Shown here piece by piece: positions 1 through 64,000 of a stretch of 64,000 bases of DNA. The DNA lies in the NCBI RefSeq assembly GCF_024362325.1, contig NZ_CP101497.1, positions 310,001 through 374,000 of the forward strand, given 5' to 3'. The translations under genes were made by a program, and so were the position numbers. Positions within the stretch are counted from its first letter, which is position 1. Every line of letters starts with the position of its first letter. Source of the stretch: Microcella humidisoli. GTDB lineage: Bacteria > Actinomycetota > Actinomycetes > Actinomycetales > Microbacteriaceae. The notes under the pieces were generated by a model. The model had not been told where the DNA came from. It ran no database searches and saw only the letters and a list, made by a program, of their open reading frames with translations.

Positions 1-269
1 GCGAGCGCGAGAAGGGCATCCAGCCCCTCAGCACTCTTGAGATCGAGCACGATGGATCGCTTGTTGCGGTTGTAGGCGGCGAACTGCGGGCTGTAGCCCG
101 ACTTGCCCTCCCACCGGCGCATCGGGTCGCCCTCGGGCGCCTCGACCTTGATGACATCGGCGCCCATGTCGCCCAGCAGCTTCGCCGCGTAGGGTCCGGC
201 GATGTACTGGCCGAGCTCGATGACACGGATGCCGGCGAGCGGGCCAGCCGGCGTGGGATCAGGAGACAT
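1..269 (-). CDS. CaiB/BaiF class III CoA-transferase, N-terminal part
   Basis: This family moves CoA between carboxylic acids in the cytosol. Only the first 89 or so residues are present; the gene runs off the left edge. The N-terminus reads PLAGIRVIELGQYIAGPYAA and is followed by the LLGDMGADVIKVE segment, both hallmarks of the family, then GDPMRRW and NRNKRSIVLDL. The catalytic Asp lies beyond the window. The ATG overlaps the end of the upstream dehydrogenase gene by 11 bases, so it is the last visible gene of the minus-strand unit and probably activates or exchanges a carboxylate product of the catabolic island. The acid substrate cannot be told. Confidence 0.85.
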   Translation of the reverse strand, partial: MSPDPTPAGPLAGIRVIELGQYIAGPYAAKLLGDMGADVIKVEAPEGDPMRRWEGKSGYSPQFAAYNRNKRSIVLDLKSAEGLDALLAL

Positions 270-1272
270 CGATGACGACCTTTCCGAGTCGGTCAGGGTG
301 CGAGAAGCGCTCGTAGGCGCTGGTGATCGTGGCGAGCGGGTAGCGGCTGTCGATACGAGGCACGACGGCACCCGACGCGGTGAGCGCAATGGCATCACGG
401 ATATCGGCGTAGTCGGCGCTTGCCGAGCCGACGAGACGGTGCCGACCGAGGTAGAAGCGGCGGAGGTCTACCCGCAGATCGGTGGAGACACTCGCCGAGC
501 ACACGGAGAGCGTTGCGCCCCAGCCGAGCACACCGAGCAGAGCGCTCGCGACATCGGCGCTCCCGGTCGTGTCGAGTGCGAGGTCGACTCCGTCGGGTGC
601 GAGCTCGCGCACGCGGGCGACGATCTCCGAAGAATCCGCCACGATCGATTCGACTCCGTCGAGTGCGGGGGCGGGTCGACGGGAGACGGCCACGACTCGC
701 GCTCCGCGGTGTCGCGCGTACTGCGCCGCGACGTCACCGAGGACCCCTGTCGCGCCGGAGATGACGACCGTCTGCCCCGTGTGCACATCGCCGGCCGCGC
801 GAAGCGCCTGCAGCACGATGGGGAGGCTGTGAAGCATGCCGACGGCGAGCGCCGCATCGAGCTCACCGCGCGGGATGGCGCTGGCGGCAGGCACGGCGAC
901 GTACTCGGCTGCTCCGCCGTCGCGATGCACGCCGATCACGGTCTGCTGAGGGCAGCGCGCCTCAGACCCGCGACTGCAGAAGTCGCATGAACCGCACGGG
1001 ATGTTCGGCTTGACAACGACAGGCTCACCGATTCGGGCGGCGTTGACGCCGTGACCGACGGCGTGGATCACGCCGACCGGATCGATGCCAGGAATGCGGG
1101 GCAAAGCGGCGGACGCCCCGGGACCGATGCCAGCGATGACATTGAGGTCCAGTTGATTGACGCCCAGCGCCTCGACTTCGACCAGTACCTCGCCGGCGCG
1201 GAGCACCGGAAGCGGTACGGGCGACACTGCTAGTCGCTCGAGACCGTGCGCGGTCAGCAGTGCGGCGAGCAT
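259..1272 (-). CDS. Medium-chain dehydrogenase/reductase (zinc-type ADH superfamily)
   Basis: 337 residues, a normal MDR length: an N-terminal GroES-like domain, then a Rossmann domain with a VVISGATGVLGDVAAQYA nucleotide-binding loop. The structural zinc lobe is intact (CGSCDFC followed by a fourth Cys in SEARC). The usual catalytic zinc ligands look absent: the Cys of the GVCGTD motif is replaced in GVNQLD, and the His of the GHE motif in PGIDPVG. It may therefore be a zinc-independent quinone or enone reductase that keeps the structural zinc. I chose the ATG at 1272 because GGAGG precedes it by 3 bases. A longer frame reaching 1476 would run through the operator at 1319-1333 and is rejected. 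The substrate is unknown. Confidence 0.8.
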   Translation of the reverse strand: MLAALLTAHGLERLAVSPVPLPVLRAGEVLVEVEALGVNQLDLNVIAGIGPGASAALPRIPGIDPVGVIHAVGHGVNAARIGEPVVVKPNIPCGSCDFCSRGSEARCPQQTVIGVHRDGGAAEYVAVPAASAIPRGELDAALAVGMLHSLPIVLQALRAAGDVHTGQTVVISGATGVLGDVAAQYARHRGARVVAVSRRPAPALDGVESIVADSSEIVARVRELAPDGVDLALDTTGSADVASALLGVLGWGATLSVCSASVSTDLRVDLRRFYLGRHRLVGSASADYADIRDAIALTASGAVVPRIDSRYPLATITSAYERFSHPDRLGKVVIDVS

Positions 1273-1318
1273 GAGCCTCCGATGGCGAGGGGGCGAGCGT
1301 GAGCCGCATCGCCCTTTC

Positions 1319-1352
1319 TGGATACAGTATCCATTACTCGGTTCCCTGTCCA
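1319..1352 (-). promoter_or_regulatory. Promoter with GntR-type operator ahead of the MDR dehydrogenase gene
   Basis: A perfect 15-base palindrome, TGGATACAGTATCCA, lies at 1319-1333. Read on the minus strand it contains the -10 box TACTGT (1329-1324). A -35 box TGGACA (1352-1347) lies exactly 17 bases upstream. A protein bound here would cover the -10 box, which suits repression. It sits directly after the stop codon of the amidohydrolase gene (1334), so the dehydrogenase and CoA-transferase genes have their own promoter as well as possible read-through. The same palindrome recurs at five other promoters of the island; the GntR regulator at 13549-14274 is the obvious candidate ligand. Confidence 0.75.
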
Positions 1353-2671
1353 GCCACCGCGACGTCCCCCTCGCCCGTTCCTCCGACCGCCCAGCCTGCG
1401 CGGGCGAGTAGTGCGCGCAGCGCAGCGTGCGACCGTGCTCGCGCGGCGTCGAGCCCGGTGAGGTCGACTCCCCCACGTTTCACCCAACGGCCATCCACGA
1501 GGACATGATGCACGTCTTCGACACCGCAGGCCATGACGAGCGAGAGCACGGGGTCGAGAGCGACGGCGAATCCGAGTCGTCGAGCATCCACCACCACGAT
1601 GTCAGCCCGAAGCCCCGGCCGCACCCGTCCGACCACGTGGTCCCACCCCAGGTCGCGGGCGCCCTCGCGCGTCGCGAGCGACAGCGCCGTGCGAGGGGTC
1701 ACAGGGGCGCCACCACGAGCGTTGCCGAGGCGGACCACCGTGCGCATCTGCTCGAACATGTCGGCGCGAGCGGGCAGCGCGAGCGAGTCGGTCGACAGGC
1801 TCAGCTGCACTCCGGCATCGAGGGCAGCGACGATCGGAGGTGCCCCCATCGATCCGAGCTCGGTCGCAGGACTCAGCGAGATGGAGACACCTCGATGAGC
1901 GAGCAATCTCAGCTCCTCCTCGTCGGCATCGACCGCGTGAACGACCTGAAGCGCCGGCACGAGAAGACCCGCAGAATCCATCGCGCGAAGATCGGCATAG
2001 CGGTCGACGTCGGATCGACGACCGCCCATGTGCATGGTCATCGGCAGCCCGAGGCGTGCTGCCGCCTCCCACTCGGCGGCGAGCACCGCCGGCTCAGAAC
2101 GGGTGGGCCCACGCACGGCGAGCCCGAGATCGCTCAATGGCCCGACTCCGGCGCTCGCCCATCGCTCGAGGTCGTCGAGATCGGCCGTCCTGGTCGCGTC
2201 CCAGGCGTCGGGATTGCCATAGGCGAGCCGCGTGCGAAGACCGCTCACTCGATGCGCGGCCGCCGTCGCCTCGGCATAGTCAGGGGAACGCAGGTTGTGG
2301 TGCCAGTCCACGACAGACGTGATGCCGCTTGCTGCCGACTCCCACAATGCCGCGAGCGTCGCCGCCGCAGTGTCATCGGCAGTGACGAGCGCTGCCAGCC
2401 GGCGCTTCACCGGAAAGTAGGCACGCTCGCCGACCCCCGTGGTGAGACCCCGGAAGAACGAGTTCCAGAGGTGCTGATGCGTGTCGATGAATCCTGGCAT
2501 CACGAGCATGCCGCGGCAGTCGACCTCGTCGGCACCCTCGGGCGCTTGCAGGTCGACGCCGACCTCCGCGATGCCGCCGTCAATGAGCAGCACGTCGGCG
2601 TCGGGTATCTCGCCGAGCTCGTCGTCGAGGGTCAGCACGTACCCGCCCCGCAGGAGCGTCACCTCAGTCAT
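1334..2671 (-). CDS. Amidohydrolase of the cytosine deaminase / TrzN / SsnA group
   Basis: 445 residues in the metal-dependent amidohydrolase superfamily, which deaminates or dechlorinates N-heterocycles in the cytosol. Visible metal ligands are HQH in PGFIDTHQHLWN near residue 65, a His in MTMHMGG near 215, a His in LQVVHAVD near 245 and an Asp in LSLSTDSLA near 295. The C-terminal beta-sandwich closes with GLRADIVVVDARR. The ATG at 2671 overlaps the stop of the OsmC-like gene by 4 bases, so the two are probably translationally coupled. Its company with transport and oxidoreductase genes suggests it acts on the compound imported by this locus. Whether it deaminates, dehalogenates or does something else cannot be read from the sequence. 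Confidence 0.82.
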   Translation of the reverse strand: MTEVTLLRGGYVLTLDDELGEIPDADVLLIDGGIAEVGVDLQAPEGADEVDCRGMLVMPGFIDTHQHLWNSFFRGLTTGVGERAYFPVKRRLAALVTADDTAAATLAALWESAASGITSVVDWHHNLRSPDYAEATAAAHRVSGLRTRLAYGNPDAWDATRTADLDDLERWASAGVGPLSDLGLAVRGPTRSEPAVLAAEWEAAARLGLPMTMHMGGRRSDVDRYADLRAMDSAGLLVPALQVVHAVDADEEELRLLAHRGVSISLSPATELGSMGAPPIVAALDAGVQLSLSTDSLALPARADMFEQMRTVVRLGNARGGAPVTPRTALSLATREGARDLGWDHVVGRVRPGLRADIVVVDARRLGFAVALDPVLSLVMACGVEDVHHVLVDGRWVKRGGVDLTGLDAARARSHAALRALLARAGWAVGGTGEGDVAVAGQGTE

Positions 2672-3252
2672 CGCGACAGCTCGCGCTCGTCGTCACTGCG
2701 CATACTGTCCTCGCGTTCATCCAGCAGGATGCTGTCCCCTTGCCGCACGAGCAGCCTCAGTGGCACCGCCGCGGCGAGCAGCGAGGCCACGGGGCACCGA
2801 GCCACTCCTGCGCGGACGGCCTCGATCAGCGCGCCGTCGTCGACGGCGTCGGACGCGCACGCGATGTCCAGCACGAACCACGGCGGGTGCGGCGCCGCGG
2901 CACCGATGCCGAGCTCGCCCGCCATGTCGATCATGGTGCGAGCATCCACGGTGTCGGTGCGTGCGTCGACCGACCGCTCGGCGAACTCTTTCGCGATCCA
3001 GCCCTGCGAGCAGAACGCGAGGGCGGCGAGCAGATAGCGCAGGGGGCTCGGCGCAGAGCCGGAACCTCCGCGCTCGATCGCTTCATCGCTCTCGAATCGG
3101 TGCGACCGCCCGTACTGCTCGAACTCGGCTGCACCATGCACGCCCTCCACGATCGTCGCGCGCAACCACGGACGCATGATGCCCGCCTCCGGGTCGGCAG
3201 CGATGCGCGATCGGAGCTCATCCATCCCCCGATCAGCAGTGTTCGGCTGCAT
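2668..3252 (-). CDS. OsmC/Ohr-family protein
   Basis: 194 residues. The OsmC fold is recognised by SAPSPLRYLLAALAFCSQG, with the first redox Cys near residue 80, and by a second Cys in GVARCPVASLL, matching the family's resolving or peroxidatic pair. Family members reduce organic hydroperoxides or handle thiol adducts. The ATG at 3252 has GGAGG five bases upstream; the open frame reaching further back crosses the divergent promoter and is rejected. It is the first gene of the minus-strand unit OsmC-amidohydrolase, downstream of the operator at 3342-3358. In this setting it may detoxify a peroxide or reactive intermediate, but that is inference. Confidence 0.75.
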   Translation of the reverse strand: MQPNTADRGMDELRSRIAADPEAGIMRPWLRATIVEGVHGAAEFEQYGRSHRFESDEAIERGGSGSAPSPLRYLLAALAFCSQGWIAKEFAERSVDARTDTVDARTMIDMAGELGIGAAAPHPPWFVLDIACASDAVDDGALIEAVRAGVARCPVASLLAAAVPLRLLVRQGDSILLDEREDSMRSDDERELSR

Positions 3253-3341
3253 CGACGCCTCCTGTCTACGGCGCGGCTGGCCCGAGGCTGGCACGCGGCA
3301 TATCACGATTTGGTGACCGTACGTAGACAGGAAACCACATT

Positions 3342-3358
3342 CTGGATACCGTATCCAG
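3342..3358. promoter_or_regulatory. GntR-type operator between the divergent OsmC-like and binding-protein genes
   Basis: A perfect 17-base palindrome, CTGGATACCGTATCCAG, lies in the 172-base gap between the divergent starts at 3252 and 3425. It is the best copy of the motif found across the island. On the plus strand TACCGT (3348-3353) can be a -10 box, with TAGACA (3324-3329) 18 bases upstream as the -35. On the minus strand the same core gives TACGGT. One bound dimer could therefore block both promoters. Confidence 0.75.
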
Positions 3359-3424
3359 CATTCGGGCAACGACGCTCCCCCACCCCGGTCACGCGTCATG
3401 CCCCTGTACAGGAATGGGAGACAC

Positions 3425-4516
3425 ATGAGCACACTGTCCCGCAAGTGGGGAGTCGCCGTCGTCGCCGGCGTCTCCGCCGCAGCGCTGTTGGCCGGCTGCA
3501 CCGCCCCGGCCGACCCCGGAACCGAAGAACCGGCCGGTGGGGTCACCTTCCCCGAAGGCGAGATCGGTCCCGCCGAAGACGCCGACATCACCGTCGCCAT
3601 CCCTTTCCCCGACATCACGATGTACTCGATGTACGAGGTCGCCACGGCGAAGGGCTGGTACGAGGAGGAGGGTCTCACCGTCGAGGTGATCACCGCCGAC
3701 AACGTCGCCGCTGCCGTGTCGAGCGGAAGTGCCGACATCGGCGTCGACAGCGCCGGCACCGTGATCGAGGCGATTCGCGGTGGCGTCGAGGCCGAGCTGC
3801 TCAGTGGTCACTACTGCCGCCAGAACTTCGACTTCGCCGTGCAGCCCGACATCACCTCGGTCGAGCAACTCGATGGCACCGCCGTCGTGCTCGCTGGTCA
3901 GGCTGGTGACCCCGCCGAGTTCCAGCGTGCACTCGCACTCAAGGAAGCCGGTTGGGACCTCTCGACGGTCAACGTCGAGATCGTCTATCCCGGCCCCGAC
4001 TCGGCCACCTGGCGCGAGTTCTTCGTCAACGACCGGGTCAGCCTGATCCCGTTCTACGGCGACGACCGTCCGGCGCTCGAGGAGTACGGGGCGAACATCG
4101 TGGTGGAGTCGCTGCAGAACTGGGCGAACGACTTCCACATGGCCGGCTCGGCATGGCTGCAGGAGAACCCCAACAGCGCCGTGCGCTTCTTGCGCGCGAC
4201 GATGAAGGCTGTCGACTTCATGGTGGCCCCCAGCGCCGGCGAGGTCCCGACGAACAAGGACGAGGTGCTCGACATCTTCGAGGCCGCTGACTTCGACGTC
4301 GCCGACCTGCGCGTGCAGGACAACCCGTGGGTTCTCGACGGCCACCTGGCCTGCCCGAACCTCTACGTGGACGAGGAGGCCTGGCAGATCACGATCGACA
4401 CCCAGAGCCTGCAGCCGCTCGACTTCGATGAGAACGTCGACCTCGGCTACCTGCTGAAGGCTCAGGAGCTGCTGGGCATCGACAACGAAGGACCCAGCGA
4501 GATCGCCTACCCGTAG
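3425..4516 (+). CDS. NMT1/THI5-type ABC transporter substrate-binding lipoprotein
   Basis: 363 residues. A lipoprotein signal ends in the lipobox LLAGC, followed by a Pro/Glu-rich linker, so the protein is anchored outside the membrane. The mature part has the SsuA/TauA/ThiY-like pattern: DITVAIPFPDITMYSMYEVA, KGWYEEEGLTVEVI, then GSADIGVDSAGTVIEAI and LSGHYCRQNFDFAV. Such proteins bind sulfonates, nitrate, pyrimidine precursors or small aromatic compounds. The ATG at 3425 is preceded by GGGAG and gives a complete signal peptide; the upstream in-frame start at 3398 would add unneeded residues. The matching permeases and ATPase are at 5224-7723 on the other strand. The ligand is unknown. Confidence 0.85.
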   Translation: MSTLSRKWGVAVVAGVSAAALLAGCTAPADPGTEEPAGGVTFPEGEIGPAEDADITVAIPFPDITMYSMYEVATAKGWYEEEGLTVEVITADNVAAAVSSGSADIGVDSAGTVIEAIRGGVEAELLSGHYCRQNFDFAVQPDITSVEQLDGTAVVLAGQAGDPAEFQRALALKEAGWDLSTVNVEIVYPGPDSATWREFFVNDRVSLIPFYGDDRPALEEYGANIVVESLQNWANDFHMAGSAWLQENPNSAVRFLRATMKAVDFMVAPSAGEVPTNKDEVLDIFEAADFDVADLRVQDNPWVLDGHLACPNLYVDEEAWQITIDTQSLQPLDFDENVDLGYLLKAQELLGIDNEGPSEIAYP

Positions 4517-4566
4517 AGCTGTAGCAAGCACCTGAGAGATTCACCCGCTGGGTCCCTCCGCATCAT

Positions 4567-4603
4567 AAGGGGGCCGGACGTCGAGACGACGTCCGGCCCC
4601 CTT
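4567..4603. terminator. Strong terminator hairpin after the binding-protein gene
   Basis: A perfect 17-base-pair stem (4567-4583 with 4587-4603) closes a 3-base loop (AGA) and is followed by CTTCTT. Its AA/TT ends make it usable in both directions. It lies 50 bases after the stop codon at 4516, inside a 308-base gap (4517-4824) that otherwise holds only the second hairpin at 4776-4811. Confidence 0.85.
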
Positions 4604-4775
4604 CTTCGTGTCTGAGAGTGTCGTCGTTCGACCTCCGCTCTCCCCCTCGCCCACGGCCAAAGCCAGCCCTGCTGCACCTGGGTCTCCCACGCTTCGCGGC
4701 GCAGCGCCGAGGCAGGTCCCAAGGCTCCCCTGCACGAACCAGACGCAGCGTCCGGCACGTCAGCAGGCATGACAC

Positions 4776-4811
4776 AGGCGGGCACCCCTGTGTGATAAGA
4801 GGTGCCCGCCT
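4776..4811 (-). terminator. Terminator hairpin ending the minus-strand catabolic operon
   Basis: An 11-base-pair perfect stem, AGGCGGGCACC (4776-4786) with its complement at 4801-4811, encloses a 14-base loop. It begins 13 bases after the stop of the RidA-family gene in the direction of transcription. There is no clear U-run, so it may act with the stronger hairpin at 4567-4603 further on. Confidence 0.65.
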
Positions 4812-4824
4812 CTGGCGGTGTCAA

Positions 4825-5220
4825 TCAGGCGAGCGCGGCAACCGCCTCGACTTCGATGAGGTACTCGGGATTCGCGAAGCCGGCGACCTGCACGAGTGTG
4901 CTGGCCGGGAAGGGCTCCGAGAAGTACTGCGAGCGCACGGCACGCAGTTCGGCGCGGTGGTCCAGGTAGCTCTCGCCGACGTAGACCGTCACCTTGATGA
5001 TGTCGGCCAGAGTGCCACCCGCAGCGGCCATGACGGCTCCGAGGTTCTGCCAGAGCTGTTCCGACTGCGCGACGATGCCGTCGGGCATCGTGCCGTCGGG
5101 GCGATAGCCCATGATGCCGCTGAGGTACACCAGCGATCCGGGGTCAACGATCTTGACCGCTTGGCTGAAGTCCCACGTGGGCGCGTAGATCCCCTCGGGC
5201 ACCACCGTCTCACGGTGCAT
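4825..5220 (-). CDS. RidA/YjgF/YER057c/UK114-family protein
   Basis: 131 residues, the usual length of these trimeric enamine/imine deaminases and their specialised relatives such as RutC. Family features include LVYLSGIMGYRPDGTM, a LGAVMAAAGGTLADIIKVTVYV core and the C-terminal LIEVEAVAALA. The Arg that binds the substrate carboxylate in true RidA (RIEIEA) is a Leu here (LIEVEA), which argues against the housekeeping 2-aminoacrylate role and for a pathway-specific one. It is the last gene of the operon, starting 3 bases after the permease stop. Processing of an acyclic imine or peracid-type product, as for RutC, is inference. Confidence 0.85.
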   Translation of the reverse strand: MHRETVVPEGIYAPTWDFSQAVKIVDPGSLVYLSGIMGYRPDGTMPDGIVAQSEQLWQNLGAVMAAAGGTLADIIKVTVYVGESYLDHRAELRAVRSQYFSEPFPASTLVQVAGFANPEYLIEVEAVAALA

Positions 5221-5223
5221 GAA

Positions 5224-6060
5224 TCAGCCCGCCTTCACGGTCGCGCGATCGTCATGCCACGGCGCGAAGCGCTTGCGCAGCAGCCCGATGACCGTGAGCG
5301 TGAGATTGGCGATGATGACCATCACGATGACCATGGCGATCGCGTCGTCCATCTGGAAGTCGAAGGCAGCCCGCTCGAGCAGGTGGCCCAGGCCGCCCGC
5401 ACCCCCGAGAAACTCACCGAGCACTTGTCCGGTGAAGCCCAAGGCGGCTCCGCGCTGGATGCCGACCAAACTGAACGGCAACGTGCCCGGAATGAGCACC
5501 TTGACCCCCAACGCGATGCCATTGGCGCCGAATACGCGCCCCGCGTTGACGAGCGACCGGTTGACGGTCAGCGCGCCTTCCATGGTGTTGAGCATGATCG
5601 GGAAGACGGCGAGCAGCAGCACGAGAGCGATCTGCGACGCCGCACCCAAACCCAGGATGAGGATGATCAGCGGGGCAAGGGCGACCTTCGGTGTGGAGTA
5701 CAGCAGCCACAGGAAGGGCGCGACGGTGAAGCGCAGCACAGGGAACCACCCGACTGCGAGTCCGACCACCACGCCGATCACGACAGCGAGCACAACGCCG
5801 ATCGCCAGGTTGCCGAGGCTGTAGCCGAAGGCCGACCAGAAGTCGGGCCGCACGATGAGTTCGAGGAACGAGGCGGCAACGGCGGTGGGTGGCGGGAGGA
5901 AGACTGCCGGGACGAGCTGGAGCCAGCTCACCGCCGCCTCCCAGAGCAGCAGGATCGCGAGCACGACGCCCGCAAGGAGCAACCGCCAGCGGCCCTCCCC
6001 GGAGCCTCGCCTCGCGGATCGACTGGGGCGAACGATCTTGAGCGGCATCGTGGCGGTCAC
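5224..6060 (-). CDS. ABC transporter permease, SsuC/TauC type (second)
   Basis: 278 residues with about six membrane segments and a typical BPD_transp_1 domain. The EAA-like coupling loop reads MEGALTVNRSLVNAGRVFGANG. The start is the GTG at 6060, which shares a GTGA overlap with the stop of the preceding permease gene; an in-frame ATG 12 bases later is possible. With the neighbouring permease and ATPase it forms a heterodimeric importer fed by a binding protein, most likely the lipoprotein at 3425-4516. Two non-identical permeases are less usual than the single SsuC of sulfonate systems and resemble some pyrimidine or riboflavin importers. Confidence 0.88.
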   Translation of the reverse strand: MTATMPLKIVRPSRSARRGSGEGRWRLLLAGVVLAILLLWEAAVSWLQLVPAVFLPPPTAVAASFLELIVRPDFWSAFGYSLGNLAIGVVLAVVIGVVVGLAVGWFPVLRFTVAPFLWLLYSTPKVALAPLIILILGLGAASQIALVLLLAVFPIMLNTMEGALTVNRSLVNAGRVFGANGIALGVKVLIPGTLPFSLVGIQRGAALGFTGQVLGEFLGGAGGLGHLLERAAFDFQMDDAIAMVIVMVIIANLTLTVIGLLRKRFAPWHDDRATVKAG

Positions 6061-6899
6061 GAGGCGGCCCCCTTCCGACGGTTCCAGGGCGCGAGCCAGC
6101 GCTCGACGAGACCGACGAGCTGCGTCATCGAGACGCTCCAGAGAACGATGAGCATGATCGCCGCGAACGACTGATCCGTGTTGTAGGTATTGGCCGAGCG
6201 GATGATGACGGCGCCCATGCCGACTGAACTTCCGGTCAGCTCTGCGACCACCATGCCGATCGTCGCCAGCACAGCACCCTGGCGCAGACCGGCGAACAAG
6301 TACGGCACCGCGGCTGGCAGCAGGATCTTGCGGTAGACGTCCATTCGCGAACCGCCGTAGACACGAGCAGCACGGATGAGCGACGGGCTTGTCGTCCGAA
6401 TGCCCGCGGCGAGATTCAGCATGATCGGGAAGATCGCGCTAATGACGATGAGAAAGATCACCGGCCCCGTGCCGAAGCCGAACCACGCCTTCGTGAGTGG
6501 CTGGTAGGCGACGGCCGGCGCGGCATACAGGGTCCAGGCGATCGGGCCGAAGACGCGATCGACCGGTACCGAACTGCCCATGAGCAAACCGAGCGGCACA
6601 CCGATCGCGACGGCGATTGCGAACCCGGTGAGCCACGACTGCACCGACACGGCAGCGTTTTGCGCCAAGGTTCCCTGTTGCACGAGTTCGGCGAATCCCT
6701 GTGCCACGTCGAGCGGCGGCGGGAAGAAGACGGCGTTGACGAGGCCAAGCGTGCCCACGAGGAACTGCCACAGCAGGAGGAGCAGGACAACTTCGACAGC
6801 GATGAGGAGCGCTCGACCCCGAGGGCTCAGTCCTGCGATGAAGCCGGCGACTCCCCGTTGCGCACGCAGCCCCGTGGGGGCGGCGAAGAGGGAGCTCAC
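6057..6899 (-). CDS. ABC transporter permease, SsuC/TauC type (first)
   Basis: 280 residues, with a long N-terminal membrane segment (LLIAVEVVLLLLLWQFLVG) and then the BPD_transp_1 core with coupling loop LAAGIRTTSPSLIRAARVYG. I chose the GTG at 6899 because it forms a GTGA overlap with the ATPase stop (6896-6898), as at the next junction. The longer open frame to 6953 would overlap the ATPase C-terminus for no reason. It pairs with the permease at 5224-6060 in the cytoplasmic membrane. The coupled overlaps suggest fixed subunit ratios. Confidence 0.86.
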   Translation of the reverse strand: MSSLFAAPTGLRAQRGVAGFIAGLSPRGRALLIAVEVVLLLLLWQFLVGTLGLVNAVFFPPPLDVAQGFAELVQQGTLAQNAAVSVQSWLTGFAIAVAIGVPLGLLMGSSVPVDRVFGPIAWTLYAAPAVAYQPLTKAWFGFGTGPVIFLIVISAIFPIMLNLAAGIRTTSPSLIRAARVYGGSRMDVYRKILLPAAVPYLFAGLRQGAVLATIGMVVAELTGSSVGMGAVIIRSANTYNTDQSFAAIMLIVLWSVSMTQLVGLVERWLAPWNRRKGAAS

Positions 6900-7723
6900 G
6901 ATCCCTGTCCTCCCCGTGATGCTGCAGTGGCCTCGTTCTGGAGCACGTCCCACAAGTGGTCGCGCAGCTCCAGGTACCTCGGGTCAGACTGCGCCCCACG
7001 CTCTGACCGCGGCCGAGGGAGATCAACGGTGATCTCCTCGAGAACCGCGCCGGGGTGGCTCTTGAACACAACGATGCGGTCACCCAAGAGGATGGCCTCT
7101 TCGATCGAGTGCGTGATGAAGATGACGGTCTTGCCGGTAGCGGTGATGAGTTTCTCGATCTCATCGCGCATGACCTCTCGGGTGAGAGCGTCGACGGCAC
7201 CGAGGGGCTCGTCCATGAGCAGGATGCGAGGCTCAGCGACGATGGCCCGCGCGAGTCCGACCCGCTGCTGCATGCCGCCGGACAGCTCCCGCGGGTACGA
7301 CTGCTCGAAGCCTGCGAGACCCACGAGTTCGATCGCGTTCTGCACGCGCTCGCGCCAGTCGCCCGAGTTCAGTGTCGACTGCATTTCGAGCCCGAAACGC
7401 ACGTTGTCGAAGACCGAGCGCCATGGCAGCAGCGCGTAGTCCTGGAAGACGACGGCGCGGTCAGGGCCCGGCCCGGTCACGATGCGTCCGTCGACGGTGA
7501 CGGTGCCCTCCGTGGGCTGCACGAGGCCGGCGATGACGTTCATGACGGTCGTCTTGCCGCAACCGCTCGGGCCCAGGACGGTGACGAACTCGCCCTCGGC
7601 GATGTCGAGGTTGACACCTTCGACGGCCATCAGGCTCGTCCCGGTGCGGGCGATGTCGTATCGCACCGTCACGCCGCGCACCTCGATCAGCGGCGCAGCA
7701 ACGTTCTCTGCGGAGTCTGGCAT
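6896..7723 (-). CDS. ABC transporter ATP-binding protein, SsuB/TauB type
   Basis: 275 residues. Walker A is GPSGCGKTT near residue 52, the Q-loop sits in VVFQDYALLPWRSV, the signature is LSGGMQQRVGLARA, Walker B is ILLMDEP, and the switch His is in VIFITHSIEEA. The DYALLPWRSV stretch is typical of nitrate/sulfonate/taurine-type importers. The ATG at 7723 follows the hairpin-bearing gap of 102 bases after the monooxygenase gene, while the downstream permease is translationally coupled. It energises import of the pathway substrate. Confidence 0.9.
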   Translation of the reverse strand: MPDSAENVAAPLIEVRGVTVRYDIARTGTSLMAVEGVNLDIAEGEFVTVLGPSGCGKTTVMNVIAGLVQPTEGTVTVDGRIVTGPGPDRAVVFQDYALLPWRSVFDNVRFGLEMQSTLNSGDWRERVQNAIELVGLAGFEQSYPRELSGGMQQRVGLARAIVAEPRILLMDEPLGAVDALTREVMRDEIEKLITATGKTVIFITHSIEEAILLGDRIVVFKSHPGAVLEEITVDLPRPRSERGAQSDPRYLELRDHLWDVLQNEATAASRGGQGS

Positions 7724-7784
7724 GGGATCACGTCTCTCTGTGGTCGGTACCGGAGCTCGACTCCGGCGTCAGGTGGAAGGAGGT

Positions 7785-7820
7785 CGTCGGGGGCGACCAG
7801 ATTCTCGATCGCCCCCGACG
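7785..7820 (-). terminator. Intercistronic hairpin between monooxygenase and transporter genes
   Basis: A perfect 12-base-pair stem, CGTCGGGGGCGA (7785-7796) with its complement at 7809-7820, has a 12-base loop. It begins 5 bases after the end of the luciferase-like gene in the direction of transcription and is followed on the RNA by a pyrimidine-rich CCTCCTTCCACC tract rather than a clean U-run. It could be a partial terminator or a stability element setting transporter expression lower than enzyme expression. Confidence 0.6.
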
Positions 7821-7825
7821 GCGCG

Positions 7826-8800
7826 TCAGCGCATCTTCGGAAGCACCTCAGTGCCCAGCAGCTCGATCTGCTCGAAATACTTGTCGAACTTGAACCGGAA
7901 GTCGAACACCAGGTGCTCGACGCCGACCGACTCGAACTTCTTGAGCTGCTCCACGGCCTGCTCGGGGTTGCCCAGAATCAACTGCCCCTCGAGGTCGTCG
8001 ACCGTCTCGAACGTGCCCGACGGCGGCTTCACCGCGAACTTCGCCTTGTTGGCCCACGCGAGCAAACCAGGGATGTTGACGTGCTTGAGCGCCTCTTCGC
8101 GTGTGGACTCGATGCTCGTGGGAGGAATCACCGCGATGGTCGGCAACGAACGGCCCGCTTCAGCCGAGAGCTCGGTCATCGTGGCGATGCGCTTCTCCAA
8201 CGTCGCCATCGAGATGCGTCCGGGCATCCAGCCATCGGCGTACTCCACCGCGAGGCGAGCGGAACGCGGCGTCGCACCGCAGTACCAGAACGGAATGCGA
8301 CCGCCCACCGGCTTCGGTTCGATCGTGACGTTCTCGAACGAGAAGATGCCGTCGTCGTAGGTGACGTCGTTCTCGGTGAAGACGCGCTTGAGAATCTCGG
8401 CGTTGGAACGCACGGCCTCGACCCGGTCGAGGTCGCCCCAACCGATCGCTTCGAACTCGTGGTCGAAGGTGCCAGCCCCGAACCCAAGGATGAGTCGGTC
8501 GCCGACGAGCTGCGTCATGGTGCCGGCCATGAGGGCCGTGACGAGCGGGTGCCGGAACGGGATGAGCGAGCCCGTGCCGAGCTCGATCTTCTCGGTCACA
8601 GCACCGATCGCCGTGAGGGTGATCATGGCGTCGTAGAACGTACGGTTCGGTTTCTCCATCTCGCCGTGAGGCTCGAAGACCAGGTGATCGCGCACCCAGA
8701 CCGAGTCGAAACCCATCTTCTCGGCGAGAATGGAACCTTCGAGCAGCTTGTCCTTGCTCGCGTGCTCACCGAAGTGCGGCAGCAGGAGTCCGAATTTCAT
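7826..8800 (-). CDS. Luciferase-like (LLM class) flavin- or F420-dependent oxidoreductase
   Basis: 324 residues with the bacterial luciferase-like TIM-barrel fold: N-terminal MKFGLLLPHFGE, GFDSVWVRDHLVF, IELGTGSLIPFRHP and ILGFGAGTFDHEFEA. It resembles F420-dependent LLM subgroups, and the nearby F420 supply genes support that cofactor, though FMN cannot be excluded. The ATG at 8800 overlaps the stop of the cyclic amidohydrolase gene by 4 bases (ATGA). Together with the RidA-like and alpha/beta hydrolase genes it recalls the RutA-RutC-RutD trio of pyrimidine ring oxidation, which is a context argument only. Confidence 0.85.
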   Translation of the reverse strand: MKFGLLLPHFGEHASKDKLLEGSILAEKMGFDSVWVRDHLVFEPHGEMEKPNRTFYDAMITLTAIGAVTEKIELGTGSLIPFRHPLVTALMAGTMTQLVGDRLILGFGAGTFDHEFEAIGWGDLDRVEAVRSNAEILKRVFTENDVTYDDGIFSFENVTIEPKPVGGRIPFWYCGATPRSARLAVEYADGWMPGRISMATLEKRIATMTELSAEAGRSLPTIAVIPPTSIESTREEALKHVNIPGLLAWANKAKFAVKPPSGTFETVDDLEGQLILGNPEQAVEQLKKFESVGVEHLVFDFRFKFDKYFEQIELLGTEVLPKMR

Positions 8801-10194
8801 CGTGCGTTTCCTTCTCTGTCAGTGCTCGACAGTGCGAGCTTTCCGGTACCGGGGGCGCCGGTGACGACGCCATCGGCGAAGACTTCATGGCCGCGCACGA
8901 AGGTGCGGTCGATCCGGGCCGAGATCTCGCGCCCGTCGTAGCAGGTCCACTCGATGCGCGAGAGCACACCGTCGTTCGTGATGGTCCACGGCGCGTTGAG
9001 GTCGGCGACCACGATGTCGGCATCGGCCCCGACCTCGAGCACGCCCTTGACTCCCTCGAGACCGAAAGCAGCGGCAGGCTGCGTTGCCACCATGTCGACG
9101 ACTCGGTCAAGCGTGAGTTGACCCTTGTTCACGGCATCGAGCATGAGCGGGTAGTAGTACTGGATGCCCGGGGTGCCGGTGTGGGCGCTCCACATCTCGG
9201 TCCAACCGACCTCTTTCTCCTCGCGCGTGTGCGGCGCGTGGTCGCTCGAGGCGATGTCGATCGTGCCGTCGCGCATGCCCTCCCAGACGGCGGCCCGGTT
9301 CTCGTCGGGCAGCCAGTACGACAGCGCGTACGGGCCGAGCCGTTCGACGTCATCCCACGTCGATAGGAACGGCGCCCAGTGGTTGACCTCACACGTGACG
9401 TCGACGCCGTTAGCCTTCGCGCGGCGCACGGCCTCGATCGAGCGGGGCGTCTGAATGTGCGCGATGTGGATCGGGCACCCCGACGCTTCGGCAAGCCGCA
9501 GGACAACATCAATCGCGGTGTCCCAGATCACGCCCTCGCGAGCCGCGTACGCCGTCGCGTATCCCTGCGGAGTGTTCTCGCCGCGGGCCAGAATCTCACC
9601 CTCGATGTAGTCCATCAGCGCCTGGTCGTGCGGGTGGATGATGAACCGCTTGCCCGTCGTGGCGATGATGTCCATGAGCTGCAGCAGGTGACCGTGGTCG
9701 TGCATGCCGGTGCCAGCGGGGTGCGGGTAGGTGCGGCCCGTATCGACGACCATGTAGATCTTGTAGGCACGGATGCCCATCTCGCTCATTGCCACGACCT
9801 CGTCGAGCTTCGTCGGCGCAGGGTTGTGGTTGTAATCGACGATCGAGCTGCGCTCGTACATGCCGAAGACATCGCGCAAGGTCGCGGTGTCGGTCGTGGG
9901 GGGATCGAGATTCGGCATACCGAAGATCGTCGTCACCCCGCCGGCCGCCGCCTGCTCGGTCGTCGTGCGGATGTCCTCCTTGTGGGTGTAGCCGGGCTCG
10001 CGCGTGTGCACGTGCACGTCGACCATGCCTGGCAGCACGAGCTTGCCGGTCACGTCGATCGTGCGCGCAGCATCCACGGCCGTCTCGCGCGAGACGATGC
10101 CGGCGATGCGTTCACCGCTCACAAGCAGGTCGGCGTCAACGACGCCATGGGGCGTCGCAATGCGCCCGCCACTCAATCGAAGGTCGATGGTCAC
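8797..10194 (-). CDS. Cyclic amidohydrolase (allantoinase / dihydropyrimidinase / hydantoinase group)
   Basis: 465 residues. The metal-binding motif is DVHVHTREPG, the lysine that is carbamylated to bridge two metals is in GIRAYKIYM, and further ligands are in IIHPHD, HIAHIQTP and the Asp of SSDHAPH. These enzymes open cyclic amide or ureide rings. The REPG and SDHAPH variants are closest to allantoinase/dihydroorotase-type sequences. The start is a GTG at 10194 that overlaps the stop of the alpha/beta hydrolase gene (GTGA), with GGAG upstream. Its place between two oxidoreductase genes suggests ring opening after reduction or oxidation of an imported heterocycle. Confidence 0.88.
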   Translation of the reverse strand: MTIDLRLSGGRIATPHGVVDADLLVSGERIAGIVSRETAVDAARTIDVTGKLVLPGMVDVHVHTREPGYTHKEDIRTTTEQAAAGGVTTIFGMPNLDPPTTDTATLRDVFGMYERSSIVDYNHNPAPTKLDEVVAMSEMGIRAYKIYMVVDTGRTYPHPAGTGMHDHGHLLQLMDIIATTGKRFIIHPHDQALMDYIEGEILARGENTPQGYATAYAAREGVIWDTAIDVVLRLAEASGCPIHIAHIQTPRSIEAVRRAKANGVDVTCEVNHWAPFLSTWDDVERLGPYALSYWLPDENRAAVWEGMRDGTIDIASSDHAPHTREEKEVGWTEMWSAHTGTPGIQYYYPLMLDAVNKGQLTLDRVVDMVATQPAAAFGLEGVKGVLEVGADADIVVADLNAPWTITNDGVLSRIEWTCYDGREISARIDRTFVRGHEVFADGVVTGAPGTGKLALSSTDREGNAR

Positions 10195-11141
10195 TGCGGT
10201 GTCTCCAGGTTCTCGATGGTCTCGCCGGACTCGGCCGGCAGGGTCGTGCGAATCTCGACGTCGCTCGGCCGCACGTAGCGGTCGAACCACTCGACGATGC
10301 GCGGGGTGGTCTGCTCCCAGTAGCGGTCGTACGCCGCGTAGTGCGTGGTGTGGTGCTGCATGATGAGCTGCTTCGGGCCGCGCGCTGCCTCGTAGAGCGC
10401 TTCCGCGTGATCCGTCGGTGTCGTGGCGTCACCCGCGACACCGATGACGAGCAGCGGGGTGTCGAGAGTGCGAGCCGTGACGATGGGCTTGTAGGCGATG
10501 ATCTCCTCGGCCGCCGAGAGAGAGATCGAACTCGGGATGCGGTCGTCGACATCGGCCTTGATCGTGGTTGCACGACGCTCGGGGGTCGGCACCATGATGT
10601 CTTCGCGCGGATGCACGCGCCGACCTTCGCCGGTCAGCACTCGCTGCTTGCGATCATCATCGAGCGCAGCGAGGTAGGCGAGCCACTCGTGCTCTTGGCG
10701 CATGCGGTGGAGCCAGTCTTCGCCGTCGGAGACGGGCACCTGGCTGACGGCGGCCTTGATGCGAGCATCGGCACCGGCGAGCAGAATTGCGTTGCCACCG
10801 CCAGTGCCGCCGGTGCCGAAGGTTCCGATCGCGTCGACGATGACGTCGTCGCGCGTCGTGAGGTAGGTGACCGCGTTGACGAGGTCTTGGAGCTGGCGCG
10901 AGGGCGAGAGCACGCCGCGATCGCCGCCAGAGTCGCCGAAGCCGCGGTAGTCGATGATGAGCACGCCGAAGCCGGCGGCGATGAGCGCCTCGTGATAGCG
11001 CACGTAGAGCTTGGCGTCTTTCAGGCCGAGCCACCCCGGCCCTTGAACGATCGCCCGATACGGGCCGTCGGTGTCAGGTGTACGCCAGAGCGCAGCAATG
11101 CGATCTCCTTCGCTGTAGAACTCGACTGCTGTCTCTCTCAC
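10191..11141 (-). CDS. Alpha/beta hydrolase-fold protein lacking the usual nucleophile Ser
   Basis: 316 residues. The sequence follows the X-Pro-peptidase/acetyl-esterase-like branch: PYRAIVQGPGWLG, AGFGVLIIDYRGFGDSGGDRG and later AAVSQVPVSDGEDW, with a late HHTTHYAAYDRY that can supply the His. At the nucleophile elbow, where relatives have GTSYSGG, this protein reads GTGGTGG, so the catalytic Ser is replaced by Gly (codon GGC, read directly). It may use another residue, catalyse a non-hydrolytic reaction or be a scaffold. The GTG start at 11141 is well supported by AAGGAG. It lies 45 bases after the F420-type oxidoreductase gene and overlaps the next gene. Confidence 0.8.
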   Translation of the reverse strand: MRETAVEFYSEGDRIAALWRTPDTDGPYRAIVQGPGWLGLKDAKLYVRYHEALIAAGFGVLIIDYRGFGDSGGDRGVLSPSRQLQDLVNAVTYLTTRDDVIVDAIGTFGTGGTGGGNAILLAGADARIKAAVSQVPVSDGEDWLHRMRQEHEWLAYLAALDDDRKQRVLTGEGRRVHPREDIMVPTPERRATTIKADVDDRIPSSISLSAAEEIIAYKPIVTARTLDTPLLVIGVAGDATTPTDHAEALYEAARGPKQLIMQHHTTHYAAYDRYWEQTTPRIVEWFDRYVRPSDVEIRTTLPAESGETIENLETPQ

Positions 11142-11186
11142 GTGGGCTCCTTGTTGTCAGGGGTGGGTCGGGGCTGGATGCTCAGC

Positions 11187-12173
11187 TCACGCCGTCAAGC
11201 GAGGCACGATCTCTCGGCCTGCGGTCGCGATCCAGTCGCGCTGGTGCTGGCCAACGTTGTGCAGGTACAGACGGTCGATGCCAAGGTCGAGGTATCGCTG
11301 CAGTTGCGCGCGGATGACGTCGGGGTCGCTCGTGATGAGCAGACGGCCGTGCAAGTCGTCGGCCCGTACTCGACGCGTGAGCTGCTCGACGTCATACGGG
11401 CTCCGGAGGTCGCTCTTGACGGCGCCGAAAGCCGCCATCGGCCACTGCTCCACGGCGGCTCGTTCGGCCTCTTCCTGCGTCGGAGCCCATGAGAGTTGCA
11501 CCCTCAGCACTTTGAGAAGGCTTGAGGGTGAGCGTCCGGCGTCGCGGGCGCCCTCGTCGAAGCGGGACATGAGCGCGGCCACCTTCTCGACCGACGATGC
11601 CGTCGTGATGATGCCGTCTGCTTCACGACCGGCGCGCCGGGCGGTCACGGGGCCGTCAGTCGCGATGAGCACGGGGGGCTTCTCGTCAATCGTCCAGAGT
11701 CGGCTCTTCTCAAGGGCGACGTACTCTCCGCGGTGTCGCACCTCTTTGCCGCTGAAGAGCTTTCGGATCACGTCGACGGCTTCCCACATCATTTCGAGAC
11801 GCTCGGGTGCCTCCGGCCAGTACCGACCCGCGATGTGGGCGCTGAGCGCCTCCCCTGCGCCGATGCCGAGCCAGTGTCGACCCGGGTGCAGAGCGGCGAG
11901 CGTCGCGCTCGCCTGGGCGATCACGAAGGGGTGCACGGTGTGGATCGGAGCGACCGCCCCGGGGCCGAGGTCGCCGTTCGTATGCTCAGCGATTGCCGCG
12001 AGCAGGGTCCAGACGTGCGGTGCTTCGTCGTGCACGGGCAACCACGGCTGCAGCTGGTCAGCCGCCATGACTCCGGAGAATCCCGCATGCTCGGCGAGCC
12101 GGCAGAGTTCGACGAGTTCGCGAGGCGGTACTCCACCGCTCATCGCGGCGTATCCGACGTGCACGGGTCTCAT
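11187..12173 (-). CDS. F420-dependent LLM oxidoreductase of the glucose-6-phosphate dehydrogenase-like group
   Basis: 328 residues. The N-terminal VHVGYAAMSG, GVMAADQLQPWLPVH, GPGAVAPIHTVHPFVIAQA and HWLGIGAGEALSAHIAG are those of F420-using relatives of Fgd; AADQLQPW aligns with the SDHFQPW motif of Fgd. The His of that motif is Gln here, so it probably does not oxidise glucose-6-phosphate. I chose the ATG at 12173 over the GTG at 12179 because AGGAG then sits five bases upstream. It is the first gene of the operon that ends with the RidA-like gene, and a GntR-type operator lies 60 bases upstream. Confidence 0.83.
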   Translation of the reverse strand: MRPVHVGYAAMSGGVPPRELVELCRLAEHAGFSGVMAADQLQPWLPVHDEAPHVWTLLAAIAEHTNGDLGPGAVAPIHTVHPFVIAQASATLAALHPGRHWLGIGAGEALSAHIAGRYWPEAPERLEMMWEAVDVIRKLFSGKEVRHRGEYVALEKSRLWTIDEKPPVLIATDGPVTARRAGREADGIITTASSVEKVAALMSRFDEGARDAGRSPSSLLKVLRVQLSWAPTQEEAERAAVEQWPMAAFGAVKSDLRSPYDVEQLTRRVRADDLHGRLLITSDPDVIRAQLQRYLDLGIDRLYLHNVGQHQRDWIATAGREIVPRLTA

Positions 12174-12232
12174 CGTCACTCCTCGCCGTTGGGGGTCTCA
12201 CACCGCACGCGCGGTGTCGTGGACCATCATGG

Positions 12233-12247
12233 CGCATTCTGTATCCA
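12233..12247 (-). promoter_or_regulatory. Degenerate GntR-type operator ahead of the catabolic operon
   Basis: On the minus strand this reads TGGATACAGAATGCG: one half-site is perfect (TGGATAC) and the other keeps 4 of 7 positions. TACAGA within it can be the -10 box. Immediately upstream the half-site is echoed as CTGGATTCTGGAT. The identical 15-mer CTGTATCCAGAATCC occurs on the plus strand here and at the fgd promoter (19350-19364), which supports a shared regulatory function. The distance to the start codon at 12173 is about 60 bases. Confidence 0.6.
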
Positions 12248-12340
12248 GAATCCAGTAGCCAGAGAAAAAGACGAGTGCGCGATCGAACTCGCCAGGGGCG
12301 CGCGGAATGTCCGCCCCCGCGAACCTCTGGGCTCCGTTCG

Positions 12341-13543
12341 CTACGGCGAGGAAGAACCCCGCCCCGGATGCTGCTCCGGCGCGTCAGCAGCCCGCACGGC
12401 CCGAGGCACAGCGAGAAGTGCCGCGAGACCGAGGGTGCCCAGCATCGCGACCGAGAACGAGAGAGGGATCGCGAGTACGAGAATCGCGACGAGCGCGGGC
12501 GCCATGACCTTCCCGGTGTTGCGCACCGTCGACGTGATGCCGATGAACGATCCCCGGGCTCCCGCGGGAGCCGCGGCCGCGGCGACAACGTTGGTTGCCA
12601 CACCGAGCAGGGCGTCTCCGATGCTCGAGATCAGCACGATGATGACGACCAGGATGACGGCGACCATCGATGCATCATTCGCGAGTGGTGCGGCCAGGAA
12701 GGGTCCCGCCGCCAGCAGCAGCGATCCCACGAGCACGGCGGTCACCCCGATACGGCGCAACAAGGCGGGCGCCAACGCCGCAATACCAATGCCAAGCACC
12801 GCACCAGCACTGAACGCCAGGCCGATCGCCGCGGCACCGAGTCCGGCGCGGTCAGCGAGGATCGGGAGAAAACTCAGCGCTGCGAACTTCAGCAAGAAGC
12901 GCACGAAACCGAGAGCTTGCACCCCGAGGCCGTCACGACTCGTCGCCGCCCTCACCGCGAGGTGGAAACTGGCACGACCCGAGAGGTGGCGAACGGGCGC
13001 GCCTGCCGGAAGTCCCCACCAGCAGAGCGCAGCGACAGGCAGCGCGAGCGCGCCGAGAAGCAGGGCGCTCTGCCAACCCGCCGCGACGACGAGGACGCCA
13101 GCGACCAGGGGCAGCGCCGCTTCCGTGGACGACATCACGACCACGCGCCGGCTCTGCGCTGCAGCCTGCCGCGATCGGTCGACGCTGTCAGCGAGCACGG
13201 AGACGCTGAGCGACAGCACGACGCCGAAGCTGGCGCCTTGCACGGTGCGCGCGAGCACCAGCATCCACGTCTCGGGTACGACGACCGGCGTGATCGAGAC
13301 GAGCCCGAATGCGACGAGCGCCACGACCATGACAGGACGCGCGCCGATGCGATCAGCGAGCGCCCCCGCGGGGATCGCCGAAACGGCCCCCGCCAGCACG
13401 TAGACGAGCATGACGAGCGACACCGCCGGGTCGTCGAGCCCGAGCGCTCGCTGCAGTTCGGGCAGCGCGGGAACGATGCCCTGCACCCCCGTCAGAACGA
13501 CCGCACCGGCCGTGGCCGCCGCGAGCTCGGGCCGAGGGCGCAC
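12341..13543 (-). CDS. MFS transporter
   Basis: 400 residues and about twelve hydrophobic segments. The MFS loop 2-3 motif is seen as GALADRIGARPVM, and ARTVQGASFGVVLSL matches the fourth helix of drug/proton antiporters. The start is a GTG at 13543, 5 bases after the stop of the GntR regulator gene, so the two are co-transcribed. It may export a toxic intermediate or import the substrate. The 3' end at 12341 is followed by the divergently read promoter region of the catabolic operon. The substrate is unknown. Confidence 0.85.
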   Translation of the reverse strand: MRPRPELAAATAGAVVLTGVQGIVPALPELQRALGLDDPAVSLVMLVYVLAGAVSAIPAGALADRIGARPVMVVALVAFGLVSITPVVVPETWMLVLARTVQGASFGVVLSLSVSVLADSVDRSRQAAAQSRRVVVMSSTEAALPLVAGVLVVAAGWQSALLLGALALPVAALCWWGLPAGAPVRHLSGRASFHLAVRAATSRDGLGVQALGFVRFLLKFAALSFLPILADRAGLGAAAIGLAFSAGAVLGIGIAALAPALLRRIGVTAVLVGSLLLAAGPFLAAPLANDASMVAVILVVIIVLISSIGDALLGVATNVVAAAAAPAGARGSFIGITSTVRNTGKVMAPALVAILVLAIPLSFSVAMLGTLGLAALLAVPRAVRAADAPEQHPGRGSSSP

Positions 13544-13548
13544 GCGTG

Positions 13549-14274
13549 TCAGTTCGCGGCGCCGTCGCGGCGGATCATCTGGAGCACTCCATCGCGCACG
13601 GTGCCGAGGTGCTCGCGGAGAGCCGCCTTCGCGGCGTCGAGATTGCCCGTCACGACGACGTCAACGAGCTCGCGGTGAGAGTGGTCGTGCGCACCGGCGA
13701 CGCGCCAGCCGAGTACATAGAGGCCGACCTTGAGACGCAAGTCTTCAATGAGCTCCCAGGCCAGTGGGTTGTTCTCGGCGTCATAGAGCTCGGCGTAGAA
13801 CTCTTCGCGGGCACGGAGGAAGCCCGCGCCCTCTTCTTTCGCATCCGAATCGTCGGCGAGCGCGCGGAGTCTGTCACAGCGCGCGGGCGTCATCGTGGAC
13901 ATCGAGCGCACGAGAGCGTGCTCTTCGAGGAGCTGCCGCAGCTGGTAGATCTCGGTCACCTGCTCGACGGTGAGCGATCGCACGACAGCACCCTTGCGGT
14001 CGTGCATCTCGACGAGACCGTCCGCTTCAAGTTGAATGAGCGCCGAACGCACCGGGACACGACTCACTCCGATCGCCTCGGCGAGAGTCTCTTGGCGCAG
14101 CTTCTGGCCCGGCTCGAACACTCCCGAAAGAATGGCATCGCGAAGAACGTCGTAGACCATCGCCCCGACGGAGCGGTAGCCGACGGCGGCTTGGCTGGCG
14201 AGGCCCTGCAGGCCGTCGAGGCCCGCACCACGGGCGGAGCTCGGCACGTCGGCCGGTGCTTCCTGGCTCGTCAT
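13549..14274 (-). CDS. GntR-family transcriptional regulator with FCD ligand domain
   Basis: 241 residues. A winged helix spans about residues 37-105 (VYDVLRDAILSGVFEPGQKL, then LAEAIGVSRVPVRSALIQLE), followed by an all-helical FCD domain with HRELVDVVVTGN and a C-terminal EHLGTV, the usual sites of metal or acid-ligand binding. FadR/VanR-type GntR proteins bind palindromes of about this size as dimers. The ATG at 14274 has GGAGG six bases upstream; the open frame to 14487 would cross both operators. It heads an operon with the MFS gene and is divergent from the F420-0 importer. Two motif copies in its own promoter region imply autoregulation and control of the whole island. Confidence 0.88.
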   Translation of the reverse strand: MTSQEAPADVPSSARGAGLDGLQGLASQAAVGYRSVGAMVYDVLRDAILSGVFEPGQKLRQETLAEAIGVSRVPVRSALIQLEADGLVEMHDRKGAVVRSLTVEQVTEIYQLRQLLEEHALVRSMSTMTPARCDRLRALADDSDAKEEGAGFLRAREEFYAELYDAENNPLAWELIEDLRLKVGLYVLGWRVAGAHDHSHRELVDVVVTGNLDAAKAALREHLGTVRDGVLQMIRRDGAAN

Positions 14275-14324
14275 CGGAATCCTCCAGACATCGACGCTAC
14301 GGGTATGCAGTCTAGGCAGGTTAT

Positions 14325-14339
14325 CGAATACCGTATCCC
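14325..14339 (-). promoter_or_regulatory. GntR-type operator at the regulator's own promoter
   Basis: The sequence CGAATACCGTATCCC matches the island palindrome at 12 of 14 arm positions. On the minus strand it contains TACGGT, which can be the -10 box of the regulator gene, with a leader of about 50 bases to the ATG at 14274. Confidence 0.65.
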
Positions 14340-14353
14340 TGAGTATGCATCGT

Positions 14354-14389
14354 GATGACTGAGTGTCGCAGACATGTATACTGGATACA
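14354..14389 (+). promoter_or_regulatory. Promoter and probable operator of the F420-0 importer
   Basis: The -35-like GATGAC (14354-14359) and -10 TATACT (14377-14382) are 17 bases apart. The -10 is embedded in TGTATACTGGATACA (14375-14389), a weaker copy of the island palindrome whose arms keep 6 and 5 of 7 positions. Binding of the GntR regulator would block the importer genes, tying cofactor uptake to substrate catabolism. Confidence 0.6.
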
Positions 14390-14505
14390 AGACCCACGGG
14401 AAACCTGTCCCGTTGTTCTCCCGTCCGGACTGGGACGGGGTGGTCGCTGGCGTCGAGCCGGTTGTGCACCTCATCACCCCTGCCCACACCCCGGATGGAG
14501 CATCC
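14390..14505 (+). promoter_or_regulatory. Structured leader of the F420-0 importer mRNA (possible)
   Basis: About 115 bases separate the predicted start of transcription from the ATG at 14506. Two small hairpins can form: ACGGGA (14396-14401) with TCCCGT (14408-14413), and CCCGTCC (14420-14426) with GGACGGG (14433-14439). The strand TCCCGT could also pair with the later GGGACGG, so the two folds may exclude each other. I recognise no known riboswitch class; cobalamin and FMN consensus elements are absent. Confidence 0.3.
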
Positions 14506-15492
14506 ATGGTCTACTCGTTCACCACCTCTCTCGCACTCCGTCTCTCCGCGCTGGCCGCCATTCCCGTGGTCGCGCTCAGCGGGTGCGCCGCTTCGACCTC
14601 AGCCGAACCGGCGCCGAGCGACGCCACCGCGGTCACCGTTGACAACTGCGGCACCGAGGTCGTCTTCGACTCGCCGCCGCAGCGCATCGTCACCGTCAAG
14701 TCGTCAACAACCGAGCTACTGCTCGCGCTCGGTGCCGGCGATCGCATTGTGGGGCAAGCCTTCCCTGACGGCCCGATTCCGGAGCAATGGGCGCCCGCGG
14801 CCGACATTCCCGTGCTCTCCGACAGTGCTCCTGGCCAGGAGGCCGTGCTCGAGCTCGAGCCCGATCTCATTTTCGCGGGATGGGAGTCGGTGTTCAGCGC
14901 CGACAGCTCGGGCGAGCGCGACAGCTACGCAGCGCTGGGCATCCACACCTATGTCGCGCCGAGCGCCTGCAAAGACCCCACGTACCAGCCTGACCGCATG
15001 ACGGTCGATGAGCTCGAGCGCCAGATCACTGAGCTCGCCGAGATCATCGCCGTCGACCCGGCACCGTTCCTCGCCGAGCAGCGGGCGACCCTCGACGCCA
15101 TCTCTGCCGACACGCGCGAGCTTCGAGCCCTGTGGTACTCCTCGGGCACCGACACCCCGTACGTCGGTGCCGGCATTGGTAACCCGCAGCTGATTCTCGA
15201 CCTTGTTGGTCTCGAGAATGTCGCCGCCGACGTCGCCGACACCTGGACGTCGATGAGTTGGGAAGCCATCGTCGACGCCAACCCCGACGTCATCGTGCTC
15301 GTCGACGCGACCTGGAACAGCGCCGCTGACAAGATCGCGCTGCTCGAGTCGAACGCCGCAACGGCCGAGCTCGACGCCGTGCAGAACTCGCGCTATCTCG
15401 TGATTCCTTTCGCCTCGACCGAGGCCGGAGCCCGCACCGCCTGGGCCGCAGCCGACCTCGCTCAGCAGCTCGCCGAGATGCCGATGGACTGA
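14506..15492 (+). CDS. Proposed F420-0 ABC transporter substrate-binding lipoprotein
   Basis: 328 residues. The lipobox is ALSGC, followed by a TroA/BtuF-like fold (VVFDSPPQRIVTVKSSTTEL, LLALGAGDRIVGQAF, LELEPDLIFAGWESVF, NPDVIVLVDATWN). From memory, this clade in the TIGRFAM set is defined in actinobacteria as a three-gene cassette with a permease and ATPase. It occurs with cofE in organisms that use F420 but lack most of its biosynthesis, hence the proposed ligand F420-0. The same gene set is present here. The ATG at 14506 has GGAG five bases upstream. Without context it would be called a heme/siderophore/cobalamin-type binding protein. Confidence 0.82.
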   Translation: MVYSFTTSLALRLSALAAIPVVALSGCAASTSAEPAPSDATAVTVDNCGTEVVFDSPPQRIVTVKSSTTELLLALGAGDRIVGQAFPDGPIPEQWAPAADIPVLSDSAPGQEAVLELEPDLIFAGWESVFSADSSGERDSYAALGIHTYVAPSACKDPTYQPDRMTVDELERQITELAEIIAVDPAPFLAEQRATLDAISADTRELRALWYSSGTDTPYVGAGIGNPQLILDLVGLENVAADVADTWTSMSWEAIVDANPDVIVLVDATWNSAADKIALLESNAATAELDAVQNSRYLVIPFASTEAGARTAWAAADLAQQLAEMPMD

Positions 15493-16571
15493 TGAGGATG
15501 CTCGCACTTGGTACGCAGCCCCCGGGCGTGGCCGGCACGACCGGCGCGTCGGGCAGCCGGCGACGACGCATCACCGTCGTCGCGCTGCTCGGCGGGGTGG
15601 TGCTGCTCGGTGCGCTCATCCTCGGAATCGTCGTCGGCGCGGCCGACATCGGCCCGGCCGAGCTCGCGCGTATCCTGCTCGATCGACTCACCGGCGCCGA
15701 GCCCGAGTCGGCGCTGCGGTCGAGCATCGTGTGGGAGCTGCGACTGCCGCGCGTGCTTACCGCCGCTGCCGTCGGCGCGGGGCTCGGGCTCGCCGGCACC
15801 ATCATGCAGGCGGTGACGCGCAACCCTCTCGCCGACCCCTACTTGCTCGGGCTGAGCTCTGGAGCATCGCTCGGCGCCGTCGCCGTCATCGTGCTCGGAG
15901 TCAGCCTGCTGCTGCCGGTCGCCGCCTTCCTCGGCGCTCTGGTGGCGCTGGCGGCGACGCTCGCGATCGCGCGCCGCGGCGGCGCGATCACTCCGGTGCG
16001 CACAGTGCTCGCCGGCGTCGCCGTCTCCGCGATGCTCGGTGCGCTCACGAGCGGAGTCATCTTCTGGAGCGCCACCGGCGACTCGTACCGCGAGATTCTG
16101 GGCTGGCTACTGGGTACGCTGGGCGCCGCCGACTGGTCGAGCGCGGCGATCGCGGGCGTGGCGCTGCTCGTCGTCGGCGGGGCGCTGCTGACGACAAGTC
16201 GCACGCTCGACGCGTTCGCGTTCGGTGAGCGGTCGGCAATGACGCTCGGCATCGATGTGCCGCGCATCCGCCTCATCCTGCTCGTCGCCACCGCGCTGCT
16301 GACGGGAGCGATGGTCTCGGTCAGCGGCGCGATCGGCTTCGTGGGTCTCGTTATGCCGCACATGGTGCGACTCGTCGTCGGACCGGGGCATCGCGCACTC
16401 CTCCCCCTTGTCGTCGTCTGGAGCGCAGCCTTTCTGGTTCTCGCCGACACGCTCGCGCGCACGGTGCTCGACCCCCGCGAACTGCCGGTCGGCGTCGTCA
16501 CGGCGCTCGTCGGCGCCCCCGTCTTCGCCGCGCTCCTCGCGCGGCGCACAACGATCGGAGCTCGATCATGA
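15492..16571 (+). CDS. Proposed F420-0 ABC transporter permease (FecCD/BtuC family)
   Basis: 359 residues and about ten membrane segments. Landmarks are WELRLPRVLTAAAVGAGLGL, AGTIMQAVTRNPLADPYLLG and the late GAIGFVGLVMPHMVRLVVGP loop that contacts the ATPase; all are typical of FecCD permeases. The ATG shares one base with the stop of the binding-protein gene (TGATG) and the 3' end overlaps the ATPase start by 4 bases, so the cassette is tightly coupled. The assignment to F420-0 rests on the cassette context with cofE and fgd. Confidence 0.83.
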   Translation: MRMLALGTQPPGVAGTTGASGSRRRRITVVALLGGVVLLGALILGIVVGAADIGPAELARILLDRLTGAEPESALRSSIVWELRLPRVLTAAAVGAGLGLAGTIMQAVTRNPLADPYLLGLSSGASLGAVAVIVLGVSLLLPVAAFLGALVALAATLAIARRGGAITPVRTVLAGVAVSAMLGALTSGVIFWSATGDSYREILGWLLGTLGAADWSSAAIAGVALLVVGGALLTTSRTLDAFAFGERSAMTLGIDVPRIRLILLVATALLTGAMVSVSGAIGFVGLVMPHMVRLVVGPGHRALLPLVVVWSAAFLVLADTLARTVLDPRELPVGVVTALVGAPVFAALLARRTTIGARS

Positions 16572-17446
16572 CCTGGTTCCCGTCTCGTTCTTCCGCGCCG
16601 CAGGCCGATCCTGCCGACGCCGGACTGCGGGCCCGATCGGTGAGCGTTGCCGCGGGGAGCACGATGCTCGTCGACGACATCGACCTCGAGGCCGCAGCCG
16701 GCACCGTCACGGCCGTCGTGGGCCCCAACGGCGCCGGCAAGTCGAGCGTCCTCGCGGCGCTCGCGCGGCTGCACGGCACCGGCGTCGTCGAACTGGGCGG
16801 CGACGACCTCTCGACGATGACTCGCCGACGTCGCGCTCAGCTCGTGGCGATGGTGCAGCAGTCGACCGAGACCGACATCGAGCTCACGGTGCGAGATGCC
16901 ATCGCGCTCGGCCGCACTCCCCACGTCGGTGCCTGGGGTGACGACAGCGAGAGCGGCATCGTGGACGAGTCCCTCGACGCCGTGGGGATGACGGCTTTCG
17001 CCGACCGCGCTCTGCTGTCGCTCTCCGGCGGCGAACGTCAGCGGGTAGCGCTGGGCATGGCCCTCGCGCAGCGGCCGCGTCTGCTCATCGTCGATGAGCC
17101 CTCGAACCACCTCGACATCGCCGCACAACTGAGCATCATGAGCCTGCTGCGACGATTGGCCTCAGAGGGCGTGACCGTGGTCGTCGCGCTTCACGATCTC
17201 GCGCTTGCTCTCGAGTTCAGCGATAACGCCCTCGTGCTGTCGCGGGGTCTGCGCATCGCGCACGGCCGCACGCTCGACATCCTCAGCGATGAACTCATCA
17301 GCACGGTCTACGGCGTCGACGCGCGCATTCTCGTCGATGCCGCAACCGGCCGCCGCGCCATCAGTTTCGGCGCACGCCGTGAATCACCGAGCGTGGCCCC
17401 CGCGTCGCAACGTCAGGAGTCGCGCGCCGCGAGCCCGGCGCGGTAG
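16568..17446 (+). CDS. Proposed F420-0 ABC transporter ATP-binding protein
   Basis: 292 residues of the FepC/BtuD type. Walker [10 protein letters not shown] is near residue 55, the Q-loop is in VAMVQQSTE, the signature is [14 protein letters not shown], Walker B is [12 protein letters not shown] and the switch His is in [11 protein letters not shown]. The C-terminal tail past residue 275 is low in complexity. The ATG overlaps the permease stop (ATGA). The last 34 bases overlap, tail to tail, with the 3' end of cofE on the other strand. Confidence 0.85.
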
Positions 17447-18198
17447 CCCTCGTCCCAACCCTGCTGGCGTGCCTCCGCGGTTCCGAGGCTGAACATGTCG
17501 TCCGAGGCGCCCCGCACGAGTTCGCGCCCACCGTGCGCCTCGGCGTCGACGAAGCGCGCAAGACCGCGTACCACGGCGACGGGTACTCCGCTCGACTTGC
17601 CCTTGACGAGGTCGGCGGCGGCCGCGATCTCGTCGCCGACCGCGGGAGCCGTCACTTCCAGCAGCTTGCCCGCTGCGTCGCGCTGACCGCGGAGATCGTC
17701 AAGAAGTCGGACCCCGCTCGCGCCGATGACGATATCGGTCTGTCCTTCGCGCCACGGTCGACCGGCCGTGTCGGTAATGATGACGCCGACCATCCCGCCA
17801 ACGGTCGCCTCCATCGCCATCCTGATGGACGCTGCGCTCTCATCGGGATGGAGCGGCAACAGAAGCACGGTGCCATCGGCCGTGTTGCTGGCGTCAACTC
17901 CCGCCGCGGCCATGACCAACCCAAGCTTGTTCTCAACAATGCGGGTCACACGTCCCCGATGTTCCCGGGTCGCCACGACGCGGACGGTTTCCGAGCGAAT
18001 CGCGTCGTCGCGGTCGTTCGCATGCACCAACCGCCCTTCGGCCTTGCTGACGATCTTGCTGGTCACCGCGATGATGTCGCCGGGTCGTGCGACACCGTTC
18101 ACCCTCTCGGCGATGATGAGCGGCAGGTCATCCCCCGGCACGATCTCACCGATACCGTCGACGGTGAACACACTGAGGTCAGGATGCGCGCCCGTCAT
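17413..18198 (-). CDS. cofE: Coenzyme F420-0:L-glutamate ligase (CofE)
   Basis: CofE adds gamma-linked glutamates to F420-0 in the cytosol with GTP, making the retained, working cofactor. 261 residues, the length of stand-alone CofE; many actinobacterial FbiB proteins are longer because they carry a fused nitroreductase-like domain, absent here. Motifs are [19 protein letters not shown], the metal-binding GVDASNT region and [19 protein letters not shown]. Next to a transporter proposed for F420-0, a lone CofE fits salvage: import the untailed precursor, then trap it by glutamylation. The gene lies 107 bases after fgd on the same strand, and GAGAGG precedes the ATG. Confidence 0.9.
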
Positions 18199-18305
18199 GC
18201 CGGAACCTCTCCGGTGTCGACGCGGTGCTGGGCACCGTGACGGGTTACTGAACCGCGGTCGCCCTGTGGTCGACCGAGCAGCGTGTCGGTGCGCACGAGC
18301 AAGAA

Positions 18306-19331
18306 CTAGCTCAGTGCCCGCAATCGAGGAGCGAGGTCGCGCTCGAAGAGCTCGAGGAACCGGCGCTGGTCGTGGCCCGGCGCGTGAAACACGAGGTGGT
18401 TCATGCCGTACTCCACGTACTTCGCGATCTGCGCCACGACCGCATCGGGGTCGTTGCCGACGATCCAGCGCTTGGCGATCTGCTCGATCGGCAGGGCATC
18501 CGCGGCCTTCTCCATCTCCATGGGGTCGGTGATGTCATGCTTCTGCTCGGCCGAGAGCGAGAGGGGCGACCAGAACCGCGTGTTGTTGAGCGCGACGTCG
18601 TAGTCGGTGTCGTACGAGAGCTTGATCTCGATCATGCGGTCGACGTCGTCGGGGCTCTTGCCCGCTTGCTCGATGCCGTCCATCACGGCCGGAATCAGCT
18701 GCTCGGTGTAGAGCTCGACGCCCTTGCCCGAGGTGCAGATGAAGCCGTCGCCGACCTTGCCGGCGAACTTAGCGACGAACGGGCCGCCCGCGGCGACATA
18801 GATCGGCACGGGGTGCTCGGGGCGGTCGTAGATCGACGCGTCGTGCGTCGAGTAGTACTGGCCGCGGTAGTTGACGCGATCTTCGGTCCAGAGCTGGCGC
18901 ATGAGTTCGATCGACTCACGCAAGCGTCCGAAGCGCTCCTTGAACTCAGGCCACTCCTGCTCGCCCGCCCCCTTGAAGCCCGTGGCGACCTCGTTGAGCG
19001 CCTCGCCCGTTCCGACGCCGAGGAAGATGCGGTCGGGGTACATGACGCCCATCGACGCGAAGGCCTGGGCGAGCACCGCCGGGTTGTAGCGGAAGGTGGG
19101 CGTCATGACCGAGGTGCCGATGCGGATGCTCGACGTGCGCTCGCCGACCGCGGCCATCCACGTCAGCGAGAACGGAGCATGCCCGCCGGTGTGGCGCCAG
19201 GGCTGGAAGTGGTCGCTCACGGCGACCGACTGCATGCCGTGCGCCTCTGCGGCCACGGCGATCTCGACGAGCTCGCGGGGGTCGAACTGCTCGGCAGAGG
19301 CCTTGTATCCGAGGGTGAGGGGGAGTGTCAT
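18306..19331 (-). CDS. fgd: F420-dependent glucose-6-phosphate dehydrogenase (Fgd)
   Basis: Fgd oxidises glucose-6-phosphate to 6-phosphogluconolactone and reduces F420 to F420H2, the main source of reduced F420 in actinobacteria. 341 residues, close to the mycobacterial enzyme, with strong similarity throughout: [30 protein letters not shown] (catalytic His 41 and Trp 45), [15 protein letters not shown] (catalytic Glu), [15 protein letters not shown] and [19 protein letters not shown] chose the ATG at 19331 by alignment to known Fgd. The in-frame ATG at 19340, 8 bases after the -10 box, could be used on a leaderless transcript. It supplies reducing power to the F420-dependent enzymes of the island. 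Confidence 0.95.
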
Positions 19332-19343
19332 GAGATCCATTCT

Positions 19344-19358
19344 TGCATACTGTATCCA
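19344..19358 (-). promoter_or_regulatory. GntR-type operator at the fgd-cofE promoter
   Basis: TGCATACTGTATCCA differs from the island palindrome at one arm position only. On the minus strand TACAGT (19354-19349) inside it can be the -10 box, 8 bases before the ATG at 19340. Cofactor reduction would therefore share regulation with the catabolic genes. Confidence 0.72.
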
Positions 19359-19383
19359 GAATCCGCTATTGGTCTTTGCGGAA

Positions 19384-19791
19384 TTACTCGGCGATCGCCG
19401 AGCGCAGCAGGTCGACCGACGAGACGGCGGCCGTGCGCCACTCGGCGAGCTCATCCTCGCCCGCGTCCTCCCACAGCTCGTAGAGCTCGGAGCCGTCGGG
19501 CTGCACCACGCGCTCCGCCGCCGTGAGGATGAGCTCGTACGCGGCATCATCCAACTGCGTCGCGAGCAGTCGGATGTCCACCTCATCCAGCTCGGCGGGC
19601 GGGTCGATGCGACCGAGCGCCGCGAGCGCGACCTCGACGAGCGCGAGCGCCACCGAGCCCTCCGGAGCCTCGAGGTAGTCGCCGGCGACCGCCTCGCGCA
19701 ATTCGTCGAGCGTGAAGCTGCCATCGACCAACGCGTCGACCGCGTCGAGAGCGTCGTCGTTCTCGAACGACCCTGATCCCCATGCACCCAT
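19384..19791 (-). CDS. DUF4259-type small protein
   Basis: 135 residues, acidic and helical. The N-terminal [20 protein letters not shown] is the signature of a widespread small family of unknown function (DUF4259), often beginning MGTWGxGPFxND. I chose the ATG at 19791 because it restores that N-terminus; a GTG 18 bases upstream is possible. No Shine-Dalgarno sequence is visible. Its 3' end lies next to the fgd promoter and it marks the boundary between the island and the housekeeping block. The function is unknown. Confidence 0.72.
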
Positions 19792-19887
19792 GCGCGTCAG
19801 CCTAGCCACTGGCGGCCGACGGGCCGCTGGTGTTCACTGTGAGGTGGCCGCACGTCGCGATCGCGCTTCACGTTCGAAGGGACCCCC

Positions 19888-20559
19888 GTGCTCGACGTCA
19901 TCGCAGAGCTCTTGCCCCTCGCGGTCGCCCTCGCCCTCAGCCCCCTCGCGATCGCCTCGGTCGTGCTCATGCTGCTCTCGAGCCGCCCGCGCGCCGCAAG
20001 CATCGCCTTCCTGCTCGGGTTCCTCCTCGCGGTGATCGTCATCGCCGCCGTCGGCTACCTGCTCGCCTCGGTGCTGCCGCACGACGACGAGACGTCGATC
20101 TCGGCTCCGTTCCTGCTGACCGCGCTCGGCGTGCTCTCCGTCGTGTTCGCCGTGCGCCAGTGGCGCAGCCGCCCCGCCCCCGGAGACGACCTCGAGCTAC
20201 CCGGGTGGATCGCGAAGGTGGAAGGCATCACAACGTCGTCGGCCTTCGTGCTCGGGGCGATCTTCGGCGGCATCAAGCCCAAGAACCTCTTGCTGAGCAT
20301 CGGGGTCGGGGTCACGCTCGAAGCCAGCGCGCTCACGATCGGCGAGTCGGCGATCGTCGCGCTCATCGTCGCGATGGTCGCCGCACTGCCGATCGTGGTT
20401 CCGGTCGTGCTGGCGCTCGTCGCCCTCGACCGCCTGAGTGGAGCGCTCGACCGGCTTCGGTCGTGGCTCGTGCAGCACAACTCGGCGATGGTGGGCACGA
20501 TCCTGCTGCTCGTGGGCGTGCTGCTCATCGGCAAAGGCCTGGGCGGCTTCGGCGGCTAG
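19888..20559 (+). CDS. GAP-family (Sap/sulfolipid-addressing-like) membrane protein
   Basis: 223 residues with about six membrane segments. The opening LPLAVALALSPLAIASVVLM and the central GAIFGGIKPKNLLLSIGVG resemble the actinobacterial GAP/Sap family, which includes proteins linked to glycolipid export; LysE-like topology is another way to describe it. The GTG at 19888 has GAAGGG upstream. It is convergent with coaD, with 27 bases between the stops. The substrate is unknown. Confidence 0.7.
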   Translation: MLDVIAELLPLAVALALSPLAIASVVLMLLSSRPRAASIAFLLGFLLAVIVIAAVGYLLASVLPHDDETSISAPFLLTALGVLSVVFAVRQWRSRPAPGDDLELPGWIAKVEGITTSSAFVLGAIFGGIKPKNLLLSIGVGVTLEASALTIGESAIVALIVAMVAALPIVVPVVLALVALDRLSGALDRLRSWLVQHNSAMVGTILLLVGVLLIGKGLGGFGG

Positions 20560-20586
20560 CGCCGCGCGAGGCCGGGCATCCGCGGG

Positions 20587-21078
20587 TCAGTCGGTGGTCT
20601 GACTCAGCAGGAACTCGGCGACCGCGCGCGGCACGTACGGGGCGACGTCGCCACCCAAGGAGGCCACCTGGCGCACAAGCGAGCTCGAGACGTGCGCGTG
20701 GGCCGGGTCGGGCAGCAAGAAGACGGTCTCGACCCCGGCGAGATTGCGGTTGACGATCGCCATCGGGGTCTCGTAGGCGACGTCGACCTGACTGCGCACG
20801 CCCTTGACGAGCACTTTCGCGCCCACGTCGGTGCAGTAGTCGACGAGCAGGCCGACGCTCCAGCTGGTGACGATGATGCTCGGCGGCAGCGCCCGGTCGG
20901 CCACCGCCTGCTCGATGAGGGCGACGCGCTGCGCGATCGGCAGCATCGCCTGCTTGGCCGGGTTGTGCACGACGACGACGTGAACCTCGTCGAAGATGGC
21001 CGCAGCCCGCTCGATGACGTCGAGGTGGCCCAGGGTCACAGGGTCGAACGACCCGGGAACGACGGCGACGGTGCTCAT
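20587..21078 (-). CDS. coaD: Pantetheine-phosphate adenylyltransferase (CoaD)
   Basis: CoaD transfers AMP from ATP to 4'-phosphopantetheine, the penultimate step of CoA synthesis. 163 residues, the normal length of the hexameric bacterial enzyme. Visible motifs are [15 protein letters not shown] (the nucleotidyltransferase HxGH variant TLGHL), VKGVRSQVD and the C-terminal [17 protein letters not shown]. It lies 23 bases downstream of the EEP-family gene and is part of the coaD-recG-rsmD neighbourhood conserved in actinobacteria. Confidence 0.97.
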
Positions 21079-21101
21079 GCGCTCAGCTTATCGAGCCGCA
21101 G

Positions 21102-21806
21102 TCATGCCACTGTGTCGGCATCGCCCTCGTCGAGCGGCGCGGCGTAATCGGCGGTCACCAGGATCGGCAGGTGATCGGACTGCCCCTGCGGAAGCGTCGT
21201 CACGCGGGTGATCGACAGACCGATCGACGTGGCGAAGTCGAAGTGGCCGCGGAAGAACTTGTAGCGCGTGTAGGTGCGCGCGTCGCTCAGCGTCACCTCG
21301 TGCCCCGTCTCCTGCACGCTCGTCGACAGGTGGTCCTTGAACACGGGGTAGTTGAAGTCGCCCACCATGAGCGTCGGCAGGGTCGGCCCGAAGCTGTCGA
21401 GCGCGACGTGTGCCGCTCGAATCTGCGTGCGCCGCAGCGAGTTGAGCGCCGTCAGCGGTGCCGCGTGGAAGCAGCCGATGACGAGCTCGCGGTCGTGCTT
21501 CCGGTCGATGAGGTGACTGCCGAGCAGCCGCTCGTGCGCGGGCTTGGCGATGATGTCGTGCAGCGAGCGCTTGAGCGCGAAGGCCTTGGTGCTGAGCGCC
21601 TCGAAGCGTTCCTGGTTGTAGAAGATCGCGAGGCCGAGCCGGTTGAGTCGCGTCGCGTCGGCGAGTTGGAGTGGGCCGAGCTCGCGCGGGAGGTCGTCGG
21701 TGTCGACCTCTTGCAGGCACAGCAGGTTGGGCGTGTGCGTCTCGACGAGCTGCTCGAGCTCACCACGGGCGGCGTGCTTGCGCAGGTTGTACGAGATGAC
21801 TCTCAT
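21102..21806 (-). CDS. Endonuclease/exonuclease/phosphatase family protein
   Basis: 234 residues. The EEP fold is shown by MRVISYNLRKH, LLCLQEVDTDDL (catalytic Glu), TLMVGDFNYP (Asp and Asn) and the C-terminal SDHLPI (Asp-His pair). Members cut nucleic acids, inositol phosphates or other phosphodiesters; the substrate is not evident. I chose the ATG at 21806 because the upstream part of the open frame overlaps the recG 3' end and looks non-coding. It sits between recG and coaD on the same strand. Confidence 0.85.
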   Translation of the reverse strand: MRVISYNLRKHAARGELEQLVETHTPNLLCLQEVDTDDLPRELGPLQLADATRLNRLGLAIFYNQERFEALSTKAFALKRSLHDIIAKPAHERLLGSHLIDRKHDRELVIGCFHAAPLTALNSLRRTQIRAAHVALDSFGPTLPTLMVGDFNYPVFKDHLSTSVQETGHEVTLSDARTYTRYKFFRGHFDFATSIGLSITRVTTLPQGQSDHLPILVTADYAAPLDEGDADTVA

Positions 21807-21852
21807 AGCCCCATCCTCCCCCGGCCGGCGTGCCACGGTCGAATCGGGCCCA

Positions 21853-24036
21853 CTAGTTCTTGGCCAGGAAGTCTCGCGCCGACTCATCGAGGCGGCGCGC
21901 GAGGGCCGCTTTCAGCGCGGGATGCTCGCGCAGAGCCGCATCGCCGCCCAGCACCCCGGCCGCCGCCTCGCGCGCGTCGAGGATGAGGTCGCCGTCGGTG
22001 GCGACCCGCAGCAGCCGCAGACTCGAGCGCCCGCCGCTCTGGTTCGCGCCGAGCACGTCGCCCTCGCGCCGCAGCTCGAGGTCGACCTGCGCGAGCTCGA
22101 AGCCGTCGAGGGTTGCAGCGACCGCTTCGACGCGCTCGCGCGCCAGGCTGCCCTGCTGCGCGGCGGTCACGAAGAGGCATAGCCCGGGCACGCCACCGCG
22201 GCCGACGCGGCCGCGCAACTGGTGCAACTGGCTCACGCCGAACCGGTCCGCGTCGGCGACGACCATGGTCGAGGCGTTCGGCACGTCGACGCCGACCTCG
22301 ATGACGGTCGTCGCGACGAGCACGTCGATCTCGCCGCGCGCAAAGGCCTGCATGGTCGCGTCTTTCTCGTCAGTCGACATGCGGCCGTGCAACGGCTCGA
22401 CCCGCCGCCCGGCGAGCGCGGGGTGCGATCGCAGCAGGGGCGTCAGCTCGGCGACGGTCGCCGGGGGGCGCGCCACGGCATCCGCGTGGTCGGCGGAGCC
22501 GTCGGCGGGATCGTCGGCGAGCGCGTCAGGGTCGTCCTCCGGCGTCGCGGCATCGATCGCGGGCACGACCACGAAGCCCTGCCGGCCCTGCTCGAGCTCT
22601 TCGCCGAGGCGCGCCCAGACGCGGTTCCACCAGCCGGGCTTGTCGGCGAGCGGCACGACGTGGCTGACGATCGGGATGCGCCCGGCTGGCAGCATCGCGA
22701 TCGTCGACACATCAAGGTCGCCGAACACGGTCATCGCGACCGTGCGGGGAATCGGGGTGGCGGTGAGCACGAGCACGTGCGGCGGCACGGCACCCTTGCG
22801 GCGCAGGGTCTCGCGCTGCTCGACGCCGAACCGGTGCTGCTCGTCGACGACAACGAGGCCCAGATCGGCGAACTGCACGGTGTCGCCCAGGAGGGCGTGG
22901 GTGCCGATGACGATGCGGGATGCTCCGCTCGCGATCGCCAGCAGTGCCTTGCGCCGCTCGGGCTGACTGAGCTGCCCGGTGAGGAGCACGGGGCGCAGGC
23001 GGGCCGCGCGGTCAGGGCCGAGAGTGTGCACGATCGACCGCACGTGCTGCGCGGCGAGCACCTCGGTGGGGGCGAGCAGGGCGCTCTGCCCGCCGCTCTC
23101 GGCCACCGTGAGCATCGCCCGCACCGCGACGAGTGTCTTTCCCGAGCCGACCTCACCCTGCACGAGCCGGTTCATGGGGGCATCGGAGGCGAGGTCGCGC
23201 GCGATCTCGTCGCCCACGAGCACCTGGTCGTCGGTGAGTTTCCACGGCAGTTGGGCGTCGAAGCCCGCGAGCTCCGCGCCCGGCCGCCGCGGGGTCGCGG
23301 GCTGCTCGCGCAGGGCGGCCCGGCGCTGCAGCAGGGCGGCCTGCAGCAGGAACGCCTCGTGGAAGCGCAGGGTGTCGCGCGCGCGGCGCCACTGCCCGTC
23401 GTTCTCGGGCCGGTGGATGAACTGGTACGCCTGCCCCAGGTCGAGCAGCTCGCGGTCGACGCGCACGTTGTGCGGCACCGGGTCGTCGACGGGCGGCAGG
23501 GTGTCGAGCACGACACCGAGGGCTTTGGCGATCTGCCAGCTGGCCACGGTCGACGTGGCCGGGTAGATCGGAATGGGCTGCATCGCCCACTTCGTCGCCT
23601 CCGGCCCCGCATCGCGTGCGTCGCCGGCCTCGAACAGCTCGTAGTCGGGGTGGGCGAGCTGCCGCACGCCGCGGTACTCGCCGACCTTGCCCGCGAAGAT
23701 GCCGCGCGCGCCGGGCGTCAGCTCGTTCTTGCGCCACACCTGGTTGAAGAACGTGAGCACGAGGATGCCCTTGCCATCGGTGATGCGCACCTCAAGGATC
23801 GTGCCCTTGCGCTCGCGCATCGACCGCTCGACGACCTCGATGACCTCGGCCACGATCGTCACGCTCTCCCCGACGACGAGCTCGCTCAGCGCCGTGAGCT
23901 CACCCCGGCGGGCGTAGCGCCGGGGATAGTGGGTCAGCAGATCACCGACGGTGAGCATCCCGAACGCCTTCTTCAGCGAGTTCGCGCTGCGGTCGCCCAG
24001 CGCACTGCTGAGCTTGGCGTCGAGCGGGCTGGTCAC
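21853..24036 (-). CDS. recG: ATP-dependent DNA helicase RecG
   Basis: RecG reverses stalled forks and branch-migrates recombination intermediates. 727 residues, the expected length: an N-terminal wedge/OB domain (about 1-190, with LLTHYPRRYARRGEL), then a superfamily 2 helicase core with Walker A GEVGSGKT, VDEQHRFG as motif II (DExH), TATPIPRT as motif III and a C-terminal QLHQLRGRVGRG. A Pro/Asp/Ala-rich insert near residues 495-520 is not typical but sits in a variable loop. The start is the GTG at 24036. The 377-base gap to rsmD carries two inverted repeats. Confidence 0.96.
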   Translation of the reverse strand: MTSPLDAKLSSALGDRSANSLKKAFGMLTVGDLLTHYPRRYARRGELTALSELVVGESVTIVAEVIEVVERSMRERKGTILEVRITDGKGILVLTFFNQVWRKNELTPGARGIFAGKVGEYRGVRQLAHPDYELFEAGDARDAGPEATKWAMQPIPIYPATSTVASWQIAKALGVVLDTLPPVDDPVPHNVRVDRELLDLGQAYQFIHRPENDGQWRRARDTLRFHEAFLLQAALLQRRAALREQPATPRRPGAELAGFDAQLPWKLTDDQVLVGDEIARDLASDAPMNRLVQGEVGSGKTLVAVRAMLTVAESGGQSALLAPTEVLAAQHVRSIVHTLGPDRAARLRPVLLTGQLSQPERRKALLAIASGASRIVIGTHALLGDTVQFADLGLVVVDEQHRFGVEQRETLRRKGAVPPHVLVLTATPIPRTVAMTVFGDLDVSTIAMLPAGRIPIVSHVVPLADKPGWWNRVWARLGEELEQGRQGFVVVPAIDAATPEDDPDALADDPADGSADHADAVARPPATVAELTPLLRSHPALAGRRVEPLHGRMSTDEKDATMQAFARGEIDVLVATTVIEVGVDVPNASTMVVADADRFGVSQLHQLRGRVGRGGVPGLCLFVTAAQQGSLARERVEAVAATLDGFELAQVDLELRREGDVLGANQSGGRSSLRLLRVATDGDLILDAREAAAGVLGGDAALREHPALKAALARRLDESARDFLAKN

Positions 24037-24153
24037 GGTGTCAACGCTACTCGCGCCGCCCGACCGTCACGGCCGGGCGCGACGGCGCCTACTCGGCTGG
24101 GCCGACTCGCTCGAGGGCTGTCGCGCAGAGTGCTGCCGCGCTTCTGGCCATCC

Positions 24154-24205
24154 ATCGGTCACTCGTTGCGAAGTCTCGCGGGACAGTCCGCAACGAGTGA
24201 CCGAT
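24154..24205. repeat. Intergenic inverted repeat, 17-base arms
   Basis: The left arm ATCGGTCACTCGTTGCG (24154-24170) and its perfect complement (24189-24205) enclose an 18-base spacer, in the 377-base non-coding gap between the divergent recG and rsmD genes. A terminator is unlikely because both genes start here and there is no U-run. It could be an operator cluster, a cruciform or a REP-like element. It shares the ATCGGTC outer end with the next repeat. Confidence 0.8.
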
Positions 24206-24232
24206 CGTCGTCGTCGTCGTTGTCGAGCGCAC

Positions 24233-24288
24233 CGATCGGTCCCGAATTGCAGCACGTCACACGCCGCACCCCTATTCGGGACCGATCG
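24233..24288. repeat. Second intergenic inverted repeat, 15-base arms
   Basis: The left arm CGATCGGTCCCGAAT (24233-24247) and its perfect complement (24274-24288) enclose a 26-base spacer. The octamer ACCGATCG occurs three times across the two repeats (24200, 24231, 24281), and a short run of CGT triplets separates them. The rest of the gap, to the rsmD start at 24413, shows no gene. Confidence 0.78.
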
Positions 24289-24412
24289 AGGTCGGTATCG
24301 GCATCGGTGCCTGCGGAATCTGGAGACGACTCGGCCTTGTCGCGAGCCGCACGCGCATTCGGCGCCGGCAGCCCACGGAGTGCAGACGGCGGGGCGCAGT
24401 AGCGTTGTCCCC

Positions 24413-25000
24413 GTGACACGCATCATCGCCGGGTTCGCGGGCTCGCTGACGCTGAAGGTGCCGAGCGCCGGCACCCGGCCGACGAGCGACCGCGTTCGCG
24501 AAGCGATCTTCAGCGCCCTAGAGGCGCGCGACGCGATCGACGGGATGCGCGTGCTCGACCTCTACGCCGGCTCAGGCGCCCTCGCGCTCGAAGCCATCAG
24601 CCGCGGCGCCGCCTCGGCCGTGCTCGTCGAGAAGTCGTTCGCGGCTGTGCAGGTGTGCAAGGCCAATGCTGCGCTTGTGGCTGGTCGGGCGGGGCGCGGC
24701 GAGCGGCCGAGCATCCAGATCATCGGAAAGCCCGCGACCTCGTACCTGTCGTCGGCGCTCGACACCTTCGACCTCGTCTTCATCGACCCGCCCTACGAGG
24801 TGGGCGGGCTTGAGCTCGACCACGTGCTTGAGGGCCTCGTGCCGCGATTGGCTCCGGATGCTGTCGTCGCGCTCGAGCGCTCATCGCGCACCCCGGCTCC
24901 CGCCTGGCCCGCCGGGCTCGCGCTCGACAAGGTGTCGCGCTACGGCGAGACCGCGGTGTACTGGCTCGACCCGGAAACCCCTGATTCACGGTCTGGCTAG
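24413..25000 (+). CDS. rsmD: 16S rRNA (guanine(966)-N2)-methyltransferase RsmD
   Basis: RsmD methylates G966 of 16S rRNA during 30S assembly. 195 residues, the usual size. The SAM-binding motif is VLDLYAGSGALALEA and the N2-guanine catalytic motif is DPPY in LVFIDPPYEVG; the N-terminal RIIAGFAGSLTLKVP and RPTSDRVREAIFSAL are characteristic. The start is a GTG at 24413, with no Shine-Dalgarno sequence, so probably leaderless. Longer frames upstream run through the inverted repeats and are rejected. The stop abuts the stop of the RelE-like toxin gene on the other strand. Confidence 0.93.
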   Translation: MTRIIAGFAGSLTLKVPSAGTRPTSDRVREAIFSALEARDAIDGMRVLDLYAGSGALALEAISRGAASAVLVEKSFAAVQVCKANAALVAGRAGRGERPSIQIIGKPATSYLSSALDTFDLVFIDPPYEVGGLELDHVLEGLVPRLAPDAVVALERSSRTPAPAWPAGLALDKVSRYGETAVYWLDPETPDSRSG

Positions 25001-25258
25001 TCAGCGCTCGTAAACCTCGCGGCGGTGGCCGAGCGTCACGACGACGATCAGCAGCACTCCGTCGTCGATCGTGTAGATGATGCGATAGTCGCCCACGCGC
25101 ACGCGCCAGGCGGGCCGCCCGCGCAGAGGCTTCGCGGCCGGTGGCCTCGGGTCGTCGCCGAGCAGCGCGATCGCCCCGCGAATGCGTTCGCGGTCGCGGT
25201 GGTCGATCTGCTTGAGGGCGCGGATCGCCGCCGGTCGCAGCTCGATGCGATAGCTCAC
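25001..25258 (-). CDS. RelE/ParE-superfamily toxin
   Basis: 85 residues. The RelE fold is visible as VSYRIELRPAAIRALKQI, the basic RDRERIRGAI helix, PLRGRPAWRVRVGDYRIIYT and a C-terminal LGHRREVYER typical of ribosome-dependent mRNA endonucleases. It probably cleaves mRNA in the ribosome when not bound by its antitoxin. The GTG start at 25258 overlaps the antitoxin stop (GTGA), so the toxin is made only after the antitoxin is translated. It is convergent with rsmD, and its placement suggests insertion next to that gene. Confidence 0.88.
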   Translation of the reverse strand: MSYRIELRPAAIRALKQIDHRDRERIRGAIALLGDDPRPPAAKPLRGRPAWRVRVGDYRIIYTIDDGVLLIVVVTLGHRREVYER

Positions 25259-25503
25259 GCCCAGCCCAGGTCGGCCTTCACTTGTGCCCAAGGCACGTTC
25301 GACCCTTCCTCAGCCATCGCCACGTCGAACGCCGTGGCGTCTTCGGCTTCTTCCAGGGCATCGAGCATGCGCTCATACTGCCCGGGACTGATGACGACTG
25401 CAGCGCGTTGTCCACGGCGCTCAATGAACACGGCCTCCGTTTGCGAGCGGTCGATCACCTCGGAAAAATGCTTGCGGGCGTCGGCGACGCTGAGGGGGTT
25501 CAT
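25255..25503 (-). CDS. Phd/YefM-type antitoxin
   Basis: 82 residues. The N-terminal MNPLSVADARKHFSEVIDR is the Phd/YefM DNA-binding fold, followed by VFIERRGQRAAVVISPGQYE and an acidic C-terminal tail that would wrap the toxin. It should neutralise the downstream RelE-like toxin and repress the operon. The ATG at 25503 lies just downstream of a pair of TGTACA palindromes. Confidence 0.9.
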   Translation of the reverse strand: MNPLSVADARKHFSEVIDRSQTEAVFIERRGQRAAVVISPGQYERMLDALEEAEDATAFDVAMAEEGSNVPWAQVKADLGWA

Positions 25504-25511
25504 TGCTCAAT

Positions 25512-25538
25512 TGTACAAATGGATCTTCTAGATGTACA
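25512..25538 (-). promoter_or_regulatory. Probable autoregulatory operator of the toxin-antitoxin pair
   Basis: Two TGTACA palindromes (25512-25517 and 25533-25538) lie 21 bases apart, two helical turns, immediately upstream of the antitoxin start. Short paired palindromes like this are typical of Phd/YefM operators. Confidence 0.6.
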
Positions 25539-25580
25539 GCAAAGAAGTGATCACTTGGTCAATCACTGCCCGGCGAAGGC

Positions 25581-26342
25581 TTACCCGTCCTCGCGAAGTT
25601 CCAGCAGCAAGACGGATGCCTCCCACGTGTCTGTTGTAGCGATCAGTTCCCCCAATGAAACACGAACGAGAGCCAAGTCATCTGAGGTCGCGTCGCGGAG
25701 GTCGTTTCGGACGCCAAAGGGGTACTGCGGCTTGAGTAGCGACTCAACGGTCGCGCTCGGCAAGGCCAACGTCCAGGACTCGGTGCGAACCACGCGCATA
25801 CCGACCTTTGCGGCGATCTCGCGCCACGCGTCGACGGTCGACGTCGATTCGTTCGGATCGTCCACCATCAGGCCGTGTTGACGGGCGGCACGGCGAAGCA
25901 ACGTTGGCCCGGTCAGTCCGTCAGGCGTGAAGACAGAAATGACAATCCGCCCATCGCGCACAAGCACTCGCTGCCACTCCCGAACAGCCTCGACCGGATC
26001 GTCAAGGTAGGGCATTGCGGAAACGCAGGTAATGACGTCGAATTCGCCTGGCCCGAAAGGCAAGCGGCTTGCACTCGCTTGAAGGAAGCGCGCACCTGGC
26101 AACGAGGAGCGTGCAACATCCAACATGGCCGAGGACACGTCGATGCCCGTCAGGTGGGCAGCAGGCAGTGTCTGCAAGCTGCGCAAGACAAGACCTGTGC
26201 CCGTGGCGACATCCAGCACTGCGTCTTTGACCGTCGGAGCAGCAAACCGCGCGGCGGCTTCCGCAAGTGACACGTGGAAGGAACTCTGGTCGTAGGTCGA
26301 CGCGCGGCGGTCAAACTCTCGTTCAACCCATCCGATGCTCAT
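25581..26342 (-). CDS. Class I SAM-dependent methyltransferase
   Basis: 253 residues, of the UbiE/Coq5-like group: VLDVATGTGLVLRSL as the SAM motif I, LTGIDVSSAMLDVA, and LPFGPGEFDVITCVSAMPYL as motif II. The substrate cannot be predicted. The gene is visibly less GC-rich than its neighbours and uses more A/T-ending codons, and it lies beside a toxin-antitoxin pair between the otherwise adjacent housekeeping genes rsmD and thiL. This fits recent acquisition. It ends about 40 bases upstream of the toxin-antitoxin promoter on the same strand. Confidence 0.85.
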   Translation of the reverse strand: MSIGWVEREFDRRASTYDQSSFHVSLAEAAARFAAPTVKDAVLDVATGTGLVLRSLQTLPAAHLTGIDVSSAMLDVARSSLPGARFLQASASRLPFGPGEFDVITCVSAMPYLDDPVEAVREWQRVLVRDGRIVISVFTPDGLTGPTLLRRAARQHGLMVDDPNESTSTVDAWREIAAKVGMRVVRTESWTLALPSATVESLLKPQYPFGVRNDLRDATSDDLALVRVSLGELIATTDTWEASVLLLELREDG

Positions 26343-26392
26343 GACGCCAGGTTATCGCCGCAACGACCCGTACCCCGGGGTCGTCGCCGTGC

Positions 26393-27448
26393 TCACCCGG
26401 CCTGCCCGCTCCACTCGGCGAACGGGTCCCATCCGCCGCGCTCGTCGAACACCCGCCCGTCGACGAGCAGCGCGGGCCCATGACGATCGGCCGCGGCGAC
26501 CCGGCCGATGACGCGGAAGCCGCCGGGAAGAGCATCCAGCGGCGGCGCCACATCGGGCGGGAAGGTTGCCAGCAGAGAGTGGTCTTCTCCCCCGGTGAGC
26601 GCGAGCGACGCGGGCGCGGCGGGGTCGAGGCCGTGCGCGAGCGCGACCTCGCGCACCTGCTCACTCGAGAGGTCGAGGCTGACCCCGCTCGCGCGGGCGA
26701 TGCGGCGGGCGTCGAGGGCGAGACCGTCGCTGAGGTCGAGCATGGCGGAGGCTCCGCCGAGGGCGGCGGCCACGCCGTCCGCGATCGGCGGATGCGGCGT
26801 GAGCTGGGCGGCGAGGGGCACGGGATGCTCGGCGCGCAGTCGAGCCGCTGCCGCAGCATCCGGAGCCCCCGTCGCGTCGACCCCGTGCTCGAAGAGAATC
26901 CGCAGCCCGTCGGCCGCGAGGCCCAGCGAGCCGGAGACCGCGATCCAGTCGCCCGGCCGCGCGCCCGCACGTGTCACGGGCTCACGGTCGTCGAGGTCAC
27001 CGAACGCCGTGACGGCGATCGTCAGCACGCTCGACACGCTCAAGTCACCGCCCACAACCCCGCAGCCGGGCGCAAGCGCCTCGCACGCATCGCGCAGCCC
27101 TTCGGCCAAGGCCTCGAGCTCGGCGACCGGCGTCTCGGCGGGCGCGGCGAGCGCCACGACGAGCGCCGTGGGCCGCGCGCCCATCGCCGCAACGTCGCTG
27201 AGGTTCGTCGCCGCGGCCTTGAACCCGAGGTCGTGCATGGTCGACCACGCGGTGCGAAAGTCGGGGCCGTGAATCATCATGTCGGTCGTCACGACGTAGC
27301 GGCCGTCAGGCGCCGCGAGCACGGCCGCATCGTCGCCGGGGCCGAGGATCGTCGACTCGCTCTCCGGCAGCAGCGGGATGATGCGCGCGAGCGCCGCGAG
27401 CTCGCCGACCGCACCGAGCGTGTCGCTCCCATTCCCCTGGTTGATCAC
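26393..27448 (-). CDS. thiL: Thiamine-monophosphate kinase (ThiL)
   Basis: ThiL phosphorylates thiamine monophosphate to the diphosphate cofactor. 351 residues with the PurM-like fold: ILGPGDDAAVL (metal-binding Asp pair), VVTTDMMIHGPDF, NLSDVAAMGARP, VVGGDLS, LDLSDGLALDARRIA and LTGGEDHSLLATF all match the ATP/Mg sites of the family. The GTG start at 27448 is divergent from the small membrane-protein gene at 27493. A 7-base-pair hairpin lies just past the stop (26363-26384). Confidence 0.95.
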   Translation of the reverse strand: MINQGNGSDTLGAVGELAALARIIPLLPESESTILGPGDDAAVLAAPDGRYVVTTDMMIHGPDFRTAWSTMHDLGFKAAATNLSDVAAMGARPTALVVALAAPAETPVAELEALAEGLRDACEALAPGCGVVGGDLSVSSVLTIAVTAFGDLDDREPVTRAGARPGDWIAVSGSLGLAADGLRILFEHGVDATGAPDAAAAARLRAEHPVPLAAQLTPHPPIADGVAAALGGASAMLDLSDGLALDARRIARASGVSLDLSSEQVREVALAHGLDPAAPASLALTGGEDHSLLATFPPDVAPPLDALPGGFRVIGRVAAADRHGPALLVDGRVFDERGGWDPFAEWSGQAG

Positions 27449-27492
27449 GCCACAACGCTAGTCGCTCTTCACTCCGCTGGTACAGTGTACGA

Positions 27493-28029
27493 ATGACTGA
27501 TGCTCCGCGGCCCGACGAAGCTCCCGAACCCCCGCCCGCCTCGCCGTACGGCCCGGCCGACGGCGTCGACCAGCTCTTCGGCACCCCGTCTGATGCTCTT
27601 GCCTCCGACGCCGCCGTCGCCCCGGCTGTCGCTCCGGCGCCGCACGGCGACTCGCCAGCGGTCACGCGCGCCCGGCGCACGCTCAGGCTCCTCGCGATCG
27701 TGCTGCCGCTCGCGGGCCTGGCCCTCAGCATCGTGGCGCTCGTGATCTACACCGTCACCGGCGGCTTCGGCATCGACCCCCTGAGCGAGTTCGCCGGTCT
27801 GCTGCTGACATTCATCGGCCCGACGCTGCTCGTGCTCGGCCTCCACATGGTCGTCTGGCGCGCCATGGTGCGGCCGCTCTCGCACATGAGCCCGGGCTCC
27901 CGCGTCGGCATGATCATCGGTATCGGCGGGGTGCTGTCGTTCCTCAGCGTGATCCTGGTCATCATCCTTGTCTTCATCGGGTTCATGCTCCTGTCGCTGC
28001 TGCTGTCGGCGACCGATCAGGCGATGTAG
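27493..28029 (+). CDS. Small membrane protein with Pro/Ala-rich N-terminus
   Basis: 178 residues, family not recognised. The first 55 residues are rich in Pro, Ala and Asp and probably cytosolic and disordered, followed by three membrane segments (about 65-90, 98-122 and 140-170). A TACAGT box at 27481-27486 lies six bases before the ATG, so the mRNA is probably leaderless. It is divergent from thiL and followed 50 bases later by the DUF3515 gene, with which it may be co-transcribed. Confidence 0.65.
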   Translation: MTDAPRPDEAPEPPPASPYGPADGVDQLFGTPSDALASDAAVAPAVAPAPHGDSPAVTRARRTLRLLAIVLPLAGLALSIVALVIYTVTGGFGIDPLSEFAGLLLTFIGPTLLVLGLHMVVWRAMVRPLSHMSPGSRVGMIIGIGGVLSFLSVILVIILVFIGFMLLSLLLSATDQAM

Positions 28030-28079
28030 GCGGCGGGCTCGAAGCCGACGCCCACCTGTGCCGCGATAGCGTGGAGACG

Positions 28080-28625
28080 ATGTCGACACGCACCGCTCCT
28101 CCGCGCGCCCGCCGGGCATCCGCCGCGCTGCTCGCGACGGCGGTTCTCGGCGTGACGGGATGCGCCGGCACGGTCGCTCTCGAGCCGGGCCCCGAATCGA
28201 ACGCGCTCGCGTGCGCGGAAGTCATGGTGAGTCTGCCCGACACGGTCGGCACCGTGGCCCTCGCGCGGCGCTCGACGAACGCACAGTCCACGGCCGCCTG
28301 GGGTGACCCGACGGCGGTCATCTACCGCTGCGGGTTACCCGAGCAAGGGCCGAGCGATCTGCCCTGCTTTGACGTTGACGGCGTCGACTGGCTGCTCGAC
28401 GAGTCGAATGCTCCGCGCTACGTCTTCACGACCTACGCTCGCACCCCGGTCACCGAGATCATCGTCGATGTGACCTACATTGCGGGGGCCGACGCGGTGC
28501 GCGAGTTAAGCCCATTCATCGCCGCGAAAACCACGGCCACCGCCCGGTGCCTCGCGGCGACCGACGTCTTCGGCGGCGGGTCGGTGAGCCCCACGGCCGA
28601 GCCCACCCCGACGCCGACGCCGTAG
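28080..28625 (+). CDS. DUF3515-family putative lipoprotein
   Basis: 181 residues. The signal sequence ends in the lipobox LGVTGCAGT. The DUF3515 features are ALACAEVMVSLPDTV, RRSTNAQSTAAWGDP and VIYRCGL with paired Cys residues, then GVDWLLDES and a Pro-Thr-rich end. The family is confined to actinobacteria and is commonly found beside ddl and thiL, as here; its function is unknown. I chose the ATG at 28080 because GGAG precedes it; the GTG at 28071 would lack a site. It is convergent with ddl, with 3 bases between the stops. Confidence 0.78.
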   Translation: MSTRTAPPRARRASAALLATAVLGVTGCAGTVALEPGPESNALACAEVMVSLPDTVGTVALARRSTNAQSTAAWGDPTAVIYRCGLPEQGPSDLPCFDVDGVDWLLDESNAPRYVFTTYARTPVTEIIVDVTYIAGADAVRELSPFIAAKTTATARCLAATDVFGGGSVSPTAEPTPTPTP

Positions 28626-28628
28626 CGC

Positions 28629-29777
28629 CTAGGCGCGCGGGCCGTCGAGCCCGACGAGCTTGCCGGCGATGCCGCCCGCGGCCCGCAGCGCGGCTCCGCC
28701 CCCGAACCCGGCCTGCGGGAACACGACGCGGCGGTCGCGCGCCTCGGTGAGCGCGTCGAGCAGCACGGTCGCGGCCGGCCGCTGCGGAGCCCACAGGTAG
28801 AGCGAGAGCGCGCCGGGGATCGAATTGACCTCGTTGACGAAGAGCTCACCGGTCGCCTCGTCGAGCAGCAGGTCGACGCGCACGATGCTCGTGAGGCGCG
28901 TGACCTCGGCGACGCGCTCGGCGAGCGCGCGGGCCTGCGCGTGCACGGCCTCGGGCACGAGGGCCGGGAACTCGCGGGGGGCGCTCGTGAGCCCCGCATC
29001 CGACCCCGCCCCACCAGCCAGGTACTTCTCGGCGTAGGAGTAGAGCGCGCTGCCGGCCTCGCCGCGCAGCGGCTTCTCGAGCTGCGTGATCTCGAGGCTC
29101 GGGTGCGTGCGGAAGGCGATGTTGAGGTCGACGAGCTCGGGGCGGTACGGCTCGAGCACGGCGCCCGTGCGCAGGTGCACGCTCGTGGCGGCGAGCGCGC
29201 GCGCCGCGTCGATGTCGTCGGCGATCTCGATGCCGATCGACGAGCCGCCGAAGCGCGGCTTGACGATGTACGGGCCCGCGAAGCTCGGCTCGACGATCGT
29301 CGACACCGCTTCGCGCGGCAGGCTCGGGATGCCTGCGGCGTGCATGAGGCCGCCGAACGCGAGCTTGTCCATGCCCACCGCGCCGGCGAAGAGCGTCGAC
29401 CCGGTGGCGGGGATGCCCAGCAGCGAGAACACCGCGGCCGCACCGCCGCCCTCGCCGACGCCGCCGTGGAGGCAGAGCAGAGCCGCCTGGATCTCGAGGC
29501 GCTCGGCCCCGAACTTCTTGCGGCGGTACAGGCCGGGCTCGCCCGACACACGGGCCTCGAGCACGACCGAGTCGCGCGGCGCACCCTCGAGGTAGTCCTT
29601 CGCCTCTGTGGCGTCGGGAACGCGGAACCACTCCCCCGTCGGCGACCAGTAGATCGGCACGACGCTGTGGCCGGCGGCCGTCAGCACCCGCTCGGCCTGC
29701 AGGCCCGTCAGGATCGAGATCTCGTGCTCGGGGCTCGGTCCGCCGAAGACGACGGCCCAGGGGGCGGTACCCGCCAT
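28629..29777 (-). CDS. ddl: D-alanine--D-alanine ligase
   Basis: Ddl makes the D-Ala-D-Ala dipeptide for peptidoglycan in an ATP-grasp reaction. 382 residues, as in actinobacterial DdlA. Motifs are VVFGGPSPEHEIS, LCLHGGVGEGG, GIPATGSTLFAGAVGMDK, YIVKPRFGGSSIGI and the metal-binding VRVDLLLDE and VNEVNSIPG. I chose the ATG at 29777 with GAGG five bases upstream; the longer frame is rejected. It lies 55 bases downstream of the MurF-like gene. Tyr or Phe choices that tell D-Ala from D-Lac use cannot be judged by eye. Confidence 0.93.
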   Translation of the reverse strand: MAGTAPWAVVFGGPSPEHEISILTGLQAERVLTAAGHSVVPIYWSPTGEWFRVPDATEAKDYLEGAPRDSVVLEARVSGEPGLYRRKKFGAERLEIQAALLCLHGGVGEGGGAAAVFSLLGIPATGSTLFAGAVGMDKLAFGGLMHAAGIPSLPREAVSTIVEPSFAGPYIVKPRFGGSSIGIEIADDIDAARALAATSVHLRTGAVLEPYRPELVDLNIAFRTHPSLEITQLEKPLRGEAGSALYSYAEKYLAGGAGSDAGLTSAPREFPALVPEAVHAQARALAERVAEVTRLTSIVRVDLLLDEATGELFVNEVNSIPGALSLYLWAPQRPAATVLLDALTEARDRRVVFPQAGFGGGAALRAAGGIAGKLVGLDGPRA

Positions 29778-29832
29778 GGTCACCTCAGTTGCTCGTGGGC
29801 CGCGGAAGTCAGGCTTCTGCCCACGCGGCCGA

Positions 29833-31443
29833 TCAGGGGTAGTGGTCGGGCAGATCGTTCTCGTAGAGGATAACGCCCCGGTCGCCCGCCGCCTCGACCG
29901 CGCGCGCCACGGCGGCCTCGCGGCGGTCGACGGCGATCGCCCCCGGCGCCTCGCTCGTGGCCGTGCTCGCGTAGCCGGCCAGTAGCGCGGCACGGTTGGT
30001 GCGGGCCACCGCGAAGAGCAGGCCGTTGGCCGCGCCGATCGCCGCCCCGAACGCGCGGTTGCGCTCGGTCTGCACGGGGCCGAGCTCGACCATGCCGGGC
30101 GTGACGACCACGAGCGGCCCGCCGCGCTCGGCGGCGAGGGATGCCGCGCCCTCGAGGGCGCGCAGCGAGCCCACGGGGTTGGCGTTGTAGGTGTCGTCGA
30201 TCACGAGCGCTCCACTCGGAGCGTGCTGCACTTCGGCGCGGTGCTGCGAGCCGGGCAGGTCGCCCAGCCTGGCCGCGATCGCCGCCACGGGCACCCCGGC
30301 CGCGAGCGCAATACCCGCGGCGACTGCGACATTCACGGCATGTTCCACGCCGCCGATGCTCACAGGCACCGGCTCGGCACCGGTGCCGAGGCGGATCGAC
30401 CAGTGCTCCGCATCCGTCGCCGCGTCGCTCGGCGGCACGAGCGCGACGTCGGCGTCCGTCTCGGCGCGGCACGTGGTGGTGATCACGGTCTTGCCGGCGG
30501 CGCGGCAGCGGTCGGCGAGCTCGGCGAGCCGCGGGTCGTCGATGGGCAGCACGACGACAGGCGCGAGATCGGTGATGCTCGACTTCTCGCGCAGGATCGC
30601 GTCGGTCGTGCGCATGCGCTGCAGGTGCCCCTCACCGACGACCGTGATCGCGGCGATCGACGGCGGGAACTGCCGGCAGAGCTCGGCGATCTGGCCGGGC
30701 GCCGCCATGCCCATCTCGGCCACGAAGAGCTCGGTGCCGGGCACGAGCTTGTCGTTGACAGCCCGCGAGAGCCCCAAGCGGTTGTTGAAGGATGCGGGGC
30801 TCGCGACGGTCGTGAACGCCGCGCTCAGCAGGTGGGCCACGTAGTTCTTCGTGCTCGTCTTGCCGTACGACCCCGTGATCGCGACGACGCGCGCGCCCGT
30901 CTGCGTCAGACGCTGCTGCGCCTGCGTCACGAAGCGCTGCGAAGCGGCCTTCTCGATCGGGGCCATGATCGCGAGCGCGAGGTCGGTGAGCGGGGCGCTC
31001 AGCAGCAGCACGATCGCGGGGGCAGCCGCGGCACCGAAGTCGAGCAGCCACACGAACACGAGCAGCACGCCGACGTGCAGGGCGATCCAGCACACCATGA
31101 GCCGCTTCACCCGACCCGTGATCGCGAAGCGGGCCGTGCGACCGCGAACGGGGAGGCCGAGCGGCACCGCGGCCAGCAGGACGATGGCGACGAGCGCCCA
31201 GTACGGCCCGAGGGGCGGCACGCCGCTGAGCACGGCGGCGAAGGTCGCGCCGAGAGCGAGCACGAGCAGCACGGCAGTCAACGGCTCGCGCGCGACCCAG
31301 AGCCACGCCATGCGGGTGACGGCGGCCGGAACGTAGTGCTCGCGCTGCGCCACGCGCAGCCAGCGGGCCGCGATCGGCACGGCGGCCACGAGGCCGACGA
31401 GCACCGATACGAGCGTCGCGGGGTACAGCAGCAGGTCGATCAC
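29833..31443 (-). CDS. MurF-like Mur ligase with an N-terminal membrane domain
   Basis: 536 residues. The first 170 or so hold about five or six hydrophobic segments. The Mur ligase core then begins with the P-loop ITGSYGKTSTKNY, followed by FNNRLGLSRAVND, VAEMGMAAPGQIAEL, the HLQRM loop and VIDDTYNANPVGSLRALE, which is the MurF-type C-terminal signature. Canonical MurF is soluble, about 450-480 residues, and encoded in the dcw cluster. A membrane-fused copy between gpsA and ddl may attach D-Ala-D-Ala or a related dipeptide to another carrier, or replace MurF at the membrane. The GTG start overlaps the upstream alpha/beta hydrolase stop (GTGA). Confidence 0.82.
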   Translation of the reverse strand: MIDLLLYPATLVSVLVGLVAAVPIAARWLRVAQREHYVPAAVTRMAWLWVAREPLTAVLLVLALGATFAAVLSGVPPLGPYWALVAIVLLAAVPLGLPVRGRTARFAITGRVKRLMVCWIALHVGVLLVFVWLLDFGAAAAPAIVLLLSAPLTDLALAIMAPIEKAASQRFVTQAQQRLTQTGARVVAITGSYGKTSTKNYVAHLLSAAFTTVASPASFNNRLGLSRAVNDKLVPGTELFVAEMGMAAPGQIAELCRQFPPSIAAITVVGEGHLQRMRTTDAILREKSSITDLAPVVVLPIDDPRLAELADRCRAAGKTVITTTCRAETDADVALVPPSDAATDAEHWSIRLGTGAEPVPVSIGGVEHAVNVAVAAGIALAAGVPVAAIAARLGDLPGSQHRAEVQHAPSGALVIDDTYNANPVGSLRALEGAASLAAERGGPLVVVTPGMVELGPVQTERNRAFGAAIGAANGLLFAVARTNRAALLAGYASTATSEAPGAIAVDRREAAVARAVEAAGDRGVILYENDLPDHYP

Positions 31444-32189
31444 ACGGGCTCCTCGGTCGTGGCGATCATGGCCAGCAGCTCTTCACGCACGGCGAGCTGT
31501 AGGTCGCCCTCGAGCAGGTGACGCTCGCCGGGCACGACGCGGAAGGGGGCACCCGCACGCTCGGCCGCAACGCGACCCGCGTCGGTCGGCGCGGCGGTGT
31601 CGTGCTCACCCCACACGAAACTCATGGGCAGCGTGCTCGCCGCAAGCGCCGCGAGCTCGTCGTCATAGGTCTCGTTCACGAGACGCACGAGCACGCCGCG
31701 CATGACGCCCTGGGCTGCGCGGTAGTCGGAGGATCCGCGCTGGTCGCGCAGGGCATCCATGCGCGCGTCGCTCAGCAGACCGCGGCGGTTGGCCCAGCGG
31801 GCGAGACGGTAGCCGAGCGGCGGCGCCGCCGCGGCCGTGAGGCGCACGAGCGGCACACCCGTGAGCACGAGGCCGCGCACGAGCTCGGGGCGCGCGGCCG
31901 CGAGGCGCACCGCGACGCGACCGCCGAAAGAGTGCGCGACGATCACGACGGGCGCGAAGGCCGCGATCGCCTCGGCGACGAGCTCGGCGTACTGCTCGCT
32001 GCCCCAGACCTCGTCGGGTGCGGGCGCCGGCCCGTGGCCGGGCAGGTGGATGCTCACCGCATCGAGTCCGCTCAGCACCGTTGCAAAGTCGGTGCCGTCG
32101 CGGCCCCAGCCGTGCAGGGCGACGACCCGCGGAGGCGTGGCGCCGTGCTTCTCGGCCAGCACGCGGCCGCCGGCGAGGGAGGTGATCAC
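31440..32189 (-). CDS. Alpha/beta hydrolase
   Basis: 249 residues, of the BioH/MenH-like group. The oxyanion region is VVALHGWGRDGTDF, the nucleophile elbow is VIVAHSFGGRVAV with an intact Ser, and the acid and His lie in FVWGEHDTAAP and PGERHLLEGD. The substrate is unknown. It starts with a GTG 22 bases after gpsA and is translationally coupled to the membrane MurF-like gene downstream, so it may trim or release a cell-wall or ester intermediate in the same process. Confidence 0.82.
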   Translation of the reverse strand: MITSLAGGRVLAEKHGATPPRVVALHGWGRDGTDFATVLSGLDAVSIHLPGHGPAPAPDEVWGSEQYAELVAEAIAAFAPVVIVAHSFGGRVAVRLAAARPELVRGLVLTGVPLVRLTAAAAPPLGYRLARWANRRGLLSDARMDALRDQRGSSDYRAAQGVMRGVLVRLVNETYDDELAALAASTLPMSFVWGEHDTAAPTDAGRVAAERAGAPFRVVPGERHLLEGDLQLAVREELLAMIATTEEPV

Positions 32190-32211
32190 AGCACCAGCCT
32201 ATCGAGGGCCG

Positions 32212-33276
32212 TCACTCGGGCTGGGGCTCATCGCTGTCGGTCGCGAGGTGCGGCGCGAGCTCGCGCGGGTCGAGCGTGCCCTCGAGCACGCGCGCCACTT
32301 GCGCCACGATCGGCATCGAGACGCCGCGCGTCGCGGCGAGCTCGAGGATGGGCCCGACCGAGGCGAGCCCCTCGGCCGTCTGGTTCATCTGCGCGATGAC
32401 CTGCTCGAAGCCGTAGCCCTGACCCAGCAGCCGCCCAGCCGTGTTGTTGCGCGACAGCGGCGACTCGCACGTGGCGATGAGGTCGCCGAGGCCCGCGAGG
32501 CCGATCATCGTCTCGGGGCGCGCGCCGAAGGCGACGGCGAAGGCGCTGAGCTCGACGAGGCCGCGCGTGATGATCGACGCCTTGGTGTTCTCGCCGTAGC
32601 CGACGCCGTCGGCGATGCCGACGGCCACGGCGATGAGGTTCTTGAGCACGCCGCCGAACTCGGTGCCGATGACGTCGGTGTTGACGAACGAACGGAAGTA
32701 GTCGTTCGACGCGACCGTCGCCACCGCGACGGCGGTCTCGTGACTCGCGCTCGCGACGACCGCCGCGGTCGGCTCGCGCTTGGCGATCTCGAGGGCGAGG
32801 TTGGGGCCGCTGACCGCGGCGATGCGGTCGCGGTCGATGCCGAGCTCCTGCTCGATGACTTCGCTCATGCGCAGCCCCGTGCCGCGCTCGACGCCCTTCA
32901 TGAGGCTCACGACGGGCACCTCGGGCGGCAGGATGTCGCGGATCGACGCGAGGTTGCTGCGCAGGCTCTGGCTCGGCACCGAGAGGTACACCTGCTCGGC
33001 ACCCGCGAGCACGTGCTCGAGCGAGTCGTGTCCGCGCAGGTTGGGCGGCAGATTGATGCCGGGCAGGTACCCCGAATTGCGATGCGTCTCGGTGATCTCA
33101 TGCGCGACCTCGCGCCGTCGAGCCCAGATGAGCACGTCGGCGCCGCCGTCGGCGAGCACCTTGGCGAACGTCGTGCCCCACGATCCGGCACCGAGCACGG
33201 CGACGCGCGCGGCTCCGTGCTCGACGGCGCTCGACGGCAGGCGCACCGCTTCGGTGAGCGGCGGATGCTCGCTCAC
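32212..33276 (-). CDS. gpsA: NAD(P)H-dependent glycerol-3-phosphate dehydrogenase (GpsA)
   Basis: GpsA reduces dihydroxyacetone phosphate to sn-glycerol-3-phosphate for phospholipid synthesis. 354 residues. The Rossmann motif is VAVLGAGSWGTTFAKVL, with SVPSQSLR, VVSLMKGVE, SGPNLALEIA, the catalytic Lys in GGVLKNLIAVAVG, and NTKASIITRGL plus GLAGLGDLIATC. The GTG start overlaps the plsC stop, joining the two glycerolipid genes into one unit. Confidence 0.96.
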   Translation of the reverse strand: MSEHPPLTEAVRLPSSAVEHGAARVAVLGAGSWGTTFAKVLADGGADVLIWARRREVAHEITETHRNSGYLPGINLPPNLRGHDSLEHVLAGAEQVYLSVPSQSLRSNLASIRDILPPEVPVVSLMKGVERGTGLRMSEVIEQELGIDRDRIAAVSGPNLALEIAKREPTAAVVASASHETAVAVATVASNDYFRSFVNTDVIGTEFGGVLKNLIAVAVGIADGVGYGENTKASIITRGLVELSAFAVAFGARPETMIGLAGLGDLIATCESPLSRNNTAGRLLGQGYGFEQVIAQMNQTAEGLASVGPILELAATRGVSMPIVAQVARVLEGTLDPRELAPHLATDSDEPQPE

Positions 33277-34028
33277 AGTCGCCCGGTCTCGCTCTGGCCG
33301 TGCTTCACCGGGTCCCAGCGCTCGGCGGGCGGCGTCTCGCCGCGCAGATCGCCGAGCAGCGCCGCGATCGCCGCCATGACCCGCTCGGTTCCCTCATTGA
33401 GGGTCGCCTGGTCGAGCGGCCGACCGGCGAGGTCGCTCAGGTCGACGGGGTCGCCGATCTTGCAGGTGATGGTCTTGCGCGGGAAGAAGCTGATCTTCTT
33501 CGAGTAGCGCGCCATGATGTGCTGCGTGCCCCAGTGCGCGGCGGGGATGATGGGCACGCCGGCCTGCAGAGCCATGCGCACGGCTCCGCTCTTGCCGCGC
33601 ATGGGCCAGAGGTCGGGGTCGCGCGTGAGGCTGCCCTCGGGGTAGATGATGACCGCGAGCTCTTGGTCGACGAGCTGCTGCGCCGCCTTGAGCGGAGCAT
33701 CCGACCGCCCCCGCCCCTCGCGCTCGACCGGGATCTGCCCCGACCAGCGCAGCACCGCACCGAGCACCGGCACGCGGAACACGCTCGCCTTGGCGAGGAA
33801 CCGCGGCACCCGACCGAGCTTCCACATGAAGCGGCCCATGATGACGGGGTCGATCTCGCTGTAGTGGTTGGGGGCGAGGATGAACGCGCCGGTCTTCGGC
33901 AGCTTCTCCCCGTCGATCACGGGGTAGCGCGCCATGAGGGTCAGCAGCGGCAGGCAGAGGGCCGCGATGGCGTGCCACAGCAGGGTCTTCTCGCGGCGGC
34001 GCTTCGGCTTCTTCGCAGGTTCGTGCAC
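33273..34028 (-). CDS. plsC: 1-acyl-sn-glycerol-3-phosphate acyltransferase (PlsC family)
   Basis: PlsC acylates lysophosphatidate at the membrane. 251 residues. One N-terminal hydrophobic segment is followed by the HX4D motif in APNHYSEIDPV, the glycerol-phosphate-binding YPEGSLTRD and the IIPAAHWGTQ block. The GTG at 34028 has GGAGGGC immediately upstream; the frame extending to 34331 overlaps murA antisense and is rejected. It is coupled to gpsA (GTGA), which makes the glycerol-3-phosphate that feeds this pathway. Confidence 0.93.
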   Translation of the reverse strand: MHEPAKKPKRRREKTLLWHAIAALCLPLLTLMARYPVIDGEKLPKTGAFILAPNHYSEIDPVIMGRFMWKLGRVPRFLAKASVFRVPVLGAVLRWSGQIPVEREGRGRSDAPLKAAQQLVDQELAVIIYPEGSLTRDPDLWPMRGKSGAVRMALQAGVPIIPAAHWGTQHIMARYSKKISFFPRKTITCKIGDPVDLSDLAGRPLDQATLNEGTERVMAAIAALLGDLRGETPPAERWDPVKHGQSETGRL

Positions 34029-34065
34029 GCCCTCCAGGGTAGTGCGTGGGTCGAACCCCGACGGC

Positions 34066-35430
34066 CTAGACCAGTTCGAAGTCAGCGCCGAGCGCCGTGA
34101 GCTTGTCGATGAACAGCTCGTAGCCGCGGCTGATGATGCCGACGTTGCTGATCGTCGACGTGCCCGTCGCGGCGAGGCCCGCGATGAGGTGGCTGAAGCC
34201 GCCGCGCAGGTCGGGCACGCGAACGGATGCGCCGTGCAGCGGCGTGGGCCCCGTGATGACGGCGGCTTGCTCGAGCGGGCGGCGCGGCACGCGGCGCGTG
34301 ATCGAGGCGAGCCCCGACTGGTGCACGACAATGTTCGCGCCCATCTCGTTGAGCGCCTCGGTGAAGCCGAAGCGGTTCTCGTACACCGTCTCGTGCACGA
34401 CCGATTCGCCCTCGGCCTGCGTGAGGGCGACGATGAGCGGCTGCTGCCAGTCGGTCATGAAGCCCGGGTGCACGTCGGTCTCGATCATGACGGGCTTGAG
34501 CGGCGTGCCGGGGTGCCAGAAGCGGATGCCGTCGTCGAGCACGTCGAACTCGCCGCCGACCTTGCGGTAGATGTTGAGGAAGGTCATGAGCTCTTGCTGC
34601 TCGGCCCCGCCCACGGTGATGTCGCCCTTCGTGGCGAGCGCCGCAGCCGCCCAGCTGGCCACCTCATTGCGGTCGAAGATCGCGGTGTGCTGGTAGCCGC
34701 GCAGCGTCTCGACGCCCTCGATGACGATGACGCGGTTGGGCTCGACCGAGATGATCGCGCCCATCTTCTGCAGGATCGCGATGAGATCCATGATCTCGGG
34801 CTCGATCGCGGCGTTCTTGAGCTCGGTGGTGCCCTCGGCCCGCACGGCCGTGAGCAGCACCTGCTCGGTGGCTCCGACGCTCGGGAACGGCAGCTCGATG
34901 AGCGCGCCCCTGAGCTTCTGGGGCGCCGTGAGGTGGATGCCCTCGTGACGCTTCTCGACGATCGCCCCGAAGGCGCGCAGCGCGTTGAGGTGGAAGTCGA
35001 TAGGCCGATCACCGATGCGGCAGCCGCCGAGGTCGGGAATGAAGGCCTCGCCGAGCTGGTGCAGCAGGGGGCCGCAGAACAGGATCGGGATGCGGCTCGA
35101 CCCGGCGTGCGCGTCGATCTCGGCGAAGTGCGCGCTGACGACGTTGCTGGGGTCGAGACGCAGCACGCCCTCGCCCTCGCTCGTGATCTCGACGCCGTGG
35201 GCACGCAGCAGGCCGGTGACGACGTGCACGTCGCTGATCTCGGGAACGCCCTTGAGCACGCTCGGGGTGTCGGCGAGAAGCGCGGCGACCATCGCTTTCG
35301 TCACGAGGTTCTTCGCCCCGCGCACCTCGATCCGCCCGTGCAGCGGCTTGCCGCCGTGGATGACGATGGTGTCGGAGGTGAGGCCGACGCGAGCGGCGGC
35401 CTTCTGCGAGTCTTTCGAAAGCGAGTTCAT
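34066..35430 (-). CDS. murA: UDP-N-acetylglucosamine 1-carboxyvinyltransferase (MurA)
   Basis: MurA transfers enolpyruvate from PEP to UDP-GlcNAc, the first committed step of peptidoglycan synthesis. 454 residues. The active-site loop reads LGGCRIGDRPIDFH, keeping the Cys that fosfomycin alkylates; also visible are GAKNLVTKAMVAALL and the C-terminal DLRGGFSHLIAGLAATG. The ATG at 35430 follows leuD by 30 bases in the conserved leuCD-murA-plsC-gpsA order. Confidence 0.95.
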   Translation of the reverse strand: MNSLSKDSQKAAARVGLTSDTIVIHGGKPLHGRIEVRGAKNLVTKAMVAALLADTPSVLKGVPEISDVHVVTGLLRAHGVEITSEGEGVLRLDPSNVVSAHFAEIDAHAGSSRIPILFCGPLLHQLGEAFIPDLGGCRIGDRPIDFHLNALRAFGAIVEKRHEGIHLTAPQKLRGALIELPFPSVGATEQVLLTAVRAEGTTELKNAAIEPEIMDLIAILQKMGAIISVEPNRVIVIEGVETLRGYQHTAIFDRNEVASWAAAALATKGDITVGGAEQQELMTFLNIYRKVGGEFDVLDDGIRFWHPGTPLKPVMIETDVHPGFMTDWQQPLIVALTQAEGESVVHETVYENRFGFTEALNEMGANIVVHQSGLASITRRVPRRPLEQAAVITGPTPLHGASVRVPDLRGGFSHLIAGLAATGTSTISNVGIISRGYELFIDKLTALGADFELV

Positions 35431-35460
35431 GCGACCTCAGGTGGTGGTGTCGGTCTGCCC

Positions 35461-36057
35461 TCAGCGGGCGGGAAGGGTGGTGGGGCGCCAGGACTCCCGG
35501 CGGGCCTCGAAGTCGGTGATGGCCTGCTCGTCGCGCAGGGTCAGACCGATGTCATCGAGCCCCTCGAGCAGGCGCCAGCGCGTGTAGTCGTCAATCTCGA
35601 ACGGCACGGTGATATTCCCCACCGTGACGGTGCGCTCGACGAGGTCGACCGTGGCCTCCATGCCGGGGCTCGCCTCGAGCTCGGCCCAGAGCCGCTCGAC
35701 GGTCGGCTCGTCGACGACCCCGACGAGCAGGCCCTGCTTGCCCGCGTTGCCGCGGAAGATGTCGGCGAACTTGGGGCTGATGACCGCGGCGAAGCCGAAG
35801 TCGCGCAGCGCCCAGACGGCGTGCTCTCGACTCGAGCCCGTGCCGAAGTCGGGGCCGGCGATGAGGATGCGCGGGTGCGCGTACTCCGGACGGTTGAGGA
35901 TGAACTCGGGGTCTTGCCGCCACGCCGAGAACAGCGCGTCGTCGTACCCCGTCTTCGTCACCCGCTTGAGGTAGACCGCGGGGATGATCTGGTCGGTGTC
36001 GACGTTGCTGCGGCGGAACGGCACCGCGACGCCCGTGATTGTGCTGACCTTTTCCAT
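35461..36057 (-). CDS. leuD: 3-isopropylmalate dehydratase small subunit (LeuD)
   Basis: LeuD is the swivelling small subunit of isopropylmalate isomerase in leucine synthesis. 198 residues. Typical segments are [40 protein letters not shown] and [19 protein letters not shown]. It begins 2 bases after the leuC stop, so subunits are made in step and share the leuC leader control. Confidence 0.97.
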
Positions 36058-36059
36058 CG

Positions 36060-37541
36060 CTAGACCTGTGCCCCTTCGATCGTCGCGAAGCGCGGGTCGA
36101 CGGCAACGCCGTCAGCAATCAGGTCGCTCACGCTCGAGAGCGTGCCGCGGATGGCCGTGGAGGCCGCGACGAGCGGCGACACGAGGTGCGTGCGCCCGCC
36201 CTTGCCCTGGCGGCCCTCGAAGTTGCGGTTGCTCGTCGAGGCGCAGCGCTGGCCGGGCTCGAGCTGGTCGGGGTTCATGCCCAAGCACATCGAGCATCCC
36301 GCGAATCGCCATTCGGCCCCGAAGGCCTCGACGATCTTATCGATGCCCTCGGCCTCGGCCTCGAGGCGCACGCGTGCCGACCCGGGCACGACGATGACGT
36401 CGACCCCGTCGGCCTTCTTCTGCCCCTTGATGATCGAGGCGAAGGCGCGCAGGTCGTCGAGGCGGCTGTTCGTGCACGAGCCCATGAAGACGACGTCGAC
36501 GGGGATCTGCTTCATCGGCGTGCCGGGGGTCAGGTCCATGTACTCGAGCGCGCGCTCGGCGGCGGCCCGCTCGTTCGCGTCGATGATGGTCGACGGGTCG
36601 GGCACCGACTGGCTGAGCGAGATGCCCTGGCCGGGGTTCGTGCCCCACGTGACGAAGGGCTCGAGCTCGTTGGCGTCGAGGAAGACCTCGGCGTCGAAGA
36701 CGGCGTCGTCGTCGGTCGCGAGGGTGTTCCAGTAGGCGACCGCGGCATCCCAGTCGGCACCCTGGGGTGCGTGCGGCCGGCCCTGCAGGTAGGCGTAGGT
36801 CGTCTCGTCGGGGGCGACCATGCCGGCCCGCGCGCCCGCCTCGATCGACATGTTGCAGATCGTCATGCGGCCATCCATCGACAGCGCCCGGATGGCCGAG
36901 CCGCGGTACTCGAGCACGTAGCCCTGGCCCCCGCCCGTGCCGATCTTCGCGATGACGGCGAGGATGATGTCTTTCGCGGTGACGCCCGGCTTGAGCTCGC
37001 CCTCGACCGTGATGGCCATGGTCTTGAAGGGCTGCAGCGGCAGCGTCTGGGTGGCGAGCACATGCTCGACCTCGCTCGTGCCGATGCCGAAGGCCATGGC
37101 CCCGAACGCACCATGCGTGCTCGTGTGCGAGTCGCCGCACACGACCGTGATGCCGGGCTGGGTGAGGCCGAGCTGCGGGCCGACGACGTGCACGATGCCC
37201 TGTTCGATGTCGCCGAGCGAGTGCAGGCGGATTCCGAACTCTTTCGCGTTGGCGCGCAGCGTCTCGATCTGCTTGCGGCTCGTCGGTTCGGCGATGGGCT
37301 TGTCGATCACGAGGGTCGGCGTGTTGTGGTCTTCGGTTGCGATCGTGAGGTCGGGGCGGCGCACGGGCCGGCCCGCCATCCGCAGCCCGTCGAAGGCCTG
37401 CGGGCTCGTCACCTCGTGCACGAGGTGCAGGTCGATGTAGAGCAGATCGGGCTCGCCGTTCTCGCCCTTGGCGACGAGATGCGCATCCCAGACCTTCTCG
37501 GCCAGGGTGCGGGGGCGGTGCTCAGCAGATTGGTTCGTCAT
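36060..37541 (-). CDS. leuC: 3-isopropylmalate dehydratase large subunit (LeuC)
   Basis: LeuC is the iron-sulfur aconitase-type subunit that interconverts 2- and 3-isopropylmalate. 493 residues. [46 protein letters not shown] and the Cys pair in [13 protein letters not shown] mark the cluster ligands. The ATG at 37541 is preceded by AAGGGTG about ten bases upstream, and this site can be paired away by an upstream segment (see the leader element). The leader peptide upstream suggests leucine-dependent control of leuCD. Confidence 0.97.
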
Positions 37542-37547
37542 GGGGAA

Positions 37548-37633
37548 ATCACCCTTCTAGCAAGGATTGCGAAGCGGCCGCGCCAGAACTCCGCGACGAG
37601 GATGCGACCTGGGGTGATCAGGACTCGTCGCGG
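37548..37633 (-). promoter_or_regulatory. Leucine-responsive attenuator of leuCD
   Basis: A 10-base inverted repeat (37624-37633 with 37591-37600) pairs the Arg-Asp-Glu codons of the leader peptide with downstream RNA. Its loop holds ATCACCC (RNA sense; plus-strand 37612-37618), which is complementary to GGGTGAT (37548-37554), the likely ribosome-binding region of leuC. Ribosome stalling at the Leu codons would change which pairing forms. There is no U-run, so translational attenuation is more likely than classical termination. Confidence 0.6.
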
Positions 37634-37665
37634 CGACGAAGAAGGAGCCGCGTTGTGTGCCGCAC
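37618..37665 (-). CDS. leuL: leu leader peptide
   Basis: A 15-residue open frame, read as MRHTTRLLLRRRDES, begins at GTG 37665 and has three consecutive Leu codons (CTC CTT CTT) at positions 7-9. The box TAGCCT (37678-37673) lies 7 bases before the GTG, so the mRNA is probably leaderless. It ends 76 bases before leuC. The leucine run, the complementary RNA segments that follow and the position support a regulatory leader rather than a functional protein. The promoter overlaps the 3' end of the terC gene. Confidence 0.72.
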   Translation of the reverse strand: MRHTTRLLLRRRDES

Positions 37666-37678
37666 GGGGTTCAGGCTA

Positions 37679-38740
37679 TCACCGGGCGGCAGGGGGCTCG
37701 GAAGCCACCGCGTTCTCGTCCTCGTCGTCGTTGGTCGGGATGGCGAGCGCCGTCGGCAGGTAGCGGTGCTCGATGCGCAGCTTGATGAGGCTCGCGGCGA
37801 CCGCGAGCGCCATGGCCCCGATGATGACTCCGAGCGAGGTCCAGGTGTCGATGTCGGGAACCCACTCGATCGGCTGGCCGCCGTTGATGAACGGCAGCTC
37901 GTTCTCGTGCATCGCGTGGAAGACGAGCTTGACGCCGATGAACGCGAGGATGAAGGCGATGCCGAACTTCAGGTACTCGAGCTTGTCGACGAGGTGGCCG
38001 AGCAGGAAGTACAGCTGGCGCAGACCCATGAGGGCGAAGACGTTGGCCGTGAACACGATGAACGGGCTCTGGGTGATGCCGAAGATCGCCGGGATCGAGT
38101 CGAGGGCGAAGATCAGGTCGGTCGTGCCGATGGCGATGAGCACGATCAGCAGCGGGGTCCAGACCTTCTTGCCGTCGACCACCGTGCGCATCTTCATGCC
38201 GTGGTAGTCGTCGGTGATGGCGATGCGCTTGCGCAGGAACCGGATGAGCGCGTTCTCGCGCGCCTCGTCGTCCTCGCGGCCCGAGAAGGCCTGCTGCGCG
38301 GCCGTGATGAGCAGGAAGAGACCGAAGATGTAGAAGATCCAGCTGAAGTTCTCGATGAGCGTCGCGCCGAGCAGGATGAAGACGCCGCGGAACAGCAGGG
38401 CCAGGATGATGCCGATCATCAGCACCTCCTGCTGCATCTTCTTGGGCACCGCGAACTGGGCCATGATGATGACGAACACGAAGAGGTTGTCGATCGAGAG
38501 GCTGTACTCGGTCAGCCAGCCCGCGACGAACTCGCCGCCCGCGTCCGGGCCGGCGACCGCGAACATGAGGCCCGCGAAGATGAGGGCGAGGGTCACGTAG
38601 AAGCCCACCCACAGCGCCGACTCTTTCGGGCTCGGCACGTGCGGGCGCCGAACGACCAGCAGCAGGTCGAAGATCAGGATCAGGCTCAGGACGATGAGCG
38701 AGGTGATCTCGAACCAGGCGGGGATGACGAAGTCGCTCAC
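37679..38740 (-). CDS. TerC-family integral membrane protein
   Basis: 353 residues and about nine membrane segments. The paired acidic membrane motifs LSIDNLFVFVIIM and IFALDSIPAIFGIT are diagnostic of TerC/Alx proteins, which export manganese or assist metal loading at secretion. The C-terminal tail is acidic. The GTG at 38740 has AAAGG upstream. No yybP-ykoY manganese riboswitch can be seen in the 66-base gap before it. The ligand is inferred from family only. Confidence 0.9.
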   Translation of the reverse strand: MSDFVIPAWFEITSLIVLSLILIFDLLLVVRRPHVPSPKESALWVGFYVTLALIFAGLMFAVAGPDAGGEFVAGWLTEYSLSIDNLFVFVIIMAQFAVPKKMQQEVLMIGIILALLFRGVFILLGATLIENFSWIFYIFGLFLLITAAQQAFSGREDDEARENALIRFLRKRIAITDDYHGMKMRTVVDGKKVWTPLLIVLIAIGTTDLIFALDSIPAIFGITQSPFIVFTANVFALMGLRQLYFLLGHLVDKLEYLKFGIAFILAFIGVKLVFHAMHENELPFINGGQPIEWVPDIDTWTSLGVIIGAMALAVAASLIKLRIEHRYLPTALAIPTNDDEDENAVASEPPAAR

Positions 38741-38806
38741 AAGAGCCTTTCGGTCGAGGGTTCAGCTGGCCAGCTTACCTCCCGCCGCGCGGCTCCGAGC
38801 TCGGCG

Positions 38807-39193
38807 TCAGTCCTTCTCGAGGGTCAACGTCCAGGTGAACTCGTCCTGCTCGCCCTCGAGCTCGATCGTCGTCGCGTCGCGCGTGTAGGGGCCGGTGAGG
38901 GTCGCGATGCCGGTGTCGAAGGCGATGCCGATGACGATCGTGCCGTTCTCGACCTTCCAGACGTCGCTGTCATCGTCGTACACGCCATCGTTGAAGGTCA
39001 GACCGACGCCACCGCCCTGCTGAAACTCGATGCCCCACTCGTCGCCGTCGGAATCGGTGCCCGACCAGGTCGTTCCGACGAGCTCCTCACCCGTGGAGGG
39101 GTTGAGCACCTCGGAGACCTGAGCGCAGGCGGTCGTGCCCGCGAGGAGGGCGACGGCGAGGGCGGCGGTGGCGAGGATGCGCAGTCGGGTCAT
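38807..39193 (-). CDS. Small putative lipoprotein
   Basis: 128 residues, family not recognised. The signal sequence ends in AGTTACAQV, an acceptable lipobox with Cys near residue 23. The mature domain is an acidic beta-rich segment (GTTWSGTDSDGDEWGIEF, TFNDGVYDDDSDVWKVEN) resembling lipocalin-like or extracellular ligand domains. TACGCT lies six bases before the ATG at 39193, suggesting a leaderless mRNA and favouring this start over the GTG at 39199. Confidence 0.65.
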   Translation of the reverse strand: MTRLRILATAALAVALLAGTTACAQVSEVLNPSTGEELVGTTWSGTDSDGDEWGIEFQQGGGVGLTFNDGVYDDDSDVWKVENGTIVIGIAFDTGIATLTGPYTRDATTIELEGEQDEFTWTLTLEKD

Positions 39194-39242
39194 GCGCACA
39201 GCGTAGCGTCGGCGCTCGTCCCCTGCGTCGCGCGTTAACCAA

Positions 39243-39274
39243 CGAAACCGCCCGGAATGATCCGGGCGGTTTCG
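39243..39274 (-). terminator. Terminator downstream of tRNA-Glu
   Basis: A perfect 14-base-pair stem (39243-39256 with 39261-39274) has a 4-base loop and A/T-rich ends, 4 bases past the tRNA 3' end in the direction of its transcription. The stem is symmetric and may also work in the other direction. Confidence 0.82.
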
Positions 39275-39278
39275 GTTG

Positions 39279-39351
39279 TGACCCCAGCGGGATTCGAACC
39301 CGCGTTACCGCCGTGAGAGGGCGGCGTACTAGGCCGCTATACGATGGGGCC
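39279..39351 (-). tRNA. tRNA-Glu (anticodon CTC)
   Basis: 73 bases fold as a tRNA: acceptor GGCCCCA with TGGGGTC and discriminator A, anticodon stem CCGCC/GGCGG around the loop CTCTCAC (anticodon CTC, reading GAG), and the T arm GCGGGTTCGAATCCCGC. CCA is not encoded. It stands alone, followed by a strong terminator. Confidence 0.96.
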
Positions 39352-39449
39352 GCGTTCGCAACCACACGAGTATGCCACAGCGGGCACACCCCGGCAAAAC
39401 CGGGGCCGGGTGCGCGGCCGGGCCGCCTCGAGAGGCCGCCGCGGCCGGC

Positions 39450-40352
39450 TCAGGCGAGCACGCGAAGGCCTCCCGCATCCATGTCGATGTCGACCGGCAG
39501 CGGCGCGATGCGCTCACCGTCGGCGTAGGCGACGACCCCCGCGGCCTCTACGCGCACCGCCGCAGCGCGGTGCACGACGACGCGCGGATCGGTGATGTGG
39601 GTGCCCGCGAAGACGCGCGGGTAGATGCGCAGGAAGGCGAGACGGCCGAGCGGGCGCACGAGCACGACGTCGAAGAGGCCGTCGTCGAGACTCGCGTCGG
39701 GCGCGACCTTCATGCCCCCGCCGAACGAGAGGTTGTTGGCGACCGCGACGAGCAGGGCGCGTTCGTGATGCACGACGCCGTCGAGCGTGAGCGTGTAGTC
39801 GATGGGCCGCAGCTTGGCGAGCTCGACGAGCAGGGCGATCGTGTACCGGCTGCGCCCGCGCGGGCGCGTCATGCGGTTCGCGCGCTCGTTGACGAGGGCG
39901 TCGAATCCGGCTGACAGGATGCACGCGAAGCGAGAGCGGCCGCCCGCGAACCCGATCGTCCCGGCGTCGATGACCCGCGCCGGCCGCTGCAGCGCCGCCG
40001 CGAGGTGCTCGATCGCCGCCTCGGTATCGCCGACAGGGATGCCGAGGCCGCGGGCCATGTCATTGCCGGTGCCGCTCGGCACGAGGCCCAGGGGCACGCG
40101 CGAGCCCTCCAGTGCGAGCACCCCGAGATTGACCATGCCGTCGCCGCCGACGACGACGAGGGCGTCGGGCTTCTCGCGCACCGCGGCGCGCGCGGCGTCG
40201 AGCAGCTGCGCGAAGTCGGGTTCGGTGAGGCTCGTCACCTCGTGGCCGAGACCGCGCAGGGTCGTGACGACGGCCGGGCCGACCTCTCGCCCACGGCCGA
40301 ACGAGGCGGTGGGGTTGATGGCCACGACGATGCGCTTCGACGACGATGTCAT
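39450..40352 (-). CDS. Diacylglycerol kinase-family lipid kinase
   Basis: 300 residues. The catalytic domain has VAINPTASFGRG, VVVGGDGMVNLG (GGDG nucleotide loop), LGLVPSGTGNDMARGLG and the later FNNLSFGGGMKVAPDASLDD-type segment ending DGLFDVVLV. Such DgkB/YegS-like proteins phosphorylate diacylglycerol or related lipids for recycling. Actinobacterial relatives near cell-envelope genes also include undecaprenol-type kinases. No operon partner is evident. Confidence 0.88.
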   Translation of the reverse strand: MTSSSKRIVVAINPTASFGRGREVGPAVVTTLRGLGHEVTSLTEPDFAQLLDAARAAVREKPDALVVVGGDGMVNLGVLALEGSRVPLGLVPSGTGNDMARGLGIPVGDTEAAIEHLAAALQRPARVIDAGTIGFAGGRSRFACILSAGFDALVNERANRMTRPRGRSRYTIALLVELAKLRPIDYTLTLDGVVHHERALLVAVANNLSFGGGMKVAPDASLDDGLFDVVLVRPLGRLAFLRIYPRVFAGTHITDPRVVVHRAAAVRVEAAGVVAYADGERIAPLPVDIDMDAGGLRVLA

Positions 40353-40392
40353 GCGCTGATTATTGCGCCCCGCGGGGGCACTGTCGTCCGCG

Positions 40393-40674
40393 TCAGCTGC
40401 CGCGGTTCTGCTGCAGCTCGTAGACGGCGAGCAGCTCGGCCATCGCCTTCTCTCGCTCGTCTCCGCCGGCCTCGAACATGTCGCTCACGTGGGTGCGGAG
40501 ATGGTTCTCGACGAGCAGCTTGTTGAGGCTGCGCAGGCTCTTCTGCACGGCGAGCGACTGCGTGATGATGTCGACGCAGTACTCGTCGTTCTCGATCATC
40601 TTCTCGATACCGCGCAGCTGGCCCTGCAGGATGCGCGAGCGGTGCAGCGCCCGTTTCTTGATGTCGTCGATCAT
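40393..40674 (-). CDS. CsoR/RcnR-family (DUF156) metal-sensing repressor
   Basis: 93 residues, all-helical. The DNA-binding helix is ALHRSRILQGQLRGIEKMIE. Metal ligands in the family occupy four positions: here Cys33 (DEYCVD) and His58 are kept, but the position that is Cys in copper-sensing CsoR is His62 (NHLRTH), as in nickel/cobalt-sensing RcnR, while RcnR's N-terminal His is missing. The sensed metal is therefore uncertain. The ATG at 40674 adjoins a long palindrome typical of CsoR operators, shared with the divergent metallo-beta-lactamase-fold gene. Confidence 0.85.
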   Translation of the reverse strand: MIDDIKKRALHRSRILQGQLRGIEKMIENDEYCVDIITQSLAVQKSLRSLNKLLVENHLRTHVSDMFEAGGDEREKAMAELLAVYELQQNRGS

Positions 40675-40678
40675 GTCT

Positions 40679-40705
40679 CGAAAATACCCCCCGGGGGTAT
40701 TTTCG
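40679..40705. promoter_or_regulatory. Palindromic CsoR-type operator
   Basis: Thirteen-base perfect arms, CGAAAATACCCCC and its complement, surround a single C at 40692. The core TACCCCC-n-GGGGGTA is the known pattern for CsoR-family sites. It starts 5 bases upstream of the repressor's ATG and about 28 bases before the -10 box of the divergent gene at 40745, so one site can control both. Confidence 0.85.
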
Positions 40706-40744
40706 TCAAGATCCTCCCGCAGGGGCGCTGAGTACAGTGTGCCC

Positions 40745-41383
40745 ATGATCATCACGAAGCGCGAGCACGCCTGCCTCGTCGTCGAGCACTCGGGGTCGAC
40801 GCTCGTCATCGATCCGGGCAGCTTCACCGCGCCGTTCGCCGTCGAGAACCTCGCCGCGATCGTCGTCACCCACGAGCACGGCGACCACGTGACCCGCGAG
40901 CACCTCGACCGGCTGCTCGCCGCCGCGCCCGGCCCGGTCGAGCTGTTCGCCCCCGCCGGGGTCGCCGCCGCGCATCCCGATTACCACTGGCAGATCGTCG
41001 ATGGCGGCGACGTCCGCGCCGCCGGCCCCTTCGCCCTCGCGTTCTCGGGCGGGCACCACGCGACCATCCACCGCTCGATCCCGATCGTCGACAACGTCGG
41101 CGTCTTCGTCAACGAGACCCTCTACTACCCGGGCGATTCGTTCACGGTGCCGCCCGGAACCGTGGAGGTGCTCGCCGTGCCGGCGAGCGCCCCGTGGCTC
41201 AAGATCGGCGAGGTCATGGACTACCTCGACACCGTGCGGCCGCGCCGGGCCTTCCCGACCCATGAGCGGGTCAACTCCGACGCCGGCAACGCCATGGCGA
41301 ACGCTCGCATCACCACGGTCGTCGAGGCGCACGGCGGCCGGGTGACCGTGCTGCAGCCCGGCGAGGCGCTCGAGATCGACTAG
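40745..41383 (+). CDS. Metallo-beta-lactamase-fold hydrolase, UlaG-like
   Basis: 212 residues. The metal motif is VVTHEHGDHVTREH, with a later His in AFSGGHHATIH, Asp in LYYPGDSF and His in AFPTHE. These proteins are zinc- or manganese-dependent phosphodiesterases or lactonases of varied function. TACAGT (40733-40738) lies six bases before the ATG, so the transcript is probably leaderless. Sharing the CsoR-type operator implies metal-dependent expression, an uncommon partner for this regulator family. It is convergent with the next gene (4-base overlap of the ends). Confidence 0.82.
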   Translation: MIITKREHACLVVEHSGSTLVIDPGSFTAPFAVENLAAIVVTHEHGDHVTREHLDRLLAAAPGPVELFAPAGVAAAHPDYHWQIVDGGDVRAAGPFALAFSGGHHATIHRSIPIVDNVGVFVNETLYYPGDSFTVPPGTVEVLAVPASAPWLKIGEVMDYLDTVRPRRAFPTHERVNSDAGNAMANARITTVVEAHGGRVTVLQPGEALEID

Positions 41384-42372
41384 CCCGCCGACGCCGACGC
41401 CGCGAGGTGCGATCGCCGCGCTCCCGCGGCGACGACCGCGAGCGCGGCGGCGAGGGAGGCCGCGGCGATGGCGATGCCGATCGACAGCGTGAGGGCATCC
41501 GGAGCCACGATCGACTGGCCGCGCAGCGCCTGCATCGTCACGAGCCCGACGACCGCGAGGTACGCGCCCGCGCCGGTGAGCACGAGCCCGCGGCGCACGA
41601 AGGCATCGCGCAGCGGCACGAGTCCGCGGCGAGCGCCGAGCTCGAGCAGCAGGGCGAGCAGCGGCAGGGCCTGCAGGGCGTGCATGCCGATGAAGTGGGG
41701 GATGCGCAGGTCGCCGGCGATCGTGCTCCAGCCGAGCAGGGGCAGGCCGGGGCCGCCGTCGGCCGTGCCGACCGCGTGGGCGCCCGCGATGCCCTGGAAG
41801 TCGTTGAGCTGGTCGGCGGTCGGACCCGTCATGAGGAACGCGAGGCCCATGCCGAGCAGGGAGATCGCGACGCCCGTGCGGATGGCGGCCTGGCGCGCCG
41901 GGTCGGCGCCGGGGTTGCGCCACAGCGCCACCGCCGCGACGAACGTGGCCACCCAAAGCGTCGTGATGGCGGCGGCCATGATCGACCACAGGGTCGTGGC
42001 GAGCGGCGTCGAGACGTTGAAGTGGCTCGTGATGCCCGCGGCCGCCGCGCCCACGATGATGATGAGCTCGATAGCGAGGGTCACGGCGATGACCGTGCCC
42101 GCCCACCACGCCGCGCGCTGCCAGCGCGTGAAGTGCCCGATGAGCCACGCCCACGTGACCGCGTAGAGCACGCCCGAGATCGCGAACTTCAGCGGTTTCT
42201 CCCACAGATTCACGCCGAGCAGTTCGCGGTCGTCGACGAGGTAGCCGACGAGCGTCACCACGGTCAATGCGGCGAGCAGGATGCCGAGCACGAGCAGCGG
42301 GCGGTGCCACCTGCTCGGCGGCAGGTCGAGGCGCCAGTCGGCGGCGGGTGCGGGCGCGGTCGTGGTGGTCAT
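41380..42372 (-). CDS. Multi-pass membrane protein, family not recognised
   Basis: 330 residues with about nine hydrophobic segments. Possible conserved polar residues lie in VNLWEKPLKFAISG, LIGHFTRWQR, DLRIPHFIGMHALQALPLL and MTGPTADQL; the HFIGMH pair could bind a metal or heme. The ATG overlaps the stop of the MerR-type regulator gene by one base, so the two are translationally coupled and the protein is likely the regulator's target. Confidence 0.7.
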   Translation of the reverse strand: MTTTTAPAPAADWRLDLPPSRWHRPLLVLGILLAALTVVTLVGYLVDDRELLGVNLWEKPLKFAISGVLYAVTWAWLIGHFTRWQRAAWWAGTVIAVTLAIELIIIVGAAAAGITSHFNVSTPLATTLWSIMAAAITTLWVATFVAAVALWRNPGADPARQAAIRTGVAISLLGMGLAFLMTGPTADQLNDFQGIAGAHAVGTADGGPGLPLLGWSTIAGDLRIPHFIGMHALQALPLLALLLELGARRGLVPLRDAFVRRGLVLTGAGAYLAVVGLVTMQALRGQSIVAPDALTLSIGIAIAAASLAAALAVVAAGARRSHLAASASAG

Positions 42373-43052
42373 CAGCAGTCCTCGTCGGTCGTGGTGGCGG
42401 AGCCCGGGGCCGGAACGCCCTCGGGCAGGGGGAAGCGGCGGAAGGACTCCGCTTCTTGGGCGATGCGGCGCAGGCCCGCGAGGAGGGCGTCGCCGAGCAC
42501 GGTGCCGACGACGACCACGTTGGTCATCTCGGTCTCATCGGGTGCGGCGGCGACCGCCGCGAGGTCGGCGCCGGCGACGAGGTCGGCCGCTTCGGCATAG
42601 GGCTCGAGCACGGCGTGGAGGCGCTGCTGGCCGAGCGCGGCGTAGGTGTCGAGCACGCGGGCGGCGAGGGCGAGGCCGGGGTTGTTGGGGTAGACGGTCC
42701 ACCCGCGGGCCGCGCACAGTTCGGCGACGAGTCGGTCGCCCTCGGTGGGCGCGGGTGCGTCGTCGGCGAGCGGCGCCGGCACGGTGACGGCGCGCTGGGC
42801 GACGCCGAACACCGAGCTGAGCGGCAGGGAGCCGGCGTCGACCGCGCCGACGACCTCGCGTGCTCGGGCCACGCTGAGCCCGCCCACCTCGAGCAGCGCC
42901 CGCACGAGGCGCACTCGCGCGACGTGGCTGTCGTCGTACTGGGCCTGGTTGGGGCTCGTGCGCTCCCCCGCGTGCAGCAGCTGCTCGCGCAGGTAGAACT
43001 TGAGCGTGGGCACCGCGACGCCGGTCGTCGAGCTCAGTTCGGACATCCTCAT
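42372..43052 (-). CDS. MerR-family transcriptional regulator
   Basis: 226 residues. The winged helix reads MRMSELSSTTGVAVPTLKFY, then ERTSPNQAQYDDSHVARVRL, the usual N-terminal MerR pattern, followed by a helical effector domain without the metal-ligand Cys residues of MerR/CueR. TACTAT lies six bases before the ATG at 43052, giving a leaderless mRNA; the ATG at 43046 has no room for a binding site. A 14-base palindrome overlaps the promoter. It probably governs itself and the coupled membrane protein. Confidence 0.82.
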   Translation of the reverse strand: MRMSELSSTTGVAVPTLKFYLREQLLHAGERTSPNQAQYDDSHVARVRLVRALLEVGGLSVARAREVVGAVDAGSLPLSSVFGVAQRAVTVPAPLADDAPAPTEGDRLVAELCAARGWTVYPNNPGLALAARVLDTYAALGQQRLHAVLEPYAEAADLVAGADLAAVAAAPDETEMTNVVVVGTVLGDALLAGLRRIAQEAESFRRFPLPEGVPAPGSATTTDEDC

Positions 43053-43065
43053 GTACAGATAGTAG

Positions 43066-43079
43066 CACTATCGATAGTG
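43066..43079 (-). promoter_or_regulatory. Palindrome at the MerR regulator promoter
   Basis: CACTATCGATAGTG is a perfect 14-base palindrome just upstream of the -10 box of the MerR gene, in the spacer where MerR proteins normally bind. It also lies 44 bases before the divergent glycerate kinase start, so it may affect that gene too. Confidence 0.6.
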
Positions 43080-43122
43080 ATGGTGTCTATATTTCTCGGA
43101 AGCGCCCTGCGATCATCGAGGC

Positions 43123-44259
43123 ATGCGCCGCCGCATCGTCATCGCCCCCGACTCGTTCAAGGGCACGCTCTCCGCACGGGATGCCGCGCGCGCGCTCGCG
43201 GCCGGCTGGCAGGCCGAGCGTCCCGACGACGCGCTGCTGCTCGTGCCGCAGGCCGACGGCGGCGAGGGCACGCTCGACGCGATCGCGCAGGCGGTGCCCG
43301 ACGCGCAGTGGCGCAGCACCCGAGTCGCGGGCCCGACGGGCGAACCGCACGACGCGCGCTGGCTGTTGCTGCCCGAGCAGCACGCCGTGATCGAGCTCGC
43401 CGAGTGCTGCGGCATCACCCTGCTGCCGAAGGGCGACGACGGAGCGCCCGCCCTCGCCCCCCTCACGGCCTCGAGCCGCGGCGTCGGCGAGGCCGTCGTC
43501 TCGGCGCTCGAAACCGGCGCGCAGCGCATCACCCTCGCGCTCGGCGGCTCGGCCTCGACCGACGGCGGGCTCGGTGCGCTCAGCGCCCTCGGGCTGAGGC
43601 TGCTCGACGCCGAGAGCCGGGCGCTGCCCGACGGCGGCGGCGCACTCGAACGGCTCGCCGCCCTCAACCCTGTGCTGCTGCGGGCTGCGCCGCCCGGAGG
43701 CATGACGCTGCTCACCGACACGACCGCCGAGCTCGTCGGCCCGCGCGGCGCCGCCGCGGTGTTCGGGCCGCAGAAAGGCGCGAGGGCCGAGCAGGTCGAA
43801 CGCCTCGAATCCGGTCTCGCGCGCGCAGCCGCGATCGCCGGCGGCGACGAGCACCTCCGGCCGGGGTCGGGGGCCGCGGGCGGCACAGCGTGGGGGTTCG
43901 CGCGGTACTGGGGCGCGAGCATCCGGTCGGGGGCGGAGGCGATCGCCGCCCTGACCGGCCTCGATGCCGCGCTCGAGGGCGCCGACCTCGTCATCACGGG
44001 CGAGGGCCGGTTCGACGCGACGAGCCGCGCGGGCAAAGTGGTGGGAGGGGTCGTCGAGCGCGCATCCGTCACCGGCGTGCCCGTCGCGATCGTCGCCGGT
44101 CAGGCCGACGTCGAGAGCGCCCGGGATGCCGAGGCCGGGGGCCTCGGGCGCGTGCTCACGCTCATCGGGCTGGCCGGGTCGCCCGAGGCCGCCGTGCATG
44201 AGCCGGAGCGCTGGCTGCGCGCCGCCGGAGCGGCGCTCGCACGCGAGCAGAAGCCGTGA
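43123..44259 (+). CDS. Glycerate kinase (GarK/GlxK family)
   Basis: 378 residues. The N-terminal MRRRIVIAPDSFKGTLSA, VPQADGGEGTLDAI, ELAECCGITLL, LALGGSASTDGGLGALSALG and LVITGEGRFDATSRAGKV are characteristic of glycerate kinase type 1, which phosphorylates glycerate to 2- or 3-phosphoglycerate in glyoxylate and serine-type routes. The ATG at 43123 has a weak GAGG upstream. No other glycerate genes are adjacent. The stop lies 4 bases before the 3' end of tRNA-Gln on the other strand. Confidence 0.92.
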   Translation: MRRRIVIAPDSFKGTLSARDAARALAAGWQAERPDDALLLVPQADGGEGTLDAIAQAVPDAQWRSTRVAGPTGEPHDARWLLLPEQHAVIELAECCGITLLPKGDDGAPALAPLTASSRGVGEAVVSALETGAQRITLALGGSASTDGGLGALSALGLRLLDAESRALPDGGGALERLAALNPVLLRAAPPGGMTLLTDTTAELVGPRGAAAVFGPQKGARAEQVERLESGLARAAAIAGGDEHLRPGSGAAGGTAWGFARYWGASIRSGAEAIAALTGLDAALEGADLVITGEGRFDATSRAGKVVGGVVERASVTGVPVAIVAGQADVESARDAEAGGLGRVLTLIGLAGSPEAAVHEPERWLRAAGAALAREQKP

Positions 44260-44263
44260 AGAG

Positions 44264-44335
44264 CTGGGGTGCCTGGACTCGAACCAAGAACAACTGAACC
44301 AGAATCAGCCGTGTTGCCAATTACACCACACCCCA
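44264..44335 (-). tRNA. tRNA-Gln (anticodon CTG)
   Basis: 72 bases fold as a tRNA: acceptor TGGGGTG with CACCCCA and discriminator G, anticodon stem GCTGA/TCAGT around the loop TTCTGGT (anticodon CTG, reading CAG), and a T arm with GGTTCGAGTCC. CCA is not encoded. No strong terminator is visible after it, because the glycerate kinase gene abuts on the other strand. Confidence 0.94.
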
Positions 44336-44389
44336 TCAGCGCGGCCGGGGCCGGGCTGAGGCGACCCGCGAGCGGGCCGAGTGGCAATA

Positions 44390-45061
44390 TTACCCTACGG
44401 CCGGGGTGACGATGTACGACACCTGGCAGAAGCCGGCGCCGAAGCACGTGGCCTCCGCCGTCACGCCCATGCCCGTGCTGAGGCCGCGATTCGAGCGCAC
44501 GACGGCGGGCTCACCCGACTCGCGCGCCTCGGAGACGGCCGCCGCGAGACGCGTCGACGGCGGAGTCGTGTAGCCCAGGTCGGCCGAGCGCTCGGCCATG
44601 AGCAGGTAGGTCTCGCGAAAGTCGTAGGCCCCGCGCTCTTCGACCCGCACCGACTGCAGCCGGCCGCCGCTCGTGCTGACCGTGAACTGCGGGGTGACGA
44701 GCAGGGCCCCGTTCGGCTGCTCGGCGGTGGCGATGAGCACGAGGCGGTAGTCGAGATCGGTGGGGTGCGGGCCGACCGTGAACGCCCCATCGGCGGGCAG
44801 ACCCAGCGAGACCGCGTCGACCGGCGGCGAGCTGAGGTCGATGCGCGGCGTGCGCGCGGCGTCGATGTAGGCGACCCCCTCGTCGGTGAACACCGACCAG
44901 TTGAGGTCGGTCACCTGCTCGGTCGTGCCCGGCCCGGGCTCGGCCGTCAGACGCGGGGCGCCGACGAGCGAGAAGACCACCGCGACGACGATGATCACCG
45001 CGAGCAGGACCGCGGGAATCCAGCGAACCCACTCCGGACGCCGCGAGAATTCGTCGATCAC
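44390..45061 (-). CDS. Single-pass membrane protein of unknown function
   Basis: 223 residues. One N-terminal membrane helix (about 14-34, WIPAVLLAVIIVVAVVFSLV) anchors an extracytoplasmic domain with GTTEQVTDLNWSVFTDEGVA near the start and FRETYLLMAERSADLGYTTP late. The paired Cys in TCFGAGFCQV near the C-terminus could form a disulfide. The GTG at 45061 has GGAGG eight bases upstream. I do not recognise the family. It is divergent from the cytochrome b-like gene. Confidence 0.62.
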   Translation of the reverse strand: MIDEFSRRPEWVRWIPAVLLAVIIVVAVVFSLVGAPRLTAEPGPGTTEQVTDLNWSVFTDEGVAYIDAARTPRIDLSSPPVDAVSLGLPADGAFTVGPHPTDLDYRLVLIATAEQPNGALLVTPQFTVSTSGGRLQSVRVEERGAYDFRETYLLMAERSADLGYTTPPSTRLAAAVSEARESGEPAVVRSNRGLSTGMGVTAEATCFGAGFCQVSYIVTPAVG

Positions 45062-45149
45062 GGCTTCATCCTCCCAGGTCTGACGACGAGGCGTCGGATG
45101 CCCCCGCGCCCTGCCCGGGCATCCAGCCCCCGCCGACTACCGTAGAGGG

Positions 45150-46085
45150 GTGCACGCCGCGAGCCCCCGCCGACCTCCCCGCGCCCTCGTGCTCGCCGTC
45201 ACCGCTGCCGTGCTCGCCCTCGCCGTGAGCGTGCTGCTCGCCCGGTGGTGGCGGGACGACCCTGCTGGTGCCGCCTTCATCGCCCAGTACCCCGGCGCCG
45301 TCGCTCCCCCGCCCGGCACCCCCACGGGCTTCCCCGCCTGGCTCAGCTGGACGCACGCGCTCAACGCCTTTTTCCTGCTCTTCATCGTGAGCTCGGCGCT
45401 GCACCTGCGCGCGGGCACCCGGCCTCCCGCCTTCGTGACGCGCCGCAACCGATGGCCGCGCACCGCGGGCGCACCGAAGCGCCTCGGGCTGCACACCTGG
45501 TGGCACCTCGTGGTCGTGACGCTGTGGATCGCGACGGGCCTCGTGTATGTGGTGCTGCTGTTCGTGAGCGGGCACTGGGCGCGCATCGTGCCGACCGAGT
45601 GGTCGGTCATCCCGAATGCGATCTCGGCCGGCCTGCAGTACCTCTCGCTCGACTGGCCCGAGCACACGAGCTGGGCGTACTACAACGCCCTGCAGGTGCT
45701 GTTCTACGGCGCCACCGTGTTCGTGGCCGCGCCGCTCGCGCTCGCCACCGGGCTGCGCCTCTCCCCCGTGTGGCCGCAGCGGTGGATGCGCACCCGCGGT
45801 CCTCTTTCCGACGCCTGGGCGCGGCAGATCCACTCGCTCGTGCTCTGGTTCTACCTGGCCTTCACGGTCGTGCACGTGGGGCTCGTGCTGCTCACGGGGG
45901 CGCGGCGCAACCTCAACGCGATGTACCTCGGTATCGATGACGGCGAGAGCTGGCTCGGCGCGGCCGTGTTCGCCGCATCGGTGGTCGTCATGGCCGTGGC
46001 CTGGGTGCTGCTCCGGCCGCCCGCGCAAATCGCGATCGCCGAGCGCGTCGCGGATGTGCGGCGCATGCCGACCGCGCCGCGCTGA
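45150..46085 (+). CDS. Cytochrome b/b6-like membrane protein
   Basis: 311 residues with about six membrane segments. Potential heme-ligand His residues lie in SWTHALNAFFLLF, LGLHTWWHLVVVTLWI, and WARQIHSLVLWFYLAFTVVHVG, the spacing expected of a di-heme four-helix cytochrome b561 or formate-dehydrogenase gamma-like domain. It may pass electrons between quinol and a periplasmic partner, but no oxidoreductase subunit is adjacent. TACCGT lies six bases before the GTG start, so the mRNA is probably leaderless. Confidence 0.75.
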   Translation: MHAASPRRPPRALVLAVTAAVLALAVSVLLARWWRDDPAGAAFIAQYPGAVAPPPGTPTGFPAWLSWTHALNAFFLLFIVSSALHLRAGTRPPAFVTRRNRWPRTAGAPKRLGLHTWWHLVVVTLWIATGLVYVVLLFVSGHWARIVPTEWSVIPNAISAGLQYLSLDWPEHTSWAYYNALQVLFYGATVFVAAPLALATGLRLSPVWPQRWMRTRGPLSDAWARQIHSLVLWFYLAFTVVHVGLVLLTGARRNLNAMYLGIDDGESWLGAAVFAASVVVMAVAWVLLRPPAQIAIAERVADVRRMPTAPR

Positions 46086-46139
46086 CGGCGCCAGATTCAC
46101 CCCACAACGACCGAACCGCGGTGCTCGACCGCCCTTGTG

Positions 46140-46153
46140 CCCCAGATCTGGGG
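46140..46153. terminator. Short palindromic hairpin between convergent genes
   Basis: CCCCAGATCTGGGG, a perfect 14-base palindrome, lies in the 78-base gap between the convergent ends of the cytochrome b-like gene and gltX. On the plus strand it is followed by AGAAAAGG rather than a U-run, so termination is uncertain. Confidence 0.35.
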
Positions 46154-46163
46154 AGAAAAGGCG

Positions 46164-47663
46164 CTAGAGGGTCGCGCGCAGGGCCCGCAGGCGCGCGAGC
46201 GTCGAGTCGCGGCCGAGCAGCTGCATCGACTCGAAGAGCGGCGGGCTGACCCGGCGCCCCGACACCGCGACGCGCAACGCGCCGAAGGCGACGCGGGGCT
46301 TGAGGCCGAGCCCGTCGACGAGGGCGAGGCGCAGGGCCTCCTCGATCGCGGCGGGCTCGAACTCGGCGAGCGGCTCGAGCGCGGCGAGGCCCGCGTCGAG
46401 CACGGCAGCCGCGTCGTCGCCGAGCGAGCTGCGAGCATCCGCCTCGATCTCGAGGTCGTTATCGGCGGTGAAGAGGAAGGCGACCAGGCCGGGCACCTCG
46501 CCGAGCAGCGTCACGCGCTCGTGCACGAGCGGCGCGGCGGCCGCGAGCAGCGCGCGCTCGGCCGGGCGGGGCACGTCGTTGAACAGACCGGCACCCGAGC
46601 AGTACGGGATGCTGCGCTCGACGAACTCGTCGAGCGAGAGCCGCCGCACGTGGTCGCCGTTGATCGACTCGGCCTTCTTCACGTCGAAGCGCGCGGGATT
46701 GGGGTTGACGTTCGCGACATCGAACGCGGCCGTCATCTCGTCCATCGTGAAGACGTCGCGGTCGGGCGCGAGCGACCAGCCGAGCAGCGAGAGGTAGTTC
46801 AGCAGCCCCTCGGGGATGAAGCCGCGGTCGCGGTGGTGGAAGAGGTTCGACTCGGGGTCGCGCTTGCTGAGCTTCTTGTTGCCCTCGCCCATGACGTAGG
46901 GCAGGTGGCCGAACTGCGGGATCGCCGTGGCCACGCCGATCTCGATGAGCGCGTGGTAGAGCGCGATCTGCCGCGGGGTCGACGACAGCAGATCCTCCCC
47001 GCGCAGCACGTGCGTGATGCCCATGAGGGCGTCGTCGACGGGGTTGACGAAGGTGTACAGCGGCTGGCCGTTCGGGCGCACGACAACGAAGTCGACGAAG
47101 CTGCCGGCCGGGAAGGTGATCTCGCCACGCACGAGGTCGGTGAAGCTCAGGTCGCTGTCGGGCACGCGCAGGCGCAGCGCGGGCTCGCGGCCCTCGGCGC
47201 GGTAGGCGGCCTTCTGAGCGTCGGTGAGCTCGCGGTCCCAGTTGTCGTAACCCTGCTTGGGGTCGCGGCCGAGCTCGAGGTTCTTCGCCTCGATCTCCTC
47301 CGCCGTCAGGAAGCTCTCGTAGAGGTGCCCGCTCTCGCGCAGCCGCTCGATCACACCGGCGTAGATCTCGCCACGCTGCGACTGGCGGTACGGCTCGTTC
47401 GGCCCGCCCGTCTCGACGCCTTCGTCCCACGTGATGCCGAGCCAGCGTAGGGCGTCGAGCAACTGGTGGTAGCTCTCTTCGCTGTCACGCGCCTGATCGG
47501 TGTCCTCGATGCGGAACACCATCGTGCCGCCCGTGTGCTTCGCATAGGCCCAGTTGAACAGGGCCGTGCGGATGAGCCCGACGTGCGGGGTGCCGGTCGG
47601 CGAGGGGCAGAAGCGCACGCGCACATCGGCGCCGGTCGCGGTGGAGAAGGCGGGGCTGGTCAC
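46164..47663 (-). CDS. gltX: Glutamyl-tRNA synthetase (GltX)
   Basis: GltX charges tRNA-Glu. In most actinobacteria it also loads tRNA-Gln for later amidation, relevant to the two tRNAs found nearby. 499 residues. The HIGH-type motif is [12 protein letters not shown] and the KMSKS-type motif is [20 protein letters not shown] and [10 protein letters not shown] are also typical. I chose the GTG at 47663, which overlaps the MFS stop (GTGA) and follows a TAGACT box by 7 bases, so both coupled and leaderless translation are possible. Longer frames are rejected because they lie inside the MFS gene. Confidence 0.95.
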
Positions 47664-48955
47664 ACGCTCGAGTCTACGGCGGCACGGCGGGGCGTGATCG
47701 CGAGCGCGACGACCACCGTGGCGACGAGCGCCATCGTCACGAACGACAGACCGTTGTACCCGAGCATGGCGAGCACGACGCCCGCGAGCGCCCCGCCGAC
47801 CGCGCCGCTGCCGCTCATGACGAGGTCGCTGCGTCCCTGCACGATCGTGCGGCGATCGGGGGCGGCCGACTCGGTGAGCAGCGCCGACCCGGCGACCGTG
47901 CTCGCGCTCCACCCGAGCCCCAGGAAGATCAGGCCAGCCACGACCCAGCCCTCGCTCTCGGAGCCGAGACCCGTCATGAGCAGGCTCGCGGCGAGCATCC
48001 CCTGCCCCATCAGCACCGTCGCCCGGCGACCGACCCGGTCGGCGAGGATGCCGAAGACCGGTGACAGCGCGTACATGCCCGCGATGTGGAGGCTGATGGT
48101 GAAGCCGACGATCACGAGGCTCGCGCCGTGCGCGGTCAGGTGCACGGGGGTCATCGCCATGACGGCGACCATCGTCGCGTGGCTCAGGGCGATCGAGAGC
48201 ATCGCGAGGCGGATGCCCGGCCGATCGTCGACCGCGTCGACCACGACGGGCGCCGCCACCCCCGAGCGCTCCTCTTCCGCACGCGCGGCGCGCGCCTGCT
48301 CGTCGCGCCAGGCTTCAGCGATCCGTAATGGGTCGGGACGCAGGCCGACGAGGTACAGCACGGCCGCGAGCGACTGCGCGATCACGGTGAACAGGAAGGG
48401 TCCGCTGAGATCGGGAAGCCCCAGGTACGCGCCGAGCGACTCACCCGGCCCGATGAGATTCGGGCCCGAGACGGCGCCGACGGTCGTCGCCCAGACCACG
48501 AGCGACAGATCGCGACCGCGGGTCGCGGGGGCCGCGAGGTCGACGGCGGCGAAGCGCGACTGCAGGTTGACGGCGGTGCCGCTGCCGATGAGCAGGATGC
48601 CGAGCAGCAGCAGCGGGAAGCTCTGCAGGCCGGCCGCCGTCATCGACACGATGGCCCCGACGGCGGCCGTCAGCGCTCCCGTCGCGAGGGCCGGCGCGCG
48701 GCCGGTGCGGCGCGCGAGTCGGGCGAGCGGGATCGCCGCGAGCGCGGCGCCGAGCGTCACCGCCGTGGCGGCCATGCCGCTGAACGCGGGCGAGCCGGAG
48801 ATCTCGGCGGCGAGGATCGCCCCGATCGACAGCGTGGCGCCCATGCCGAGCCCCGCGAGCACCTGCCCGGCCATGAGCACACCGCGCGTGCGCCGCTGCA
48901 CGGCCGCGACGGTCTCAGCGGTGAGGGCGGGGGCGAGAGTGGAGGCCGAGCTCAT
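47660..48955 (-). CDS. MFS transporter
   Basis: 431 residues and about twelve membrane segments with a charged central loop (about residues 200-235, rich in Glu, Arg and Ala). MFS motifs include [15 protein letters not shown] and [17 protein letters not shown]. It resembles drug-efflux-type MFS proteins; the substrate is unknown. The ATG at 48955 is the first Met that keeps a normal N-terminus, and a GTG at 48970 is an alternative. It lies between the FAH-family gene and gltX and overlaps the latter by 4 bases. Confidence 0.85.
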
Positions 48956-48982
48956 GGCTCCATCATCCACCCGTCGCGGTCG

Positions 48983-49768
48983 TCAGGAGGGGTCGACGCG
49001 ATCGTCGCGGTTCTTCGCGGGGTTGCGCAGCACCCCGAGACCCTCGATGCGGATCTCGACCAGCTGGCCGTCGTGGAAGCCGCCGAGGCCGTCGGGCGTG
49101 CCCGTCATGATGATGTCGCCCGGAAGGAGGGTCCACGCGTCGCTGACGAACTCGATGATCTCGGGAACGCCGTGGATCATGTCGCGCGTGTTGCCGCTGC
49201 GCCGCGGCTCGCCGTCGACGAACGTCGTGATCTCGAGCTCGGTGGGGTCGAGCTCGGTCTCGATGTAGGGACCGATGGGCGCGAAGGTGTCGTAGCCCTT
49301 GGCGCGCGCCCACTGGCCGTCGGCGAACATGACGTCGCGGGCCGACACATCGTTGCCGATCGTGTAGCCGAACACGACATCGCGCCAGTCTTCCTTCTTC
49401 ACGCGCTTCGCGATCTTGCCGATGACGATCACGAGCTCGCCCTCGTGGGTGATGCGGCCCTCGACAGGCGGGATGATGATGGGCTCGTCGGGCCCGATCA
49501 CGGCGGTGTTGGGCTTGAGGAAGATGAGCGGGTTCTCGGGCACCTCGTACTGCATGGTCGCGACGTGCGCCGCGTAGTTCATGCCGATGCACACGACCTT
49601 CGATCGCGGGATGACCGGCGCGAGCAGGCGCGCGTCACTGAGCTTCACGCGGTCGCCCGTGGTCTCGTACCCGTGGAACATCGGGTCGCCGACAAGCACG
49701 ACGAGCTCGTCGTCGTCGAGGATGCCGAACTGGGGGTCGCCCCCGGTGCTGAAGCGTGCGATCTTCAC
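48983..49768 (-). CDS. Fumarylacetoacetate hydrolase-family protein
   Basis: 261 residues. The FAH core is clear: VVCIGMNYAAHVATM, LIFLKPNTAVIGPDEPIIIP, THEGELVIVIGKIAKRV (metal-binding Glu), GYTIGNDVSARDVMFADGQW, GPYIET and DIIMTGTPDGLGG. Members hydrolyse or decarboxylate acylpyruvates, oxaloacetate or 2-keto acids with Mg or Mn. The exact substrate is not evident. TAGGCT lies six bases before the GTG start, suggesting a leaderless mRNA. Confidence 0.9.
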   Translation of the reverse strand: MKIARFSTGGDPQFGILDDDELVVLVGDPMFHGYETTGDRVKLSDARLLAPVIPRSKVVCIGMNYAAHVATMQYEVPENPLIFLKPNTAVIGPDEPIIIPPVEGRITHEGELVIVIGKIAKRVKKEDWRDVVFGYTIGNDVSARDVMFADGQWARAKGYDTFAPIGPYIETELDPTELEITTFVDGEPRRSGNTRDMIHGVPEIIEFVSDAWTLLPGDIIMTGTPDGLGGFHDGQLVEIRIEGLGVLRNPAKNRDDRVDPS

Positions 49769-49826
49769 CCGTTCAGCCTAACTGCACTGACCCTGCTCTG
49801 AACCGCGCGAGCCCGTCGGTACCGCC

Positions 49827-50333
49827 TCAGCGCGGGGTGACCACATACGTCGCCGTGACAACACCCTCGCCGTCGGTCGCGACCGACAGGTCGACGCGGT
49901 AGGCCGCACCGGAGTAGGCCCCGTAGCCGCTCGTGGCGTCGCTCGACACGCCGGAGGCCGTGAAGCCGGCTTGCTCGAGCGCCGCCGCGGCGTCGGCGAA
50001 GCCCAGCCCGCCATCGAGCTGCGTGCGCACCACCCATCCCGATCCCTCCGGGCCGGCACCGCCACCGAGCACGGCTCCCGTGAGCGGCACCTCGGCGGGG
50101 AAGCTCGCCGGCACCTCGCCATCGCCCGTGAGCTCGACGCCGCCGAGCACGTCGTCGACGAGGCCCCGGATCTGCTCGTCGATGCCGCCCACGAGCTGAT
50201 CGACACCCTGCTGCACGAGCCCCTCGACGATGTTGTCGATCGGGGTGCCGGTGCTGCACGCGGAGGTGCCGGTCGCCAGGGCGATCACGATCGCCGCCGC
50301 AGCGACGCTTTGGCGGAGGTGCGGACGAGTCAT
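49827..50333 (-). CDS. Putative lipoprotein of unknown function
   Basis: 168 residues. The signal sequence ends in the lipobox ATGTSACST. A region rich in Gly, Asp and Val (GLVQQGVDQLVGGIDEQIRG) precedes a folded C-terminal domain ending VVTATYVVTPR. The first half could be amphipathic helices. The ATG at 50333 has GGAG upstream. It lies 40 bases after typA on the same strand. Confidence 0.65.
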   Translation of the reverse strand: MTRPHLRQSVAAAAIVIALATGTSACSTGTPIDNIVEGLVQQGVDQLVGGIDEQIRGLVDDVLGGVELTGDGEVPASFPAEVPLTGAVLGGGAGPEGSGWVVRTQLDGGLGFADAAAALEQAGFTASGVSSDATSGYGAYSGAAYRVDLSVATDGEGVVTATYVVTPR

Positions 50334-50373
50334 GGATGCTCCAGACGGGTCGGGCCCGGGGCGCGCGATGGCC

Positions 50374-52281
<1,908 letters not shown>

Positions 52282-52287
52282 GGTGAA

Positions 52288-53961
52288 TCAGTCCTTGGAG
52301 GCTGCGCGCTGCTCTCGACGCTCCCGCTGCGCCACAGGATCGGGCAGGGGAACAGCGGCGATGAGGCGCTGAGTGTAAGGGTCTTGGGGGTTGCGCAGAA
52401 TCTGATCGCGCGAACCCTGCTCGACCAGTCTACCCCGGTGCATCACCGCGATCCGGTGCGCGAGGATATCGACGACCGCGAGGTCGTGGCTGATGAACAG
52501 GCAGGCGAACTGCAGACGCTGCTGCAGTTCCTGCAGCAGATCGAGGAATCGGGCCTGCACCGAGACGTCGAGGGCGCTCGTCGGCTCATCCGCCACGAGC
52601 AGCTGCGGGGTGAGCGCGAGGGCGCGGGCGATGCCCACGCGCTGGCGCTGACCGCCGCTGAGCTCGTGCGGGTAGCGGTTGCGGTAGCTCGACGGGAGCT
52701 CGACCTGGCTCAGCAGCTCCTCCACGCGCTTGTCGAGGTCTTTGCCGCTCGCCTCGCCCGCGAGCAGCAGCGGCTCGCCGATGCTCTCGCCGATGGGCAT
52801 GCGCGGGTTGAGGCTCGAGCCCGGGTCTTGGAACACGATGCCGGCCTTGCGCCGCAGCGGGCGCAGCTCTTTGAGCGAGGCGTTCGAGATGTCGATGCCC
52901 GCCGACACGAGGCGGCCCTGCTTGATCGGCAGGAGGCCGACCGCGGCGCGGCCGAGCGTCGTTTTGCCCGATCCGGACTCGCCGACGAGGCCCACGATCT
53001 CCCCCGGGAAGACGTCGAGCGTGATGTCGTCGGCGGCGAGGAAGGCCGGCACGCGACCGCGCTTGGGGTACTCGATCGACACATCCTGGAACGACAGCAC
53101 GGGCTCGACGCCCGTGCGGTCGGCCGAGCGCGAGCCGGCGTCGGTCATGTCGATGCCGAGGTGCGGCACGGCCGCGAGCAGCGACTGCGTGTACGGGTGC
53201 TTCGGCGACTGGAAGATCTCCAGAGCCGTGCCCTGCTCGACGGCGAGGCCGTCTTTCATCACCATGATCTTGTCGGCCAGGTCGGCGACGACGCCCATGT
53301 CGTGCGTGATGAGCACGATCGCGCTGTCAAGACGCGTGCGCAGGCTACGCAGCAGCTCGAGGATCTCGGCCTGCACCGTGACGTCGAGCGCCGTGGTCGG
53401 CTCGTCGGCGATGAGCAGCACGGGGTCGCACGAGATCGCCTGCGCGATCATGGCGCGCTGCCGCTGGCCGCCCGAGAGCTGGTGCGGGAACTTGTTGAAG
53501 GCCGTCGCCGGGTCGGGCATCTCGACCTTCGTGAGCAGCTCGATCGCGCGCTCTTTGGCCTGAGCCGGAGTCATGTCGAAGTGGGTGCGCAGCGTCTCGA
53601 CGATCTGGAAGCCGACCGTGTAGACGGGGTTGAGGGCCGTCATCGGCTCCTGGAAGATCACCGCGATCTGCTGGCCGCGCACCGCGCGCAGTTCGCGCTT
53701 GTCGAGCTGCGAGATCTCGCGGCCGAGCAGCTTGATCGATCCGCTCACGCGCGCCGTCGGCGGCAGCAGTCCGAGCAGGGCCATCGAGCTCGACGACTTG
53801 CCCGAGCCCGACTCGCCCACGATCGCGAGCACCTCGCCGCGCTTGACGGTGTAGTCGAGATCGACGGCGGCCGGGTAGAACTCGCCGTCGACCCAGAAGT
53901 CGACGCCGAGGCCGGAGACCTCGAGTACGGTCTCGACGGCGGTAGAGGTGGTGCTGCTCAC
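52288..53961 (-). CDS. Oligopeptide/dipeptide ABC transporter, fused double ATPase
   Basis: 557 residues: two complete OppD/OppF-like ATPase domains in one chain. The first has VGESGSGKSSSSM, QLSGGQRQRAMIAQA and LLIADEPTTALDVT; the second has VGESGSGKTTLGRAA, ELSGGQRQRVGIARAL and LLVADEPTSALDVS. It powers peptide import with the permeases at 54641-57348 and the binding protein at 57475-59271. The GTG at 53961 has AAGGA upstream. An opposite-strand PH-domain gene separates it from oppC, so it must have its own promoter or be read through that gene. Confidence 0.92.
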   Translation of the reverse strand: MSSTTSTAVETVLEVSGLGVDFWVDGEFYPAAVDLDYTVKRGEVLAIVGESGSGKSSSSMALLGLLPPTARVSGSIKLLGREISQLDKRELRAVRGQQIAVIFQEPMTALNPVYTVGFQIVETLRTHFDMTPAQAKERAIELLTKVEMPDPATAFNKFPHQLSGGQRQRAMIAQAISCDPVLLIADEPTTALDVTVQAEILELLRSLRTRLDSAIVLITHDMGVVADLADKIMVMKDGLAVEQGTALEIFQSPKHPYTQSLLAAVPHLGIDMTDAGSRSADRTGVEPVLSFQDVSIEYPKRGRVPAFLAADDITLDVFPGEIVGLVGESGSGKTTLGRAAVGLLPIKQGRLVSAGIDISNASLKELRPLRRKAGIVFQDPGSSLNPRMPIGESIGEPLLLAGEASGKDLDKRVEELLSQVELPSSYRNRYPHELSGGQRQRVGIARALALTPQLLVADEPTSALDVSVQARFLDLLQELQQRLQFACLFISHDLAVVDILAHRIAVMHRGRLVEQGSRDQILRNPQDPYTQRLIAAVPLPDPVAQRERREQRAASKD

Positions 53962-54011
53962 GGGTGGTCCTTCCGTGCGGTCATGATGCGGGGGTCTGAG
54001 AAGCTGGGCGC

Positions 54012-54617
54012 ATGCGATTCCAGCCCGCGAGCTTCCGCCCCGCCTTCGGTCGAGTTCTGACGATCACCATGGCGCTGATCGCTGTCGGAGCGCTCATCGG
54101 CTTCGTGGTGGCGGGCGATGTCGCCGGCCTGCTGCGGTACGGCTGGTGGCTGCTGCTGCTGGCGGCGCTCACCTGGGCCCTGTACTGGATGCCCGCGGTC
54201 GAGGTGCTCGAGCACGAGGTGACCATCCGCAACCCGCTGAGCACCTGGCACGTGCCGTGGCCCGCCATCCAGCGCATCGACACCAAGTGGGCACTCACCC
54301 TGTACACGCCGCGCGGAAAGGTCGAAGCCTGGGCGGCGCCCGCGTCGGGGCGCTACACGGTCTTCACGCTCGGCCCGGAGGACACGCGCGTGAGCGAGAC
54401 CGCTCGACTGGCCGGCTCGATCCGCCCCGGCGACACGCTCTCGAGCGAGAGTGGGGCGGCGGCGAACCAGATCCGTCGGCACTGGGAGCAGCTCCGCGAC
54501 GACGGCCTGCTCGACGGCCCGCTCGAGCCCGGCACCCTGCGGCGCACGCCGCACACGCGCACGATCGTGCTGCTGGGCGTGCTGCTCGTGCTGAGCGTGC
54601 TGGGACTCCTCCTGTAG
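54012..54617 (+). CDS. Bacterial PH-domain membrane protein
   Basis: 201 residues. Two N-terminal membrane helices (about 15-37 and 42-60) precede a PH-like domain: VEVLEHEVTIRNPLSTWHVP, WPAIQRIDTKWALTLYTPRG and GRYTVFTLGPED. A third helix closes the C-terminus (TRTIVLLGVLLVLSVLGLLL). Its function is unknown. It is read against the oligopeptide transporter genes on both sides. The start codon is 51 bases from that of the divergent ATPase gene. Confidence 0.75.
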   Translation: MRFQPASFRPAFGRVLTITMALIAVGALIGFVVAGDVAGLLRYGWWLLLLAALTWALYWMPAVEVLEHEVTIRNPLSTWHVPWPAIQRIDTKWALTLYTPRGKVEAWAAPASGRYTVFTLGPEDTRVSETARLAGSIRPGDTLSSESGAAANQIRRHWEQLRDDGLLDGPLEPGTLRRTPHTRTIVLLGVLLVLSVLGLLL

Positions 54618-54640
54618 CGCTCGACCCATCACCGCGGTGG

Positions 54641-55825
54641 TCACGGCGTGGGCCCACCGCGGTCGGTGTCACGGGCGTCCGGCGCATCCGCGTCGAAGCC
54701 CCGCATGCCAGCACTGCCCGAACCGCCCTGCATGCCTGCTCCGCGACCGGTCACGACGACCGACGCGCGGTCGAGACCGCCGCTGCGTCCCTTCGCGAGG
54801 GCGCGCGCGTTCGGCAGGCGCTTCTGGCGCGGGTCGAACGCGTCGCGCAGACCGTCGCCGATGAAGTTGATGCACAGGGCGATGGCGATGATGAACACGC
54901 CCGGCCACCAGAACAACCACGGCCGGGTGCCGAACGCTGCCTGGTTGTCGCTGATGATCTTGCCGAGCGAGGTGTCGGGCGACTGCACACCGTAGCCGAG
55001 GAAGCTCAGGGCCGTCTCGAGCAGGATCGCCGCGGCCATGAGCAGCGTCGTGTTGACGATGATCACGCCGATCGCGTTCGGCAGGATGTGCTTGAAGATG
55101 ATGCGGCGATCGCTCGCGCCGGCCACGCGGGCCGCATCGACGAACTCGCGCTCGCGCAGGCTCAGCACCTCGGCGCGCACGAGGCGGGCGAGACCCGTCC
55201 ACGTGAACAGGCCGATGATGATGGCGAGGAAGAACGCGCCGAGCTTGCCGAAGGCGAGACCGAGCACGGCGCCGATCACGATGAGCGGGATCGTGATGAT
55301 GATGTCGGTGAAGCGCATGAGCACCGAGTCGACCCAGCCGCGGTAGTAGCCGGCGACGGCGCCGATGACGGTGCCGATGGTCGTGGCGATGAGGCCCACG
55401 ATGAGCATGATCACGATGGACTGCTGGGTGCCGCGCATGACGATCGCGAAGATGTCGCGGCCGATGTCATCTTGCCCGAAGGGGTGGTCGCCGAAGCGCA
55501 CGCCCTCGCCACCGAGCCACTCCGGCACGAGGCTGAGCGTCGGGCGGCCGCCGTTCTGCGGCGTGGGGATCTCGGTCCAGGTCCACTGCCACCAGCCGGG
55601 GGTCTTGACCTGGAAGCCGAAGACCGAGAAGTCGAGTCCGACCGCCGAGAAGGCGAGCACGATGATGAACGCGAGCGTGATCATCGAGGCGACCGCTCCG
55701 CGGTGGCGGAAGAACCGCCGACGCACGATCTGGCCCTGCGAGAGGCCCTCGACCTCTTTGTTCTCGAGGTTGTTCTCGGCGTCGGTGACGCCGCCGGAGG
55801 GGACGGGTGCGGAGAGGTTGCTCAT
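54641..55825 (-). CDS. Oligopeptide ABC transporter permease (OppC/DppC type)
   Basis: 394 residues, longer than the usual 290-310 because of a soluble N-terminal arm, a periplasmic segment (about 75-120) and a C-terminal tail rich in Gly and Asp after residue 345. The BPD_transp core includes HPFGQDDIGRDIFAIVMRGT, typical of DppC, and the coupling loop AARVAGASDRRIIFKHILPN. The ATG shares one base with the oppB stop (TGATG). It converges on the PH-domain gene. Confidence 0.92.
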   Translation of the reverse strand: MSNLSAPVPSGGVTDAENNLENKEVEGLSQGQIVRRRFFRHRGAVASMITLAFIIVLAFSAVGLDFSVFGFQVKTPGWWQWTWTEIPTPQNGGRPTLSLVPEWLGGEGVRFGDHPFGQDDIGRDIFAIVMRGTQQSIVIMLIVGLIATTIGTVIGAVAGYYRGWVDSVLMRFTDIIITIPLIVIGAVLGLAFGKLGAFFLAIIIGLFTWTGLARLVRAEVLSLREREFVDAARVAGASDRRIIFKHILPNAIGVIIVNTTLLMAAAILLETALSFLGYGVQSPDTSLGKIISDNQAAFGTRPWLFWWPGVFIIAIALCINFIGDGLRDAFDPRQKRLPNARALAKGRSGGLDRASVVVTGRGAGMQGGSGSAGMRGFDADAPDARDTDRGGPTP

Positions 55826-57348
55826 CAGTTGACTCGGATTCGTGGGTCGAGTGCGGCGTATACGAGGTCGGCGATCAGGTTGAACAGGATCGCGAGGCCG
55901 CCGACGACGAGGAAGAAGGCCATGACGGGGTTCGGATCGGTGCCATCGAGGCCGTTCTGGAAGAGCGCCCCCATTCCCGTCCAGCCGAACACGCGCTCGG
56001 TGATGACGGCGCCGCCGACGATGCCGCCGATGTCGAAGGCCACGATCGTCGCGATCGGGATGAGGGCGTTACGGAATGCGTGCCGCACGACGACCGTGCG
56101 CTCGGCGAGGCCCTTGGCGCGGGCCGTGCGGATGTAGTCCTGGTTCATGACCTCGAGCAGGCTCGCCCGCGAATAGCGCGTGTAGGTGGCGAACGAGATG
56201 AGGATGAGCGCGATGGTCGGCAGCAGCAAGTGCGTGTAGATGTCGACGCCTTGAACCCAGAGAGAGCCCTCGAGGTTCGGGGTCGACGAGCCGATCGTGG
56301 CGATCGGGCGGCCGCGGATGCGGCCTGACGACGCGTAGTCGTCCCACACCATCATGAAGCGGTCGAGCGCGATCGCGCCCGCCGTGAGGAAGCCCGTGAA
56401 GCCGGCGACGCGCATGACGGGGCCGCGGTCGACCCCGCCCATGAACCATCCGATGCCGACGCTCACGACGACGGAGAGCACCGCGAGCGCCGCGAGCATC
56501 CACCACTCGGTGATCGAGTACGAGATGCCGAACTGGAACGGGAAGTAGAGCGCGAGCCCGAGGCCCGCGACGGTGAGAGCCGCATACAGCGCTCGGCGGT
56601 TCTTGAGACCCGTGATGAGGGCCGTGAGGCCGACCGCAGACCCGAGGCCGACGATGGCGACACCTGCGATGCTGAGGCCCGGGTAGGTGAACCAGTTGAC
56701 GAGGTTCATGATGACGAGCATGCTCGCCGTCGCACCCGCCGCGATCGCGAAGGTCAGCGCCTTGCGGCGAAGAGTTCCCGGGATGATCGAGGCCCACAGC
56801 AGGCCCGCGAGGATCGTGGCGATGACGATCAGCCACGCCGGCAGCTGCGGGTTGTCCTCGAGGAAGTCGTTGAACCCGATGGCCACGAACTGCTTGAGCA
56901 GCACGGCCACCCAGAAGATCGGCAGCGAGAAGAAGAGGAACGAGATGAAGGTGACGGTGTAGTCGTAGCCCGAGTACTGGCGCAGCGCGGTCGTGATGCC
57001 GACGATGAGGCCGAGGATGATCGCGACGACGGTGGCGATCGTGACGAGCTGCAGCGTTGAACCGAGGGCCTGCTCGAGCAGGGCGTTGACGCTGCGCCCC
57101 TGGACGGTGACACCGAAGTCGCCCTGGAAGAGGCCGCCGAGCCAGAGGAAGTACCGCAGCGGCGGGATGACGTCGAGGCGCAGGAGCTTGATGCGCGACT
57201 CGATCAGCTGCTCTTTGTTGGGGGCGTTGCTCGCCCGCAGGTCTTCGAGCGGATCGCCCGAGAGTGCGACCAGGTTGTACATGAGGAACGTGGCCGCGAG
57301 AAGAACGAAGACGGAGGCGATGAGCCGCCGGATGACGAATGCTGCCAT
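55825..57348 (-). CDS. Oligopeptide ABC transporter permease (OppB/DppB type), extended
   Basis: 507 residues, against about 310-340 for a standard DppB. The ends are canonical: RRLIASVFVLLAATFLMYNL, LDVIPPLRYFLWLGGLFQGD and FISFLFFSLPIFWVAVLLKQ at the start; RASLLEVMNQDYIRTARAKG and VITERVFGWTGMGALF at the end. Between about residues 165 and 345 lies an insertion with several extra membrane segments. The frame is continuous, so this is a true insertion rather than an error. The ATG lies 126 bases after oppA, behind a hairpin. Confidence 0.9.
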   Translation of the reverse strand: MAAFVIRRLIASVFVLLAATFLMYNLVALSGDPLEDLRASNAPNKEQLIESRIKLLRLDVIPPLRYFLWLGGLFQGDFGVTVQGRSVNALLEQALGSTLQLVTIATVVAIILGLIVGITTALRQYSGYDYTVTFISFLFFSLPIFWVAVLLKQFVAIGFNDFLEDNPQLPAWLIVIATILAGLLWASIIPGTLRRKALTFAIAAGATASMLVIMNLVNWFTYPGLSIAGVAIVGLGSAVGLTALITGLKNRRALYAALTVAGLGLALYFPFQFGISYSITEWWMLAALAVLSVVVSVGIGWFMGGVDRGPVMRVAGFTGFLTAGAIALDRFMMVWDDYASSGRIRGRPIATIGSSTPNLEGSLWVQGVDIYTHLLLPTIALILISFATYTRYSRASLLEVMNQDYIRTARAKGLAERTVVVRHAFRNALIPIATIVAFDIGGIVGGAVITERVFGWTGMGALFQNGLDGTDPNPVMAFFLVVGGLAILFNLIADLVYAALDPRIRVN

Positions 57349-57384
57349 GGGAATGGCACCCTACCTATCTGTGAACGGGGGGCT

Positions 57385-57436
57385 CTCAGCGGGGGGCGCT
57401 GGGACCGCAGTGCGGCCCCAGCGCCCCTGTGCTGAG
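57385..57436 (-). terminator. Large hairpin between oppA and oppB
   Basis: An 11-base-pair GC stem (57393-57403 with 57417-57427) is extended by an outer CTCAGC/GCTGAG stem (57385-57390 with 57431-57436). It lies in the 126-base gap between the two genes. No U-run follows, so it is more likely a partial terminator or an mRNA-stabilising element raising the level of the binding protein over the permeases. Confidence 0.6.
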
Positions 57437-57474
57437 AAGGACTGACCTGAGTCAGCCGATAGCTGGGCTATCGA

Positions 57475-59271
57475 CTAGTTGCTCTCGGTCGGCTCCCAGT
57501 CCCACGCGTTCCAGAAGATGGTCGGCGACAGCGGTCCCGGCTCCACGTTCGTCACGCGGTCGGAGAACGCGGTGACGGCGGGGAACTGGAAGATGGTCAG
57601 ACCGTAGAAGTCGTCCATCAGCAGCTTGTCGATCTCGACCTGGATCTCGATCTGGCGCTCGACGTCAAGGGTGACGTCCAGCTCGTCGAGCAGCGCGTCA
57701 ACCTCGGGGTTGCTGTAGTAGTTGAGGTTGTTGATGCCGCCCGTGCGGAAGGTCGGCGAGCTGTTGGTCACACCAAGGCTCGTCGACTGCCAGCCGAAGA
57801 ACACCGCGTCGTACGCACCGGGGGTGCCGAGCAGGCCACCCCACTCGGGGCTGCCGCAGTCCTCGACCACGAAGCCGGCCTCAGCGGCCGAAGCCTGGAT
57901 GAGGGCGAACTCGTTGACACGACGCGGGTTGTTCGATGCGTAGAGGATGCAGACGTCAGGAGCGGTCACGCCGGCCTCGGCGAGCAGCGCCTTGGCGCCC
58001 TCGATGTCGACCTCGGTGAACGCGTCCATGCCGTTGTTGGCGACGGTCTCGTCGTAGCCGTCGGCACCGGGGATGAAGATCTGCGAGTTGCGGACCTCGG
58101 CCTCGGGGTTGAGCGGCTTGATGAGCGTGTCGACGATCTGCTGACGCGGGATCGTCTTGAGGAAGGCCTCACGCACGAGCGGGTCGTCGAACGTGCCGTT
58201 CTTCGACTCGGCGAACTGCAGGTCGATGTGCTCGTAGACGGCCTCTTCACCCGACAGCACGGTGACACCGTCGAGCGCGGCGAGCGCGTCCGCGACGTCG
58301 GCCGTGGCCTGGGGGCTGATGATGTCGACCTCACCGTTGGCGAGCGCCTGCACGGCGGCAAGCGGGTCGGTGATGAAGCGGATGGTGATCTCCTCGATGT
58401 TCGGGAGGTTGTCACCGCGGTAGTTCGGGTTCGCCGTCAGGGTGATCGACTGGTCGGCCACGAAGTCGGTGATCTGGTACGGGCCGTTGACGACGAGGAG
58501 GTTCGCGTCCTCCTCCGCCGGCAGCTCGGTGAAGTTCCAGTCCGAGTTCCAGGTGCTCGAGATCGGCGCCAGGGCGGCCGCGTCGTTGTTCTGGATAGCC
58601 TCGATGAGCGCCGTCTTGGCCTCGGCCGCGTCCTCGATGTCGAGCGCGCGCTGCGCGACGACGTGCGCCGGCAGGCCCACGCCGAAGACGAGCTCCCAGT
58701 CGACGAAGAACTCGTCGTAGACGAGGGTGATCGAGCGGCCGTCGATGACGGGCGTCTCGGTGACGAGCTGCAGACCCGCACCGATGGCGCCGTCGAAGTA
58801 GACGACGTCGGTCGGGTACTCGTCGGTGAACTCACCGGTCTCGGGGTCGGTGAACTCGCCCGGGTCGAAGTCGGGGGTGTTCAGCACGCCCGAGTTCGCG
58901 GCCCACGCGAGCAGGAGGTCGGCGCCGTCGACGGCCGTGCCGTCAGACCACTGCACGTCGTCCGCAACGGTGTACTTGACCGTCAGCGGGTCTTCCGAGA
59001 CGAGCTCGTAGGTGCCGAAGGACTCGTCCTTCACCAGCTCGGGAACGTTGTTGTAGTAGTTGAAACCACCGCTGGTCAGGTACACGATGTTGGCGTTGGC
59101 CGTGGCGTTACCGAACGACGTGTTGCTGTTGTACGAGTAGAACGGCTGGTTCCACGCGACCGTGATGGAGCTTCCCTCGACGACCTCGGACTGCGGCGCT
59201 GCGCAAGCCGAGAGAACGAGAGCGCTCGCCGCGATCGTGGCCGTGGCGGCCGCGAATCTGCTGATACGCAA
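57475..59271 (-). CDS. Oligopeptide ABC transporter substrate-binding lipoprotein (OppA/DppA family)
   Basis: 598 residues. A lipoprotein signal with lipobox LVLSACAAP is followed by the SBP_bac_5 fold: YTVADDVQWSDGTAVDGADL near residue 110, QALANGEVDIISPQATADV in the middle and a C-terminal MDDFYGLTIFQFPAVTAFSD. The start is a TTG at 59271, supported by AGGAGG four bases upstream and by the signal peptide that follows; no ATG or GTG fits. It delivers peptides, or a related ligand, to the OppB/OppC pair. Confidence 0.9.
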   Translation of the reverse strand: MRISRFAAATATIAASALVLSACAAPQSEVVEGSSITVAWNQPFYSYNSNTSFGNATANANIVYLTSGGFNYYNNVPELVKDESFGTYELVSEDPLTVKYTVADDVQWSDGTAVDGADLLLAWAANSGVLNTPDFDPGEFTDPETGEFTDEYPTDVVYFDGAIGAGLQLVTETPVIDGRSITLVYDEFFVDWELVFGVGLPAHVVAQRALDIEDAAEAKTALIEAIQNNDAAALAPISSTWNSDWNFTELPAEEDANLLVVNGPYQITDFVADQSITLTANPNYRGDNLPNIEEITIRFITDPLAAVQALANGEVDIISPQATADVADALAALDGVTVLSGEEAVYEHIDLQFAESKNGTFDDPLVREAFLKTIPRQQIVDTLIKPLNPEAEVRNSQIFIPGADGYDETVANNGMDAFTEVDIEGAKALLAEAGVTAPDVCILYASNNPRRVNEFALIQASAAEAGFVVEDCGSPEWGGLLGTPGAYDAVFFGWQSTSLGVTNSSPTFRTGGINNLNYYSNPEVDALLDELDVTLDVERQIEIQVEIDKLLMDDFYGLTIFQFPAVTAFSDRVTNVEPGPLSPTIFWNAWDWEPTESN

Positions 59272-59632
59272 TTTTCCTCCTGTGCAAGATGGATGCGTGG
59301 CGGCACGTTTTCCGAGCGCGCCGTCACGCCTGTTGGGTACGACCCTAGAGACCCAGAGATACCCCCGCCAAACTGTAGGCCGATTCGTTACACACCGGTA
59401 ACGCTCGCGCAGGTTCCGGCGAGGTTTCGCATGAATATTGCATGAGGCCCGGGCGCATCGCACGAATCGTGCGTTCTGCTGAAGAGAGTTCACCGTCAAC
59501 GCTGAAACCGCGGCGCGCGCGGCCACCGACGAGCGGGAGGCGGCTGTCGGGGTGCTCCAAAGAGCAGCGGGCATCCGGGGCGGTGATTGCGGGTTCTGCA
59601 CAACGCCCGGTGAGCCCAGAGAGAATGGAGCG
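59272..59632. promoter_or_regulatory. Divergent control region between oppA and the CPBP protease gene
   Basis: A 361-base gap without a gene. It holds two dyads: CGTTAC (59386-59391) with GTAACG (59398-59403), and the perfect 15-base palindrome CGCACGAATCGTGCG (59459-59473). An A/T-rich patch, GCATGAATATTGCATG, lies at 59429-59444. These are candidates for repressor sites and promoter elements of oppA and the divergent gene; I cannot assign regulators. Confidence 0.4.
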
Positions 59633-60459
59633 ATGACGATGCGACCGGATGCCGAGCCCTCGCCCGGCGCGCTGCCCGGCGATCGGCGGCTGCGCGTCGA
59701 GATCCTGCTCGTGCTCGGGCTGTCGCTCGGCGCGAGCGCCGTCTACTCGATCGTCGCCATTGCGAACCGGCTGACGCGGGACATTCCGCTCGGCGATCAG
59801 ACGGCCACGCTCAACCCCCCGCGCGATCAGCGCGAGATCTTCGACCTCATCTACAACCTGCTCGGCGTGTTCTTCGACCTCGTGCCGGTCGCCCTCGTGG
59901 CCTTCCTGCTGTGGAGCACCGCGCGCCCGCATCTCGGCCGCCTCGGCATCGACGGCACGCGACCGTGGCGCGATACCCGCGACGGCGTCGGGCTTGCGCT
60001 CGTCATCGGCATCCCCGGCCTCGCGCTGTACCTCGTCGGGCGCGCGCTCGGCATCACCGTGACCGTCGTGCCGACGGCGCTTGACGAGCACTGGTGGACG
60101 GTGCCCGTACTGCTGCTCTCGGCGTTGCGGGCCGGCGTGACCGAGGAGGTCATCGTCGTCGGCTACCTGTTCGCGCGCCTGCGCGACCTGCGCTGGGGGC
60201 CGTGGACGATCATCCTCACGAGCGCGCTGCTGCGGGCGACCTACCACCTGTACCAGGGCTTCGGGGCCTTCGTCGGCAACTTCGCGATGGGCCTGCTGTT
60301 CGGCTGGCTCTACACGCGCTACGGGCGGCTGCTGCCGCTCGTCATCGCCCACACCGTCATCGACGCCGTGATCTTCATCGGCTACCCGTGGGCCGCCGCG
60401 GCGTTCCCGGGGCTGCTCGCCCCGATGCCTGTGCCGAGCCCCTCGCCGACCCCGAGCCC

Positions 60460-60463
<4 letters not shown>
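59633..60463 (+). CDS. CPBP-family intramembrane glutamic protease (CAAX-like)
   Basis: 276 residues and about seven membrane segments. The Abi/CPBP motifs are present: the paired Glu in [17 protein letters not shown] (motif 1), [20 protein letters not shown] with the His of motif 2, and [14 protein letters not shown] with the His of motif 3. Members cleave prenylated or other membrane substrates or confer bacteriocin immunity. Two close ATGs (59633 and 59639) are possible starts. The 3' end overlaps gcvP by 4 bases, tail to tail. Confidence 0.85.
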
Positions 60464-63366
<2,903 letters not shown>

Positions 63367-63414
63367 AGAAGGTCTCTCTCTATGCCGGTGCGGTCGGTGG
63401 CGGAACGGGCGGTG

Positions 63415-63789
63415 CTACTCGCCGATGAGGGCGCGGTACTCGTCGGCGCTCAGCAGCGCGGGGGCGCCCGAAACGCGCACCTTCACGAGCCAGCCCTCGC
63501 CGTAGGGGTCGGAGTTGATGGTCTCGGGGGCGTCGACGACGGCGCTGTTGGCCTCGACGACCTCGCCGTCGAGCGGCGCGTACAACTCGCCGACCGACTT
63601 GGTCGACTCGACCTCGCCGACGATCGACCCGGCGGCGAGCGCCGCCCCGACCTTGGGCAGATCGACGTAGACGACGTCGCCGAGCGCATCGGCGGCGTAC
63701 TGCGTGATGCCGACCGTGGCGACGTCGCCCTCGAGGCGCACCCACTCGTGCTCGGCGGTGTACTGCAGGTCGGCGGGAACGGCGCTCAT
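63415..63789 (-). CDS. gcvH: Glycine cleavage system H protein
   Basis: GcvH carries the aminomethyl group on a lipoyl lysine between the P, T and L proteins. 124 residues. The lipoylation site is [31 protein letters not shown] and [13 protein letters not shown] are family landmarks. It lies 47 bases downstream of gcvT and 48 bases upstream of gcvP on the same strand. Confidence 0.97.
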
Positions 63790-63836
63790 GAGGGTGGCCT
63801 TTCGATCAGCGGTGCGGTGAGGGGCGGATGGGCGGA

Positions 63837-64000
63837 TCAGGAACGGGAGTAGAAGGGCAGCGCCACGACCGTGGCGGGGATGCGGGTGCCGCGCACGTCG
63901 AGCTCGAGCGCGGTGCCGAGCGCGGAGGCCTCGGGCGACACGAACGCCATGGCGATCGGGTACCCCAGCGTGGGCGACAGCGCGCCCGAGGTGACCCCGC
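63837..64000 (-). CDS. gcvT: Aminomethyltransferase (GcvT), C-terminal end only
   Basis: GcvT transfers the methylene group from GcvH to tetrahydrofolate. About 54 C-terminal residues are visible, read as [20 protein letters not shown] and ending in a LPFYSRS-type tail, the typical closing segment of GcvT. The rest lies beyond the right edge of the window, as would any glycine riboswitch upstream. Confidence 0.93.

Follow-up and report, generated by a model that had tools for sequence, protein, structure and literature searches.

The closest described counterpart of this locus is the putative F420-0 import cassette of the families TIGR03868, TIGR03869 and TIGR03873. The makers of these TIGRFAM models reportedly noted an importer-cofE-fgd arrangement in the marine actinobacterium PHSC20C1, and in that genome (our locus L133) cassette, CofE and Fgd are indeed grouped. 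In Microcella, similarly, a binding protein and a permease over their family cut-offs lie near cofE and fgd. However, the importer here shares operators with a catabolic block, its host makes F420 de novo, and the gene profile across many carriers points to FO rather than to the cargo in the family name. The initial annotation knew of no earlier locus joining cofactor import, maturation, reduction and use under a single regulator; the importer-cofE-fgd group had reportedly been noted before, and the part that seems new is its connection to a catabolic block by common operators. No description of a deazaflavin importer was found in the accessible parts of the literature searched.

Several catabolic systems share single features with the locus. 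For the degradation of picrate (2,4,6-trinitrophenol) in Rhodococcus and Nocardioides, the accessible parts of the published accounts describe F420H2-dependent hydride transferases, likewise with a catabolic luciferase-like enzyme. An F420 reductase gene lies within the same cluster, but the enzymes differ, the Microcella island having a hydantoinase-like protein and LigAB, and we know of no cofactor importer, CofC or CofE in picrate clusters. The reductive pyrimidine pathway (dihydropyrimidine dehydrogenase, dihydropyrimidinase, ureidopropionase) has the reduce-then-hydrolyse logic that we propose for the island, and its cyclic amidohydrolase belongs to the same superfamily as CycAmh. However, CycAmh reaches 219 bits against a dihydropyrimidinase cut-off of 393, a luciferase-like protein replaces the dehydrogenase, and the island has an extra ring-cleavage branch. 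The Rut pathway also combines a luciferase-like enzyme (RutA) with a RidA-type protein (RutC), although the island RidA scores 41 bits against the RutC cut-off of 169, neither luciferase-like protein has RutA among its 25 best families, and to our knowledge the pathway has no F420 genes. Finally, endosymbiotic Mycetohabitans make FO, which acts on the fungal host, so that there, too, a deazaflavin is possibly shared and extracellular; unlike our proposal, the accessible text describes neither an importer nor a catabolic role.

The window is the whole stretch of 64,000 nucleotides analysed, contig positions 310001-374000 (Table 1). The island occupies approximately contig 306351-328312, about 22 kb, and begins some 3650 bases left of the window; the regulated operon runs on for 3.6 kb beyond the window's left edge, where CaiB is followed, in order, by amidohydrolase_2, LigB, LigA and a second CofC (cofC2). 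The gene classes named in the initial annotation were all found in place by NCBIfam and Pfam profiles, with the ATPase and the PRK08204-like amidohydrolase below cut-off. In our judgement, it is quite likely that the genes of the island form a single regulon that both provides coenzyme F420 and employs it in breaking down an N-heterocycle. This reading draws on gene content, the placement and conservation of operators, the insertion site and co-occurrence among genomes, from which the ligand, the substrate, the order of reactions, the identity of the repressor and the control of CofE2 are inferred.

Table 1. Features of the island and neighbouring F420 genes (window positions unless marked as contig; bits are given as score against cut-off where two values appear).
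Feature	Position	Strand	Basis or remark
Island part inside window	1..18312	none	Genus mate G280 contiguous across contig 306350/328313
CaiB family III CoA-transferase	1..248	-	PF02515, 353 bits on longer gene; 3' rest outside window
Zinc-type alcohol/quinone dehydrogenase (ADH)	262..1272	-	PF08240/PF00107; first gene of ring-cleavage operon
Operator GGATACAGTATCC before ADH	1320..1332	.	Exact
Deaminase-type amidohydrolase (AmhA)	1337..2671	-	PRK08204 349/391 bits, under cut-off; PF01979
OsmC-like protein	2671..3252	-	PF02566
Operator GGATACCGTATCC between OsmC and NMT1	3344..3356	.	Exact
NMT1-type ABC substrate-binding protein	3425..4513	+	PF09084
RidA-like protein	4828..5220	-	PF01042; TIGR00004 below cut-off
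Two ABC permeases	5227-6060, 6060-6911	-	PF00528; presumed NMT1 partners
ABC ATPase	6899-7723	-	PF00005; presumed NMT1 partner
LLM1, luciferase-like oxidoreductase	7829..8800	-	PF00296
CycAmh, cyclic amidohydrolase (hydantoinase/allantoinase/dihydroorotase type)	8800..10200	-	Nearest solved chain 1gkr, L-hydantoinase, 3e-64
Alpha/beta hydrolase (UilS/S15-like)	10194..11141	-	PF02129; NF047920 136/400 bits
LLM2, F420_G6P-family luciferase-like protein	11190..12173	-	TIGR03557 245/210 bits
Operator variant before LLM2 and catabolic operon	12234..12246	.	2 mismatches to GGATACNGTATCC, exact to TTCTGGATACNGNAT
MFS transporter	12344..13543	-	PF07690
GntR/FCD regulator, presumed operator reader	13552..14274	-	PF00392 71 bits; PF07729 62 bits
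Operator GAATACCGTATCC between GntR and importer	14326..14338	.	1 mismatch
Deazaflavin (FO or F420-0) importer, putative binding protein	14506..15489	+	TIGR03868 433.2/392.4 bits; relative of solved structure 4mlz, 2e-87
Deazaflavin importer, putative permease	15492..16568	+	TIGR03869 442/437.35 bits
Deazaflavin importer, putative ATPase	16568..17443	+	TIGR03873 279.5/372.4 bits, below cut-off; best of 188 families
CofE2, F420-0:gamma-glutamyl ligase, second copy	17416..18198	-	TIGR01916 225.3/180.65 bits
fgd	18309..19331	-	TIGR03554 616.6/420 bits
Operator GCATACTGTATCC before fgd	19345..19357	.	14 bp from fgd start codon
CofE1	contig 295776-296597		First CofE copy

Sites of the GGATACNGTATCC type stand upstream of five transcription units. 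The promoter motif proposed in the initial annotation was confirmed in a scan of contig 270001-374000 (104 kb): with up to two mismatches there are five sites, all intergenic and all inside the island or on its border. In the 2.65-Mb genome, up to one mismatch gives four places, again confined to the island and its border, whereas allowing two mismatches raises the number to 19, compared with 21 in a reversed control, so that the 12234 site is not above chance by score alone; it is backed by its position and by its exact match to TTCTGGATACNGNAT, which is common to three other sites. No operator of its own was found upstream of CofE2 in the Microcella genome, and its control is therefore proposed from its place between the importer and fgd.

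The operators are conserved in relatives, with the caveat that the compared genomes are related and the counts that follow are thus not independent. The gap between NMT1 and ADH holds an exact copy in all 26 named loci that have this gene pair (two copies in 22), and no exact copy was found elsewhere in those loci or in 53 other named loci (968 kb). Similarly, the gap between the importer and the alpha/beta hydrolase carries a site in 26/26 cases, with at most one mismatch to the motif itself or to the variant GGATCCAGAATCC, compared with a site before the binding protein at 2/92 importer loci without the block. Before LLM2, a site occurs in three of four named loci with block and importer but in 0/34 importer loci without the block; it is present in G254, G131, G245 and G235. 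At named block loci without importer it precedes one of six visible LLM2 genes. Among loci lacking the importer, a site is present in 10/13 that have a GntR relative at 45% or above and in 8/36 without one (Fisher P 8e-4), although two of six decoy palindromes also turn up in 8-10 of the 49. In five loci (L169, L170, L179, L181 and L185), where the NMT1 relative is merely 29-31% identical, no exact operator was found. The co-occurrence of site and GntR relative across loci is why the GntR/FCD protein is presumed to read the operator. Actinobacterial gene neighbourhoods are often mixed and the 12234 site is weak, and chance or shared transfer might have brought the catabolic block next to the F420 genes with no common control; given the two complete 26/26 series, set against 2/92 and 0/34, we consider this highly improbable. 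Placement and conservation instead support the single-regulator grouping of the initial annotation for the catabolic enzymes, importer, regulator and Fgd, with the maturation genes joined through conservation and CofE2 by inference.

Genus mate G280 lacks the 22-kb segment, and comparison with it places the insertion point at the 3' end of fgd. The gene is syntenic in G280, G213 and G249 (86-89% identity); judged from these comparisons, fgd is resident rather than inserted and lies just beyond the end of the segment. The operator before it is missing in all three mates.

The genome has a complete set of de novo F420 genes at contig 285-297 kb, 13-25 kb from the left edge of the window, and FbiC, CofD, CofC and CofE are all present, unlike in the typical (not strictly defining) importer carrier. 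The earlier view that the host imports the cofactor it needs is not supported as it stands, because import is dispensable in a genome that makes F420 itself. Such a set elsewhere, with a cassette moving another ligand, was what the initial annotation had named as speaking against its proposal; the first half of this was found.

The cargo was assessed in a survey of 299 genomes, 85 of them with the importer and 80 of these (Microcella and 79 others) analysed further. Importer and FbiC occur together in one genome, Microcella, against 17.9 expected; CofG is likewise confined to Microcella among the 80, and CofE is present in all 80. The importer folds (PF01497/PF01032) are of the iron-siderophore/B12 type, which might suggest that the cassette carries something unrelated to deazaflavins, for example a siderophore or the substrate of the catabolic genes. 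This is improbable given the universal CofE, the almost absolute avoidance of FbiC and the absence of the catabolic block from 80 of the 84 importer loci obtained.

Between the two deazaflavins the evidence is divided. CofC and CofD occur jointly in 50 of the 80 genomes, Microcella included (44 CofC matches over cut-off, six at 91-101 bits against 105), and 49 of the 79 others keep CofC, CofD and CofE without FbiC or CofG, a pattern that points to FO import. CofC2 scores over its equivalog cut-off (TIGR03552, 116.9 against 105 bits) and belongs to the operon that the ADH operator precedes. F420-0, the cargo proposed in the initial annotation, is therefore not clearly the ligand: if it were, with CofC2 a leftover or a part of de novo synthesis, CofC and CofD would be idle in those 49 genomes. 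Furthermore, FO is the form called typical of supernatants of F420 producers in the accessible part of one report (PMC11917521). We regard F420-0 as a rather unlikely cargo overall, even though TIGR03868 and TIGR03869 are over cut-off and 30 of the 80 genomes have CofE without CofD, CofG, FbiC or an over-cut-off CofC (two with chance-level matches of 26-27 bits). The pattern in these 30 fits F420-0 import, and there the cargo cannot be FO alone. A broad importer of FO and F420-0, with the form used depending on the later genes that each lineage kept, has a reasonable chance of being correct, if somewhat short of even. On the binding-protein tree, presence and absence of CofD are intermingled, with well-supported branches requiring 5-7 changes, and vary within genera g63, g55 and g30, but a shift of ligand following gene loss would produce the same pattern.

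FO may also cross membranes unaided. Among block genomes without the importer in the stretch examined, 12/26 also lack FbiC, and an importer elsewhere in the genome is known for one of the 12, Leifsonia sp. Root4 (G165); with the importer beside the block, 2/24 genomes have a sub-cut-off FbiC-like match.

We propose that a GntR/FCD repressor would sit on the GGATACNGTATCC-type operators until the substrate or a metabolite frees them, whereupon the NMT1-type ABC importer would bring in substrate. LLM1 with F420H2 would reduce the ring and the hydantoinase-like CycAmh would open it, as their families suggest; these two and the alpha/beta hydrolase would form a catabolic triad, beside a ring-cleavage branch of ADH, CaiB, amidohydrolase_2 and LigAB. 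The BtuCD-type importer would take up a deazaflavin (FO most probably, perhaps F420-0 as well), CofC2 and CofE2 would convert FO to F420 with the resident CofD, and the resident Fgd would reduce it. In Microcella, this import arm would top up the cofactor under higher demand; relatives that carry the importer but not FbiC would depend on it entirely. The wider reading seems to us evenly balanced: that substrate import and breakdown, FO import, CofC/CofD/CofE maturation and Fgd reduction form a conserved, co-induced regulon, the block capturing resident cofactor genes through operators placed in front of them, that FO is a vitamin traded to FbiC-less actinobacteria, and that most of the 'F420-0 importer' family imports FO. 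On the FO reading, 49 of the 79 other importer genomes sampled would live on their neighbours' FO, and F420 would become a shared vitamin open to a direct genetic test; a catabolic regulon would then have the provision of its rare cofactor under its own control.

The operator and the triad together provide a handle for finding the substrate. CycAmh has the HxH and late Asp motifs, and its best 25 of 68 NCBIfam families are all under cut-off. The initial annotation took both luciferase-like proteins as catabolic, but LLM2 may be a cofactor gene, since in 35 of 43 visible cases a member of its family is the gene immediately upstream of cofE. LLM1 is probably F420-dependent: its best NCBIfam match, F420_Rv2161c, is below cut-off (153.3 against 166.9 bits), and a profile of 31 orthologues has F420-dependent Mer structures as top match, with FMN-type luciferase-like proteins among the next. 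Two proteobacterial MAG loci with LLM1 (L192 and L186) hold CofD, one together with CofE and the other with an Fgd relative.

The host, whose genome is a single contig of 2.65 Mb with the window at contig 310001-374000, contains the genes listed in the table for making F420. Because cofD, fbiC, cofC1 and cofE1 are all present and over cut-off, it is, judged by its genes, an F420 prototroph with an extra CofC, an extra CofE and a putative BtuCD-type deazaflavin (FO or F420-0) importer. The initial annotation had the cell import its cofactor; the whole-genome search for cofC, cofD and fbiC found all three, together with cofE1, and this complete de novo set rules out salvage as a necessity for the host. 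A second cluster lies beside cofD and fbiC, left of the window at contig 275-285 kb (L005:5355-15374), and comprises a TIGR03842 luciferase-like protein (LLM; 578/295 bits), a dihydropyrimidinase (TIGR02033, 523/393), a nitrilase-family amidase and an NMT1-type ABC importer, with an aminotransferase slightly beyond the importer; it looks like a pathway for reductive pyrimidine breakdown with a putative F420-dependent reductase. Of 84 importers, 49 have a relative of the TIGR03842 LLM (at least 70% identity) in the DNA fetched around them.

De novo F420 genes (contig positions) and operators (window position) in the host
Feature	Position	Remark
cofD	285401-286426	over cut-off
fbiC, fused CofG/CofH	~287.3-290.05 kb	over cut-off
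cofC1	290517-291137	over cut-off
cofE1	295776-296597	over cut-off
Operator ahead of ADH-CaiB-amidohydrolase_2-LigB-LigA-cofC2		
Operator between OsmC and NMT1		
Operator ahead of LLM2 and catabolic operon	12234	
Operator between GntR and importer		
Operator ahead of fgd		14 bp from start codon

Every gene class previously named at the island was found there by Pfam and NCBIfam family searches. Furthermore, profile searches extended the operon beginning at ADH leftwards, out of the window, into amidohydrolase_2, a LigB/LigA-type ring-cleavage dioxygenase (LigA scores 23 bits where Pfam sets its cut-off at 25.3) and another CofC, CofC2 (TIGR03552, 117/105 bits). Identity is 37% between CofC2 and CofC1, and 73% between the island copy of CofE, CofE2, and CofE1.

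The presumed operator of the GntR/FCD regulator has the exact form GGATACNGTATCC. With up to two mismatches it occurs five times in 104 kb, each copy being intergenic in the island or ahead of fgd, and 19 times in the whole genome, versus 21 for the reversed control. Since this count does not exceed the control, the 12234 site rests on its position and on a longer word, TTCTGGATACNGNAT, that it has in common with three other sites. Four sites with at most one mismatch are found at the island and fgd and nowhere else in the genome; the site scan of the island gave CofE2 no operator of its own.

Relatives of the catabolic block carry the same site. The gap between NMT1 and ADH held exact GGATACNGTATCC in all 26 named loci with the adjacent pair, NMT1 relatives being counted from 60% identity upwards, and two copies in 22; the exact form was nowhere else in those 26 loci and in none of the other 53, five of which have ADH next to a remote NMT1 relative. 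Similarly, in 26/26 loci a site differing from GGATACNGTATCC or the variant GGATCCAGAATCC at no more than one position lay between importer and alpha/beta hydrolase. Among importer loci free of the block (80 over cut-off and 12 below), a site stood ahead of the binding protein in 2/92; two of the 92 loci (L040, L070) show less than 500 bp before that gene. LLM2, the second luciferase-like gene, was preceded by a site in none of 34 visible cases in block-free importer loci, in three of four named loci with both block and importer, and in one of six block loci without importer. Microbacterium sp. K24 has a one-mismatch site ahead of LLM2-CofE-Fgd-CofC-CofD, and thus a route from FO to F420H2 behind the operator; no FbiC match was found in its genome. 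Where the block occurred without the importer, a site was present in 10/13 loci having a GntR relative of at least 45% identity versus 8/36 lacking one (P 8e-4). When six decoy palindromes were searched one at a time, they turned up in 0, 0, 1, 2, 8 and 10 of the 49 loci, and the two operator forms together in 18.

The island is an insertion. In the genus mate G280, fgd is contiguous with the DNA that flanks the island on the left; in the host, about 22.0 kb (~contig 306351-328312) intervenes, its right edge lying at the last codons of fgd. An 18-base near-repeat (17/18) at the left edge (306347-306364) and within the 3' part of fgd (328392-328409; window 18392-18409) is perhaps a trace of the event. 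The fgd gene is resident, with 89% identity to G280 and 86% to two other mates, G213 and G249, and among these four genomes only the host copy has an operator ahead of it. The G+C content of the island is 67.4% versus 70-72% in its surroundings. Adjoining it is a 219-aa protein (contig 305600-306259; L006:15600-16259) that matches nothing in Pfam or NCBIfam at E 0.001, in a stretch of 76% DNA identity to G280.

The joined island recurs in other genomes. Importer and block were adjacent in 4/84 fetched importer loci (Agromyces subbeticus, G131, G245 and Microbacterium sp. K24, the last split across two contigs), with identities where seen of 84-87% for LLM1, 77-79% for the cyclic amidohydrolase and 88-91% for amidohydrolase_2; in Leifsonia sp. 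Root4, the two are on different contigs. LLM1 matched at E 1e-70 or better in 7/299 family genomes including the host, one at only 52% identity. A named-genome scan gave 79 loci, 75 with true LLM1 (at least 60% identity), in Agromyces, Microbacterium, PHSC20C1, Ruania, Jiangella, Mycolicibacterium, Pseudonocardia, Actinomadura, Solirubrobacter and others; L199-L202 (LLM identity 28-33%) were left out of the block-locus count. At the thresholds used, the alpha/beta hydrolase accompanied LLM1 in 74/75 loci, the cyclic amidohydrolase in 72/75 and the importer in 26/75 fetched stretches. LLM1 identity to the host was 82-89% in named Microbacteriaceae and 95% in a MAG locus (L124), whose island is much the same (83-98% identity per gene); no FbiC match was found in this MAG, which may be incomplete. 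CofE2 clusters with its own genus (98% support; FastTree, 7 rows), and in a quick tree the host binding protein falls outside the Agromyces/Microbacterium island clade, apart from those of other block carriers. These placements leave simple inheritance of the importer with the Agromyces/Microbacterium islands unsupported, and because of them the island looks like a mosaic, in which a widely transferred catabolic block was probably joined to cofactor genes of other descent with operators in common.

Across the family, importer and FbiC hardly meet. The binding protein was over cut-off in 85/299 genomes and FbiC matched at E 1e-70 or better in 63/299 (18 over cut-off, 45 below), yet both occurred together in the host alone, against 17.9 expected (hypergeometric P 1e-9, relatedness uncorrected). 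Six further genera contain both importer species and FbiC species, never both in one sampled genome, and the sampled genus mates have FbiC in 6/6 and an importer match at E 1e-60 in 0/6. The sub-cut-off FbiC-like matches in the 45 genomes, plus G304 and G322 (233-338 bits, mostly long fused frames of ~770-1250 aa), may represent a paralogue or a diverged FbiC. Among the 75 block genomes, 50 were tested for FbiC, which was over cut-off in 0/24 with the importer beside the block (a sub-cut-off relative in two, those of L131 and L184) and in 14/26 without; the remaining 12 had neither FbiC nor a nearby importer, and one of them, Leifsonia sp. Root4, has an importer elsewhere in its genome.

Cof-gene profiles were run on 80 of the 85 importer genomes, excluding five of more than 200 contigs. 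CofE was present in 80/80, CofD and CofC together in 50 (CofC over cut-off in 44 of them), and CofG in the host alone; the 49 others have genes for FO to F420 and lack those that make FO, and 30 have CofE alone of the set. These two states interleave on the binding-protein tree, which also holds importers from outside the 85: 12 that were fetched out of 17 matching below cut-off (206-330 bits). An importer for FO only is ruled out as a general rule by the 30/80 carriers without CofD and without CofC over cut-off. The simplest reading of this gene distribution is that the family would import FO in the majority of carriers and F420-0 in some, or else both compounds in every carrier. That FO may be traded between bacteria is a testable claim. 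A TIGRFAM remark reportedly groups importer, cofE and fgd in PHSC20C1. Among the papers searched for F420/FO transporters, F420 salvage and related terms, no description was found, and the main text of a 2021 F420 review lacks 'salvage', 'uptake' and 'auxotroph' and uses 'transporter' once, for a possible exporter.

LLM2 (TIGR03557-type; window 11190-12173; L006:6974-7972) may be a cofactor-maturation enzyme, as its gene is directly upstream of cofE in 35/43 importer-locus cofE genes with visible room. We considered whether it is the missing dehydro-F420-0 reductase: the CofE proteins (261 and 273 aa) extend over no more than the initial portion of the 449-position FbiB-type model and the second part of FbiB is absent, but LLM2 is upstream of cofE more often in genomes lacking CofD (21/22) than in the rest (14/21).

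From family membership, LLM1 with F420H2 would reduce a heterocycle, the cyclic amidohydrolase would then open the ring, the alpha/beta hydrolase would hydrolyse the product further, and the ring-cleavage branch would handle an aromatic part. The LLM1 profile best matched F420-dependent Mer structures; LLM1 passed none of the curated F420 models. Family and PDB comparisons aimed at the substrate yielded no more than resemblances to hydantoinase, Mer, protocatechuate/gallate dioxygenase and resorcylate decarboxylase. In Solirubrobacter (L187:10996-17617), the genes after the triad of LLM1, cyclic amidohydrolase and alpha/beta hydrolase resemble, as assigned by eye, a ThDP enzyme, an NMT1 importer, amidohydrolase_2 and a Rieske protein, and these may hint at the substrate.
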